DNA of 64,000 nt from Asterochloris sp. CNOR1 (Eukaryota > Chlorophyta > Trebouxiophyceae > Trebouxiales > Trebouxiaceae). This document shows positions 1 to 64,000 of this stretch, piece after piece. The number at the start of each line of letters is the position of its first letter. The stretch's first letter is position 1. Where the stretch lies: contig OZ017761.1 of NCBI GenBank assembly GCA_963969365.1, positions 744,001-808,000 on the forward strand, given 5' to 3'. Below the pieces are notes generated by a model, which ran no database searches, was not told the DNA's origin, and was given only the letters and a program-made list of their open reading frames with translations. Both the position numbers and the translations under genes were made by a program.

Positions 1-937
1 GCATTTTGGTGCTGGTCGCTGGAGGCAGTCACAGCCCATCAGTACGTTCATCTCCTGCAGGGCGACCTTCTGCAGCAGGGTGCGCCTGTCGCAGCATGCA
101 TCAACAGGGCTGCACTGCCCCTGCTGGACCCTTCATGGCTGCAGGGTGGCTTTGTGAGCAGGAGTTGTATGGGCAACCCACAAATGAGCGCTCCCCTACT
201 CCATCCTGCAGGGCCGTGCCTGTGCGCAGCTGGACGTCAGGCAGATGCAATACAGCGTGCTTGCCCTGTGCAGACTGAGCCCTATCAGCAACATGATCTG
301 GCCATGCACTCACTCCCTTGCCTTTCTGCTGCAGGGTGACCTCCGTCAGCAATATGATGTATGTCAAGGAGGACCTGGTGCTACCCCACAACATCAGCTT
401 TTATGACCTCATTCTGACAAAGGCGAGGGGAAAGACGGGGCCCCTTTTCAACTTTGATGTGCACGAGGAGCTGCGGGCCAATGCTGATACCAGGGTTGAG
501 TCAGATGATTCACACGCTGGTGCGTTGCGTGCACAGGACCCCTGCCGATGCTGGTATGCAGCAGTCCCGTGAGCTGACGTCTATAGCATGTTGTCAACAG
601 TGTTAAAGAGTTACATGCTGGATTCTGCGCAGCTCTCTCAGGACCAGTGCAGCAGTCAAGACAAGCCTGACCAAGCCTCTGACAGCTTGCACCTGAGGCC
701 TGCTAATGCTGTTTGTATGAGGGCAGTTGCCTGAGGCCAGCCAGGCTCTGTGCTATGAGGTTCACCTGCGTGTTTTGGGTTTGCATTCCAACGAACTGTC
801 CGCTTGTGCCTGCCCCAAATGAGTATTCCGCACATGTATTCCCCTCTGCAGGCAAGGTTGTGGACCGGCACTGGTATGACCGCAACAAGCACATCTTCCC
901 TGCTAATCGCTGGGAGGTTTATGATGCTGATGCATGA
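1..937 (+). CDS. XCT: XAP5/FAM50 family nuclear protein (XCT), 3' part
   Basis: This is the C-terminal part of a XAP5 (FAM50A; plant XAP5 CIRCADIAN TIMEKEEPER) protein, a nuclear factor linked to splicing, small-RNA and clock functions in plants. Two exons are secure: 335-519, with [31 protein letters not shown] and SDDSHAG, and 852-937, with [20 protein letters not shown]. They join in phase at SHAG|K, exactly as in the family, and end at TGA 935-937. Further upstream, an exon ending near 239 (RACAQLDVR) fits the family's FLRAVQQQL...REIR stretch but would need a GC donor, so that join is uncertain. The N-terminal coiled-coil half lies outside the window. Identity is sure; the upstream exon structure is not. 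Confidence 0.93.
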
Positions 938-1403
938 CAGCGCGCTCGAGCTCTTGATCAGTACGCATGTGTCAGTCATACATGCTGAACTCTTGAACAG
1001 CCGTTGGTCCCACACTTGTGCTGTCTGCCGTGAGTCATGCTTCATTCATGTTTGTCAATCATCATCAAAGAGCAAAGTCAAAAGTGGTGGGGCCCAGCTC
1101 TAGCCTAGAACGGTGGGCTGCAATGCTTTGGGCTTTGGCTGGCACCTGGTGCTTGTGGCCAGGCAAGTGTTTGCTTGCCATGCTGATGGGCTGTTTCAGC
1201 AAGTCATGCCACAATGCTTTGCCACCAGCAACTTCTGTGGGGCTGGCTGCTGAGCGGGATGGTCTCCTGTACATGCTCATGACGGCCTGCAGGGACCTGC
1301 CCACACTGTGCTCCTTCTTGACCTGCAAACACCATGTGTGAGGCATGGACTGAAAGAGACATGCATCAGTGCAAGAGAGGCTGATGCTTGCAGATGATCA
1401 CGT
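938..1403. other. XAP5 3' untranslated and tail-to-tail spacer
   Basis: No coding exon is supported here. The stretch lies between the XAP5 stop and its probable TGTAA signal, and then meets the 3' end of the converging minus-strand gene. Open frames in it lack family similarity and look like chance. Confidence 0.5.
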
Positions 1404-1408
1404 TGTAA
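1404..1408 (+). terminator. TGTAA polyadenylation signal (XAP5)
   Basis: TGTAA is the green-algal poly(A) signal. This is the first convincing plus-strand copy after the XAP5 stop, although the 3' UTR would be long (about 470 nt). Confidence 0.5.
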
Positions 1409-1471
1409 ATTGGTGAAGCACACACTCTTTGGCACCAGTAGGGCTGCTGCTGCCTGCCTTAAATGCAGTCT

Positions 1472-1476
1472 TTACA
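1472..1476 (-). terminator. TGTAA polyadenylation signal of the minus-strand repeat gene
   Basis: The minus strand reads TGTAA about 140 nt beyond the stop at 1613. Together with the plus-strand signal at 1404 it brackets a tail-to-tail junction of under 100 bp. Confidence 0.5.
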
Positions 1477-1612
1477 GCAAGGGGTGCAACGCCTCATCAC
1501 ACAGCAAAGCTGTTGTGATTTGTGAGAGCTGTACAACTTCTGCTGCCCACCTGAGAGGCGGTTTGAGCAGCGCACAGAGGCATTTGCATGCAATCCAACA
1601 GGGTTCCAGAGC

Positions 1613-4600
1613 TTAAAGGCTGCTGCTGCCCACCTGAGCAGGGGTCTGAGCAACACTGCGCTGGCAGCCGTTGTGCTGGTGCCGGCGCTCCTCATGCAGG
1701 CTGCGGCTGCTGGCCTGCCGCTGCAGTGCTGCCGCAATGCTGTGGGCCGCAGGCCCCTGCTCCCTAGCGCCTCCCATGGCACTCCTGGCGCTGTGCACCT
1801 GCTGGCTGTTCTGCTGCGCTGCGCCAGCCCTGCTGCCAGCAGCAGAGCAGGCGCGGCTGAGTGTGCGTGATCCGGTCCCAGCCTGCGCTGAGTTGCCCCC
1901 AGAGGCTGCAGAGCGGCTGCGGATCAGGCTGCGCAGCCCTGGACCGAGGCGTAGCTGCTGCACCAGGTCGTCGCCCTGCAGCTGCTGAGGGGCCTGAAGC
2001 CGCTTGGCTGAGGGGCTCCTGCCCAGGCTGCGGCGGCTGGCCGTGCGGTCAAGCTGCCGCACAACATCGGCAGCCTCATGCCTCCTGTCCCCCGCTGCAG
2101 AGGGAGCCCTGCTCAGGCTGCGTACCACCTCGGCAGCCTCATACCTCCTGCCAGCCACTGCAGATTGGGTCCTGCTGAGGGCACGTGCCACATCAGCAGC
2201 GTCGCGCCTCCTGCCCGCCGCTGCAGAGGGAGACCTGCTTAGGCTGCGTCGTCTGGCAGTGCTGCCCAGCTGTGCCTCTGCATCCCTGCCGGTGGGAAAC
2301 GCCACCCTGCTAGGGCTCCGGCTGAGGCTGTGCCGGCTGGGGCTGCGCTCTGGCAGCCTCTCACCTTGGTCAGGTGTTGTGGCCGGCTGGGCGTGATGGG
2401 CAGCGCCTGTATTGCCCCCTGCGACAGAAGCTGCAACATCAGGTACCTCAAAGCCTGCGGTGCACCAGGCAATGAAGTTGAGTTCTGGCTCCAGGCTCCG
2501 TCCATTATGAAATGTGCAACAAGCGGTGACACATGTGACGGTTGCTTCTGCGGCAGTACAGGTTGCCCTTCATCAGGTGGCCTGTGTCTGTCTGTGGCAT
2601 CAGCACGCACAGTGTGCAAGCCAGCACAGCTGCGGCGGCTGAGCAAGCTCTGCCGTTGCGTCGTGCGCTCGCGACTCTGCGCAAGGCGATGCTCGGCTTG
2701 CAAAGATCTCCCTGCCCTCCCCCGTCCCTCTGTCGACTGGTACAGACAGCACAGGGTGAGGTGTTGCGCACCTGCGGGTGCTGGATGTCCGCCGCTGCGA
2801 CTGGCACGGCGCATGGTCTCGTGGCTGAGGGGGCGGCAGTTCTCTGAGCGCGTAGAGTCCAGGCGCCGCAGCTCCTTGTCCACCATCGTCACTGTACGTG
2901 ATGGCCGCACTATCTCTGCATTCAGGAGCAAGGACATGCTTAACGCAGCCCCACCAATGCACTCATCAAGACCCCTCGACAACATTTTGTGCAGGAATCA
3001 AGGCCGCCCTCAGCCAACGAGGGTAGGCCAGTCCAGATGTTGCTCCAGTACAGTGCATTCTTTGGTCAAGGGCTGGGAGTTGTCTGTACGCGACCCCACC
3101 GACTCTGTGGGCAAGGCTGTGGGCAGCCTATCAGATATGCGTGCGTGCAGGCGTTTGGGCATGAAAATGGGGTCCCAGAGGGTTTGGATTGTGCTACATT
3201 GCGCGCTGCACATGGTGTGACTGTGCAACACCAGCAGAGCAGAGATGAAGCTGAGAGTGAGCGCATGTCTGCCAAGGATGCCCTTTGATGCAGAAGCACA
3301 ACGACTGTCTAAGGGCTTGCAGCCATCCACCTAGCCCAGGTTGCATGTCAGGTCCCGAAGGGAGGCAGGGGACAGGCAGCGCTGCAAAGCAGCCAGGTGT
3401 GCCCCAGCTTGCCAGTCTGTCTGATGCGGGCGGCATGCGCAGCCGTGCTCCCCCTCCCGGGGGTTGTGGCCAGCCACCTTGCCCGGGGCTGCGTGCCAGT
3501 GGCACAGGCAGACAAAGAACGGACCAGGGGTGTGAGCAGCCTGGCAAGCTGCAAGGCAAGCAAGTAGGTGGCTGTCTGCCGCATGTGCACATGCAGGCGG
3601 CTGCCTGCCCTCAGGTTTGCCTTCAGCCTCACTGGCAGGCTCACCCTCAGGCTTGCGGCTGTCCACGCTGCTCAGGCTGCGCTTGAGGCTGCGCAGGGAG
3701 GACAGCAGCTTGAAGGTGCTGGCAGTGGGCGCGTCCTGTGGTGTGTGCTTGGCAGGGCCATGCTGCCGCCCAGACCGTCCCCGCCCAGCGCTGCTGCTGC
3801 TGCCGCCAGCCGGCGCTACTGGTGTTGCTTGCTGCGCATGGCCTGCAAATGACAGGGGGAGTTGGGGGACAATAGAGCTGCAGTGAGTGTCTGGTTGAGC
3901 TGCAGGCCGGTCCTGCTGCTGCTGCTTGCTGTGGCTTGCTGTGGCTTGGGCTGTGGCTTGGGCTGTGGCTTGCTGTGGCTTGCTGTGGCTTGCTGCATAT
4001 GGCGTGCACAGAGAGTGAATGGTGCAGGAGTGCGTTGGGGGGTCGTAGCGCTGCAGCAAAGTGTCTTGCCGGGCTGCCTCATAGACTGCCCGGCCCATGA
4101 CTGGCAGCAGCAGCGCGCATGGCCTGCAAAGGACACTAGGTCAACACAGCGCTGCGGTGAGACCATGGCCTGAATCTTCAGCAGACAGCTCATTGGCGTA
4201 GATCACAGTGCTGGATCGTGGAGGTGTGGCGCATGGCAGATTGTACCTCTCAGATGATTTGAACAAGCAAGACACTGCTTGCTGCACTGTCCTGCTGGCG
4301 GGCCCAGCCCAGATCAGCTGGCAATTGGGAAGGATTCACCTTGCAGGACATCGAGCACATCAGAGAAGTGCCTGCAGGCTTCCCATTCTGGGCGGGCCTG
4401 TTGAGGGCGCAACTTGTTTGTAACTGTGCATTTAGCACGGAATCCCACCTCTGACTGGCCCCTGTCTGCTGCGCCCCTGCCCATGGGCAGCTGCAGGTAC
4501 CGTCCCATCCGCAGTGTTGGCAGCTGCAGCCTGCGCCTGTGCCCCAGGTACGGCGCCCCTGCCTCCCTGCCTGCTGCCCTGCCCTTCCTGGGGGCTGACC

Positions 4601-7600
4601 CAGGCTGGCATGCTGCCGTGCCAATCTGGCGATGCACTGCCTGTGGCGCAGGGCTCCCTTCGCTGCCCCATGCTGCATTGAACGGGAGGCAGCATGCACG
4701 TCCAGCTTCAGCCAGGGGCTTCACAGAACCCACTCGGCCAGTTATTGCAGCCTGTCTGTGAGCTGGCAGATGGCAGTGATAGCTGAGGCCTGACCTTGCT
4801 TGTGCTGCAGCACTGCACGTACGCAGCACAGCACAGATGACGCTTCCCAGTTGCCCAAGAAGGCAGCACAGCATAGCAGAAGCTTCTCACCCTGCACAGG
4901 GGGCAGCCGGTAAATTGCCAGAACCAGCAAGAAGCCCTTGTAAGAACCCTTGCCCAGCATTTGACCATACAAGCCACAGCAGTGGTTTCCCCTCTTGTTG
5001 CCAGCGCCTGATGGCGCTTGCCACGAAGCATTACTTCCTCGCCCAACTGCTCTCAGAGTGCAGAGCATGGGCAATCAGACTGCGTGTGATGAAGCTGAGC
5101 ACAGCTGACAGTCCTTTCCAGGGAAGCACAGCTGCGACCACACAGCAGCCTAACACTCGATGCCCCTGATGTGCACGGCAAACCTGGATGGCAAACAGTA
5201 TCTGCTGGTAGGTTCCTGCATGGCTGCATTCTTGCGCAGCACATGGCCCTTGCTGCCCTCTTTGCACCTTGCAGGCATAATCTGCTGTCTGTTTTAGTCT
5301 AAAGCACCTGATGCTCCTTTCCAGGGAGGCAGCTGCAGCCCGCGCAGCCACTCGCCGCTCGCTGCCCTCAATGTGCTGCGGAGGCAGGTTGCCTGACAGG
5401 CTGACTGCGTGCAGCCCCGAGGTGTCCGCGATGTCGTGGGGCGCCTCTGCAATGCTCATCTGGCGCTCTGGGCGGCCTGCACATGTCGGACGGCAATGGC
5501 TGTCATACGGGAGTGCCACAAGATGATGAGAAATATTGAATGATGTCAGATGACTGCACTATGGCAAACGGGAATGTGAGACTCAGGTGCGATCAGCCCT
5601 CACGGTGCAGCTGGATCAAAACTCAAGGCACCCTGGGTAGGGACAGACACCTCCACCAACCAGCAGCACATGCCCCAGCACAAAGGTGCCTGGCAGCTTG
5701 CAGACAATAGCAGTAGGGAACTGCACGCTGAAAGGGATGACAAGACCCTCAGCAGCACATACAGGCTTGCTCAGCTGGCAGGCAGGTGCAGCAGCCCTCT
5801 GCAACAGATGGAGCTTACCCAGCACTTTGGACAGCTGGCGGACAGGAGCAGCATGGGCTTCCTGGTGCGGCGGCACCACAACAGAGGAGGTGACATGGAA
5901 GCCATGCGGCGACATACTCCTGCTGCGGGAGGCCTTGTGGCGGCGAATGATGGACCCTGTGGGGTGTTCCTGACTGTCCATCAACGTCCGGGACCCTGTA
6001 GAGGGTGTCAGGACAGATTCAGGCAACAGAACAGATGGGCGCAGTGGGTTGTGGCTGGCTGTCCACAAATGTCTTGGGGCCTGCAGAGGGTGTTGGCCTA
6101 AGGCTGGGCAGCACAGAATAAGGGTGAATGCGGTGTGTTTGTGACTGGGGCCTGAAGAGAGGATCGGCAGCAGGGTCGGCAGTGGTAGCGGGGCGGGGTG
6201 CAGCTAATTGTCAGAGGGCTATGTGCCTGTAAGGAGTGTGTGCAGCAGGCTTGGCATCAGCACTGTAGCTTGTGCTGGCTTGCAAATGGCTGGGAGCCTG
6301 TAGCAGCAGGCTGGGCAGCAGATGGCAGGCCTGCAGCTGGAACTGTACCCTAGGGTCATTGACATTGCTGCCTGAGGGCAGAGGTTCAAAGACCCAATTT
6401 GGGGCGAGTCCAGCCAGGAGAAACACTGCAGGCACTGCAGGGTGGCATTGTCTTAGGACCTGGCAGGTGCTGCGTGAGGCAGGCACGCACTGGCATCCGC
6501 ACTTGGCTTCTGCCAACCTGTTGCTGCAACATATGTGTACAGACCCACCTTGGGGCAAGTCCAGCCCATATCGCCAGGGGACAGACTGCAGGCGCTGCAG
6601 ATCCTCCTCATTGGCCGTCTTCAACAACTGCAGCACCATCACAACAATCAGGCTTACAGTGGTGCCTTTGAGAGTCAGCTGCAGGAGACTGGCCTGCACG
6701 CCATGCTCACTGAACAGCAGCTACATGAGATACATGCATGGCAGCAGCATTGGCCCACTCAGACTGCCAGCTGGCTGCTGTGCTGCGTCACATCTCCACC
6801 TGCCAAATACTGGCTTGCAGGCAGGGCTGACAGGTGGCAGAGCTGGCTGGTGGCAGCATTGCTGCCTGGTAAAGCTGACAGGCGGCAGCATTGCTGCAAG
6901 ACATTCCCACCAGGCAAGATGAGGTTGACAGACAGCCGTGCTCCACCTGGACTGCCAAGGGTGGCTGTCCTGCAAGACATCCCCATACAGCTAGGCACCC
7001 TCAGGTCGGAGGGCAGCAGCCGCGATGGCCCACCTGGACTGCCAGGTGACGGCTGTGCAGGTCAATCTCGGGCGCGAACGTTAGTTCCTTGGAATTGCCT
7101 GCCTTGGCGGCCCTCTGTGCCTCCAGCTTGGCCTCCTTGCAGCGGTGCCTGCAGTGATGCCACAGACCTTCAGTCCTTCACAGAACCTTACACATCATTC
7201 CTTCTGCGCCTGCAGCTTCCCTTCCTTGCAGAGCTGCCTTCTTCTTTGTGAATGCAGGCAGTCTGTCACTATGGCAGCTGCGCCTCTCGCCATTTGAGCA
7301 GGTCTTCCTAGTTACGGGGCGGGACCCTGCATTGGAAGGTGTTGACTATTCAAGTCACATTATATGCAAACAACGTCGCTGTTGTTGATTGTCTGCACTC
7401 CTCACCATCTGAGCAGGTCCTCACGGCTGCGGTGCAGGCCCTGCGACTTGCGTAGCAGGACTGGCCGCCCAGTGAACTCTTGCCAGGCCTCCTCATCCCG
7501 TGGCAGGCTGGACGCCTCCAGCTGCCGCCTTTTGGCCAGCAGAGCCTGCAGTCCAACAGCCGCCATGCTCAGCAGCAGGCACAGGATGAAACCTCACGGC

Positions 7601-10149
7601 AAACCCCCCTTCCGTGCCTGAGAGATGCTCGCAGCAGGCTGGAGGCGTCCAGCTGCTGCCTCTGCCAGCAGAGCCCACAAGCCAGAAGGTCCTGCGGCCA
7701 TCAGGCCCCGCTTTCAAGTTGCTTGGCCCAAGCATTCTGTGCAGCAGGTAGGATGCCCTTGGTCACTGCCTCTGTGTCAGGAAGGCGTGAAGATGATTGA
7801 GCAGGGGCTGATCATTTGAGGGCCTGTGTTAGTGCATCGCTGTACAGCTAGGAGGTCCTGCCGTAGTGGCACCAACTGCAGAAGAGTGCCTTTGCAACAC
7901 ATGGCTCAGACGCACTCTCCCTGCAGATGTGGCATTGAGGAAGTGCAGTCAGCAGCCAGGGCATTTGCCGACAGGGCGGCGAGACCACCACTGCCCAGCA
8001 CTGCAAGTCATTTGGTGGCCATTGTGCTACATCACAAAGACGCATGTGAGCAAACCTGCCCCATAGTACGTGCATGTCCTGTACGATTCAGCACAACGGG
8101 CTCAAGAACCGGAAAGCGCCCACCTCCTGCCTCCTGTGGGTGCCATGAGGGCGGCACTGCATGCAGCAACTGCACAACAAAGAGCAGAGATTGTGGATGC
8201 TGTGACGCTCAGGAAGGGTGCTGACCCCAGGGCACAGGCCCATAAGCAAGACTTGAGGACAGCACCACATGGACACTTTGCTCAGAGCAGCCCCAGATGG
8301 GCAGACTACCAGAGCACCACAGTCCAAGGTGGAAGCCTCCATAGCTTGGCCCGACCTGCTACCCCTGGAAGGTTGCTGCAGATCCGGAGACTTTTGTAGA
8401 AGTCTGAGACTACCCGTGAATCCTATCACTCACTACAGATCTTGTACTGACCTCCTGCCTCTGGAAGAAGGTGGAGGCTGTGTCCTCCAAGATGCGCGCT
8501 GATCCCCGCGACAGACCTTCACTGTGCCCCCATTCCGCGAACAGCGCCTCCTTCTGCTCTGCCAGGCGCTGCGTGCGGGCAGCAGCCTCCTCATACAGAC
8601 GCTCTGCCGCTCTGTACACAACAGCAGACTGACTCAGGAGGCCAGGTCATTTGCCAGGCACTGTGTGTGGGTCCTCACAGACACTCAGCAGCACTGCCGC
8701 CCTGCGAGCAGGTCAGTATTCATTGCGCAGGAGCTGGTGCCAAGCACCAGGCAGACTCCCTTGAGATCGCCAGCAGGCCCTTGGATGCCCTGGGAAGATG
8801 GGCCATGGGGACCTGCAGCTTGCACGCTGGGCAGATGCAAACATGTTCACCAGGCTGAGTAAATGCTGCTGCGAAATTGCTGGTTGCATGCAGGTATGTT
8901 TCACTGTTTGGGCTCAACATGCTAGAACTAGCCTCCATAGCTGACTTGAGGTAGCACATGACATGGTTTGCGTGATATGTCTGGGAGGGGTCAGCATTGG
9001 TGCATTTGACCCTGCCCATCTGGCTTGCACTTGAAAGCATCCTGAACTCAAGGAAACTCCTTCCAGGATCCTGAGAGCCAGAGCCAACACCAGCTGTTTA
9101 CTATGCTCACCTTCTAGCCAGCGAGGCCGACCGCTTGGGCGGCTCATGTGATGCCCGCTCTGCCGCTGCAGCAGCTTCCTGCTGCATCCTGGTGCTGTCG
9201 CGGTGCTGCGCCCATACAGAGGCCAGCTGCAGGCAGCCAGGACTGTCTTGCGTGCTGTCTCAGTGCTGCAGCTGTGAGACATTGAGATGCCCCCACTGGT
9301 GGAGGCATAAGGCCAGGCCATGCACATCCACAATGGTATCATTCGAACACATTTGACACAGAAAGCAGCCCATCCTGGCAGCCTGAGCCTGGACTCATGC
9401 TCACCAGGTCGCATGCTTTCTGCTGATGAGCATTGCCACCTTCAGCACATCCTCACAGTTGTGATTGCTGGATTGCTAATGCGGAGGATTATGGCAGCTG
9501 GATCGCAGTCACTTGGAACACAAGAGCTGCCGCTGACCAGCATGCATGCATGACCAAGAGCAGCACGCTTGTATGCAAGGGCTGAAATGCCAGCTGGGCT
9601 GCTGCAGCTTAATCTATCATGCTTCATTTAGTGGCTCCCCTTCAAAGGGAACACCCATACTGGCATAGTCGATGGAGACACACCTGTGCAGAAGCTTGTC
9701 AACTCAGCCTCCCCTTTTTTGCTGAGTGGATGTCACAGGCCATGCTGAGAAGCACCCACCTGATACGTATGCTCTTGTGCAATGGCCCTCCCAGGCCATT
9801 GCAGCTTGGCTTGCAGCGTCTGCTTGAGCTCCTTGTTGAACACAGCCAGTTCAAGGCTGCCCACCTCATACAGAAGCTTCATGTGCAGGCACTCACAAGC
9901 TGTCCTGTTGCAGCTTGCAGCATGTGTGTCTGTCTTCATTGTGTACAGGGCGAACCCAGATCTGCACACCTGATACAGACGCTCATGTGCAGGTGCCCGT
10001 CCGCTGTGTCGCCGCGGCTTCCGTGGAGGCGAGGCTTGCTCCTGCCGGTGCTTGGTGTGCCGGTTGGGCTGGTGGTGGTGCTGGTGGTGGTGGTTGGGGC
10101 GCGACTTGGTTGGGCCTGCAGGCAGGTTTGCAGCAGCGGCCATGCGCAT
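1613..10149 (-). CDS. Large coiled-coil protein with LYxxA / TFxPxI motifs and an Arg-Ser repeat tail
   Basis: I do not recognise a named orthologue. From the 5' side, an exon ending at 9970 (His-rich, ending HERLYQ) is followed by exons 9111-9205, 8452-8611 (ERLYEEAAARTQRLAEQ), 7406-7545, 7034-7148 (ELTFAPEI), 6549-6627, 6349-6371, 5819-6080 and 5308-5476. All of these join in phase. The order 'ERLYxxA..R..R' helix and then 'TFxPxI' is seen in several coiled-coil cytoskeletal or flagellar-type proteins of algae and protists, so a cytoskeletal role is inference only. Later exons are less sure: 4.0-4.1 kb (GRAVYEAARQDTLLQRYD), 3.6-3.85 kb (LRSLKRSLSSVDS), 2.78-2.95 kb, and a last Ser/Arg-rich exon about 1613-2368 with a 21-aa tandem repeat. 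ATG at 10149 or 10143 is a possible start, but the gene may continue upstream into the next minus-strand model. Confidence 0.55.
2054..2242 (-). repeat. Three 63-bp units encoding a 21-aa Arg-Ser repeat
   Basis: On the minus strand three consecutive 21-residue units share the pattern LSRxxSAxxxRRxxAAxVxRx. A decayed fourth copy (RRSLGRSPSAKRL) and a preceding stretch rich in RSPSR follow the same theme. Each unit pairs an Arg-Ser cluster with a short amphipathic AADVVR helix. Confidence 0.8.
3926..3994. repeat. Short minisatellite (TGTGGCTTG-based)
   Basis: Ten- to twelve-base units (TGTGGCTTGC and TGTGGCTTGGGC) repeat about six times. If translated on the minus strand they read as a KPQQATAQATAQ-type low-complexity run. 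Whether the run is in an exon or an intron of the large minus-strand gene is not clear. Confidence 0.8.
7499..7675 (-). repeat. Exon echo: copy of exon 7406-7545 in the upstream intron
   Basis: The exon edge around 7499-7548 (plus-strand text GCAGGCTGGACGCCTCCAGC, then CCAGCAGAGCC) recurs at about 7626-7675 as GCAGGCTGGAGGCGTCCAGC, then CCAGCAGAGCC. The copy lies in the adjacent intron, same orientation, offset about 127 bp. Confidence 0.8.
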
Positions 10150-10430
10150 GCCAGTCTGTTATGGGCAGTGAAGCACACATGGTGTTGTGTGACCTGCAGG
10201 CCCTGAAGCAGGCAAAGATGTTGGCTGTGCTTGCCAACAGTGCTGCATGCTGCTTGTTCACCCACTACTGCTGTCACTGGGTTCGCATAACATGTGGGGC
10301 ACAAGCTGTCAACTGCATGCTGGTGCACCTCAGTGCAAGACACACATATAGCTTGCCAACGGCATTGTGGGCTCAGACTTGGTACTGCATGGCAAGCCCT
10401 TCCTTTCAGCCCTACAGCTTTGCAACTTAC

Positions 10431-13400
10431 TCATGTAGTTGCCCGTATTGGATCGCTGGGGAGCCCGCTTCCTGCTGCTGCCCCTCATTGCATTCATCAG
10501 AGCCAGGGCCAGCAGCTCTGCATCTGTCAGCGGCCAGTGTGTCAAACCCCCAGCACCGCCCAGGTGCAGCCTGCTGCGCTGGCTGCCCTGCCCAGGAGCG
10601 GCCTCCAGCGCTGCAGCCTGCTGCTGAGCCAGCAGGGCTGCCTGACGCCCTGACAGCAGGGATCTGCAAGCAAGACAAGCAGGGCTCATGTGACATTGTG
10701 GTTGCTTTGAATGTGGACTCTGCAACCTGCTCCCAGGCAGCACTTCAGGCGGGCACAAAACATCAGCAACCTGTCAAGCAGTGCTGCAGTGATCCAGACT
10801 TCAAGTGTACGGTTGCATCAGGGAGTGGGTGTGCATGCCTGATACAGGAGCAAAGCTTGCACGGCACTCAGGTGCCGAAGAGAGTTTGTCTGCCCTTCTG
10901 GCTGCCAGAGCTGCTCAGGTTTTGCCTTGCGGTACAGGCTGTTGCAGAGGCCAGGCAACCACAATGAAGCAGCAGCAACCCAGCAGTGGCCCACCTCGCA
11001 GCTTCCTGCCTGCCCCTCACACCACCACTTTCCTGAAACACGGCACCGCTGGCCAGACCACTTGGCAGCAGGTGCCGCCCAGCCAGAGGCGCCCCCTCAA
11101 GCTCTGCACTGGACCCATCAGCCGCAGCTTGTGCCTGCTGCAGCTCCATGGTGTCCTGAAACTGCCCGAACTCTGCATCCGTCAGAGAGTCCAGGCCCTC
11201 CCCAGAGAATATCAGATCCAGAGTCCCCCTGCGGCTGCCTGACTCTCCAGCTGCTGCAGGCCCTGAGCTGCCCACAGCAGCGTCCCCCGCTGCTGCAGCT
11301 GCAGAATTAGACCAAGTCTGCTGCCGCAGTGCTGGGGGCGGGTCGGCAGGCGAGAAGAGCAGGTCCAGAGTGCCCCGCCTGCTGCCGCCTCCAGCAGCAG
11401 CAGCAGCAGGTTCCTCTCCAGGCTGCTGGCTGTTACCCTCATCTGTAGCTGCAGCATCTCTTCCAGGAGGGTGCCCATGCTGGGAGAACAGCAGGTCCAC
11501 AGTGGCTTGCGGGGTGGCCTCGGGCATGGCCTCCACCGGCGCGCCCGCCTCTGCCTGTGAGAACAGCAGATCCAGGGTGCCTCTCCGGCTGCCTACCTCA
11601 GCAGCCACAGCGCTGGGGGCCGCCTCCCTCAAGTCCTCTGCCTGGCTGAACAGCATGTCCAGGGTGCCCATTCTGCTGCCAGGCTCTGCTGGTCCTGCTG
11701 CAGCAGTGGCAGCTGCGTGGTCCTGGGAGAACAGCAGATCGAGCGTGGCTCGTCTTCCTGCCTGCTGTGCTGCTGCCGGCGCTGGCTCCCCACCAGGCTG
11801 CTGAGGCTGCTGCTGCAAAGCAGCCTTGCCCGAGGCAGGGGACAGCAGCGTGCCGCGCCCGCCTGCAGCCTCCGGGACGGCGTCGCCAGCACCTGCTGCA
11901 GCCTGCTGCTGGGCACTCGGAAGCCTGGCCTGTGCAGCTGCACGCCCCTGTCTGCCACCAGCTGCGCCGCTCTGTGCGCTGGGCCTGCCAGCACCAACCC
12001 TGGGAGTGTTAGGGCCCTTGACGGGCCGACCGCCAGCAGCAGCAGTGGCGCCAGGGGTGTCCGCTGCCTTGACTGGCTGCGGCACGTCTGTGTCATGGGC
12101 AGGCGCGGCACGCCCACCCGGGACTGGCCTGCTTGCGGGGCTTCCTCTTTGGGTAGCCAGCTGGGCTTGCAGCTGCCTGATTCTGGACTGTGCAGGCCCA
12201 GCAGGTGCCGCCCTGTGACAAATGTCATCAGTGTTGTGTAACAAGCATCAAACTCCACTGCAAAGCCACCAACTCCGTCATATGCAATGTTTAGACCTTG
12301 GAGGGCTTGGGCCCGGGTCCCCCAGATTTAGCATCTGCTCACAGTCAGCTGCCCCAACTCTGACAGCAGCACATGCCAGGCAAGATCACCGTGAGAACAG
12401 CCGCAGTTGTGGCCCCGCCTGTGCCACGGCCACACCAGAGCTAGTGTGCTCACCTTGCTGGAGCCTCCCTGCTTAGCTGCTCCCGTGCCTCTTGGCCGGG
12501 TGCAAACAGCATGTCCAGCGTACTCCTCTCAGGCCGACCCTCCATTGCACCCTGAGATGGAGACTCCACAACAGCAGGGGCGAAGCTCAGCTCCCCAGAC
12601 AGCTCCTGCTCGCCGCGCTCAGCTGGCCGCTGCGGCTTGCGCTGCTGCAGCGGCAGGTGCTGAGCCGAGGCAGTCGCCTGAGAGGACGGCAGGTCCAGCG
12701 TGGCCCCCCCATCAGGCTTGGCGGCTGCAGGTGAGGCTTCAGGCTTTCTGGTTGGTACGCCTCCCCCCGCCTTTGCCTCTGCAGCGGCCAGGCCCCTGCC
12801 AGGTGCCTTGGCCTGCTGCCTTCCCTGAGACTGCCGCCCTGTCAGGCGATTTGCCAGCCCCTGCAGGCCCTTGGGCCGAGGTTTGGCAGCCTGAGGTCCC
12901 ACCCTGATGCCCTGCTCTGCCGCGAGCACCTGCCGAGGTGGGTCGTGCATGGGCTGATGCCCTGGGACGGCAGGGCCGGACAGTCCTGCCAGCACAGGAC
13001 TGCAACCAGCGGTGGCAGCTGGGGGCACAGACGTCTCATCAGCAGCGGCCTTTAGTGGCTGGCCGTGAGTCTTGCTGCTGATGACTGTGCCTGGAGGGGT
13101 GACCTGAGGCTGCCCTGCATCTGGCTGAGGCTGAGTCCCAGAGAAGAGCAGGTCAAGAGTTTCCCGCCTGCTGGCAGCAGCCTCAGGTGCCTCTCCTGCA
13201 CACAGCAGACGCCTGACTTGGAACACCTGATGTGGTGCATATCGCTCACAAGCGCTGCTACACCATGCCTTTGTGCACTACACTGTGCACTGGATTGCAC
13301 CATGCCGCTTGCTCTGCGCAGCAGGAGCCCAGCTCTGACCTGATTGATTGGATCCCTATGCCACAGTAGCCTGCTAGTACCTCAATGCCCGGTGCAGAAT

Positions 13401-14941
13401 GGCGTGCACATCAGGGGCAGGTAACTGACCTGCTTGACCAGGCTCCAGACCTCCTACAAGTCTGCCTGCTGTATCATGCCCTGAGCAGTGTAGATGAGCA
13501 GCAGGGGCAGGTGACTGACCTCCTTGGTCGACTTGCATGCCCACCACATGAGCCTGCCTGCTGCTGCCACCATCAGGCTGCTCACTACCAGCGGCCCCAT
13601 CAGCCTCTATGGACTCAGCTGTGCGCAGCCAGCTGGGCACGTACCCATCACCCTGCTCTGTCCCCTGCTGGCCAGCTGGCTGTGCGGGCATGTTCGCAGT
13701 GGCTTCTGTCGTGTCACGGTGGCTGAGCGACTGGGTGGACGACGGGGTGGCCAGCTGCCCTGCCTGGAGCTGTGCCTGCTGCTGCCGCTGCCACGGCTTC
13801 AGAGGCATGCCTGTGGGTGCCCCTTGCATGTGGCTGCTGCCTTGCTGTGCCTGACCGGCAGCAGGGTGGCTGCTGTGGGCCGCATCAGGCAGCAGGGTGC
13901 TCACGCTGCCAAAACTGCTGTTGGACAGCTCAGGCTCCACTGTGTCAGCCTGGTCCTCTGCAAGGTCTCCCTGCTGGCGCTTGCCAGCAAGCTGCTCACT
14001 GAGCTGTGCATCTGGCGCCCACGAGAGGGATGGTGCCTCCTGGCGCCCATGCTGCCCCTCTAGGTGGCTGTGCTGAGATTCTTTGTCCCCGTTGCTACTG
14101 CCTCCCAGGCGCCTGGTCAACTGCAGAGCATGACAAGAGTGGTAAGCGCGCCGATGATGTGATCAAAGGCATGGCAGGTCTGATGATCAGGCGGTAGCCC
14201 AAAGGCAGGCCTGCGCTAGCTGAGCTGTCAAGCTAATCAGCAGTGCAAGCTGACACGGGCCATGTCTGATGGTGCATGACTTGATTGCAGCTCATGTTGA
14301 TGCAGCTTGGGCGGCTTTGGTGCCTCCTCTGAGTATGGAACAGCGTCCCACCTGCAAGAGTTCGCTGAGTTGCTTGTCTGATAGGTCACCAATGGAGTCC
14401 GGAGAAATGGCTTCCAAAGCTGCCAGCAGGGATTCGTCGTCTGCGGGCAGCTGCATTGCTCTGTTTTGCAACGCATCACTGAGGCCAACTGGTGACCTAT
14501 GAGGTGCACTTCCATTCTTGCACAGTTTCCGTGTGAAACTTCAAGGCTTTCTCAGCATGTGCAACCTGCAGCCACGCCTCCCCCAACCACTCAAGTGACC
14601 GTATATGGCAGCTATTCGTGATGGAGGTTATGCATGCAGCATCAAAGCATGTGGCAGGCTACACAGATGATGTGCATACCCAAAGAGCCACAGAACCAGG
14701 TTGCTTGCTGAGGTTTTCCACTCTTGCATCATCAGATGTGGCTGTGCCTGGCAAGAACATGGTTGGGCCACTTGGCAGAGATTTGCTGCAAAATTTTGCT
14801 GCACTGTCTTCTTCATACAATGAACATTCCGATTTCCAGTTGCACCTGCCACAAGACCCATCCAATTCCTCCGTAATTCACACCTATCACATTGCTGCGA
14901 TGCCCTGCGGCGCCAAAGCTCGAAGCCTGCAGACGACTCAT
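10431..14941 (-). CDS. Disordered protein with nine TLDLLFS motif repeats
   Basis: No family is recognised. Likely exons from the 5' side: a possible start at 14941 (MSRLQASSFG); a short exon near 14350-14460 (SPDSIGDLSDKQLSELLQ, a helical stretch); about 13518-14125 (Gln/Ser-rich, with LSNSSFGSVSTLL and GYVPSWL); about 12457-13215; a long exon starting near 12213 and running to about 11080; and 10431-10676 (WPLTDAELLALALMNAMRG). The last ends at a GTAAGT donor, so more coding sequence follows and this model may be one gene with the coiled-coil gene downstream. The linkers are Ala/Gln/Pro/Gly-rich and probably unstructured. The conserved element is S-R-R-x-T-L-D-L-L-F-S. Exon borders other than 12213, 12457 and 10431 are approximate. 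Confidence 0.5.
11200..13170 (-). repeat. Nine interspersed RR-x-TLDLLFS motifs
   Basis: In protein order the copies lie near 13141-13170 (RRETLDLLFSG), 12683-12705 (ATLDLPSSQ, degenerate), 12501-12530 (STLDMLFAP), 11723-11750 (RRATLDLLFSQ), 11641-11675 (MGTLDMLFSQ), 11555-11590 (RRGTLDLLFSQ), 11480-11510 (ATVDLLFSQ), 11350-11385 (RRGTLDLLFSP) and 11200-11243 (RRGTLDLIFSG). Only the 10-12 residue motif is conserved; spacers vary in length and sequence, so selection acts on the motif. Confidence 0.85.
13413..13565 (-). repeat. Exon echo beside exon 13518-14125
   Basis: The exon/intron border text GGGGCAGGTGACTGACCT (about 13500) recurs as GGGGCAGGTAACTGACCT (about 13417), about 84 bp apart and in the same orientation, with a shared TGCCTGCTG tail further on. 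Confidence 0.7.
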
Positions 14942-15600
14942 GGAGATGCTGCCAGGAGCCAGAGGGCTCTCCCAGGTTAGCGCTGAACTTGTGGGACAGC
15001 AACTTCAGCAGGAAAGGACACGCGATGGATCCAGGAGTGCCTCTTGCTGTGCTGTCCAGGACAGCGCAGCTTGCGAAGGCTGTTGTTGGCCCAGAAGGAT
15101 GCCACCATTGCTTGCGGTTTGCCAGCAAGAATGCAGGTGCATGTTGGACACCAGAGGTTTTATGATGAGGCATGCCTCCCCAGCAGGAAACATCATACAG
15201 GAGGGGTTTGGCCGAGAGCTATGCTGGTGGCAGGATGCCGTCCAGACAGCAAGCTTGGTATAGCTGCACCTCTAACAGACTGAGGCCTGGCAGCTGTGAG
15301 TGGCCAAAGCTGTGCTCCGTGCAGGACAGTAGCTTGAAAAGTGTAGCCAAGAGCTGCCCGCAGCAAGCTGCTTATTCATGTCTCAGGTGCAACCAAAAAG
15401 ATGCTGTGATCCTCCAATGCATGTGCCATGCTGGCCCAATGCTGCTGATCTGTGTTTGTATTGGTGTGTGCAGGCAGCAGATGCACGGATAAGCAGAGAG
15501 GGGATGTCCAGACTTCATGAATTGCTTTGACGACCATTGTCAACGTCAGGTAGGCTCGGCAAGCTGGTCCCTTGAGCCCGGAGCTAACAAGGGCGCCAGA
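14942..15600. other. Divergent spacer upstream of NDUFB3
   Basis: No exon with family similarity is seen. It separates the minus-strand repeat protein from the plus-strand NDUFB3 gene and presumably holds their promoters and untranslated regions. No clear TATA element stands out. Confidence 0.35.
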
Positions 15601-15762
15601 ATGCCATTCAACTTTGCCAAGTATGAGCAGTGGAGGCGACATCCCATGCTGAACAACAACCTGCAGCGCATGCTGCCTGGGCTTGGCATTGGCACCTCAG
15701 CATTCATCGTCTACGTGATCTACGACAAGACACTGGGGGCTGGCAGCAGGCAACACTCCTAG
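15601..15762 (+). CDS. NDUFB3: NADH:ubiquinone oxidoreductase B12 subunit (NDUFB3)
   Basis: A 53-aa protein matching the small single-span B12/NDUFB3 accessory subunit of mitochondrial complex I, which sits in the inner-membrane arm. The family core is plain: KYEQWRRHPMLNNNL, then PGLGIGTSAFIVYVIYDK, the latter being the membrane segment. The plant homologue is about 70 residues, so this copy is short but keeps the signature. ATG 15601 was chosen because the conserved core begins six residues later. An in-frame upstream ATG at 15517 would add a non-conserved leader unless an intron intervenes. The gene stands alone between two minus-strand genes. Confidence 0.88.
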   Translation: MPFNFAKYEQWRRHPMLNNNLQRMLPGLGIGTSAFIVYVIYDKTLGAGSRQHS

Positions 15763-16124
15763 TGATGCGGGGCCTGGCACTATGCAGAACAGGACCTTGT
15801 CATTTGGTGAGTGGCCATGCTTGTGCCTCCTTCAGCCACATAACTCACATGGGATTGCTCCTAAAGCTGGTCCTGCTCTGCAGGCCGGGCGGAGCCTTTA
15901 CAAAGTGTGGGCCCAGACCTTTGCTGAAGCAGACACCCTTTCCAGAGCAGACAGCTTTTGCTGCAGCAGAGAGTCACGCTTGAGAAATGTGTCAGTTTGG
16001 AGAGCTCACTGTGTTCACTAGGTTGAGTTCAATCCATGCAACAATGCAATGCGATCCGGCACTCATTGTGACTGGGGCAGGCAAGGAGACGGGGAGGCTG
16101 GGGCCTGTACTGTCATGCAACGAC

Positions 16125-16129
16125 TTACA
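16125..16129 (-). terminator. TGTAA polyadenylation signal
   Basis: On the minus strand TGTAA lies about 25 nt beyond the stop at 16154. It supports a 3' end of the 16-20 kb gene here. Confidence 0.6.
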
Positions 16130-16153
16130 CAAAAGTAAACAAGCATAGGTGCT

Positions 16154-19100
16154 TCAATAGCCAAAACCCAGACGGGGCTGTTGTGAGGAGGATGGCTGTG
16201 GGGGCCGCTCATGCTGCTGTTGCGGGGCTCTGCCCTGTGCAAGGCTCTGCTTAATGCCTTTGAAGACAAGGCCAAGTGCTCTGCCAATCAAGCGGACTAG
16301 CAGCCAGGACAGCGCATCTCCAAGGCGTGTGCAGACGTTCTGCACCAAGGGCATCATTACATCTCCTGCCTCAAGGCACAGGCTGACAAAGTAGCGCCAT
16401 CCAGTGAGGGATGCCAACTCCTGCAGAAAGCATCAGTTCCTGACCTGAGTCGAGCCAGATGTTGACTTGTGACAAGCTCACAAGGGGCTCAAGCAGCCAG
16501 ATTTGCTCAAAGCGAAGCTGAGCATGACAACAGGCCAGACAAAATGTTGTGGCAGGGGCCTGGTGAAGCATGACACAGGTGGACCTTTGCTCGCCGTGCT
16601 GGCACCGATCGCTGCAGCAGCTGCTCATGTCCTGCCAGGCCCCACAGGAAGTGCCTGTCCTCGTACATGGCAGCGACTGAATGGTATGCCTGGGCCATCA
16701 AGCGCTGCATAGCCACCTGCAGGTAGGGCATGAAGACCACATGCAGGCTAATCAAAACGAAAGGCTCGTTGCAGGGTAGGTAAGGTATCAGTTGCCAGGC
16801 GCCTCGTGCACCGCTTGGAGGCAGACTGCCAGCTGGTCTTTTCCTGCTAAGACAGAAAGTGGGAGTGAGGATGAGGGACGAGATGCAGGGTGTCACCTGC
16901 ATGCAGGGCAGACAAGTGCCTGCACGGCAGAAACTGGAGGCAGGCTGCCATGTTCATAGTAGGGCTAAGGGCTGCTGGTGACTACCACTGTGGCACAGCT
17001 ACCAGCATTGCTTTCCACAGGCATGCACAGCTCAGATGTTGAAGCTATGTGAAGCCAGCACTGGAGGGGCACAGGCATCAAGACTTTGTGCTGGCTCTTG
17101 CCTGGTTGCGGAAGCGTTCCAGAGCGCGTGTGCTGGTCAGTCGCGGATGCAGCAGCGCAGGCCAGAAGCCCTCGCTGAGCTCGTCCCGTTGAGCCTGGGC
17201 TGGGCCACCTGCAGAGGAGGATGTAAGCTGCTGTCACAGGCTCTCAGAGCCTGCAGCCAAACACGCAGCAGGACTGGCATAGGACATGCCTTGCAGCACC
17301 TGCTGCAGCATGACACGCTCATGTTATGTACAAGCTCAACCTGGTGATGTCTGACAGTGGCAGTGATAGCTGCACACCTCTCAAAATGCTGATCACTTGC
17401 TCTGCAGACAGGATCCTCCCCATGAATGTCCCTCAGCCGATGTAGAAGCACACACGCCCAGTGCCAACCAGGGTGCGCCAGCGATGTCAGGGAGAATGCT
17501 TGTGAGAGGTTTCTACATCTCAGCATGGCTGGCTCATTCCGGCAGCACGGCCTACCTTCCTGCCCATCCCTCGCCTCAGCCAGATAGCAGGCGGCCACAG
17601 CGTCTGCCGCACAGACAGCCATGTCCTGCAGGACTGCAGGCGCTGCTGGAATGGCAATTGTCACTGGGGCCTGCTGGTCTCCACTCAATTGGGCAGTGTC
17701 TGCTGAGCCCCGGGCAAGCCTGCCAGCAATAAGGCTCTGCTGTCTAGGAGAAGGACGAGTTGCACTCCAGCCCTTGACTCCACTACTGCGCTGCTGCAGC
17801 AGCAGCTGTGCCTGCTCGCGCAGGGTGGATTGGAGATCATCACAGTCATGGCTTCCACCAAGCGAGGTTGCATCTGAGCTAGTTTGTTGTCTACTGGGCA
17901 CTGCTTCAGGCTCCCCCTCTGAACTGCGGATGTCTGCTGCGACAGCGTGGGCCAAGTTTGATGTGGCGGGGGCAGTGGATTTGGGTCCTGAGCTGAAACG
18001 GACAAAGCGCATGACTATTGCATGCAGCTGGGCCTTCTCAGCAGCTGCCTCCCACAGGGAGCCCAGCTGGGGCGCCGCTGGGGCAGACCCTTGCTGCGGC
18101 TTGGGCTGGCGGGCAGCTCGCCGTGCCTGCCTGAAGGAACCCAGCGGCCGCCATGACTGCTGCTGCTCACGGGGTGCAGCTGACTCTGACTGACTCTGCT
18201 TTGCGATCTGGGGTTGTGAGGACTGGGGACTGGCTTCAATTGCAGGAAGTAGGGTTGTGGCTGGCTCCAGGCCTGCAGCAGCTGCTTGCAGCGTGGCCAA
18301 GAGGTCTGTGTTGTCAGGCGGGAGAGGATCACTCAGAGGGGGGCCCTCCTGGTCGCATTCGACTGGTGGCAGTTGTTGCACTGCCTCTGCAGCCTGCCTC
18401 TGCAGCTCTGGGGGGCAGTAGCCCAGCCAGGCCGTGGCTGCTGCCACACTGCTGGAAGCCAGCACTGCCTGCGCCAGCAGCTCCCATTGAGAGCCGCTTG
18501 CCCTGCAGGCACTGGGGCCTGCGCCTCAAGACTTGAAGATGACGCCGCAAGCGTGGCAACTGCAGTCTCCACCGCAATGCCTCTGAAAGCAAGCACGCTG
18601 CCTGCCATGCCGCACAGCAACTGCACTGTGGTAGGGAGGATACAGCAGGACAGCGATGCAGCACCCCAGGAATGAGCAGGCAGGCGATACACACACTGTA
18701 ATGAGAGCTGGTGTGCGGTAAGTACCTCTGCGCCGCTGCAGGCAGCGTCTGTATATGCTGCTGAACGGCAGCCAGGGCAACGGCCAGCAGCTGCGCCCGA
18801 GCATCTGCCCTCAACCCCTGCAGCGCCAGCTGCGGGCGCTGCAGCAGGGCGCCGCCCTGCAGCACCCCCCGCATGGCTGCCTCAGCAGCCTGCTCCCCCT
18901 CAAAACCCTCCAAGCGCCCTGCAGTGACAGCTGCCCCTGGTTTGGAAGCCAGGGCTGGCATGGCGGCCTGAGGCCCAGCAGCGATGGTGGCCCACGGCCA
19001 CCTCCAGTGCCACCGGCTCTCGACTTGACCTGCACAGCAGCAGGGGTGAGCTCTGGGGAGTGAGGAGCGTTTTGGCAGTCCACCAAACTGGAGCACATGC

Positions 19101-19848
19101 CAGCACTGCACAGGATCATGCAGTGGCAGGTGGCCTGCAGCCATGAAGTGGCCAGGCATCAGGAGGAGACGAGTTGCAGAAGGCAGCATTCACCGGCCGC
19201 TGGCGGGCTCTTGCGTGTCCTGCCACTGCAACTGGCACTGCTGCTGGCCTTTGTAGCTGTCTGTAGGCCGGCAGCCCCATGCAGCCTTCTCCCCACGGCT
19301 GACTGAGACTTCAGGGCAGCGCGAGTGCCAGCTGCCCGCTTTGCAGGCCTGTCCAGCGGGTGCCATGCCAGGTGCCAGATTTGCTGTGCATGCGCAGACC
19401 ATTCTGCAGTAGGCGCTGGCAGAACATGTGCCCCAGCATGAGGGTGCTGTGCTGGCAGCCACAGATCCCCCAAGGTCAGGATGTCAGGTGACGTAGGAAC
19501 GCTGCTGGTACCAGTGATGGTGGCAGAGTGAGGAGAGTCAGCCTTCTGGGCAGTTTTTGCTGCGCCAGCAGCCTGGGCAGTGGTAGCTAAGCGGTGCACA
19601 GCAGCGTCTGATGCACCGGCATGCGCTTCCTTGCGGGAGTGCAGCCTGCCAGTCAGTCGTGACAGCAGTGCGCCGCAGCAGGCAGCAGCCAGCAGGAGCT
19701 GCAGCAGTGCAGGGCCCGACACCTGGGTGGTGGCTGCTGCCTGCAGGCACTGCTTTGCTCCTGCAATGGCAACATGTCCCATTGTCATGCGGCTCAGGTT
19801 GACAGGCGGATGGGCTCGCATCAGGAGCATCCTGACAAGGGCTGACAT
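16154..19848 (-). CDS. Unidentified protein with hydrophobic N-terminal segment and conserved helical C-terminus
   Basis: I do not recognise the family. The first exon (about 19195-19848, ATG 19848) has a hydrophobic stretch near residue 50 (LLQLLLAAACCGALLSRL), a likely membrane anchor. An exon about 18740-19035 is helical (EQAAEAAMRGVLQGG...). A long exon about 17570-18530 is Ala/Gln/Ser-rich with LHAIVMRFVRFSS. The last exons look the most constrained: about 16630-16730 (AMQRLMAQAYHSVAAMYEDR), 16453-16520 (FEQIWLLEPLVSLSQVNIWL) and 16154-16420 (TGWRYFVSLCLEAGDVMMP, then an amphipathic LSWLLVRLIGRALGLVFKG helix) ending at TGA. TGTAA follows 25 nt later. It could be two genes. A peroxin-like membrane protein was considered but no motif supports it. 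Confidence 0.45.
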
Positions 19849-20580
19849 GAGCTGCCTTGCATCCAGCAGTCACCTGAAAGGCCTGTCTGCAGGGTGCTTG
19901 TGAGTGCAGCATGCACTCGACAGCATGGCCTGCCATGAGCCCTGCTCCGAGGCCGCACCTGCACTTATGCAGAGCATTGAACCAGACTGACTTCTTTGTT
20001 TGCACAAGGTCTGCTGGATCAGGCTCCCACCTGCTGCCTGGGAATGCTATGCAGCGAGGTCAAAGGTGGTTGCCAGCCCCTGGAGTGGCTTGTGCTTTGC
20101 AGCTTCATAGCTGCCAGCTTGCTGAGGGTCTAGCTATATCTAAAAGGGGGCTGGCCCACTGACATGGCTGAGCATGCCAGCCTGGAGCAGGCGATGCCAT
20201 GCAGATCTGGTCGCACTGCTTCCTATACTAGGCAACGCATACCCAGCCTGCACGATGAACGAACTTTGGACCTGCAGATCCTGTTACAAGGGTAGGGAGC
20301 AGGGTTTTCCAGATGGCCCCTCCGCAACATAGCAGCTAAAGCCCCGTAGAGCTGTTCCTGCTGCGGGAAAGTCGATCAAGTTGGGGCCAGGGCAGCAATT
20401 CTGACCCTGTCAGGTCAGTATGGCCTCATTGAATGGCAGTGCATCCCCTGCGGGAGGGCTGCTGGCTGGCTGAATGCCAGAAGTGACATGCTTGCTGTAA
20501 TGTTGCATCACATGCTCACTCTTGTCTTTCATGCACCAGGGGCTGGCTGACGGGCAGGGAGAGTCTGCACCACGCTCAGC
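19849..20580. promoter_or_regulatory. Divergent promoter region between the 19.8-kb gene and B14.7
   Basis: About 730 bp separate two divergent starts. An AT-rich GCTATATCTAAAA near 20130 is TATA-like but far from either ATG. No coding exon is supported. Confidence 0.4.
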
Positions 20581-21695
20581 ATGGATCCTGGAGAGTTCAA
20601 CATTCCATCAGAGAGGCCAGATGACTGCATGTCACGCACAATCAATGGCACAGTCTCCAGCTTTGTAGCGGGTGCGCACCGCCTTGCGGGCACCACTTCC
20701 TTGATTTTGCGTCTGCCAGGCTGCTGCATGCATGCTGACGGTGCTGCAGGCAATATCACTGGCGCCCTGGCTGCCAACTGGGGAGACATTCCAGTAGTAC
20801 TCAGAAATAAGCCCTGGCCTGCGCTGCAACGTACAGGTGACCATCTGGGTGCAGCGTGCAGTCCCTTTCCTTGCTATTGCTCTGGCCTACTGCTGCCATC
20901 ATTGTCTGCTTTCATGTCAAGCCCTGCCTCAGCCTCAACTGCAACTGCCAACGAAGCCTGCGTTGCAGCACTGAACATCGTTATTGCCTAGAGCATTGCA
21001 TGCTTCTGTTCCCTGAGCCTGCTGAAATGGTCAGCAGCTATCTGAGGGCCTGCTGTGTGCCCTACAGGCCGTATCATGCTTCAGTATGGGGGAACCTTTG
21101 GCGCTGTCGGGCTGGCATTCACAGGAGTGGACTGCCTGGCAGAAACAATCAGAGGTGCACAGGGTTTCAGTTGTTGGGGGCGCCGCCGTTGCCTCCATAG
21201 ACTCCCTTGCTGCATGCACATCGTGCACTCTTTAGCAGGGGGCCAGAGGTGCTCCCCTTTGGTAGCGTGCTTTAATGACGTTTATGTAGGGTGCTGCCAG
21301 ACCAAGGCCGCCTGCAACAGGATTTGCAGCCCTGACGGGGGAAGCCGAGTGCACAACAGAGATACTCTTGGTTCCAAAAGCGCTGCAGCTCTGAAACAGC
21401 AAGGCTGCCCTGAATCCCGTGCTCTGTGCCTGCAGAAAAGAAGGACATGTGGAATGGCGTGCTGGGAGGTGCCACAGCCGGTGCTGTGCTGGGCCTGCGC
21501 ATTGGGCGCCTGCCTGTGGCTGTTGGAGCAGCGGCTGCCCTGGCTGCCACATCAGCAGTGGTGGACACCACTGGTCAGAGCTTCACTGGGCGCGACCTGT
21601 TTGATGATGGCCAGACACCTAACAGGGTGTCTTTCCCCTACCCAGTCCACTTGCCCAAGACCCCCCTTGAAAATGAAGAGGAGGCCACTGAGTGA
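20581..21695 (+). CDS. Mitochondrial complex I B14.7/NDUFA11-type subunit (OEP16-3-like, Tim17/22 fold)
   Basis: Four exons (20581-20671, 20750-20836, 21068-21154, 21436-21695) join at phase 1 throughout to give 174 aa. The protein matches the plant B14.7 subunit (OEP16-3), a Tim17/Tim22-family membrane protein of complex I. Visible anchors: MDPGEFNIP start; TINGTVSSFVAG-NITGALAANW; YGGTFGAVGLAFTGVDCLAE; KKDMWNGVLGGATAGAVLGL; then ALAATSAVVDTTGQ. Four hydrophobic Gly/Ala-rich segments fit the fold. The start was chosen because it aligns with the plant MDPAE start. TGTAA lies 19 nt after the stop. The gene converges on the SDR gene. Confidence 0.92.
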
Positions 21696-21713
21696 TTCAC
21701 AAGCCTCTTTGAT

Positions 21714-21718
21714 TGTAA
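21714..21718 (+). terminator. TGTAA polyadenylation signal (B14.7)
   Basis: GATTGTAAAA lies 19 nt downstream of the B14.7 stop, the expected sequence and position for a chlorophyte poly(A) signal. Confidence 0.75.
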
Positions 21719-21839
21719 AAGCATATTCTTTCAAGCTCTCAATCAAGCAAGTGCGAGCCCAAGTCTGATCAGGTACACATGCTTAGCTGGAAGCAGCAAG
21801 CTCAAGCACGGAGTTCGTTGTTGCAGACAGCTCCTCACA

Positions 21840-24680
21840 TCAGAAATCAGGGGCGACAGCATTGTTGTCTGGGAGCAAGTAGTCCATGATGTCAGGAAAG
21901 CCCTTGTCAGCTATCACCTCTGCTGTCATATTATACAGTTCCTTGGCAGCCTCTGCATCCTTTGTGATGGGATTTGTGACTCCAGGTTCAGTGGTGTTGT
22001 CAAAATGGAGCACCAGGCCGCCCTTATAAGGTGGCCCAACGTCTGCGGAGGTGTGCACACATGTGAGGCTGGGCCAGCAGGTGCTAGCAGGCAGACGATC
22101 ACTGCAGGGAGCAAGGCAGGCGCACCTGCAGCAAGAGAGCCGAGCAAGCTTGACTCACATGCAAAGCCGCGCCCAGTCATAGAGGGGTCACTCAGCGTCT
22201 TGGTCAGCGACACTGCGCCCTTCTCGGGCGACTGTCCCCACACCTGGTTGAACAACGACAACCCAACGGTCTCTGGCTTGCTGAAGTCCACCTTGTCATA
22301 CAGCTCGGTGTCTGCCACGCCTATAGAATGTGAAAGACAGGGCCTTCATGAGTTTCCTGGTGACACTTGAGAATTGGCAGGCAGGCAGGCCAGGTAATCA
22401 AGTGAGGGCTTGGGCGCGAACTGGGCCCGTAAGCCATGTGCATTGAGCCTGCTCCTGCTCTGCAGTGAATACCTATCCACTGCCTCGGGAATGCGCAAGG
22501 CACCAGTCGCCGGCGTGGACAGTGGAGCTCTTCACAGCCAGCAAGGCCTGCGTAATGCACTCCAGCATGCAGCTATCAGTGCGTGGGGCCATGCCGCTGT
22601 CAGGCTCACCAGGCTGGCAGGCAAAGCAGTCCACCCCTTGGCCTGTCAGGCGCCGCGCATACTCTCGTGCCATCATGATGTTGTACATTTTGGTTGTCCC
22701 TGCAGGAAAGAAGGGGATCCTGCAGACCATGTGAGAAGCCAAAAGACCCCAAGGAAGGACAAATCCTGTTTCTGATGGCATTTGGAAGGCCAGCAAGCAA
22801 TATCGGCACTGTCCGGGGCTCAACACAGCACAAAACTATTACGCTGCACCTCTGAGCTGAGCCCCACCGGTGCCACAGGCAAGCTCACCGTAGATGGTGA
22901 TTCCGCTGCGCTTCTGTCTGCCACCTTCATTGGTCAGCATCTTGCGCCAGTCTGGCCTCCCAAAGCTCTCTCCCAGGGACCTGCAGAGACGAAGAGCAGC
23001 ACTGCAGCAGGAGGCCACTTGAATGCTGGAGCCTACCGCCAACAGGCAGATGCTGGAGCATTGGCATAGAAGGGTCGCCGACTAGCTTGCCCCAGCAAAC
23101 ATGACAATGTCAGCAGAAAGTGCAGCTTGCAGGGCTGCCGCGGCAGTGCAATGCAGTCATGCAGGCACCTTGCAGTCTGGCGCTTTGGTCTGCCTTGTAG
23201 AAGGCAATGAGATGCCATGCATGCCGAGATTAGGCTGCTGTCAAGACGTGCAGGCAAGTGGCCCCTGTCTGGCTCACCCCAGATTCACTATACGCGAGGG
23301 CCTGTTTGCTTTGATGTTGTTCATCAGCAGGTGTGTCAGATACACGGGCGCAAAATGGTTCACGGCCATCGTGATCTCCCAGTCCTCCTCAGAGAAATCT
23401 TCTGGGGGCAGGAACACACCTGCAACAGCCAGTTGGCCTGTGGCACGCTTGCAAAGGCAGCAAATATGTTACGAGGTAGATGCATCCCGATGGGCATGGT
23501 CAAAGGAAGGATCAAACCATGGTTCGGAGGGCTAGGCAGCTGCCTGCGAGGCTGCTGCAGCAGGGGCGCATGGCACATGCTGGCTGCACCAGCAGAGGCA
23601 CACGAATACTGACCGCCGCAGCAGGGTGCACACCATGGAAGGGCAAGGGCTGATGCACACCCTCAGCCTGAAGGCGCGCTGTGCCCCTAAGAAAGCCAAA
23701 CCCTCACCTGCATTGTTTGCTAGGGCATGAAGTTTCAGATCACGGTCCTGAACCTCCTTGGCAAGGTCCTGGACGCTCCTGCACAGGTGCAGGCCTCCTT
23801 CAGCAACAAGCAGAGTATTTCAAGACGTCATCATGGGCCACTGCACAGACGTGAACCAGCTTCAGGGCCGCAGAACAACAGTGAGCATCCGCAGCTGCGC
23901 TTCTGTGCCTCCCATGCAGCACAGGCCCAGAGCGCCACACACCTGCACCTGGAGGCAGCCGACAGCAGCTGTTTGACAGCTGCAAGGCAGGCCAGCGCAA
24001 GTGCCACACCCTCCCCATGAATTAAGGGGCAGATCTAAGTGCAAACCAGCTGCAGTGCGCCAGCATGGCCTTGCTGGGGCTGCAAAGGTGCCACAATTCA
24101 ATTAAAGCTGCATTCCCCACAGGGCGCCAGCCACCGATTGACTTAAGACCCAGACAGGCTCTGCCCGGGTAAGCCACCCACAACAGCCCCGCACTTGACC
24201 GTAGCTCCAACCCAGAAGCAGCTTTCAGCTCTGATTGGATTAGAAGTACACCAACACAATGCCCAAGACTGGACTGGTGCCAACAACATGGTGCTGCTGC
24301 GCCATGTGCCAGCATGGCCCACAGGCCACACCACCCCGTACCTCAAGGAGGCAAGATCCACGTGCAGCGCCTCCACTTTGGCCTCTGGTGACTCTGCCTG
24401 TATCATTTGCACAGCTTGTTTGGCCTTCTCCTTGTTCTTATTGGCAATGACGACATGTGCATTGTTAGAGGCCAGGGCCCTGGCAGTCTCCCTGCCAATG
24501 CCAGAGTCACCGCCTGCAGGTAGTGAATGGCTGTGTGTGACAGTCGAAAGAGGAGATGTGGCTTGCATGCATTCCAGGATTATCAGGATGTTCACTGGAG
24601 CAGCTCCAGCACCCACCTGTTATCAAAAATGTGTGCCCTGCCACACTAGGGGAGCACACAGACTTTGTGACCGCTGCCAT
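21840..24680 (-). CDS. Short-chain dehydrogenase/reductase (retinol-dehydrogenase/WWOX-like)
   Basis: Eight exons (24617-24680, 24342-24513, 23708-23778, 23278-23419, 22889-22980, 22610-22699, 22159-22320, 21840-22042) join in phase into 331 aa. It has the classical SDR layout. LITGGDSGIGRE (TGxxxGxG cofactor site) lies at about residues 19-30 and HVDLASLR after the second strand. NNAG follows near 102, then VNHFAPVYLTHLL, IVNLGS (catalytic Ser region), YGTTK (YxxxK, split by an intron), and QPGVADTEL. This is the group that includes retinol dehydrogenases, WWOX and chloroplast TIC32. The substrate is unknown. The start ATG 24680 opens MAAVTKSV just before the first strand. No strong targeting peptide is evident. 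It is a complete, catalytically intact enzyme. Confidence 0.92.
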
Positions 24681-24887
24681 ATGCCCTGATGAGATGTGGC
24701 TTCTCAGCAGGGAAGCTGGATCTGACCTAGGAATGAAAATTCTGCCACAGCTCGATACTGAGTCAAACTGTGTGCTGATGGCGAGCCTCGTCCACTTACC
24801 AAGCTTGGCATCTCAGGCTGCTTTCTCAGGCTCTTCGCAAGCTATCACTGACGTGGCCAGCTGGCTACACTAGTGGTGTGGCTTTCA

Positions 24888-25782
24888 TTACGACACAGCA
24901 TGTATTGCTGCTCTGTCCGCTTGGGCAGACTCCAATGTACAAAGGAGTAGCTGAGGTTCCACGCCCTGATCGCATGACAACGGACTGCACGGTGTGTGAC
25001 CCTGATTACAGGTGTGCAGAGTCATGTGCCCAGGCCCTGTGACCTCAATGTCGAAGTGCCAATCAGCAGGGCAACACACCAGCTTGATGCTGTCAAGGGA
25101 GGGCAGGGTTGCGACCAAACTACTGCTGCTGCTCGTGACAGGCAATACGGCTTGTGGGCTGCAAACTCCGCAGATGTGACGTCTTGTAGGTGACTTGTGG
25201 CCCTACTCCAATGTGGTGAGGGCGTCAGATCTGCAGGCGCCAGGGCATGCAATGAAATGCTCAGCACCAGCAGCTTGTCAGGCAGCAGCTTGACATCTTT
25301 CTGCTAGATGCCATTTTGCAAGAGGTTGTCACCTGTGCTGTGAAGTCACATTGTGCCGCTTGCCGCCAGGCTCGCCTTGAGTGTCGGATCCGACAACCTG
25401 TGCATCTTGGCCCAGTGGAGACTTTCTACACAGTGAGTGGCATCGCCATTGTCCCAGTGGCAGGTGCCACCTGACGGTCAGGAGGCACCTGGATGGGCGG
25501 CCCAGCTCCACAGCATCCAGGTACACTGACTGGGGCAGGCTGCCCTGAGCCATGATAGCTCCCCCAGGCTGGTGCCAATGAGACTGATGGCCTGCAGATC
25601 CATGCAAAGTCTGCGACATATCGGGAAGGGGTCAGCCCATAAAAGTTAAGGAGCAACAGCAGCCCCTCGGGCAGAATGCTGGCATGTGACATAGGGCACC
25701 AAGCTAGGTCAGATCGGCTTTCAGGGACATCTCCCTGAGGGCAGGAAAGCAAAGAGCTGACTGCCTGTTCGCAGGCATGCAA
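24888..25782 (-). CDS. Possible leucine-rich-repeat gene fragment (weak)
   Basis: Four minus-strand stretches share an LRR-like strand pattern: ILPEGLLLLLNFYGLTPS (about 25640), SLPQSVYLDAVELG (about 25520), LLPDKLLVLSIS (about 25270) and TLPSLDSIKLVCCP (about 25090), ending at a TAA at 24888. Each could be one exon with one repeat, as in F-box/LRR genes. I could not join them in phase with confidence, and no start or poly(A) signal was found, so this may be a decayed gene or chance. Confidence 0.28.
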
Positions 25783-25964
25783 GCCTCAATGGACTTTGCT
25801 CGAAGTCTGCCCCGGCCTTTGACTGCCCAGCATAGTGGCTGCGCTTCCGGCAGGTGGGACATGCGGGTGCTTCAAATGTTGCTGATGGCATTGGGGCACC
25901 TGTTGACAGCACAGGTGACTGGGTGACATGGTAAGCCCATCAACTGATCTGCCCGTGTGCACAG

Positions 25965-28900
25965 GCCTGCGTCTAAGCTTCCAGCAGCCAGCGCCAGGAC
26001 TAGCTTGAAGAGGAAGCGGCAGGGGTTGCAGCACAAGCTGCGCAAGGTCCATGTACAGGCTGGGCGCAGTCTGCTCGAGGAGCTCATTGGCAAGGAGGAG
26101 ATATGGGACTCTGACGATGTGAGTGTGCCTGTTGCAGCATTGCAGCATTTACTGCAGTGACCGTTTGCGCTGAGTAGCCGCGGCTAGGACAGCACTTGGC
26201 GATGCCCTCCTGAGCAGCCCAAGCACAACATGAGCTTCTTCAGACCCAGTTCAATTGTGGCCGTTTTGCTGCAGCTCAATCTTGTGGGACATGTCAGACC
26301 AGAAGTCCTGCTCTGCAATGTACACTGCATGCCTGTTTTGAGAGCACTTGCGCATAGTTGTCGCCAGGCACAAGATTTTGGGGTAGTCTGCAGGCTGTGA
26401 TGCCCTGTGGTTGCAGAAGAACGCCTCCTGCAGACAGGCTCCGATGGCAGATGCATGCTGCAGCGTGGCCATGCACACATCCTGAATGCATACCACTCTG
26501 ATGCAGCCCGGGAACACTTCTGTCTCCTCCTGTCAGACTATTGCCACCTACACCCTGCAGGAGTATGAGGCAGACTGATTTGCAGGGGCTGACCAGAATG
26601 CTGAACTGTGCCAGTGCCAGCTCAAGCATAGGAAGCACAAAACTAGCACAGGAACAACAATGTTTCTGCAATGCATCTGCAGGAGTTGGAAGCGCAGAGT
26701 ATTGAGCAGGCCTCTGCCAAGGCCAAGCAGGACGCCGACCTGCGGCGACGTCAGCTGGAGCCTCGGGGGAGAGGGCGCCCCAGAACAGAGGATGTTGATG
26801 CGGAGTTGGCCCAGCTGGCCAAGTGGCGGCCTGATGGCACCATTGACGACAGCCTGTTTGATACCAGCCCACGGGATGAACGTGAGTGTGCCTTTGGGGG
26901 GTGGTTGCGGGGTTCCCGCATGTCTGGCCCAGCACCAGCACTTCAGAGCATTTGTATAGGTGTGAGGGGAAAAGATGGATGCAGACTGAGCAAAGCTGTC
27001 AGGATGGCAGCTTGTTTAGAACGAGCTGGTCGATGGCAATGGGGCCTGTGTTGTCACAGGGCAGCCTGGTGGATGCCTTGGCCAGTCAGAACAGACGTCA
27101 AAACCGGACTGGCTGCCCCTGCAAAGCAGGCTGCCTGCTTTGCAATGCAGCCAGCATGGCAGGGGTTTGGTCTGGTATCTGCGACATGACAGCCTGCTGC
27201 TGGCCCAGGCATGCCTGCACAGGGGGCTGCCTGCTTGGCACCAGCAGCAGGGATGAAAGTGATTGGCTGCGGACTTTGCAGGGGGAGCACCGCCAGGCAG
27301 TGAAAGGGCACAGAAGGTGCAGAAGGGTGCCCTTGTGCCCAGCCTGCAGGTCATATCTGACCCTCAACAATGCAGTTGTTTTTGGTGCATGCCACTTGCT
27401 GCACAGCCACGCCAGGGACTAGTCAGGTGGATGTGGCCCTGGTGCACGCCCGCCGTTACATCCCTGGCACATCGAATGCGCTGCTGCTGTGCAGGCAGGG
27501 ATGGTTTCCGTTCCAGCCTGCTGGGCACTGTGCTGACCTGCATGCAGCAGCAGCCGGCACTGGGTCTGTTGCGCATCAGCGCAGACTGTTACCCCTGGGC
27601 CATGTTGCCGTGTGCAGACAATACATCGTCAGCGGCTCCTGCACAAACAGAGCCTCGCTCAAGCTTTGTCTTTTGGGGGGGCGGGGGGCCTGCTCGGCCT
27701 GACTGCCTCTTAAGCAGCAGGGCAATCCCCGCCAATGGTCAAATTTTTGCATGCCATAGCAGCTGCTGGCCTGGGTCTCCACTTGCATCCAGACTAGGCC
27801 TGCCTCTCTAGCTGGCATCTGGTTCAGGGCAGGCATAAGGAGCTTGGCAGACTGCAGAGGGCATGTTCGGGGGTAGAAAGTTCCACAGAAAGCTGCAAGC
27901 GCTGGGCTGTAGTTTGTAGGGCAGACTAGGCTGCATGCAACACCCACGGTTGACCACAGCCAGGGACTTCCGAAGAGCTCACAGTCTGCATCTGTATACG
28001 CACGGAAGGGTGGGTCCACTTGCCAACTCCCACATAATGAGGCTGTGCCCCCATGTCGCACTCCCAGCTGCAGGGACAGCCTGCTTGCCATGCGAAAAGG
28101 TCCTGCAGGCTGCCCTGCAGGGCAGCTGACTGCCCCAGATGCCAAGACATGGGCAGTTCTTCAGCAGCCACACCCTGCTTAAGTGGGACCTCAAACTGTG
28201 TGTGGTGCTGCTCTTCAGGGGGGCTGGCCCCCCACGTGCTGGAGAACAAGGCCCTGTTTGACCGATTTGGCGTCCCCAGCGACCTGCTGCTGCAAGACCT
28301 GACCTTTGAGGATGAGCAGGCCAAGAAGGTCAGCCCAACGAACAAGAAGTGCCCCTATATGGCCCACCAGCACTCCCTGGTGCCTGGAGGCTCCCCAGCA
28401 CACTTCCAGAGTGTTTATCTCCCTGTGTGCTGCACCTGCTTTTTTGCAGAGGCGCATCATATGACTGTTTGCCCCAGTTGCAAGTGCCCAGCAGTGTGTC
28501 GGAATTGCATGCTGCTAGGCTCAACATCACCGTGTGCTGCAATGGTGTGCCCCATGCTGCTACTGCTTGGCTTGTCAATGCCAATTGCATCTCACACTAC
28601 CCATAGCCAACCTCAATGCTTCTCCATGGACACTGCCACTTCAGCCTCTGCCGTGCTAGATTTGAGCCCCACCTCCTTCCCACAGGTCAGCTCAGAGGCA
28701 GACCGGGGGAATGACATGCTCAAGCTGTCAGACATTGGGGCCAGCTTTGACGCAGAAGGGGGCCCAGACTACCTAAAGGAAGAAGGAGATGAGGACGAGG
28801 AGCAAGAGATGGATGAGGCTGGTGAGGTCTTGTGCTATCTGGCAGTGACTTGAGTAATGTAAATCTAGAGCTGAGGGGTCCTTTCAGGACGAGGAGAAAG

Positions 28901-31900
28901 AGATGGATGAGGCTGATGAGGTCTTGCTTTTTCTGGCAGTGACTTGGGTGCTGTAGACCTAGAGCTGAGGGGTCTCTTCAGGCCAATCTGCCGTGCAGCC
29001 AGCTGCTTGGCAGATGGGTGGCAGTAGAAGCAGCAGCGAATAGGCAGCCAGGAGCTTGGCGAGGGACTGCTGTGGTGCAGTGCTGACGCAACTGGTTCCA
29101 GTACCAGGTTGTGCTGCAGTGACAAAAGGCAGGTCAAGTGACAGCAGCAGGGAAGCTGGGTTGAGACCAGCGCATTGGCATGGGGTTGCTGTGGTGCAGC
29201 GTAGGCACACGAGTCCCTGCAGCGAGCTGGCTTGCAGTGGCAGGGCTGTGTCACAGCATGGCATGATTCCCTGCAGATTGCTGTGCCATGATGTTGCAGA
29301 GCTTTGATGCAAGGAATGTGTGGTGCAGCAACTGCTGTTAGTGGGGGCTGCACCGCGCTGCTGCACTTGCAGCAGCCCAGTCTGTCAAAGTACCACACTG
29401 CAGCTCCAGGCGCAGGCTGAGTGGTCCATGGCCCCTGTCAACTCAAGCCTGTGTGCCAATGCAAAGGGCTGTCTGAGGATAGCAGGCATGTTGACCTGCT
29501 TTGACTCCTGGCGCACCTGCTCAGAAGATGTGCTGGTGCCATGCAGAGTGACAGCTGCCCACTCATGTTTGCCACCAGTTGACAGTGCCGCCTCCCCGTC
29601 CCTGCAGATGGGTGCGCCTCAGTGGGGGGGACAACAGTAAAGGCAGCGTAGCCAGGCCATGTCTGACTCACTCCTGCGAGCTGCTGCCCTGCAGAGCGGG
29701 TTCAGGCTGACTTTGACATCCGCGCACGGGAGAAGTGGCAGCAGGAGCGGGCTCAGGAGATTGGCATCGAGCTTCACCACCTGCAGCGGGATCGCAATCT
29801 CAATAAGTGAGCGTCTCGTGGCAGCTTATCTCACGTGATCGCACAGCTGCTGTCTGGGCCGGCTGCCACCACATGCACCGCCTTCCACCACATGCACCAT
29901 GATTGGAAGCACGCAGGCCGCATCATGGCTGTGTGTCTGCACATTTGCCTGCTGAGCCAGGAAGGCTGCTGCATGTGTGTGTTAAAGCTCCTGGCATGTG
30001 CCCCTCATGCCTTGTGTGCACCTGAGTCACGTGGAGTCACTGCTGCACCTGCAGTTGCACAGAGTGCACGACTTCCTCTTGGAGTTGCCTGCAGGTTCAT
30101 GCAGGCCCTGTGGATGGCTGACATCATGGCGCTGTGTGTTGACACACGATGCTGTCATCCCTGCAAGGGTTGTTGCATGTCTACCGTCCTGCAAGTCCTG
30201 TCTGACAGGGAACTCTAGTCATATTAGGCTGCCTGCAGGTCTGCGCTGGCTCACTTGATAGGGGCCTGTATCTCAGCACACATGCTGGTTTTAGTTTTTA
30301 GATGATGCAACAGTCCCTGCAAGGGTTGTGATATGCACAGACTTGAGGCACTCTCCTGTATCAGGGAGCCTATCCTGCCTGCAGGTTCACGCAGACGCAC
30401 TGGATGGCTGATATCATGGGGGAGCTGGAAGACGAGGATGATGGCCCTGAGGCCACCAAAGTGCCCACCTGGGTGCGCGCTAACATGCGGTGAGGCAAGC
30501 ATCCATTGAACGCTGCCTCCTGTTGTCAGTGAAAGTGAAGCAGGCCATGGCAGTTCTGCCCTGCTGTACCAGAGCTCTGCTGCAAATCACAATTCTTCTG
30601 CATTGATCGGAAGCCTGAGCTGCTTTCTGACATGAGGACAGGCCAGCAGTGACATTTCAGCAGCTGCCTGTGTCAGAGCTTCTTTGGGCTGCCTGCCTGC
30701 CTCAAGCTGCATGCCCTTGTTGGCCTTATGTGAGTGTTGTGAGCTAGGTCGCAGCAATGTGGGTATCAGCAGTCCTTCAGGGGCAGCTGTGCAGAGTGGT
30801 AAAGGCTGAGGCCTGGCAGGTACCCGGGATATTGATGGGCTGCATCTGCTGGCGAGCACCTGGGCTGTGGGATATGCCTGTGCCCACCTGTGGCTTTTAA
30901 GTGTCGCTGCTTCAGGCTGCATTACACATCAGCACCCACCTGTACCCAAAAGCTGGTTCAATGCACAAGACTGTGCCCTGCAATGCTGACACTGGGCGTG
31001 GATTGCACAGCCTATGGGAAGCAGTCTGCTGTGTGCTCTGCTACTGTCAGGCGCCAGAACCAGCAGCAAGATCTGTGATAGTGGAACCCTCCAGCCAGCA
31101 GAGTAATCAACCCTGCTGCAGCCTCAGGCAGCAGATCAATGGTGGTCAGAGCATGGTGGGCAGGACTCTCGCTCTGCTGTCACCCTGCAGGCGTAGTCCC
31201 GGATGCATTCAAGCGCATAGTGGCACAGGGAAAGAATGTGCTTTGCACAGCACTGGGAGGATGTGGTGCACAGTTCCCTGCAGGACGGCTGCCAAAGAAT
31301 TGGGAACGGGGCACCTGCTGGTATGGCAAGTGCAAGGCGCAGCAGGAAGACCTGTGACGCCCGAACGCTCTGGTCACCTTCACCATCTGGCGGGGGACAA
31401 CTGCACATGTACATGTCGGTCTGGCCCTGCATGCAGGCTGTTGCAGCTTCATATGACTGCCTTCTGGCATGGCAGCGCCCAGGGATCGATTTAGACTGCC
31501 TTGTGTGGGTGGTGTGCAGGATGGAGCGGGACTGGAAGAAGCTTGAGCAGCATGTGAAGGAGCAGGAAGTCGTCTCAGAGCTGGACCTCATGGCCTATGA
31601 GACAGTGAGCTGTGTCTTTGGGCCCCTCAGAATGTGCAGAGGCCCTTCACTGCCTGAGCATCATGTGTTCTTCCCTGATACATGACCCATGGCCTTGCAG
31701 TGGCTGCTGATCTGCTCATGGGTTGCAACCTGTGCTGCCATTTAGACCTGCATGCTGCAGCATCAGGGATCTCAGTGCCTTCACCCTCTGTGTGCAGAGC
31801 TGAACCTCTGCCTCTGCATCAAGAGGCCAGCCCTGCACCCCATCTTCCTGCAGAGCACCTTGCAAGCCTTGCTCGAGTGCGGCAGCTTTGAATTGGTCTG

Positions 31901-34900
31901 TGTCTGCTCTTGCAGAGCAACAGGCCAGGAGGGGTTGTGCATCACAGTCCCTGCCAACTCTCACTCGACCCTGTCCTGACTGAGCCCTCTGCTACGGTCG
32001 ATCTGTCCTTACCTCACCACACCCTGGCCCCGCAGCCTTGCAGGCAGCGCATCCAGTGCACGCAGCAGATGCATTGCACGTGCCCCCAGACCTGTCCTGT
32101 TTTCCCAGCCAGCCACTTACTGCTGTACAGTCCAACACCTGGCAGGAGCGCCAGACACACCTGCCTGTGCCTGCCTCGACCCACACCAACAAATTGCTGT
32201 GCATGTGAGCCATGCACGCTACTTTTCTGTCACCTAGTCACACACCCAAATGTCCTGCTGTGCTGGCTGACGCAGAGCAGGACATGGAGCTGTGCAGCAG
32301 CCTGGACCTGGTTGCTGACACATCAACAACTTGCTGTGTAGGCTGACATAGAGCAGGAGATGGATATATATGGCGACTTGGACCCCTTTGCAGAAGAGGA
32401 GGAGGACTGGGACCCCCTGGCACGATTCACAGATGGGATTCTGCCCAATGTGACCAACGAGGACATTGAGGACATGCTTCAGGACCCAGTTGCCAGGTGG
32501 GTCTCGGTGCTTGCAAGAACCCTTTGACGACTCTGTGCAGGGAAGATTGCTGGGCTGCGCAAGTCCCATTGCACCCCTGGCCCGCTGAAAGTTTCCTGTT
32601 TTGCTGGGCAAGCAGCCCCACTGCTGATCACTGCCCAATGTCGCCCATGGGACGCCAAGAGACATGATCCAGGATGCTCCTGCTGTGTGAGGACTGGGAG
32701 GGTTGTGCCGACCGACAAGGGCGTATTGGGCTAAATCAGATGAGCCACCGGGCTCTGTGCATGAAGGCCACTGCTGCTCACGCAGGCAGCTCACCATCAG
32801 GCCTTAGGGATGGACAGATTGCATGCCATGACAGCCAAGAAGTCTGCTGGCGTCAGTGGCAGCATACCCCCAGGGACCACACAATCAGAAGGGGCCGGGT
32901 GCCTGCCTCAGGCAGCCCTTGAACCAGCTCAGGTGCTGTGTCTGCAGCGATGGCCTGCTTGCCGTCAGACAGGACTACAGTCCAGCTTTGTGGTTGCTGC
33001 CCTTCGTATGCACAGGCGCAATTAGGGAGGGGGAAACCATGCTGGCAGAGAGGATGGTCACAGATTCTGCAGAGGCCTGAGCTGAGCTCCCGTTTGCATC
33101 CTACAGAATGCATGCAGAGGAGGAGCAAATGCCGGCCTTAGGGAGATGCTTGTGGTGCAATCTGCAGAGGCTTGAGCTGACATTCCCTTTGTATCATGCA
33201 GAATGAATGCAGAGGAACAGCAGATGCTGGCCCAGAGGGAAGAGGAGTGGTACAGGATCCAGGAGGAGGAGGAGGCAGCTGCAGAGCTGGAGGTGGCTGC
33301 AGAAGTGGAGAGCCGCCTTCAAGAGGAGGACATTCAAGTGAGTAGGACGCCTGCGCTCGTCTGGAGCTGTGTCCTGACCTGTCAGGCAGGATAACGGGGC
33401 GCTGGCTTTGGCTGCTGGGGCACAAGCAGAGTTGGCTGGTTGTGATGGGCATCTCACAGCTTGCACGCCAGAGCTCGGCTCTCAGAGAAGCATTTATCTG
33501 CAAGCAAAGAGGCTGCAGCGTCCAGGGCCCATACTTTTGGACGCTGTTTTGCCGGCATTCTTTTCAGAACGGTCCCTGCAACTGCCGCTCTTCCAGGCTG
33601 GGCTGGCCAGGGATACCCGCACTGCGGCAGTCCACCAGAATGCAGCCGAATGTGAATACTTTCAGAGTCTGCCTGTCTCTGTTGCAGTCTGGGCTGGACA
33701 GGGACACCTGGATTGACGATGATGATGGCAACGAGTGGCAGATGCCGACCAGTCTGCTCCAGGACCCTGTGGCAGAGACTGTGGGGCAGACAGCCGAGGA
33801 GGCAGCTGCAAATTTGCAGCAGGTCAGTTCTGAAGGCCACAGACATCCTCACACACTTTGCTGCCAGCCCACACCCTGCCTGCCAACCCAATCCCGGCTT
33901 GCAAAGCAGGAGGCTGCCTGCAGCGTGTGTGCTGGGAGTCATCACCGGCTGACACGCTGCTTTTTGATTCAGAGAACATGAAGCGTGAGTGCTAGGCATG
34001 CCTGCAACAACTGCACTGCACTGCAGGTGCGACAGGAGCAGGCAGGGCTGCTCTCACAGCCACAAGAGAAGACAGAAATGATTCGGTTCAAGGGCAGGCT
34101 GATGCCATATGATGACTATGTCAGGGACCACTTGAGGAGGCCTTACGACGAGCCTGCTGAGAGCCGCGATGCAAGGAGGGCAGCCATATTTGAGGCGGTG
34201 GAGCAGCAGGGCTGGACGGTGCGCTGGGGCTGCTGCATGGCTGTGCTTGCTGGAGTTGCTGTGTTGTGGGCTTTGGTGCCGATCTTGCTGTCCCTTCTGC
34301 GTCTGCATGCCAACCATCTCCAAGAGTCTGAAGCGGGCCTGCTGTTTGTTGTGTGCCTGCCTTCTGGCAGCCAGCTGTAAAGCTGAGAGGTAGACAGCAT
34401 GTGGGTGTTCATGTGCTGTGAGGATGCCCTTCTGCTGCCTTGCTGGGCTACGCACCACCAGGGGGACTGAGCCCGGCAGCAGGCATATGAGCCCTGTCTG
34501 CTTGCCGCTGGCTGCAGTGCATTTCATCTGGCTGAAATCTGTTGGGAACAGCTCCTGCCTCAGCATGCTTTGTCAACCACCAGCTGCCGAGTTCACATGT
34601 GCCTTGCCTACTGCAGAAAGAGCTCAAGAGGAAGTACTTCAGGGATCCAGTACTATACGAGGTCAACGATGAGCCGGTGAGTCGATCAGTTTGCTGGTCT
34701 GCAATTAATGCTGCTGCCTGCAGTGCAAGTGGCTGCATTTGCATCATCACTGGCAGCATCAAGGCTGGCACCTGATTGCCACATGAGCCACAACATGCTG
34801 GCCTTCCAGCAGCAGCTGTAGACCATTTGCTTGATGACTGGCAATGTCCGGGACTGATCTGGCTTGACTAGCACGAATTGCCTGAAGCAGCTGTGCATCG

Positions 34901-35217
34901 GCGCTGCTGGCTGGTGTCTGCTTGACTGATGCAGCTGGCTGGTGGTCTCAGATCCAGCCCTCAAGCTCTCCAGATAACCCCCACAAGTGCAATCCATGCA
35001 GGATGAGGTGGATGATGAGTACAACATGGTGGAGGAAGAGGCTGAATTTGACCTTGAGAACCTGCCCAGTAAGTGGTGGGAAGACTTGCCAGGAGAGGAC
35101 ATTCTCGGCAGCCTTACCAGGCAAAGGGAAGAACAGATGGCGAGCCAGATGGTGGGCCTCTCTGTCAATGAGGTTGGACTCGACATTGATGAAGATGAGG
35201 ATGAGGATGAGGATTAG
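25965..35217 (+). CDS. Large acidic protein, family not recognised
   Basis: A chain of plus-strand exons ends at TAG 35217. Clear members: 25965-26119 (KLPAASARTSLKRKRQ, then GRSLLEELIGKEEIWDSDD), about 26690-26880 (AKWRPDGTIDDSLFDTSPR), about 28217-28328 (ENKALFDRFGVPSDLLLQDL), about 28686-28820 (KLSDIGASFDAEGGPDYL), about 29695-29808, 30384-30490 (HWMADIMGELEDEDDG), about 31521-31605, 32341-32495 (DIYGDLDPFAEEEEDWDPL), 33202-33340, 33690-33820, about 34027-34215 (MIRFKGRLMPYDDYV), 34617-34676 and 35002-35217 (PSKWWEDLPGEDILG, acidic end). The basic, Ala/Ser-rich first exon could be part of an organelle transit peptide, but the start codon was not found. Nearly every intron carries an echo of a neighbouring exon. 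An organelle or nucleic-acid-related role is only a guess. Confidence 0.6.
28794..28981 (+). repeat. 94-bp tandem duplication of an exon end plus intron start
   Basis: 28794-28887 and 28888-28981 are adjacent 94-bp copies, about 86% identical by eye (13 mismatches, no gaps). Each begins GACGAGGAG inside the coding exon and ends TTCAG. The donor GGTGAGG of copy 1 reads GATGAGG in copy 2. Confidence 0.93.
30088..30421 (+). repeat. Exon echo, 290 bp upstream of exon 30384-30490
   Basis: GCCTGCAGGTTCATGCAG...TGGATGGCTGACATCATGG at 30088-30131 mirrors the real acceptor and exon start at 30378-30421 (GCCTGCAGGTTCACGCAG...TGGATGGCTGATATCATGG). CCCTGCAAGGGTTGT is also repeated between them (30159 and 30315). 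Confidence 0.88.
32255..32395 (+). repeat. Exon echo, 76 bp upstream of exon 32341-32495
   Basis: CTGCTGTGCTGGCTGACGCA at 32255 mirrors TTGCTGTGTAGGCTGACATA at 32331. Similarity runs on through GAGCAGGA.ATGGA to CTTGGACCCC. The real copy has the AG acceptor (GTAG) where the echo has GCTG. Confidence 0.8.
33064..33240 (+). repeat. 95-bp tandem echo of acceptor plus exon 33202-33340
   Basis: 33064-33144 and 33159-33239 align without gaps for about 76 bp at roughly 80% identity, covering intron end, CAG acceptor and exon start (AATGCATGCAGAGGAGGAGC against AATGAATGCAGAGGAACAGC). Confidence 0.88.
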
Positions 35218-35626
35218 CCTTGTACAACTTGATGACATCAGGATTTTGGAGACTCTCAGTGCAGTGCAACACAGGAATGAAAGTAGCCTAGAAGGTCAGC
35301 AGCCCTACGCGCTACCAACTTGCCTGACACAATCAGCAACTTCCCACATCAGGTGAGCAGCAACTGCAATGACCTCGATCGTCAAGGAGCCATCATGTGA
35401 AGATGACTTTGCTGGGACTGGCTGCCCTGCTGCCCACTCCAGGCTGTTGTGCCTGTGCCTGCGGGAGTCCTGAGCCCCTCTCGCCTTTAACCCAGGAAAA
35501 AGATCTTCCATGATGATCCTGCTGTGCTGGCGTCCAGAGGGCTACCTGCCCAGGGAGCCAGTCCATTAGTGACCGGCTTCTGGATGTCCTGCAGACTCTA
35601 GTCCCTTAAAGAAATCAGCCTTCGCC
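35218..35626. other. Spacer between the acidic gene and metallothionein
   Basis: Holds the 3' untranslated region of the acidic gene and the upstream region of the metallothionein gene. No TGTAA, no clear TATA and no recognisable metal-response element were seen. Confidence 0.4.
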
Positions 35627-35945
35627 ATGACGTGCTGCCCCCCTGGCCAGTGCAAGTGCACTGCTGGCAACTGTGGCTGCGGCGCTGAATGCAGGTGGGT
35701 TCTCTGAACAGGCGCAATTACACTGCATCAAGCCTAGATGTGATTCTTGGGGGCCTCCATCGTCGATCTGCCCTCTGCGATGAGGTCATTGATTGTCAAG
35801 TGTCAAATTCACCTCTCTGCTGTGCAGCTGCAAGGAGTGCGCTACCCACAAGGGCACCCCCTGCTCCTCTTGCAAGGATTCATGCAACTGTGGCGCCAAC
35901 TGTGCCTGCGCAGACAGCTGCCAGTGCAAGACCTGCAAGGCCTGA
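35627..35945 (+). CDS. Metallothionein, 61 aa, 18 cysteines
   Basis: Two exons (35627-35694 and 35828-35945, joined at phase 2) encode a 61-residue Cys-rich protein starting MTCCPPGQCKC and ending CQCKTCKA. Cysteines are at 3, 4, 9, 11, 16, 18, 22, 24, 27, 35, 38, 42, 44, 48, 50, 54, 56 and 59, mostly as CxC pairs. There are no aromatic residues and only one His. Metallothioneins bind Zn, Cu or Cd through such thiolate clusters in the cytosol, buffering or detoxifying metals. Both exons are shorter than the usual ORF cut-off. The two halves repeat the same seven-Cys pattern. TGTAA follows 78 nt after the stop. The family assignment rests on composition and Cys spacing and is strong; the metal is unknown. 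Confidence 0.93.
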
Positions 35946-36023
35946 GCTTTGAGCTGCCATTGAGACACCGCGACCGTGCCCTTGCATGCCTGTATAACAG
36001 ATGAACCCAGAACTGTGCATGTA

Positions 36024-36028
36024 TGTAA
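36024..36028 (+). terminator. TGTAA polyadenylation signal (metallothionein)
   Basis: TGTAA lies 78 nt after the metallothionein stop and only about 17 nt before the stop codon of the converging saposin-B gene at 36045. Confidence 0.7.
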
Positions 36029-36044
36029 AGATGTTGGGTTTCTG

Positions 36045-39000
36045 TTACAGCTCAGATTCAAGATCAGGCCCCTTTTGTTCTGTTGTGCTCTTTGTGCCAA
36101 ACAGCCCTTTGGCCATGTTGAAGGCGCTTGATAAGCCTTCCTTTGCTGCAGCACTTGCCGCCTGCAGATAGAACACCATGTTCAGCTTATCATACACAGT
36201 CATGCAGGCGACAACACATCTGCAGACGACTAGGACCCTCATGTTGCATCAATACCCAGTTCTACACTGTGTCCAAAAACAAAAATCTGCAGCCCATATC
36301 GACAGCAGCACTCACAACTCCCTAATGTGGTGTCAGTTGGATGAGGCCCACCCCAAGCTGCTCGGGGGACTGGCCCGCAGGGTCCTCACTGGCGTTAAAG
36401 CAGGGAACTCTGGCACACACAGGAGCATTGACCATCAGTAGTCAAGTCACCTGTGCGGCGTCAGACAGCTTGCTGGCACCCGCCCCCAGCTGCTGGGTGA
36501 GCTTGCTTGTGCTGTCGCCGCCCCCAGAGGCATCGCTGATGCCCTCCCAGTCTGCATCATCGTCCTCCTCCATGTCTCCTGACTCTGCAGGCAGTGGCGC
36601 CAGTCATGCGCCTGCTGCAGACAGGCAGCAACACTGCTGCAACAGAGACGCAGCTTTTGGTGCTGAGAGCGGCTACGTCAGCAAAGAGCCCTCCTGCGAA
36701 GGCTGTGTCCTGAGCATTGGCAGGAGCGTGCGGGGTCCAGTGCATGGTCTGCTGATCCTGCATTGCACAGGCAGCCCGCCTTTCAGACGCTGCATCTGCA
36801 GGAGGGCATCCCACTGTGAACATGCTGCCCGCTGGGCAGCAGTGACCCTGATTCTGCAGCTGCAGTGTGTGCGTTGCCAACTACCTGCACCCTGAAACAC
36901 ATCTGGCTAGCGCCCTCAGCATGTAGCCGTGCAGCTTCAGACTAGGTACGGCACCGCATAGGGCTGGCATTGGAGCCGATGCCCTACCTGCCCCCGTGCA
37001 ATGCAGTCTGAGGTGGGACACCCACCCACCAGCTGGCTGCAGTGCAGCTTCAGAGTCAGCAAATTGCCACACCTGACATGGCCATGTACTTCTTCATTGC
37101 CGAGTCGCGGTCATAGATCTCCCCGCCCATTCCTGAAGCCTGTATGGCAGGTGGAGGCCAGGTCATGCACCAGCAACAGCCTCAATGGCTCCCAGCTGTA
37201 ACTGCTTGTGACTCGTCCAAATGGGCCGAACCTTGCAGCAGGCAGTCATTGGCAGGTGTCCCTGCCACGCCAGCTGCTTGCACATAAATAGCCTTTGTTC
37301 CCCTAGCTTGCCTATTTGCCCGAGCGAGGACACACAACAGCATGCTCAGGCTGGCAGCATGCACACCAGTGCTGCTCACAAAAGGTGCCAGTCCACAGTC
37401 CTCCTGTCCACCCCTGGCGACGGCTGCTCCCAAGTCTGTCTCCTGATGTACAACTCACCTTCATTCCAGCCAGCATTTTCTGCATCTCGGCTTCCTTTGA
37501 GTCCATGGCCTGGAATTCCGGGCCCGGCTTGCGGTCCCGTGGCAAGGGCGGCACCTTGCCCCGACAGCTCCGTGTCAACTCCTGGCACAGCCACTTAGTC
37601 AGCTGAGCCCTGTTCATGTGGCCCTGCATAGGGAGCACCAAGGGGGCACATGTCAAGCAACCTCCAGGGAGTCTGCTCATGTGCAGCCAGCTCCTGAGAC
37701 AGCACAGAGCCTCTGCAGGCCGCAGACGTCACAAATGGGTACAGGGGCGGAAGCAGCTAAGAGACCCTGCCCTTGTACTGGGATTGGAGCAGCTGAAAAG
37801 AGGTATAGAGATGATCTGGTGAGAGATGCGGGGCATGGGCTAGATACAATGTGTGGGAGGGCCAGCAGCCCTTCATGCCCCCAGTGCAGCCCACCTCAGA
37901 CGGTCCACCCTCCCCAGCGCCTCTGCTTGACACAAGTCCGGGTGAAGCCAGGCATCTCTCAGCCATCCCCGCAGCGCAGAAGACTTGGTGCGCAGCCTTG
38001 CAGTGCCCACCTGCGACAGCGCCTGTGCCAATCCACGAGCTCCCAAAGACCCTTCCTTGGCCCTTCGGCATGGGGCCTGCCGGCCTCAGTCGAGTTGCCT
38101 TACACAACACCTCTCACTCAATACACACCGACTTTGCAGGTCTGCCAGCCGTTCAGGGCGTGCCCAGCATCCAGCATGTGGCACAGCCCACCCTTGGGGG
38201 AGCTGCTTCCCAAAGTGCCTGCTCCCAGCGCCCCTGCTGCATATGACAGATGCCCAAGCCTCTCCGGCACAGCCCACCCCTGTCAGCCCACCTTCCACAG
38301 CGCCTCCGCCACGTCTGTGTCATGGTCCCCCAGCACCTCCCCGGCTGCACGCACCAACGTCTTGCACTCGCTGCTGCTGTCGCAGTGGGACAGCTGCCCC
38401 ATGTCCACCACCTTCAGCTTGGCGCCGTCCTCTTGGAGATCCAGCCTCGCTAGCCACTCCCCTGCCTCGCTGGAGGGGTCGGTCAGCTTTTCGATCAGCT
38501 CGATGACCTTGAACTCATCCAGCTGCAGGCAGAACAGGGCGTCTCATGACCTATAAAAGCTGATTAGGGGAGCTGGCAGGACACCAGGTTGCCCCCCCAA
38601 AGGGGTGCGTCAGCTTTTGGAACTATTGACGGCTGCAAACGGGTCCAGCTGCATGCAGAGCAGGTAGACTACGTAAGAGCCATGTCCTGCCTGCTTGTGC
38701 ACTTGGCCACTAGGCTGCCCTGCTGGAGGTCTCAGCGCTTGTGATGACTGCAAACTCCTCCAGCTGTGGGGCATAGCAGGCAGGGCGGTCAGCAGGCTGT
38801 GTGTCAGGCCCCTGAAGCAAGCTGGGTACCATGTGTCTGATCATTATGGGCTGCACACCCGCGCCAAGAGCAAGCAGCGAAATGGGCAGAGATGACACCT
38901 GGACGTCCCTTATTGAAGCCAGGGTTGCAGCGATGGGGACAGCCTGTGATCATGCACAAACTGCCATCAACAGCTGTGCTGGCGGCAAGGGCATCATGCT

Positions 39001-39377
39001 TTTCACCTAAAGGCATGTCTGTGCTGTAGCAGGCAAGCTGGCCCTTTCAGCTGACAGTAGACTCGAGGGTTCAAGGCACACTTTGATGGGAACACGGGGC
39101 AGATGCGTCTTTCTGGCACTTTGAGGGATGGCCCTTGCGGAACTCCATTGATGACATGGCTGACCTTCTTGCCAGGCTTGAGCTGCTCCCGCATGGTCTT
39201 CACCTCCCGGATGGCATGCTTGGCAATGGCCTCACAGACCTGGCATTTGATGTACTTGACATCGGACTTGACTGCTTTGGCAGCTGGCTTGGCTGCAGGG
39301 CCACCAAACTGGCCCTGGACAGTGGCAGTGCAGATGAGCACCGCCAACAGCAGCAGCAGTCGTTGCAGGCTGGGCAT
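36045..39377 (-). CDS. Saposin-B domain, plant-type ER luminal protein
   Basis: Six exons (39165-39377, 38292-38522, 37459-37623, 37073-37139, 36451-36584, 36045-36161) join in phase into 308 aa, the same size as the plant saposin-B protein of the Arabidopsis At4g29520 type (about 306 aa). It begins with a signal peptide (MPSLQRLLLLLAVLICTATVQG). YIKCQVCEAIAKH follows, then DEFKVIELIEKL, then SSECKTLVRAAGEVLGDHDTDVAE, WLCQELTRSC, SKEAEMQKMLAGM, IYDRDSAMKKYM and an acidic EEDDDADWEG stretch. Six Cys fit disulphide-bonded saposin helices. The C-terminus ESEL resembles, but is not, a K/HDEL retrieval signal. The molecular role is unknown; secretory-pathway location follows from the signal peptide. 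ATG 39377 directly precedes the hydrophobic core. Confidence 0.9.
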
Positions 39378-39795
39378 ACTGATCAAATGTATCGGGCTGC
39401 CTCACTGGCCTGAGGATGCAGGTCAGGCGGGCAGATCCCCAGAAGGAAAGGGCACTGCCAGGCCACAGCTTTTTGGTGGCATGCAGGCAGCTGGTGGCTT
39501 GCACATCCAGCAATGGCCTGTCTACCCCAAAAGTAGTCATGCTAGAGCATCTCATGCCAGACTTGGAAGCAGGCGATGGAGGCTGCTGTGCCAAAGGCCC
39601 GATGCCAGTGAGCCGTGATTTGAGCTGAGATTGGGCAGATTGCAGCACTAGAATGCTCGGCTTCATGTTGCAGAGGACCAACCTGCAACAGAGTCCCATT
39701 GCTGTGACGTGCCATGGGGCCAGGGGTGAGGCTCCTGTGTGTTGCTTCACATGTCTCCTGTGTGCCGCTGCTCTGACAACCTTGTGCAAATGCAG
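39378..39795. promoter_or_regulatory. Short divergent region between the saposin-B gene and the CPBP gene
   Basis: The saposin-B start (minus) and the first exons of the CPBP protease (plus) are back to back within a few hundred bases, so the promoters probably overlap. An ATG at 39653 (MLGFMLQRTN) could be the CPBP start but could not be joined in phase. Confidence 0.4.
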
Positions 39796-41342
39796 GTTTG
39801 TGGCGCAGACAACCATTGTTGTGCTGTGTGCAACTCTGCCACTGTCCCTGGGAGGTCAGCAATGTGCGCATCATGCAGGCTGCATCAGAGTTTCCTATTT
39901 TGTATCATCGTAAGAGCGTTGTGCAGGCGCCACCATAGCTTCACTTGTCAAGGGCACACCATGGCAGCAGTTTCCAGCATCTGAACAGGTGAGACCACCT
40001 TAGGTTGTGCATCTATCTCCTGTCTTGGCTGGCAGCCCAGACTGATTGGGCTCCAGCTCCATCCCGCTGTCGAGCAGGGCTGAGCAGGTCACACTGTGTC
40101 TGTGCCAGGCACTTCGTGTGCTGTACGCACTCAAGTGCTTCACAGGATTCAAGCCAGGCTCAACAACTCAACATGCGGTGCTGCAGGCTGCAGTGTTTGC
40201 TGCCAGCAAGGCCTGTGAGCTTGCCTTAGAGCTGATCGTCTTCAGGAGCATGCTGGGACAGTATGGGTGGAGCCTGCAAAAACAGTAGGCCATTCACCCT
40301 GCCTCATTACTTGACCATGTGCCAGCAGATTGCAGGAGTCAAAGCTTCTGTCTCGTACTCATTTGTCTAGCAGCCGCTTCCTGTGCCCTCACAGACTTAC
40401 ACTCTCTGACCAATGCTTACTTGTTCCGGCAGGTTCAAATTCAAGGTCACGCCACAGTCCATCGGCCTGACCCTGAGTGCAGTGGTCACAGTGTTCTGCG
40501 GCAACCTTCTGCTCAGGCAACTGCTGGGTACACCGCCCTCAGCCAGCACAGGCAAGGTTGCCTAGTGACCTCATCAGTGGTTGTGAAGCAGAGCTGTCAC
40601 CGTGTTTGCATGGATGCAGCAGCTGCACTTGCAGCTGAAAAAAAGGCAATATAGCACAGCTGCACCTTGCCAGTGCTGCAGCAATCTGGTTGGCACGTCC
40701 AGCAACGCAACTCAGATGCCTCCTGCGCCTCACACATTCCCAGCAGTGCATTGTAGTGACGGCCCAGTCACCTCAGGTGCCTGCACGCCAAGCTGCTGGC
40801 TTTGCAGCACCCCTCAGTGACTGCTGGGCCCTGCAGCGCAGGCCCGCAGCCTGCTTATGGGTGGCAACGTCTCCGCGCTAATTGCCCTGACAACTGTCGC
40901 CGCGCTGCTGGCCCCTGTGGCCGAGGAGCTGCTTTATCGGGGCTTCCTGCTGCCCTCCCTGAGCAGGGCAATGCCCAAGGCTGGCGCGGTGAGCTGCTGC
41001 TGCGTCTTAGGATCTGCCAGGTCTGGGCTGCCCAGCCAGTCAGCTGCAAAGAATACGAACAGGGCCAATTCGTTGCATGAATCAGCAGCAGCGGTGTGAA
41101 GACTGCAGGGCACTATACTCAGCCATTGAATGCATGCCCTGCCCTGTGTGCAGGTGCTGCTGAGCTCTGCCGTGTTCAGCGCAACGCACTTTTCTGCGCG
41201 CGACTTCCCCGCCCTGCTGCTGCTGGGGTGCTGCCTGGGCATCGCCACGGTCGCAGACGATGGCAACCTGGCAGCACCTCTGGGGGCGCATGTGCTGTAC
41301 AACGGCCTGCTCCTGGCTGGACTGGCTGCCAACAGCAGGTAG
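39796..41342 (+). CDS. CPBP-family (CAAX/Abi) intramembrane metalloprotease
   Basis: Secure exons 40109-40266, 40433-40556, 40842-40988 and 41154-41342 join in phase. An upstream membrane-segment exon near 39796-39858 (QTTIVVLCATLPLSL) is probable but its joins are not solved. The CPBP catalytic motifs are present: PVAEELLYRGFLLPSL (EExxxR), VFSATHFSARDFPAL (FxxxH) and GAHVLYNGLLLAG (HxxxN). Several hydrophobic helices, such as IGLTLSAVVTVFCGNLLL, surround them. Family members in plants include chloroplast membrane proteins as well as the ER CAAX prenyl protease 2; this copy lacks features that decide between them. The protein ends at TAG 41342 just after the last helix. The N-terminus, and so the targeting, is unresolved. 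Confidence 0.85.
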
Positions 41343-41996
41343 CTCCCTGGCGGCGAGGCTTTGCCTCCGTGAAAGCCTCTTGTAGTGCAGCCGCGCCAGT
41401 AGATTCCGATGCATCCAGTCAGGTGCTCACCAGTAAGCAGCTCAATTTGAACTGCGAACAGGTTCCCCCGAACTTCAGGTCACTCACTCTGACCTTGATA
41501 TGGTAATGTGAAAGGGTTCACTTGAATTCACTGTGGCATAGGCAAACCTGACTCCATTGAGCTAAAACAATAAACTCGTGGGTCTCAGAGCTGGCCACGT
41601 CGGCCTAGGTCAACAAGATTGAAGTACAAGTGGCTTGACCTCTCGATTCGACACTTACGGTGCTGCAAAGCGCACAGGGAGAGCAGCAACTTGCTATCGT
41701 GCAAACTTGTCTTGGCAGACGGGATCCTCCGTCTGCAGCAGGCGCATCTTAAGCCCTATTCGAGCTTGATCGGAGCCACAAGTAAGCACCCAGGCTGGCT
41801 GAAGCCGCCCTTCAATGGGGCTGCAGAGCTGTGTCCAGTGCAAGCACTAGGCAACGCGGCAGTACAAGTTGCAGTACATGCCCGCTGGCTCTTGGCTGGC
41901 TCTATTGCTGTTGTGCACAGCAGCATGCATCGACATAACTACAAGCCGACCACAGCAGTGCGCTGACTGCCGGTGTTGCTGCTGCAGAGGCGACGC
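41343..41996. other. Spacer between CPBP and bZIP genes
   Basis: About 650 bp with no supported exon. It holds the CPBP 3' region and the bZIP promoter or leader. CTGCTGCAG just before the bZIP ATG may be the acceptor of a leader intron. Confidence 0.4.
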
Positions 41997-44900
41997 ATGC
42001 ACAACATGGAGTTCCAAGTGCCAGACATGTCCAAGGCCCCTTCAGATCTCATGCTGCGCATGAACAGCATGACCGGCCTCGGGGCGGAGCACAACCCGCT
42101 CATGTCCACAGACTTCATATTTGGCGACAAAGCGGATGCTGCACTCCCGCACTTTGAGAGGGAGCCTCAGGACGAGGTCAGCATGGGCCTGCCTGACTTA
42201 GACACCCACTGGGATGCAGAATTAGTCAGCTTAAGTGCTGACTTAGGCTTGTCCCAGCAAGCTTGCTAACGTCAGGCACTACAACCCAGCACTACACTTC
42301 CGCCAGGCCCTTTTGCTGGCTGTCCAGTGTCTCTGGCAGCACACTGCTGGTGAGCTGGACCATCACTCCTGCTTCCTGCCCCTGCAGGTGGCCATTGTGC
42401 CACTGGCTGCTGGCAGCAAGCCCCCTGTCATGGGCAGCAGCCTGGACCTGGACTGGGGCAGTCGCAGCAGCAGCCTGGACCAGACCCCCCAGCTGCAGTA
42501 CGGCTTGATGCAGGTGCGGTACACTGGGGCCAGTGGCTGAGTGGCTGGGCATGCTGGGGCGTGTGTGGCATTTGCCCCTGGCTCAATCTGCAACGTCTTT
42601 GCTGCCATTGGTATCCTGGATGCTGCTCCTGGTCTGGCCGTGTGCTCTGAACTCGTCTTGACTTGAGCAGATGCAATACAGTCATACGCCATGTGAACAT
42701 GCAAAGTGCTCCATGTTTGCTTGACACACCTGAGCAGGAATGACATAGTGCAGGGATGACCTCCCATCTGCTGATGCAGATGAAGTCCCCATTTGCGATG
42801 CCCTTCCAGTCGAGCTCTCTGGAGAGTGCCTTTACTTTTGCACCTGCCCAGCCCAGCAGCAGCAGCTCGGGGCACAAGGAGGTCTCTAACTCTGGGCCAG
42901 CAGCCCCCCAGCACCCCATGGAGCAGGAAGAGGTGAACATCCATTTCCCAAAGGGCATCGGGATTTGTCAGCTGCACACGTGGCTGCGCGGCAGCTAAGT
43001 GCCGTGATGACTTATATCAATTATTGAGCTCAGTTGTCCCCAGCCAATGGCTGAGCATGCTGTGAATGTCGATTGCAGGCCCTCGATGCACTGTGGCTTT
43101 TTGGCATAGCAACGCTCTCTCACTTTCAGCCACTGCCTGCCTGCAGGCCCCTGCTGGCAGCAGCTCAGGAGAGGATTCTGACGCAGAGCCTGAGGACGAT
43201 GTGGACTTTGACAACAGTGAGGAGTATGCCAGCAGGAAGCAGGAGTCCAGGGCTACAGGGATGGCATCCCGTCGCAGTGGGAGGAAGAGGAAAGCAGGGC
43301 CCTCAGAGGGCGTGGTGAGTCTGAAGCAATCGCAGCCTGCATGCGCATGAGCGTGCCTGACAGCAGTCATGCTGGATCAGCTTGCCAGCCCAGGGTGCAG
43401 GCCCCGCTTTGTGGGCATTGCTGCCAGCTGCTTTGGCTTGCTGGGGCCCACATGCTGGCCAGCTGTTCGCAGGGGCAGGATTCTTGACCACGATTGATCG
43501 CATCAGGCGCAGGACCGATGAGCTGTGCTGTCCTGCCACAGTCTGCCACCTGCCTCTGTGCTGAAGCCCACGCCCACGTCAGCATGAGTTAGCAGCTGCT
43601 CAGCAGCCATCACAGCTGGCTGGCCTCTGCTGCCTCAGGGGTCCACACCCCTCCTGCCACATGCAGTAGGTACTGCTCAGTCCCCCAACCCCTCCTGATC
43701 TTTCCTGCTGGTGCTGCTGCAGGCCAAGCAGAGGAAGAAGGTGGGGCGTCCCATCACCTACAATGGGGATCCAAACTCGCCCAACCTGACAGAGGAGGAA
43801 CGTCGTAAGGTGAGCACCAGTCTCTGCTGGCTGCAATGAGCTTGCCAGGCTTGTTGAGTGCTGTGGTGCTTGGTAGATTTGCATGCAGATGTGCTGATTG
43901 GCTGCCTTGCTGCCGTTGCTGCTGTAACAGCAGCCAGTGACTGTCAGCGGCTGCCGCTGCTTTCCTGACTAGTATAGTAGTGCTGAATTGTGGGGCAAGC
44001 GCTGCTGCTGGCAGGAGTGCCTCCTGCTTGGCAGCTGGTGCTGTCGTCTCAGTGCACAGCAGTGGGGAGCTCAATGGTGGAGGCCTCCCCACCCTGACCT
44101 GCAACCCACCAGTGGCCCCCCAACAACCAATCAACACCCTGCTCTGCAGGTCAAGCGGCGCATCGCTAACCGCGAGAGCGCGCGGCGGGTACAGCAGCGG
44201 CGCAAGGAGATCATCGAGGACCTCCAGATAAAGGTAGGTGCCACATGAACATGTGGTCAGACCTGCCCACAGAACGTGTATGAGGCTGTACATCAACAGC
44301 TGCTCACACTTGTGCGTGCCCTTTGCATGCAAACAGCCTGACGAGGGCACCTCCGCTTGCCTGCCCCACATGCCTATCCACTTTGTCTGCCTGCCGGCCT
44401 GCAGTTGCATCACCATGCTGTGTAGCTGCTGCTGTCGCATGATTTCACATAAGAATGACAGGGGACCTGCAAATCTTTCCCCCCACCTGTTGGCTGACGC
44501 ATCCATTCTTGCCTCTGTCTGCAGTTGCAGCATGAGCAGAGCCACTACCGCCAGCTGATGTCCCACCTGGCCACAGTCGAGAAGGAGAAGGAGGCTCTGG
44601 GGGCTCAGGTGGGCAGCTGTCCGCGCCGATGGATGGATGTTGCTGCACCTTGTGCCACGCATGTTCCCTGTAGGTGGCACCTGCGCTGTGTGCTGCCTGC
44701 CTTCCGATATGTCGAGTCCTTCCAGAGACCTGTGTCAACAGTTTGCTGTCAGCCCTCTTCACTCCCCTGTAGGTTGAGGCAGCTCAGTCCCAGTGGACCC
44801 GCCACGTGGCAGATAACCGCCGCCTGGTGGCAGAGGTGCAGCAGCTGCGGGAGCAGTATGAGCGCAGGCATGGGCACCTGCCCCAGCTGCCAACCAGCAG

Positions 44901-45532
44901 CATCACGACAGCGGCCGCTACCGCCCCCCTGACGACAGAGCTGCTGATGCCCAGCAACCTGGCGCAGCCATGCGCTGTAGCTCCCTCGATGTCTGTTGCT
45001 CCCGGCCGGCCCCGCGAGGTGACCGTGAAGATCGAACCTTCTAGGGCGCCTGTGGTGGCCAGCCAGGCTGCCGCGCCAGCTGAGGCGCCTGCCAGCCAGG
45101 GGACGGGGCCCAGCAAGGCCGCCAGCGCCGCCCCAGACTTCTCCTCACTCCTGCTCAACAGGTAATTTCCTGCGCAGCCTCGCTGCTCACTCCGCATGCT
45201 GTTGGCTTAAGCTGTGCACAAGCCTGCCAGCCACAGCGTGCCTGGTAGCCTGTAGATTTGCTGCGCAAGTGCAGCCTGCCCGTCTTCGCTTAGTCAGCTC
45301 TGCAACTCAATATGTCCTGGGCTGAGGTTCTGCATGCCTGCCCTGCAGCCGACCCACGGTCACCTCTGGTGCCAGCCTCCAGACAAATGGGCCCTCCCTG
45401 GGTCCTCTCGCTTCTGGAATGCACTCCTGCGCCGCTGCCAGCCACCACCTGCTCGAGATGTCTGCCACGCGAATGCCGTCCCTGAACGCAAGCATGTGCC
45501 TGGACGACTTCCTCACTGCTGTGATCGCCTGA
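41997..45532 (+). CDS. bZIP transcription factor with variant basic region
   Basis: Nine exons (41997-42176, 42388-42513, 42780-42932, 43147-43314, 43723-43809, 44150-44233, 44525-44608, 44773-45161, 45349-45532) give 484 aa in one frame. The N-terminal half is acidic and Ser-rich (SSGEDSDAEPEDDVDF), a likely activation region, followed by a basic KRKAGPSE and KQRKKVGRPITYN stretch. The basic region is VKRRIANRESARRVQQRRKE, then IIEDLQIKL. Heptads at Leu 0, 14 and 28 and Val 21 continue over three exons to EVQQLREQYERR. Spacing from the Asn to the first zipper Leu is canonical, but Gln replaces the invariant Arg. It should be a nuclear DNA-binding dimer. ATG 42006 is an alternative start. The end is TGA 45530-45532, with TGTAA 116 nt later. 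Confidence 0.93.
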
Positions 45533-45648
45533 AGTGTTCATCAAACTTCTGATCCTACCTGCCTGGCCAGCCAGGCACATATCACCAACCCACCATAGAC
45601 CTGGCTGCATCTGCAAGCTTGCGCAGACAGCCTGCAAGTCAACTTGGT

Positions 45649-45653
45649 TGTAA
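45649..45653 (+). terminator. TGTAA polyadenylation signal (bZIP)
   Basis: GGTTGTAATG lies 116 nt past the bZIP stop. Confidence 0.6.
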
Positions 45654-45778
45654 TGCTGGCCCCCTTCATTGCATGGTGCAATTAGGAAGCTTCCTCCTCT
45701 GCTTTGCTTCTCCCACAAGGACAGATGCACTCACCGCAATGTCATGGTCCCTTAGAAGGCAGCTTGTTGTCATCTCTC

Positions 45779-45798
45779 TGTGTGTGTGTGTGTGTGTG
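45779..45798. repeat. (TG)10 microsatellite
   Basis: An uninterrupted TG run in the tail-to-tail spacer between the bZIP and pyruvate carrier genes. Confidence 0.95.
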
Positions 45799-46019
45799 AA
45801 CCTTGCAATAAGAACCCTCCTGAGTGCTGAGCACATGAACCTTAGCACCTGTTGCCTCCACAATTATGGCCTTGTGACCCATACCCAAGCTTGGCGGTGA
45901 AGGCACTTTTGCATACCTCTTTAAATCACAACACAGATGCCAGTGCTGGCTTCATCATGCATCCTCAAGTGTACAGTACAAGTAGACTGCATACTGGTGA
46001 CCAGTACCCTCTCCACTGG

Positions 46020-47185
46020 TCACGTATGCATTGCGGGCTTGTCCTCGTGGCTGCTCCCTGGAAGGCCTTCGTTTGCAACTTTCCGCTGGATCTGATAAAT
46101 TCCTGTGCAGGCCATGGTGGCGTTGACAGCCAGCAGGTTGTAGTTTACCTGCAGACATCCCGGTGCTTTGGAACTGACTATATAGGCTGCTGCCAGGGCA
46201 TGCAGGGCAGCACATATTGCCCACGAGTACTGCTGTCAATGTGTCAGCAACGTATCCTGTGCATGGTGGCCTGCAACAGCCCTTATACCCTATGGTTACG
46301 CAGCTGCCCCTCATCCAGCAAGGCCATGTTTCAGCAGTATGCCTGAGACATGCAGCACCATCCAGAGGAGGTTGTCCAACGCACAGTCTTGCACCAGGCT
46401 GCCATCTTGCCTTGTATTGTTTGAGGCTGCTGCATGAACCCATTGACACACACGCCTTGAGTGAGTTGCTTGCCAGCTGAGGCTGTCTGACTGCATGACC
46501 CTGCAACAGCGTCTTTGCCCGAGTGGGCAGAGTCCTCACCGGAATGATCTGTGTGGCAAAGCGGGACCAGATGAGTCCTGTTGCCAGCACTGCCAGCTGC
46601 TGGGGGTAGCTGATCTGCTCTGTGGGCTTGGAGAAGTCAGCAATGTTGGCGAGGCTGATACCCCACTTCACTGTAGGTGCCCAGAACAGGCTGCCGCCGC
46701 GGTAAGGCCCTGTATGCCACCGCGGGAGGTGTTGCAGCGCGGCATGCCAAGCATGAAGGCAGCTGATCAGAGATGGACTCCCACAACAAGGAGCTGCCGC
46801 GGCAGGGGCCTGAATGAAGCCGCGCAGCAGGTCACTAGCAGCGCTGCACTTGTCAACAGCAACACAGCTGAGCGCAGGGCAGGCTGTTGCCAAGACGGAA
46901 GCCTGCAGCCAGCTCATGAACCGTGGTGGGAGGCAAGATGCCGGGGCAGGCTGGTATGAGCCTGTAGCGCTGAACGTTTTGAGAAGCCGCATGGTCACAG
47001 TCACTGGCTGCAGCAGTGCTGTAGCGGCAAGCTGACACAGTCGTACAGCCAGGCAGGACAGCCAGCCCCTGGGCATTGGAAGCCCTCACAGCAGGCTTCA
47101 AGCGGTGGATTGCGGGCTGGGACGCACCGGCAGGGTGCAGCCACACAGACTTGGCCCAGCTTGCAAAACCTCCTGCTGCTGCCAT
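46020..47185 (-). CDS. MPC2: Mitochondrial pyruvate carrier subunit (MPC2-like)
   Basis: Three exons (47128-47185, 46540-46709, 46020-46148) join in phase into 118 aa. The MPC signature is clear: SVWLHPAGPYRGG, LFWAPTVKWGISLANIADF, SKPTEQISYPQQLAVLATGL, IWSRFATQIIP and NYNLLAVNATMACTGIYQI. The HPAGP...FWAPxxKWG block and IWSR match MPC2 rather than MPC1. MPC heterodimers in the mitochondrial inner membrane import pyruvate for the pyruvate dehydrogenase complex, whose E1 alpha gene ends this window. ATG 47185 starts MAAAGGFASW. An open frame further upstream (FEAAFESSQ, about 47320) is probably leader. The gene lies just downstream of DIS3 on the same strand. Confidence 0.93.
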
Positions 47186-47662
47186 CTCTGGTGCCTTGCG
47201 GCACTCCTTAAATGGCTTGTGGCCTGCAGTGTGATGCTCCAATTGGTTGGATGTCATCAGAGGGATACTGACAATGCTGATGCACCACCCAGCAATCCCT
47301 ACCTTGTGTTTTTTGTGATGACTCGAAAGCAGCTTCAAATGCCTTGAATGCGTTGCTTGGGCCCTGTGGATCCTTGAGGCCGCACAGGCTGTGCAGGCCA
47401 CAACCTGAGCAGGCTGCGAGCTCAAATCCACAGCTGCGGTACAGAAAGCAAGTTCAGTCTGCAGACTGAGCTGCCTGGTTCCAGTTCAGTCCGCTTCACT
47501 TCATTCTATGATGCACCATTGGTTGATACAGTTGATCTGTTCATTCAGCAACAAGAGATGAACTGTAGGTATCAGAGCAATCAGCAGACAAGTATCTCCT
47601 GTGCTCAGACTGCAGCACCAGGCCCAGCTGCAGTCGCTGCCTGTGCCCACTTCCACCAGTGC
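47186..47662. other. Spacer between DIS3 3' end and MPC start
   Basis: Both neighbours are on the minus strand, so this holds the DIS3 3' untranslated region and the MPC promoter. A weak minus-strand open stretch near 47290-47350 may be an MPC leader exon. Confidence 0.4.
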
Positions 47663-50600
47663 TCAGTCCATCAGCTCAGAGGCTGGGAGGCTGCTCCTGT
47701 CCACCAGGCTCAGCTGCAGCTGGCGCCGGTGCCCAAAGGTCTCCTCAATGCAGATGCGCACGGCTGCCTTGTCGAAGATGGTGAACTGCAGGCGGCCGTC
47801 CTTGCTGGTCACCTGCTGCTTATCCTCGTCGAGCACAAATTCGTCCTCCTCATGCACCTGGCCCCCTGCAGGGCATGCAAAACATTGTTGCTGGGAGTCA
47901 TGCTTCATGGCCAGCAGCAAGCAGAGGCCCAGCAGGGAGGATCTTGGCCGATTGCCTCATGCGTGGCCCCCTGCAGGACCAGCTCAACATCTGCCGAGAA
48001 CGGCTGAACAAATGGTCTTGTCCAGCACAGCCTTGTCTGCATGCACCTGGCCCCCCTGAAGCAGCACAGATCACACATTGAGGCGTGTGCAGACCTGCAG
48101 TGCTTTGCAAGCAGTCTACAAGCCTCAACAGAAGTGCAGCTGGAAACATGCAGCAACACTTTGTTGCTGTTTGCCTACTGCAGTCAGTACACCTCGACCA
48201 CTGCGGCCCTATGTAAAAAGCCCCGTCACATGTGATGCCAGCAGCAGGCACCAGACCCGCCGCTGTAAGCGACGGCGTGACATCCCCTGAGGCTGCAAGC
48301 TGCAGAGGTGCGCGCTGGTGCCAGAAACAGCCTTGCCATTATGCAGGGATCAGCGACTGCACAGCATGACTTTGTGCGCCCACCTGCTGCCTGCCCTGCG
48401 CTGGCTGGCTGGGAGGAGCCTGCATGTGGCTTGCTGGTTGCTTTTTTGTTGGTGGAGGTCAGGTACACTGGGCCTTCGATGCCATACTTGGGCACAAAAA
48501 CAATCAGCCCGTTTGCCCTCACCTGCATACAAACGGGTGGGCACTATCAGGTTGGGGTCTGAGCTGCCTGCAGGCCCATCAAGCGCCAGCTTCACTGTCC
48601 AGGAGCCACCGATTAATGGAGTCAGGGTAAGACACAGGTACACCAATTGGTTTGCTGAACCAGCCAAGTCCCTGCGCTGCCCACAGCAAATCATTTGTGG
48701 GGCATCTGCCACAGTGGTGCGCCCATTTGCAGCTCCCCAGAGACCCTTGCAGCTACGTGACCACTGATGCATGCATCAGGCACAATGGTGTTCCTCGCAC
48801 ACATAAATGTGCAACTCCACAGAAGCCCACATGTTCGCCTGTTGCCAAACCCAGGTACCCAGCAAGGCTCTGCTGCTCATGCCCCATCACCCCGCTTGAC
48901 CCAGCTCATGCTTCACTGTCCTAGCAGCAGTCAAAGGGCTGACTCACCCTGGTGATGCGGGCATCTGCCACCATGGTGCGGCCCTTGAAGAAGATCAGGG
49001 TGTGCAGCTCCACAGAGGCCCTTCCCGCCATTTGGGCATTGCGATGACGTACATTCAGGTTGTCAGCGACTGCCCGCACCCCCGCGCGGTCACGAGCGCT
49101 GTCAGGCAGAGGCTGCAGGCCCAGGCTGGCGGCCAGCAGGCGGTGCACCATCACATCTGAGTACCTGCGGGCAGGGGCCGGGGCAATATTGGCAGGTGGC
49201 AGCAAATGTGGCGAGACATACCAGGGGTTGCAGCCGCGGGCAATTATCCCACCAGCAGCATGGCATGTCAAAACACCTCAGGGCAAGGGCAGCCTTCAGC
49301 AGGAGCCTGGGCAATCTGGACAGCAGGCATTAAAGACAGTGGGGATGCAGCCAGCCCAATGTCCAGACTGCGTGACATTGACAGCTGACAAACATGGCTG
49401 CCTTACCATTGTGCAGGTACCAAGGGGCCGCCAGCAGCCCCTTGACCTGCTGATCTTGAAAGGGCATGTTCTGTCTATGGAGCAACACCTGACATCCTCT
49501 TTGCACCAAACTCACCTGCGAATTGGGGATGTGAAGTGGGTGTAGAGGGGTGCTGCCAGCCCATAGTGTAGGTACTCTGGGGGTGCCAGCTCCCCACTGC
49601 CAACATATACAGCCTGGGTCATGCACCGGGTAGCCATGATGCGCACAAGCTTGTTGAAGTAGGGGTCAGTTGGGCGCACTGCCAGGTCCAGGCTTGCTGC
49701 CAGAGCCTGCACCAGATGGAATCTGGTCACAACCGCATGCACTGCCTGGTCCATTAGGGTCTACAGGTGATCTGGATGCTATCAAAAATGGTGTGCCAGC
49801 ATGTTGTAAAAGGGTCCATTGGGCAAACGCGAGCTCTGGGCTGGCTGACAGAACCTGCAGGTGAGGCTGGACAGATGACCTGGCATGCAGAGCATGTGTT
49901 GGTGCAAGGCCAGCTCAAGTCTGGCAGGTGGTTGAAAGCGGCCATGCAGATTCATTCCCTGCTGGCACATGGCACGAAGCCCTGAAAGAGTAGGCAGCCT
50001 CTGCCATTGCTGCTGCTACATGCAAGGCGCTGCTGTAAGCTCAAAAGGAACAGCCTGCGTCCTGATACTCAGAAGCATCCGGAGCAGCAGGCGTCAGCAG
50101 CAGGAAGCAGATGCAGATGTGCTGCAGACACAACAGGCATGACAGGCAGCTCAAGAAGTGCTCCCTGCCAGGTGAAGCCGTGTTCAGTGCTGACTGCACC
50201 GCTTCTTGTTTCCCACCAAGCCACTTTCATGCTGCCCGCCTTGCTATTGTCAGCTACATCATGAAGCTCGCAGCTGCCGCCTTCAGCAATGGCTCAGACC
50301 ACAAGCAAGCGAACAATGCTGACGACTCCCAAGCCTGCAGGCAAGCCTTGCAGCCTGAACGCATCGCGCTGCTGTCCACTTTGTGCCCCCTCAAATTATA
50401 TGCAGTCCGACCTTGCTGCTGGCAGCTTCAATCTGAAAGCCTGCAGCGGCTGCAGCCTTCAGCAGTGGCTCAAACTGTCGTGGGGCAGGCTCAGGATGGC
50501 GCCGCAGCAAGGCACAAGAGGCAAATGCCTGCAGAATGCGCTCTGCCACAGTGACGTTGGCCAAAAGCATCATCTCCTCCACCATCTGATTGGTCTCCCG

Positions 50601-53600
50601 AACCTGCAGGCGCACACAGGTGCATAGTGTGGAGCAGGCTTCAACACAGCTTGTGGCCAAAAGCTGGTGGGCTGTAAAGCAGACATGGGCACTTAACCTT
50701 TTGTACAAGAGCCCGGAGCTAAAGCACGGGCGGGTGGTCAGGCCTCTGCTGGCTGCTACCAGCGGCAACTGCACTCTTGAGCAGCAGGCATCTCTGCGGT
50801 GTGTTACAGCCAGGGCAGTCAGGCTGCTGACCTGATACATGCCCACATCCAGGGGGTCATGTGTCTCCCTGTCAATCTCAAACTTGACCTCAGGGGAGGC
50901 CAGCTGCAGCGCACCCCTGCATGCACAGCATCGCATGGAGGTCAAGTCTGTAAGCTTGGGGCCGTGTGCAGGGGTTGCCAGCATGGCAGGGTGTGAGGTG
51001 CTAAAGCATGCAGAATCTCACGCGCAAGCGCATGCACAAGGCTGCCAGGCACCCACCAGGGCAGGAGGAATGCATGTCAGCTCACATCACTATACCGCCT
51101 CTCAATGAAAACACACCCACTTCCTCCCATGTTGTTCTGCTCACCTTTCAGCACGTCGCCTGCGCAGCACCTTAGCCACCGCATTCATCCTGCGCAGCCC
51201 CAGGGTGACCTCATCATTCAAGCGCTCATCGTCAATGCGTGTCTGCGCCTCCTGGTACGTCATTGCAGCCCTGCTCTTGATGACACTCCGCGTAAAGCTG
51301 CAGGGATTCAGCCACATCGGCACCAGCACAGGGGCAGCCTGCATGGAGTGGTCTCCTGCATCATATCAGCATAACTGTTGTTGGTGCAGGGACCTCACCT
51401 GACGTTGACGACATCCACATTTGGAGTGACCTCCCAGAGCACGGAGAAGGCCAGGCGCTCAACCCCGCCCCGCAGGGAGCAGATGTCCTCCGTCAGGGGC
51501 TTGGGCAGCATGTCGATGCGCCGCTGCACGAGGTAGACTGTGGTGGCCCTGCAGGCACATGTCTGTTGAGAGGCTTCAAGTAGAAACGGCAGCCTGCCTG
51601 CCTGAAAAAGTGCGTCTGGCCAGGGTGGCCCTGCAGCTAAACAGCTTGATGTAGCAGACCGGGGTTAGTCACCTTGCTCCATATTGCACATGGCCAGGCC
51701 ACAACTGTGGTGGGCCTGCAGGCATCAGCTAATGGTCTTACGCTGGCTGGCAGCCTTTCTCAGATTTTGAACATGGACAGGCGCTGCACGCGCACAAGCT
51801 GGAAGGGTCACAACATTTGCGGCAGCCTGCCTCACAATGGTGCAGATTGCTGGCTCACTATGGCCGTGGCCTTGCAGGCACACACAGCTAGAAGGATGTG
51901 ATAGCAGTGGCAGCCTGCCTCACAACTTGCCCCTCTCATGACCACCTATGGTCACCTCTCAGACACCACCTCATCATATCTGCACAAGTGCAATTGCAAC
52001 AAGCGCACCACAGGTCACAAAACAATCCAGGCATAGACACTTCTCAGAGGCTGTCCAAACCATAGCAGTGCCAGGTTTCACAGAATGGGTTCCGGGCCCC
52101 GCCTCACAATAGGAGCCCCTTGAAAGGTTGTGAACAAGAAGTATGCGCAGGCTGCACCTTTCAGAGGCCTCCTGGTCCATGGCAGTGTCAGGCTGAAGGA
52201 AGTGCGTCACATCTGCAATGTGCACCCCCAGCTCCATGTTGCCGCTGGGCAGCTCTCGTAGATGCAGGGCGTCATCGATGTCCTTGCAGCCCGGAGGGTC
52301 CACGCTACAGATGGGCAGCTCCCTCATATCCTCCCTGCACAGCACAGAAGATGTGAGGGGTTTCCCTGTTGCACTGGTCATGACTGTTGCAGACAGGCCC
52401 TCATGTCCTTTCTGCAGGTGCTGGTGCACAGACGAAGTGGAGCTGTGCTGGCAGACATGCTGCAGCTGCCAACATGTCCTCCCTGCACAGTACAATGCAT
52501 TGTTGCTCAGCATGTACGCCGGGACCAGCAGATATATGCATCTGCGACTGCCTATGTTCCCAAGAGGACTATGCCGCAGGTAGCCAGGCCCCTCCTATCC
52601 TTCCTTGACCACCTGCCTTGCAGAGCACAAGGCTGCTGCACAGCCCATGGATGATGGTGCTGCACTACAGCCAATGCTGCAAGGACAGCAGGAGATGCTA
52701 GCAGGGTGCCACTGTGGCACTGAGGCATCACTTAAGAGTCTGGGTCAGCAAGCTCTCATGCAGTGTCAGATGCTTCTTTTGAAAGCTTCTGCATGTGCTT
52801 GTTGTGGGCTTTGTAGAGCAACTGTCACTTTTGCAGTCTCCTGTGTCGTGGCACCACACCTTTGGGGGTCATCGATGTCGGCCTGGGTGACGCTCCAAGG
52901 CAGCGGGGGCACACAAGCATGCACTGCTGGGGTGAAGGGGCTGGTGTTGATGTCATTCTCAATCAGCAACACCTGCACAGCAGCCAACTCTCCCTCTCAG
53001 CAAAGCAGCACGGGCATTGCGGCCACTGCAAATTCTTTACTGATCTCCTCGTCCATTGCCCACATGTTGCTGGACACAGCCTTGCCCAGGGGCTGTGCAG
53101 ACCTCTCAAAGCAACCTATGCTGCCAAGTTGCCTGTGCATGCGCTGAAACAATGTCAACAAAGTACATGCTGAGGGGCTTGCTGCTTCCACATGCAGCAG
53201 GAGTTGGCATGCAACGCAGCCAGGCCCTGTCTCACCTCTGTCTCTGTGTCTTTGTCCCCAATCTGGCCCAGTGCGCGCACATAGTGCCCAAGGGGGTACT
53301 GGGAGTCCACTGGCCAGGAGTCAATGGTGCACACCAGGCGCTTGTCCATGAGAGTAGCTGCCTGCAGGAGGGGACAAAATTAGCATGTGGTGGAACTGCA
53401 GGAGTGCAGCAGCCCTGATGTCTGCAGTGCTGCAGCTTACGGCTGTTAGCAGTCGTGGCAGCTGTGAAGCGCTCAGCTGGTGTGATAGCCAAATCCAGCG
53501 CTCATGCTCAGTAGACGGTGCTGGAGCGTGGCCCTCAGAGAGCAAGTCCCTTGAGTGGTTCTCTCAAGGCAAGGGGTGCTTCATCAATCTGACCAGTGTG

Positions 53601-56600
53601 GCAGACCCTCCCACACTAGAGTCTCACTGCCTCTGCTCCACATGTCAAAGAACCCTCTTCTGCTTACAGCCCGGTGATGCGCAGGCCCCCACCTGCCGAG
53701 CCTGCAGCCTGATCATGAACAGTGCTGCTGCACAGGGCAGCACAGTCCCATCTGCCAAGTCTGCCGTTAACAGGTGTGAAGCATGAATCTGCCAGGTGTG
53801 CAGCACTGTCAGGCAGAAGCCCCTCAGATGCCAGCTTCCCAGAAAAGGGTTGAGGACCCCACTGATCCAAAGCACAGGCAGATACACCTGTCTGGTCTGC
53901 AGCCTGATGAGACCAAGATGCTTACCTGCTGAGATGGCAGCCTCATCATGCACAACCCCTCACATGCTTGTGAGTATCAGACGATAGTCCTGCAGCGTGA
54001 CCAAGCCCAAGTACCCACCTGCCTAGTCTGCAGCCTGATCATGGGGTAGCGCCGCTCCACAGGGCAGAACAGCACGCTCTGCGTCTGCATGCCCCCCCGC
54101 CCGTCCCTTGGCGGCTGCAGGGACCCGCAATAGCCATGGGTGCGCCAGTTGCGACGGATGATGCCCACCACCCTGCCGGTGGGGCGGGCCTGGCTGGTGT
54201 TCAGGGCCTCTGCAGGCGTGTCTGGCACCGTCTGCAGGCAGCATGGGGCAGGAAATAGAGAACATGACTCTCAAGCGCCAGCAAGGAGCTTTTCATAGGA
54301 GTCTTTTTATGGGACTGTCTGCCAGCATGCTGCTGAGTCTGGTGCCCCTGCAGGCCAGTCTGGCACTGTCTGCAAAACAGCATGGCAGGGGAGACTTCAC
54401 CCATGAGTCTTTCTGTTCCTCTGGGACTGCGTGCTGGCGGCATTACAGAGATCACAAGCCACTTCCCCTGACATGGATGTAGTGGCATGGTCCGCAAGAC
54501 CCCAACATGCTGAAGAATGGTCCCACTCATTGACTCCAATCAGGGCATGTCATAATAGATTGCAGGTGGGAGGAACCCAATATGCAATGAGTGGACATGC
54601 CTGGTGTGCCTCTGGCAGCCGACCAGGCTGCCACCCACCTGAGCAATGTGCCCGCACTCAGACTCACGGCAGCAGCAAGGTGCTTGAAGCAGCCAGCCTG
54701 GGGATAGCCCGGGGCAGGATGGTAGTCGCTGAAGATGGCCTTAGCAGCCGCCCACCTGCGCAATGTGCCCCCCCTCAGGCTCGTCTGCATCGTCTTCTTC
54801 TGCATCGTCATTGGAAGCAGTGGACTCTGCAGGGGTGGGCAGGTGAGTGCTGGCACCCCGCCAGCTGGCCTCAGGTAGCAGCTCCACTGCCACCACATCC
54901 CCATCAATGGCTCTGCAGGCAGAGCTTCGTTTCAATTAAGCAGTGGCGGCTGCCGACTGTGCAAGCATGAGGGGGCAGTCAGCATGGACACTGAGTACAT
55001 GCAGTGTGTTGGCTGAACAGTGTGCTGGCCCTGTGCACATGACAGCATAGGGAGCCTCCCTCATACGGTTCGGAGGACGCTCGTGGTGTGCAGGGTGAGA
55101 CATACAGGTCTCGCTCCTTGCACCAGACAACTTGATCCTGGCCATGTCAGCTAGCCGTGCTTTGCAGCCACACGCCGCCATCAACAAAGTGGGCTCTGCT
55201 GCAGGCCTTGGTGAACATGAAGGGCTGCTGCAGTTGCAAGATCAAGGCAACTTGATCCATGTAGCTCTTGGACATTGCAGGACTGACCTGTTCATGTCAA
55301 TGCGCCCGCTGATCAAGATGTCCTGCCCCACAGACTCAGAGCTGACCCAGCCCTCAAAGGGGTTGAACCTGCTGACCCTCAGGGCGCCCTGCAAAGGCGG
55401 GAGGTCGCACCTCAGCACTTGGCACATCTGCTGCATGTTGCATCAGGAAGGCGCCAGATGTCTAGCCACAGAAGGCCGTCAAGGCATGTGCCCAGCGTCA
55501 GGGCATTTGAGAGAGCGCAGTTGGGGAGCCAGGCAAAGGTTTCAGAGGAGTCCCTTGCAGAAGCAGACGGGGCTGTTCAGTGCCTCTGAGCTTTCTGCTG
55601 CTAGGCATGAGGCACTGCACCTGATGGAAGGTGCCTGACTTGATGCCAGCCGTGATCTCTGTCTGCGTCTTGTGGTCATCATACAAGCGTTTGCGCTTCC
55701 CTGGCCGGCCGCCTGCAGGCCCCAGGCATCGTTCACACCTCTGCAGGATCCCAGGAGGCTTGCATGAGGACGCAGCCCATGTAGACAACAGCCGCCTGCT
55801 TGGGGTGCCAGAAGCTAAATTCATAGTCAACTGCTAGCCAGCTGCAGGGATTGCTGATGCCTGGTGGTTTTTACTTCACGGTCGCCGACCATTTCACATC
55901 TGCCAATCGTGCAATTCGGTAAGATTGATCATGCAAGAAGATGCGAGGTCACTTGGGTTGAAGAAGACTCCAGCAGCAGACATGCCAGCCAATACCCCGC
56001 GCCACCACTTGCGTGCCCCTCTCTTGCAGCAACAAAAGGTTTACATAGCGCCGGCCAACAAGGTCCATGAGCTCAGCACATCCCTGGTTCTGCTGGGCAA
56101 GGGCAGAATTGGCCTTTTTCTTCCACCATGCGCACTGCCGTCAGCAATCAAGGTGGACAGGCCTTGGCCAGCGGACAGGCCAGCCACACAGGCCTTAGCA
56201 AGGCATCAGCTTGCCTTTGAAGTTCCTGTCCTGCTGAGTCGCAGCCCCTTCCAACCCCTGCATGGCTGTAGGGGCGTCGTCAAAGTTGCTGCCTGCCGCC
56301 TGAGCCACCAGATCCACCAACTCAGGGGTGTCAAGGCGGCTTTTGGCATAGGCCTGCACCCACAGCAGCCGAAAAGCTCAGATCCAGCACAGACTGATAT
56401 TCTCCCTGCAGCCTAGAAAAGTGCAGCTCTGTGCTTATGGCTGGCTCCACAGCAGCAGCCAGTGAGGCAGCAGGCACCAGCGCCTGATGCTAAGCAAGGT
56501 GCTGCTGAGCCAAGTTGTGTGTGACTCATAGCATTGGCAAGCACCCACAGCATAATCTCCCCAGTACAGATGGCAGCTCCAGAAACATCGTGACGAGCAG

Positions 56601-58473
56601 GAGGCAGCTGTGCTGAAATTAGCAGGGCTGCCGCCCTGTCAGGTCAGGCAGCCTCCTGCCACAGATGTACCCTGGACAATGTGCCACCGTGCTCGATACA
56701 CTGCCACGGTCCATGCATACGCAAGCAGTAAGATGGTTCCCAAACTAGCACCAACAAATTGCTGATTCGGTCCAAGACAAGGCTACTGCAATGGCCAGCA
56801 GCTCTTCAAAGGGCCCTGTACAGTGTGAAGCTCACCTGCACGCTCATGGCCGTCAGCCCCTGCTGCTGTGCCTTCAGGCGGTTGGCTACATCGTTGGTGA
56901 GCAGCAGGATCTGCATCTGTGGCAGGCGCTGCTTGTACCAGGCGGTGGCCACCCTGATGGCCCTGTCATTGCGGTCGTTAGGGGACTCGCCAGCCTCTGC
57001 CTTGATGAAGGTCTCCCTGCAGCACATGCACCTCTGTTATACAGTCAGAGAGTGAGCTTCCACTGCTCATCTGGCGTACACAAAGCATGGCACCCACCAC
57101 CTGGTGACTTTGGGATTTACTGGTGTTTCAGGCATAGCCCAGAGCCTTCTGCTAGTGACGTGTGGTCAGCTACACAAGCCCGCAGCCTCATGCTCGAGGG
57201 CCCCGTCCCAGCCCTGCAAACCTTCAGGGGCCGCATGTATCAAGAAATGCCACTCCTGTGAAGCGCACAGCGCGCTGTGCTTGTGAAGCCTCACATAGCA
57301 TCAAGCATCGCTCTACACGCTGCTCAGACAGGGCCCAGAGCCGTCACAAGCAGTCCTAATGGCAAAGACCATTAAAGATGCAGCCCTCTTTTGGAGCCTT
57401 GCAGCGGTGCATAGCTCGAGCCACTACCCAGCACATTCTTCAAGTACTGCCCACCAGGGGACACTGCTCCTCACATGCGTGTAGAGTGCACCTGGACCCA
57501 ACAAGCTGTGCACAGCTGACTCCTGACTATCCCCCAGCATCCCCACCGGTGGTGCTCATTAGCAAACACAAAGAAGCGCCGCTCCTCTGAGGCACACAGC
57601 GCGCGTAGGCGCTGGTAGATGCTCTGGTTCCGGTGCTTAACCTCCTCCAGCACCACGCTCATGATGATCACATCCTTCACCATAGGGTGCTCCAGGAAGT
57701 CCATCTGCAGTGGGACTAAAGACCTGGGTGAAACAATTGCCTGCTGGGACAAAGTCTGAGCATGCAAAGCAGAGTGCTCCAAGTGTTCCATCTACAGCAT
57801 TCATACAGTGGTCATGGTCACCACTTGCAGAGAGACTGCGATGCATCTCCCTTTGAGAGACACAGAAGGCTTAGGGTATTGACCCGGGGGAAAGGGGGTG
57901 CCCGTCGAGCATGCACGGCAGGTTACTTCAAGGTTGCTCTAAGAAGTGCATTAGCAGTCAGCACCTGCAAGTGTGGCACACCTGCCATCCTGCAGCATCT
58001 GAAGGAATGCTGTGCATGGAGCCCTGCCGTTCTCACAGACACAAATTGCAGCTTGCCTGTGACAGCACCACATTGGTGTCGACTGCCAGGTAGTGCTGTG
58101 CATCAGGGGCAAGCTTGGCGGCTGCAGGGTCGCACTCTGGGTCTAATGGAGAGCCGCTCCAGATGTCGTCCCGCAGATAGTGCTCTCTCACCACCTGGGC
58201 ATGTGCATACACAGCAGCAGTGATCAAGGGCAGCATGAGCCAGACTTCACAAGCAGACCTGCCCTGCGTGAGGGCCGCGACATAGCAGCCCGGTGGCAGG
58301 AAAGATTGACTTGGAATGCGCAAACAGGAAAGCTGCCGGGCAGGGATGTTGCCAAAACGGTGCCAGCATCATGGGGCACCTGGCCATGGAGTGGGATTGG
58401 GACAAAGGCTGTCTCTCACCTTTAGCACCTTGCCTTTCTTGGTTTTTTTCACAAAAGACTTGCTTTGCAGCAT
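47663..58473 (-). CDS. RRP44: Exosome catalytic subunit DIS3/RRP44 (RNase II family)
   Basis: Twenty exons join in phase into 980 aa: 58420-58473, 58057-58194, 57547-57704, 56836-57016, 56215-56353, 55621-55712, 55288-55388, 54756-54912, 54019-54231, 53236-53361, 52860-52972, 52158-52334, 51399-51548, 51145-51297, 50832-50916, 50412-50603, 49516-49706, 48948-49164, 48420-48522, 47663-47865. The start [18 protein letters not shown] is typical. The PIN endonuclease acids are in place ([25 protein letters not shown]). Cold-shock domains follow ([29 protein letters not shown]). The RNB centre [16 protein letters not shown] keeps all four Asp. [35 protein letters not shown] and a final S1 domain ([12 protein letters not shown]) complete it. 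It degrades and processes RNA 3'-5' with the nuclear exosome. The CR3 cysteines are absent and three introns use GC donors. Confidence 0.97.
48699..49025 (-). repeat. Exon echo of DIS3 exon 48948-49164
   Basis: Plus-strand GGCATCTGCCACAGTGGTGC (about 48700) mirrors exon text GGCATCTGCCACCATGGTGC (48959). GTGCAACTCCACAGAAGCCC (about 48808) mirrors GTGCAGCTCCACAGAGGCCC. Both copies lie in the downstream intron. Confidence 0.8.
50267..50477 (-). repeat. Exon echo of DIS3 exon 50412-50603
   Basis: Plus-strand GCAGCTGCCGCCTTCAGCAATGGCTCAGAC (50267-50301) mirrors exon GCGGCTGCAGCCTTCAGCAGTGGCTCAAAC (50441-50477). The offset is about 175 bp, same orientation. Confidence 0.78.
52031..52200 (-). repeat. 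Exon echo of DIS3 exon 52158-52334
   Basis: Plus-strand TTCTCAGAGGCTGTCCAAACCATAGCAGTGCCAGG (about 52040) mirrors the exon edge TTTCAGAGGCCTCCTGGTCCATGGCAGTGTCAGG (52159). The copy begins in the intron about 120 bp from the splice site. Confidence 0.72.
53688..54085 (-). repeat. Three copies of the 3' edge of DIS3 exon 54019-54231
   Basis: The exon edge with donor (plus-strand CCCACCTGCCTAGTCTGCAGCCTGATCATG at 54014) recurs at 53688 (CCCACCTGCCGAGCCTGCAGCCTGATCATG) and at 53884 (ACACCTGTCTGGTCTGCAGCCTGATGA). The 53688 copy stays similar for about 69 bp. Translated on the minus strand they read [18 protein letters not shown] and LIRLQTRQV. Confidence 0.9.
54205..54390 (-). repeat. Exon echo of the 5' edge of DIS3 exon 54019-54231
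   Basis: Plus-strand CTGCAGGCGTGTCTGGCACCGTCTGCAGGCAGCATGG (54210) is mirrored by CTGCAGGCCAGTCTGGCACTGTCTGCAAAACAGCATGG (54350). The acceptor region is included. Confidence 0.85.
54636..54790 (-). repeat. Exon echo of DIS3 exon 54756-54912
   Basis: Plus-strand CCCACCTGAGCAATGTGCCC (54635) mirrors the exon edge and donor CCCACCTGCGCAATGTGCCC (54751), and CTCAGACTC then matches CTCAGGCTC. The offset is about 116 bp. Confidence 0.88.
57242..57615 (-). repeat. Exon echo of DIS3 exon 57547-57704
   Basis: Plus-strand AAGAAATGCCACTCCTGTGAAGCGCACAGCGCGC (57242) mirrors exon AAGAAGCGCCGCTCCTCTGAGGCACACAGCGCGC (57571). It is about 80% identical and 329 bp away. Confidence 0.88.
57686..57805 (-). repeat. 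Exon echo across the acceptor of DIS3 exon 57547-57704
   Basis: Plus-strand GTGCTCCAGGAAGTCCATCTGCAG (57687) mirrors GTGCTCCAAGTGTTCCATCTACAG (57773), 85-86 bp further into the intron. Confidence 0.8.
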
Positions 58474-58695
58474 GATATCTGGCACAAGCCAAGTCCAGCC
58501 TATCTAGGTGCCCATGTATTGCATGAGCTGGCTGCCAGAGCTGTTGATTTGTTGACCTGTTGGCAGCTGGCCAGATTCCCTAGTCTGCACGATCCTGCAG
58601 GAAAGCCAAGCTGATACATCTGTTTGAACAACACTGCCCAGAAAGCCGACAGACAAGAGCAACAGCTTGGAGTATACTCGGTGCCTGCGGACAGT
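58474..58695. promoter_or_regulatory. Bidirectional promoter, DIS3 / AP2
   Basis: Only 222 bp separate the DIS3 ATG (minus, 58473) from the AP2 ATG (plus, 58696), so both leaders and core promoters must be compact or shared, unless AP2 has an earlier leader exon. No TATA box is evident. Confidence 0.6.
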
Positions 58696-61600
58696 ATGGA
58701 AGCGCCAACTCAGCCTTTGCAGGTCGAAGAGTATGGCGTTCCTGCCGGGGCTGAGGCCGGCCTGGAGCCCCCAGCCAACCACCTGGAGCTGGCACAGCAG
58801 ATGGCCCTTGCTGCGCAGGGTGGGAATGCTCTGCTCTGTGGCATGCTGGCTCCAGCTTCTTTTGTGATCAGGACTGTGCAGTGCAAGACATGAGCTGTGG
58901 CCTGTATCTGAAGATTGCTTACTTCTCTGTAGATGCCGCAGCCACACTTCAGGCGTATCCCCCTGGTGCAGAGGCAGCAGGCTTGCATCCGCCAATGCCG
59001 TGCCCTGCAGAGGATGGCATCGGTGTGGAGCCACACGCAAAACGTGCCAAGCTGTCTGGTGAGCAGCTTGTGTGTCAGAGTCACAGCGACTTCCGCAGAC
59101 AGGCTGCTGCAGTCTTGCCTGTGTTAATGCTCTGCCACCCAGTGCCACTGGTGCTGTTTGCATCACTGCCAATCTGCTTGGCACGTTCCAAGATCTGCCT
59201 TGAGCTCTGCCACCTCTGCATCAAGCAACAAGAGTGCTCCAACCTGCACCTGGCACTGCTCCTGTGGCATTTTTCAGCCTGACAGCCTGGAACCTCTACA
59301 ACATGCTGTGTTTGCTGCCAGGCAGTGCCTCGTGTGAGCCGGCACACTCAGCATGCTCCCTGTCACCTCAGGCCCTGCAATGCAGGCTTTGCGTCCAAGC
59401 AGCGTCACACCTCCACCCACCGCGGTGTGAGCTGGCACACCCAGACCCAGCGCTGGAAAGCACAGATCAAGGTCAACGGGAAGGACGTCAACCTGGGCAG
59501 ACACAAGGAGGAGGAGCTGGCTGCCAGGGCCTACGACAGGTGAGCTCAGACAGTAGCAGTGGAGCTGTGCTGCCCAACGCACATCTAGCTCAAGTCTGAG
59601 TGAGCAAGGAGGCTGCTAGGGCCTGCACACAAGTCAGCAAGAAAAGACAGACACGCACAGCAGAAGATTCACGTTCTGTGCCCTCTAAATTCACATCTCT
59701 CAGATGGTGGGATGCCAGATCTAGATACTTGCTTGAAGGCAGCGTCAGGGCCTATCCATGGCAGCTTTGCATTGGATGAGGAGGCAGCTGCCTTGCGGTC
59801 TGCAGATGCTGCATCTGGCAGGCACTGTATGGTGTGCCAGCAGCTCAAGCGCTTAGCATCCAGACAGGCAGCATCTTGTGATATCGCTTTACAGCTTGCT
59901 CTGAAGGGTGAGGGAGGGGGGTGAATGAGGCTGGCTGACACAAGTTCTGCAGCTTTGCATTGTCTGTCTGCAGGACAGCACTGTTGTTTCCCAGGCAGCG
60001 TGCTGCTTTCTGCCATGCAGCAGCACCTAGCCAATCTGAGTGCTGTCTTTGGTGCAGGGCGGCACTGTGCGCCCGCGGGGTGACTGAAGCCAAACTGAAC
60101 TACCCCCTGGAGGATTACCAGAATGAGCTGGAGCAGCTGCAGTCCACCCTGCTGGAGGATCTGGCTGCACAGCTGAGGTGAGGTTCTTGAGGCAAAGGTG
60201 CAGCTTGATATGGTTGACCAATGCCAGCACTAGCCCACTGCTTAAAGCATCAGCTGCGCATGGCCAGCTGACATGTGCGGCTTGTTCAAGCAGTAGGCTG
60301 CAGTGTCAGGAGTGCACCCACATCCCAAGCTGCCAGCTGGACACACTTTGTGCAGTAGCGTCTGCAGCACAAAGCTCTTGGCAATGCCCTTGCCTGCCCA
60401 GCACTGGGTACACCACCCTTGCCTTGTTCTGCCTGCATCGTCCTGGCTGCAGGATGGTGCAGCTATATATGCAACACCTTACCCCTTGTCATGTCTGCTT
60501 AGCCTGAGCTCAGCTGAGTCTGAGAACCCTGTGCTGTCCAGTTCACAGTGGTGCGTGGTCTCACCATGCCTACCTGCCAGCAGTGTGGGGCAACCATGCA
60601 CGCAGCACCCTTTCTCATCCACCCCAGTCTGATCGTTGTTGCTTGGCGGCAGGAGCAACACAGGCCTTCGCCAGCATGCTGCAACAAATGACGCTTAATC
60701 CTTCTGCCTGGCAGGGGTGTGGAGCAGCGCATGCAGGCCCAGACCAGCCGGTACCACGGCGTGCGCCAGAATAAGCGCACCAAGAAGTGGGAGGCCTACA
60801 TACGGGTCCTGGCCAAGCATGTGCACCTGGGCTGCCACGACTGCGAGATTGCGGCTGCTCAGGTGGGGAGCGTTTCTACATCTGCAATCACTTAGGGCTG
60901 AATATAGCATGCCAGGCTGCTGCAGCTCCCCAGGAGAGTGGCTGCACAGGTGGGAGGTGCTCTGCATGTGCGCTGCCAGCTGGAGGGGGCCGCTTGGCAG
61001 GTGACCTTAGGCCGGTGCAGTTGTAGCTGTGTGGCCGCATAGGCGGCAGGCAGCCCTGCATCTGCAGTATCAGCTGGTTGCAGGTCGCTGGGCAGGTCCA
61101 CCTGCTCCTGGCTGCCACAGAGCAGCTGCACAGGTGAGACAGGGCATGTTCTGTCATGGGCTGGGCCCCAGATGTCATGGCCTTGAGCAAGGTCGAACTC
61201 AAGGGGCGGTCTCTCCAATGGGAAAGCACAAGCACCTGGGGCTGCCGCGACTGCAAGATCGTGGCCATCCAGATGACTCTCAGGGCTATATCTGCGCTGC
61301 CTCTTTGATTGGGGAGGTACGCCTGGGCTGCCGCAACTGCTGCATCGCCACTGGAAGTGTAGATTGGCAACTAGCCCACTAGCAGGCAAGTTGCTGCCGC
61401 TATGCCCAGCATGCTGCCGAGCTGGGCCATGCCTCCTCAGGAGAGGTCAAAACTCGCACAGGCATCCTGGGCTGCCAATGCCTGAGCTGACAGTTGGGCG
61501 ACACTGTGAGGCAGCTTGCACCGTTGCGTTGGGCCAGTACTGCAAGGCCTGACTTGCTCAAGCTGCCTTGGATTTCTGGCCAAAAGAATCTGCGTGATCT

Positions 61601-62826
61601 TTGCGCACCAGTACCCAGGGTGTCACTGTGAGACACGGGCATTGCAGTCAGCCACGCAGCAGTGACTTGCTCATGCTGCCAGATGTCACTGGCTTCCACA
61701 GCCACTGCAATGGCTGCAGGCATATGACCAGGCTGCCATTGTGAGGCATGCACACAGCATTGGGCCCACTGGCGCCAAGCCGGCTCAGCTGGTCACCAAC
61801 TTCCCCCCGGAGTACTACCAGGTGAGTTCCCCATGATTGTTGCTGTTCTGACTAAAGGATCTCATCGTGACTGACCCCAGCATGCTTCTTCAGTCAGCTG
61901 AACACCAAACTCATGACTGTCAGATTCGAGACCTCAACATGCTGAACATGTGCGGGAGACATGCCAATCACTGGCGGCCCACTCTTTGTTGGCTCTGCAG
62001 TCTGCCCATGTGACGGTTGTGGGGGTGGGGTGTTACCCCCTCAACTCCAGTGCCCATCATACCTGCAGCTTCTACCACCTGCCTGGTGACAGGTGCTCAA
62101 GCATTCACTTGGCAATGGGTGCCTGCTCCTTCTCCCCACCACAAGGACTGACTGGAAGATGACACTCAAAGATGGTGCTCCCCTGCAGGAGCTGCTGCAG
62201 CAGCTGGTGGGCGGCAACAGCGGCGTGCTGGTGCCGGCGGGGCAGAACATGATCGGGGATAGCTGCTTCTACCAGCTGGACGAGAAGTTCGTCAACAACC
62301 TGGTGAGCTTGTGGCCTCCATGCTGCGCCTGCTGCCTGCAGTAGAAGCATGATCATGGTGCCAAGGAGGCCAGCAGCAGCGCACAAGCCCTGCCTACTTG
62401 GGTAGGGGAAGTCTGTGTGGTGTGCCAGCAGCAGCGACTTTGGCTGTGGACCTGCAGCAGACAGCACGCAGTCGGCTCTTTACGTCCACTTCTCATGCTG
62501 TGCCTCCTGCTCTGCAGCTGGAGAAGTGCAAAGAGGCCACCGGCGGCGACGTGGGCCGCGCACCTGCAGACAGCGCCCTGCAGGTCGCCCCCCAGCAGGT
62601 GATGCAGCAGATGGGGATGAGCGCAGAGCTGCATGCACCCCCCCAGCAGCTGCAGCATGGGCAGGAGCACCTGCAGGAGGGCATGCTGGTTGGCAGCGTC
62701 GCGTCCAAGGAGGAGCAACGTGATGGCGCTCCTGCACCGACTGCTGAGGCCTGTGTGCTGCCAGTGATCAACTCCCAGCTGGCAGCTCTGGCCAACGTCA
62801 CCCCCGCAGGAACCCCTGGGCAGTAG
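58696..62826 (+). CDS. AP2-subfamily transcription factor with two AP2 domains
   Basis: Eight exons (58696-58819, 58933-59058, 59386-59539, 60058-60177, 60715-60862, 61720-61821, 62189-62302, 62518-62826) join in phase into 398 aa. Domain 1 spans exons 3-4: HRGVSWHTQTQRWKAQI, VNLGRHKEEELAARAYDRAA, then KLNYPLEDY. Domain 2 spans exons 5-6: RYHGVRQNKRTKKWEAYI, HLGCHDCEIAAAQAYDQAAI, then TNFPPEYY. This double layout defines the AP2/ANT-type subfamily of plant and green-algal nuclear DNA-binding factors. A basic AKRAKLSG precedes domain 1, and the C-terminus is Gln/Ala-rich. Domain 2 has GCHDCE where the plant consensus has GxFxxEE. Intron 60863-61719 holds decayed copies of exon 5. The end is TAG 62824-62826. 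Confidence 0.95.
60824..61350 (+). repeat. Echoes of AP2 exon 5 in the following intron
   Basis: Exon end CACCTGGGCTGCCACGACTGCGAGATTGCGGC (60824) recurs at 61233 (CACCTGGGGCTGCCGCGACTGCAAGATCGTGGC) and at 61321 (GCCTGGGCTGCCGCAACTGCTGCATCGC). Shorter donor-region echoes (GCTGCACAGGTGGGAGG, GCTGCACAGGTGAGA) lie near 60945 and 61125. Confidence 0.88.
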
Positions 62827-62853
62827 ATGAGCTGTGCTTAAATCAGAAACCAT

Positions 62854-62858
62854 TTACA
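62854..62858 (-). terminator. TGTAA polyadenylation signal (PDHA), antisense to the AP2 3' UTR
   Basis: The minus strand reads TGTAAATGG about 160 nt past the PDHA stop. Confidence 0.5.
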
Positions 62859-63008
62859 AAGACAAAGCTGGAGTTGCAGAAGCATGTGAGTCCCAGAGTT
62901 GAAGGTGTCAAGTGTCAGCATGTTTCAAATCAAATCAGTAAATGGCACGGCTGCAGCAATTTGCAACTCGAATGCTGGCAATCATCAGCTTCAAGGGTGT
63001 CGTGAAAT

Positions 63009-63013
63009 GTAAG
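63009..63013 (+). terminator. TGTAA polyadenylation signal (AP2)
   Basis: AAATGTAAGCC lies 183 nt past the AP2 stop and four bases short of the PDHA stop codon on the other strand. Confidence 0.55.
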
Positions 63014-63016
63014 CCA

Positions 63017-64000
63017 CTATGGGGGCAAGGGGATTTTAGGCTTGTCGCTGGTGAGAGGGCGCAGCTTGGCGCTGAGGCCTGCCTTGTAGATGTTGTTCCA
63101 CAGGTCTGCAGGCACAACATGCTGGCTCAGGTCACAGGCAAAAGAGAAAGGTTGGCATGTCTCCATGAACCAAAAACACCAGGAGCTTACCCTCAATGGG
63201 AGGCTCAGGTGACTTCTTCGCTTCCTCAACTTCTGCATCCACCTGCAGACGGCATGGAGGGATGCATCAGGCAGGCTGTGCATCAGGGCCTCACTTTCCT
63301 GCCTGGGCAGCGTGGCGGCAACCTGGAGCCAAGCTTGATGTCCCTGCACAGCACACCACAGCACTTGTACCCATGCATAGCAGCCTGACGCACTGTACCG
63401 ATCAGAGCAGTCTCATTCGCTCTCAGGACTGGTCATGCCAGCCAGTCACCCTCAGGATGGTGCACCGGGCTCGAGAGAGAGCCCAAGCCAACTGCCCACA
63501 TTGTGACCCAGATATTGCACCTGCCAGGGCGGCAGCCCACAGCCGCCAGGTGGTTTTGGGGCTTGTGTCAGTAGTGTAGGAATGTGCAGCAGTTGCCATG
63601 TGTCTGATGGGCAGGCCGACAGGTAGACAGGCATCCACCTGTAGCTTGTGCCAAATGCTGCTCATCACTAGATCTGCTTGGCTGACTGTCCAGAGGGCAG
63701 GCTCACCTCTTTCCTGATCTCCTTTTCCAACTTTTTCAACTCAGTGCCCTCAACAAAGTTGTTCTCTGTGATGAGGTCCTTGATGTGCTCAATAGGGTCC
63801 CTTGCACGCCGGATGCCAGAAATCTCATCCCTGGTTCGATAGCTGGAGCCAGGGTCTGCAGACAGGCCACAGGTTAGAATTGACTCTGGAAGGCAGCCAA
63901 AGGTCAGCAGGCACTTTGGTGGCGGGTCGTGAGCTCAGCAAGTGAAGAGGCAGGGCCTGCTGCCACCATGCACAACCTTGCAGCTGAGATACAAGCTGCT
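63017..64000 (-). CDS. PDHA: Pyruvate dehydrogenase E1 component subunit alpha, C-terminal part
   Basis: Three exons (63707-63855, 63191-63242, 63017-63105) join in phase and give the C-terminal 96 or so residues of mitochondrial-type PDH E1 alpha. Visible are DPGSSYRTRDEISGIRRARD, PIEHIKDLI, ELKKLEKEIRKEVDAEVEEA, KKSPEPPIEDLWNNIYKAGL and the end KPKIPLPP. YRTRDEI is the C-terminal phosphorylation-loop region of E1 alpha. The enzyme decarboxylates pyruvate with thiamine diphosphate as part of the complex making acetyl-CoA. The rest of the gene lies beyond the right edge; 63856-64000 is intron. An acceptor at 63105 rather than 63121 is required by phase. Confidence 0.93.

What the first reader, a model, noticed from the sequence alone, without database searches (positions are those of the whole stretch)
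1..64000. Introns carry degenerate copies of the adjoining exon edges ('exon echoes')
In at least five unrelated genes, introns hold same-orientation, 70-90% similar copies of the neighbouring exon border, usually including the splice site. Offsets run from 76 to 330 bp. Examples: 28794/28888, 30088/30378, 32255/32331, 33064/33159, 7626/7499, 13417/13500, 53688 and 53884/54014, 54350/54210, 54635/54751, 57242/57571, 57773/57687 and 61233/60824. This is too frequent and too tied to splice sites for chance. It fits introns being created or enlarged by local tandem duplication spanning an exon border, one copy staying coding and the other decaying. The duplication model of intron gain is an existing hypothesis; a genome showing it in most introns would be unusual. 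Both ages are seen, from 86% identical and ungapped to barely recognisable.
Basis: partly seen in the sequence, partly recalled or inferred. Interest (0 to 1): 0.9.

Follow-up and report, generated by a model that had tools for sequence, protein, structure and literature searches.

The report
Introns lengthened by copying exon edges
In this probable green alga, many of the longer introns contain decayed copies of the edge of the exon next to them, which suggests that introns there grow when short stretches spanning a splice site are duplicated side by side.

Summary

In the window, direct repeats 60-400 bp apart number 42, inverted ones 0; one 10-kb sample from each of 18 large contigs gives 111 against 3. 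In 36 introns of four conserved genes (DIS3, MPP-alpha, SAL1, MTR4) mapped by homology, 15 hold a decayed copy of one of their own borders, against 0.2-0.4% per border for other introns. Of 17 introns of 450 bp or more, 13 carry an echo; of 9 under 300 bp, none. In 343 ab initio introns, not chosen for echoes, 68 carry one, rising from 2% (65-130 bp) to 44-56% (450 bp and over).

Echoes decay as noncoding DNA (33 of 52 broken). Subtracting the duplicated lengths brings echo introns from 426 to 259 bp, near the 229 bp of the rest. So introns are enlarged by local tandem duplication across a border. Classical AGGT intron creation is not supported as the rule: in-register similarity equals background, with one exact and three near-register candidates among 339. 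Echoes take less exon than simulated uniform duplication predicts; unexplained.

The parts
49002..58236 (-). DIS3/RRP44 exoribonuclease gene (part seen here); 12 of its introns mapped to the base by homology; the best test bed for the echoes
   Evidence: Pfam RNB, OB_Dis3, PIN_4 above cut-off and Rrp44_CSD1 just below it; residue-level phmmer alignment of its exons to human DIS3; exons 1-3 and 5-15 spliced in a script read through in frame
53362..54018 (-). DIS3 intron 6 (657 bp), with decayed copies of the end of its upstream exon plus 5' splice site at 53679-53764 and about 53885-53908; real copy 54005-54088
   Evidence: SW 37 vs max 11 for the 11 other DIS3 introns; alignment; second copy; in a search of the own genome its only other match is its own exon edge, E 3.4e-8, 78%
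54232..54755 (-). DIS3 intron 5 (524 bp) with an echo of both borders: 5' border real 54744-54782, echo 54627-54665; 3' border real 54193-54246, echo 54329-54385
   Evidence: SW 27 and 27, both rank 1 of 12; alignments
49707..50411 (-). DIS3 intron 13 (705 bp) with echoes of both borders: 5' real 50400-50475, echo 50229-50299; 3' real 49648-49711, echo 49798-49859
   Evidence: SW 30 and 26, rank 1, alignments; no other match of the intron found in the own genome
51549..52157 (-). DIS3 intron 9 (609 bp), echoes of 5' (52038-52075) and 3' (51704-51724) borders
   Evidence: SW 16 and 19, rank 1
52335..52859 (-). DIS3 intron 8 (525 bp), echo of the 3' border at 52462-52494 (real 52315-52346)
   Evidence: SW 21, rank 1
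57017..57546 (-). DIS3 intron 2 (530 bp), echo at 57242-57275 of exon sequence 57571-57604 (24-58 nt from the splice site, site not included)
   Evidence: SW 22, rank 1
57705..58056 (-).
   Evidence: SW 16, rank 1
28792..28982 (+). Complete head-to-tail duplication of 94 bp (86.6% over 97 bp) holding a predicted exon end, 5' splice site and intron start
   Evidence: no other place found in the own genome; splice site ab initio only
30086..30419 (+). Duplicated stretch with CTGCAG|G, copies 30086-30129 and 30376-30419, 86%; both copies are called exons by the finder
   Evidence: ab initio gene 25876-35217 +
32256..32394 (+). 3' border echo, offset 76 (copies 32256-32318, 32332-32394), ab initio border
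33066..33232 (+). 3' border echo, offset 95, 82% over 72 bp (copies 33066-33137, 33161-33232), ab initio border
60810..61353 (+). Gene read by eye as AP2: exon end 60810-60855 echoed at 61219-61265 and, weakly, 61317-61353, in what that reading makes the following intron
   Evidence: no domain search was made here and splice sites are ab initio or by inspection
7503..7684 (-). Pair 7503-7555 / 7634-7684, 81%; 3' border echo in an ab initio model of a low-complexity gene

Best explanation
In this genome, introns are lengthened by local head-to-tail duplications, mostly of units of about 60-300 bp, many of which span an exon-intron border. After such a duplication both copies carry the border. 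The copy that keeps the protein unchanged stays in use, which is the upstream one at a 5' splice site and the downstream one at a 3' splice site. The other copy becomes intron sequence and decays freely. SHOWN: local direct repeats, their link to homology-mapped borders, their placement on the intron side, the rise of echo frequency with intron length, length excess matching the duplicated length, and noncoding decay of the echo. INFERRED: the mutational step (tandem duplication, not some other short-range copying), the use of one copy only, and that selection on the protein fixes which copy survives. This is growth of existing introns. Creation of new introns by the same means is not shown.
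For: Direct 42 / inverted 0 at 60-400 bp in the window and 111 / 3 in 18 samples. Border against own intron in 36 homology-mapped introns: 15 of 36 with an echo, cross-intron rate 0.24% (5') and 0.40% (3') per border. By length: 0 of 9 (<300 bp), 2 of 10 (300-450), 13 of 17 (>=450), Mann-Whitney p 6.7e-5. Ab initio set, not selected for echoes: 68 of 343, 2% to 56% across length classes, length-matched control at most 2.4%. 5' echoes lie downstream (11.4% vs 3.3%) and 3' echoes upstream (13.1% vs 3.0%). Echo introns 426 bp, minus offsets 259, others 229. Remainder of the unit still similar in register (score >=10 in 36% vs 11%, n=72). 18 rows of near-complete tandem copies, some from the same array and some in exons. 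Mismatch by codon position .220/.197/.288; 32 of 52 echoes frameshifted, 8 with stops, 12.4 expected if neutral. Of three echo-bearing stretches searched in the own genome, two match only themselves and one also its own exon edge (the tool warns that such counts are lower bounds).
Against: Exonic parts of echoes are short (median 36, 90th percentile 61 nt, exons >=100, n=69) whereas simulated uniform duplication gives medians of 55-66 and 90th percentiles of 98-99. Constant-rate uniform simulations predict at least as many intron-interior repeats as border echoes, while borders exceed interiors about threefold; of the uniform versions tried only the one with duplications older than 0.28 substitutions per site came near (.253 vs .097), and it gives too many echoes overall (.31 vs .20). 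Alignments cover a median of 0.45 of the offset, so for many echoes tandem origin is inferred. Intergenic DNA has little direct repetition (1.1% of 12.8 kb; 1.9% of 53 points, no more than control), which general tandem duplication would not predict, though the sample is small. Third codon positions differ more than first and second, which also fits weak constraint on some echoes. No transcripts and no relatives were available.
Confidence: 0.8

Rival explanations
1. Rogers-type intron creation: tandem duplication of an exon piece with AGGT makes a new intron whose length equals the offset.
For: Several pairs have CAG|GT at the same place in both copies. Twelve of 339 introns show 5'/3' border similarity (score >=14; 3.5% vs 0.35% control); L010 2157-2338 is exactly in register and three more (in L005 and twice in the window) are within 12 nt of it, which a misplaced splice call could explain.
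Against: In-register identity equals background (6.59 vs 6.63; 6.33 vs 6.67 of 26; 339 introns). Introns under 200 bp have almost no echoes (3 of 108). Eight of the twelve are far out of register.
Confidence: 0.06
2. Echoes are real alternative or duplicated exons, both copies coding.
For: The ab initio finder itself called several echoes as small exons; third codon positions differ more than the others.
Against: 33 of 52 are broken by frameshift or stop. DIS3, MPP-alpha and MTR4 relatives lack the extra peptides. Third-position excess is about 1.4-fold, close to what is expected when one copy alone is constrained.
Confidence: 0.06
3. Duplication is directed to borders (by splicing, transcription or chromatin), not uniform along the gene.
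For: Repeat coverage peaks at the border in introns >=300 bp (.15-.18 vs .06-.12 over most of the rest, with a second rise of .11-.16 near 90 bp). Exonic part capped near 60-70 nt, shorter than simulated; border-spanning echoes take 12-70 nt in DIS3 and 1-58 nt in the other mapped genes. Border to interior ratio about 3.
Against: A burst of uniform duplications older than about 0.28 substitutions per neutral site gives a ratio of about 2.6 because intron-intron pairs decay from both sides. Constant-rate simulations with interior duplications cut to 20% or 10% do not reach the observed ratio (.197 vs .175 and .239 vs .168), so border bias alone does not explain it. Selection against long exonic inclusions could cap the exonic part.
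Confidence: 0.25
4. Introner-like mobile elements or a dispersed intronic repeat family.
For: Repeats sit in introns of unrelated genes.
Against: Almost no excess of direct over inverted similarity beyond 600 bp in the window. Three echo-bearing stretches show no other copy in the own genome except, for one, its exon edge. Echoes resemble their own border, not other introns.
Confidence: 0.02
5. Chance similarity from shared splice motifs (CTGCAG, CAGGTG) and biased composition.
For: The motifs are strong here and give a background score of about 9-11.
Against: The cross-intron control holds the same motifs and reaches score 16 in 0.24-0.40% of borders; the antisense control reaches score 18 in 0.8% of 5' and 1.6% of 3' sites against 13.9% and 15.0%.
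Confidence: 0.01

Closest known systems
[quoted passage not shown] ATP2A1, Hellsten 2011; review PMC3443670)
   Same: Local tandem duplication within a gene, protein left unchanged, splice signals supplied by the duplicated stretch (passages seen in PMC4974935 and PMC3443670; the original papers were not read).
   Different: Here the duplications enlarge existing introns; the in-register AGGT signature is at background.
Potato RdRp case (Ma, Lan and Niu 2016, PMC4974935)
   Same: The duplicated stretch spans the end of an intron and the start of the next exon, as in the 3' border echoes here; a figure legend also mentions an 83 bp duplication inside an intron (passages seen).
   Different: One recent event that made a new intron and exon; here many events of various ages, with the extra copy decaying as intron.
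Long introns of Chlamydomonas and relatives (PMC8226300)
   Same: Intron-rich, GC-rich green algae with median intron lengths of 198-343 bp (222 bp predicted here). [quoted passage not shown]
   Different: Those passages report no border echoes; whether those genomes hold them was not tested here.
Introner elements (recalled)
   Same: Genome-wide source of intron sequence in algae.
   Different: Dispersed families; here copies match their own neighbouring exon.

Membership tests
Rogers-type tandem-duplication intron gain | 5' and 3' splice-site neighbourhoods similar in register, offset equal to intron length | tested here: not met
   339 introns, mean identity at background; one in-register and three near-register cases among 12 with any border-to-border similarity
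Rogers-type tandem-duplication intron gain | Intron absent from relatives lacking the duplication | not testable with these tools
   No relatives of this genome held
Tandem duplication across an exon-intron border | Same-orientation adjacent copies that include exon edge and splice site | tested here: met
   62 of 76 border echoes span the junction; one exact 94-bp tandem at 28792-28982; unit remainder test positive
Tandem duplication across an exon-intron border | Extra copy adds its length to the intron | tested here: met
   426 minus offsets 259, others 229 bp; length dependence
Alternative or mutually exclusive exons | Second copy keeps an open, constrained frame | tested here: not met
   33 of 52 broken; 19 of 52 not broken over the aligned part
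Alternative or mutually exclusive exons | Transcripts containing the second copy | not testable with these tools
   no RNA data
Introner elements | Many similar copies at unrelated loci | tested here: not met
   No long-range excess in the window; 3 stretches searched in the own genome, none dispersed (lower bounds)
Introner elements | Target-site duplications or terminal repeats | not tested
   no family found to test

The most novel reading that the evidence does not exclude
A duplication process aimed at exon-intron borders, taking at most about 70 nt of exon, is the main source of intron length in this alga, so that each long intron is largely a layered record of its own splice sites.
Probability: 0.22. 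Interest if true: 0.8.

Novelty: new variant of a known kind. Interest (0 to 1): 0.62.

Why it matters
The Chlamydomonas comparison leaves open what makes the introns of such compact algal genomes long (PMC8226300, passages seen). Here the source of the extra length can be read from the sequence: many long introns carry decayed copies of their own borders. That makes intron growth measurable event by event. It gives natural experiments on how the spliceosome chooses between two near-identical sites. It also warns annotators, because an ab initio finder reads some echoes as small exons.

Tried and rejected
An unseeded ab initio gene finder collapsed into 21-nt exons. Seeding it with DIS3 splice sites and codons mended this: 12 of 12 DIS3 acceptors, 11 of 12 donors, 8 of 12 introns exact; DIS3 was the training material, so this is not an independent score. 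Pfam on the three + frames of 26-35 kb found nothing. Rfam found nothing in window and L019.

Constant-rate uniform duplication did not fit; an old-burst version comes nearer but gives too many echoes; versions with interior duplication suppressed did not fit either; none of the four versions tested matches the short exonic parts. I first thought that CAG|GT at equal register in both copies meant Rogers-type creation; the in-register test spoke against that. I first thought 60810/61219 was AP2-domain paralogy; reading the AP2 frame makes the second copy look intronic. Paper searches listed no title that reports border echoes across a genome; I opened passages of four papers only, and papers such as Gao and Lynch 2009 were not read, so absence from print is not claimed.

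Dropped rows and biases: of 563 predicted introns only those with both flanking exons >=30 nt and enough body were tested (343, 339 in the register test). The 36 mapped introns leave out DIS3 introns 3 and 4 and several MTR4 and MPP/SAL1 junctions. Among the 36, three borders are less secure: MTR4 13-15 (donor not fixed by the alignment) and SAL1 18-19 and 19-20, which lie beyond the one SAL1 stretch whose range I saw; SAL1 19-20 is one of the 15 with an echo. The donor of MPP-alpha 3-4 was moved by me by 21 nt, and finder exons absent from the relatives were merged into introns. I printed five candidate proteins and searched two; L012 and L017 had 4 and 3 echo introns in the list, so 15 of 36 is biased upward and 68 of 343 is the less biased figure. 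Echoes called as exons by the finder bias 68 of 343 downward. Three DIS3 edges were off by 3 bases and corrected.
Full report
SETTING. The window is bases 744001-808000 of a 2.25 Mb contig (C16) of a 56.4 Mb, 21-contig genome, about 58% GC. A gene that I read by eye as two-domain AP2, best matches of MPP-alpha to chains that I recall as plant entries, and a SAL1 phosphatase match suggest a green alga; that is inference. One 10-kb stretch from each of the 18 largest contigs was taken as a sample, one more from C9 later, and one from the small contig C19 that was not used in the tests.

THE OBSERVATION. The 13 pairs that I took from the finding all align in the same orientation. A blastn self-comparison shows 42 direct repeats of score >=20 at offsets 60-400 bp, none inverted at those distances, and neither kind at 600-1000 bp. 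The samples give 111 direct and 3 inverted; 15 of 18 samples hold at least one pair of score >=22 at an offset under 600. This is short-range, one-orientation duplication across the genome.

PROVEN BORDERS. The gene on the minus strand at 49.0-58.2 kb is DIS3/RRP44. Its exons align one by one to human DIS3. GT or GC and AG sites at the edges give 12 introns to the base (three edges corrected), and exons 1-3 and 5-15 read through in frame as DIS3. Each border was compared with its own intron and with the other 11. Own-intron scores rank first for the 5' border in introns 2, 5, 6, 9, 13, 14 and for the 3' border in introns 1, 5, 8, 9, 13. The introns of 101, 228, 228 and 263 bp have none.

With MPP-alpha, SAL1 and MTR4, whose models were checked against solved relatives (SAL1 was seen only as a table row covering residues 454-659 of the query), 36 introns are available. 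Fifteen carry an echo of score >=16: 10 of 36 at the 5' border and 8 of 36 at the 3' border. The rate between different introns is 0.24% and 0.40%. By length the counts are 0 of 4 (<200), 0 of 5 (200-300), 2 of 10 (300-450) and 13 of 17 (>=450); echo introns are longer, p 6.7e-5. The choice of these genes was not free of bias, since loci with several echoes were preferred, and three of the 36 borders are less secure (see Tried and rejected).

WIDER SET. A gene finder seeded with DIS3 learned acceptor CTGCAG|G and donor CAG|GTGAG and predicted 563 introns (its third iteration) in 254 kb. Of 343 tested, 68 carry a border echo: 1.9% at 65-130 bp, 3.6% at 130-200, 14% at 200-300, 28% at 300-450, 44% at 450-700, 56% above; length-matched controls reach at most 2.4%. 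Among points along genes, 13.9% of 5' sites (n=368) and 15.0% of 3' sites (n=367) have an echo of score >=18 within 450 bp. The figures are 10.2% for intron interiors (n=246), 8.5% for exon interiors (n=117) and 1.9% for 53 intergenic points, the last no more than its control. Echoes lie on the intron side: downstream of 5' sites 11.4% against 3.3%, upstream of 3' sites 13.1% against 3.0%. By bases, direct repeats cover 8.8% of predicted exon, 7.7% of intron and 1.1% of 12.8 kb intergenic; part of the exon figure comes from echoes called as exons and from coding repeats.

WHAT THE COPIES ARE. Of 76 echoes, 62 span the splice junction. Offsets run from 47 to 420 bp, 49 of 76 between 70 and 150. 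The unaligned rest of each presumed unit is still similar in register more often than control (score >=10 in 36% against 11% of 72), as expected for tandem units whose intron part decayed on both sides. Eighteen rows of near-complete tandem copies exist, 61-96% identical, some from one array and some in exons. Between exon and echo the mismatch rate is 22.0, 19.7 and 28.8% at codon positions 1, 2, 3, as when one copy is coding and the other free, though weak constraint on some echoes is not excluded. Of 52 echoes with at least 30 exon columns, 32 have frame-shifting gaps, 8 have stops (12.4 expected under neutrality) and 33 are broken. Echo copies keep GT in 13 of 22 and AG in 30 of 40 cases; at 77% identity about 60% is expected for two bases, so GT shows no sign of use or avoidance and AG is kept slightly more often. 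Echo introns have median 426 bp, 259 after subtracting their offsets; others 229. In a search of the own genome, intron 6 of DIS3 matches only itself and its own exon edge; two other stretches match only themselves; the tool calls such counts lower bounds.

CREATION OR GROWTH. Rogers' model needs 5' and 3' neighbourhoods alike in register. Over 339 introns the identity is 6.59 against 6.63 and 6.33 against 6.67 of 26. With gaps allowed, 12 of 339 introns show similarity between their two borders (score >=14, 3.5% against 0.35%); one (L010 2157-2338) is in register and three more (one in L005, two in the window) lie within 12 nt of it. So these duplications are mainly additions to introns that already existed, as far as this test can see; a few creations are possible and very old ones would be invisible.

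UNIFORM OR BORDER-CENTRED. Coverage by repeats peaks at the border of introns >=300 bp (.15-.18), dips at +30 to +50 of the 5' side (.06-.07) and rises again near 90 bp (.11 on the 5' side.16 on the 3' side). Searched within the own intron, 5' borders reach .142, 3' borders .164 and interiors .052 at score >=18. Simulations of uniform, steady tandem duplication give interiors as high as borders or higher. If duplications are older than about 0.28 neutral substitutions per site, borders exceed interiors 2.6-fold, because intron-intron pairs decay from both sides, but that version has echoes in 31% of introns against 20% observed; other bursts tried gave lower ratios or fewer echoes. Suppressing interior duplication to 20% or 10% at a constant rate gave ratios of only 1.1 and 1.4, so border bias alone does not account for the profile. 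On the other side, simulated echoes take a median of 55-66 nt of exon with 90th percentile 98-99, against 36 and 61 observed for exons of at least 100 nt (69 echoes on 462 sides). In the homology-mapped introns the border-spanning echoes take 12-70 nt of exon in DIS3 (exons of 150-213 nt, 150 being a stand-in where the exon end was not mapped) and 1-58 nt in the other genes. Long echoes may be called exons by the finder, but that cannot affect the hand-mapped DIS3 set. Selection against copies that look too much like exons, or a process centred on borders, could explain the cap; I cannot decide.

LITERATURE. Passages of PMC4974935 and PMC3443670 describe tandem duplication as a source of new introns; passages of PMC8226300 call the advantage of long introns in Chlamydomonas relatives unknown and leave the mechanism open; passages of PMC12636532 give intron lengths in Auxenochlorella and other green algae. 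Other papers were seen in listings only.

VERDICT. A real, genome-wide and strong pattern. The best reading is growth of introns by local tandem duplication across their borders. Single cases of border duplication are known; a genome in which it supplies much of the length of long introns is a new variant of that kind, and the border-centred option is open.

Noticed in passing
window 49002-58236: Acceptor sites are unusually uniform (TGCAG in 11 of 12 mapped DIS3 introns, the other CCGCAG) and DIS3 intron 1 has a GC donor (GCAAGC).
   Followed up: partly
L017 and L012: Ab initio models turn echoes into extra small exons (MTR4: ELLFQEQLIK followed by VVKLLLQQQLVK; MPP-alpha: TMLLE followed by ATMLLEV), a likely source of false exons in annotations of this genome.
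   Followed up: yes
window 9877-9969 (-): Short predicted intron (93 bp) whose two borders match within 11 nt of register (CTGTATCAG|GTGTG vs CTGTATGAGGTGGG), inside an array of three similar copies at 9755-10020; a possible Rogers-type creation if the acceptor call is shifted.
   Followed up: partly
window 11205-13190: Repeated DNA encoding an LDLLFS-like motif in a long, low-complexity predicted minus-strand gene (1065-20165), probably several genes fused by the finder.
   Followed up: no
window 2049-2249: About three copies of a 63-bp (21-codon) repeat in a predicted exon.
   Followed up: no
window 3924-3995: Minisatellite, 10-bp unit GCTTGCTGTG, about 7 copies.
   Followed up: no
L013 2644-7579: Predicted 1235-aa model with a gag-like start, looks like a retrotransposon (impression only, no search made).
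   Followed up: no
L009 1658-1850: Three successive copies ending in CTGACCCYAAGCAG|GTG, each with a possible splice donor, the third more diverged; could be a nested border duplication.
   Followed up: partly
intergenic stretches of window and samples: Inverted repeats cover 3.3% of the 12.8 kb called intergenic but only 0.25-0.41% of introns and exons, the reverse of direct repeats.
   Followed up: no
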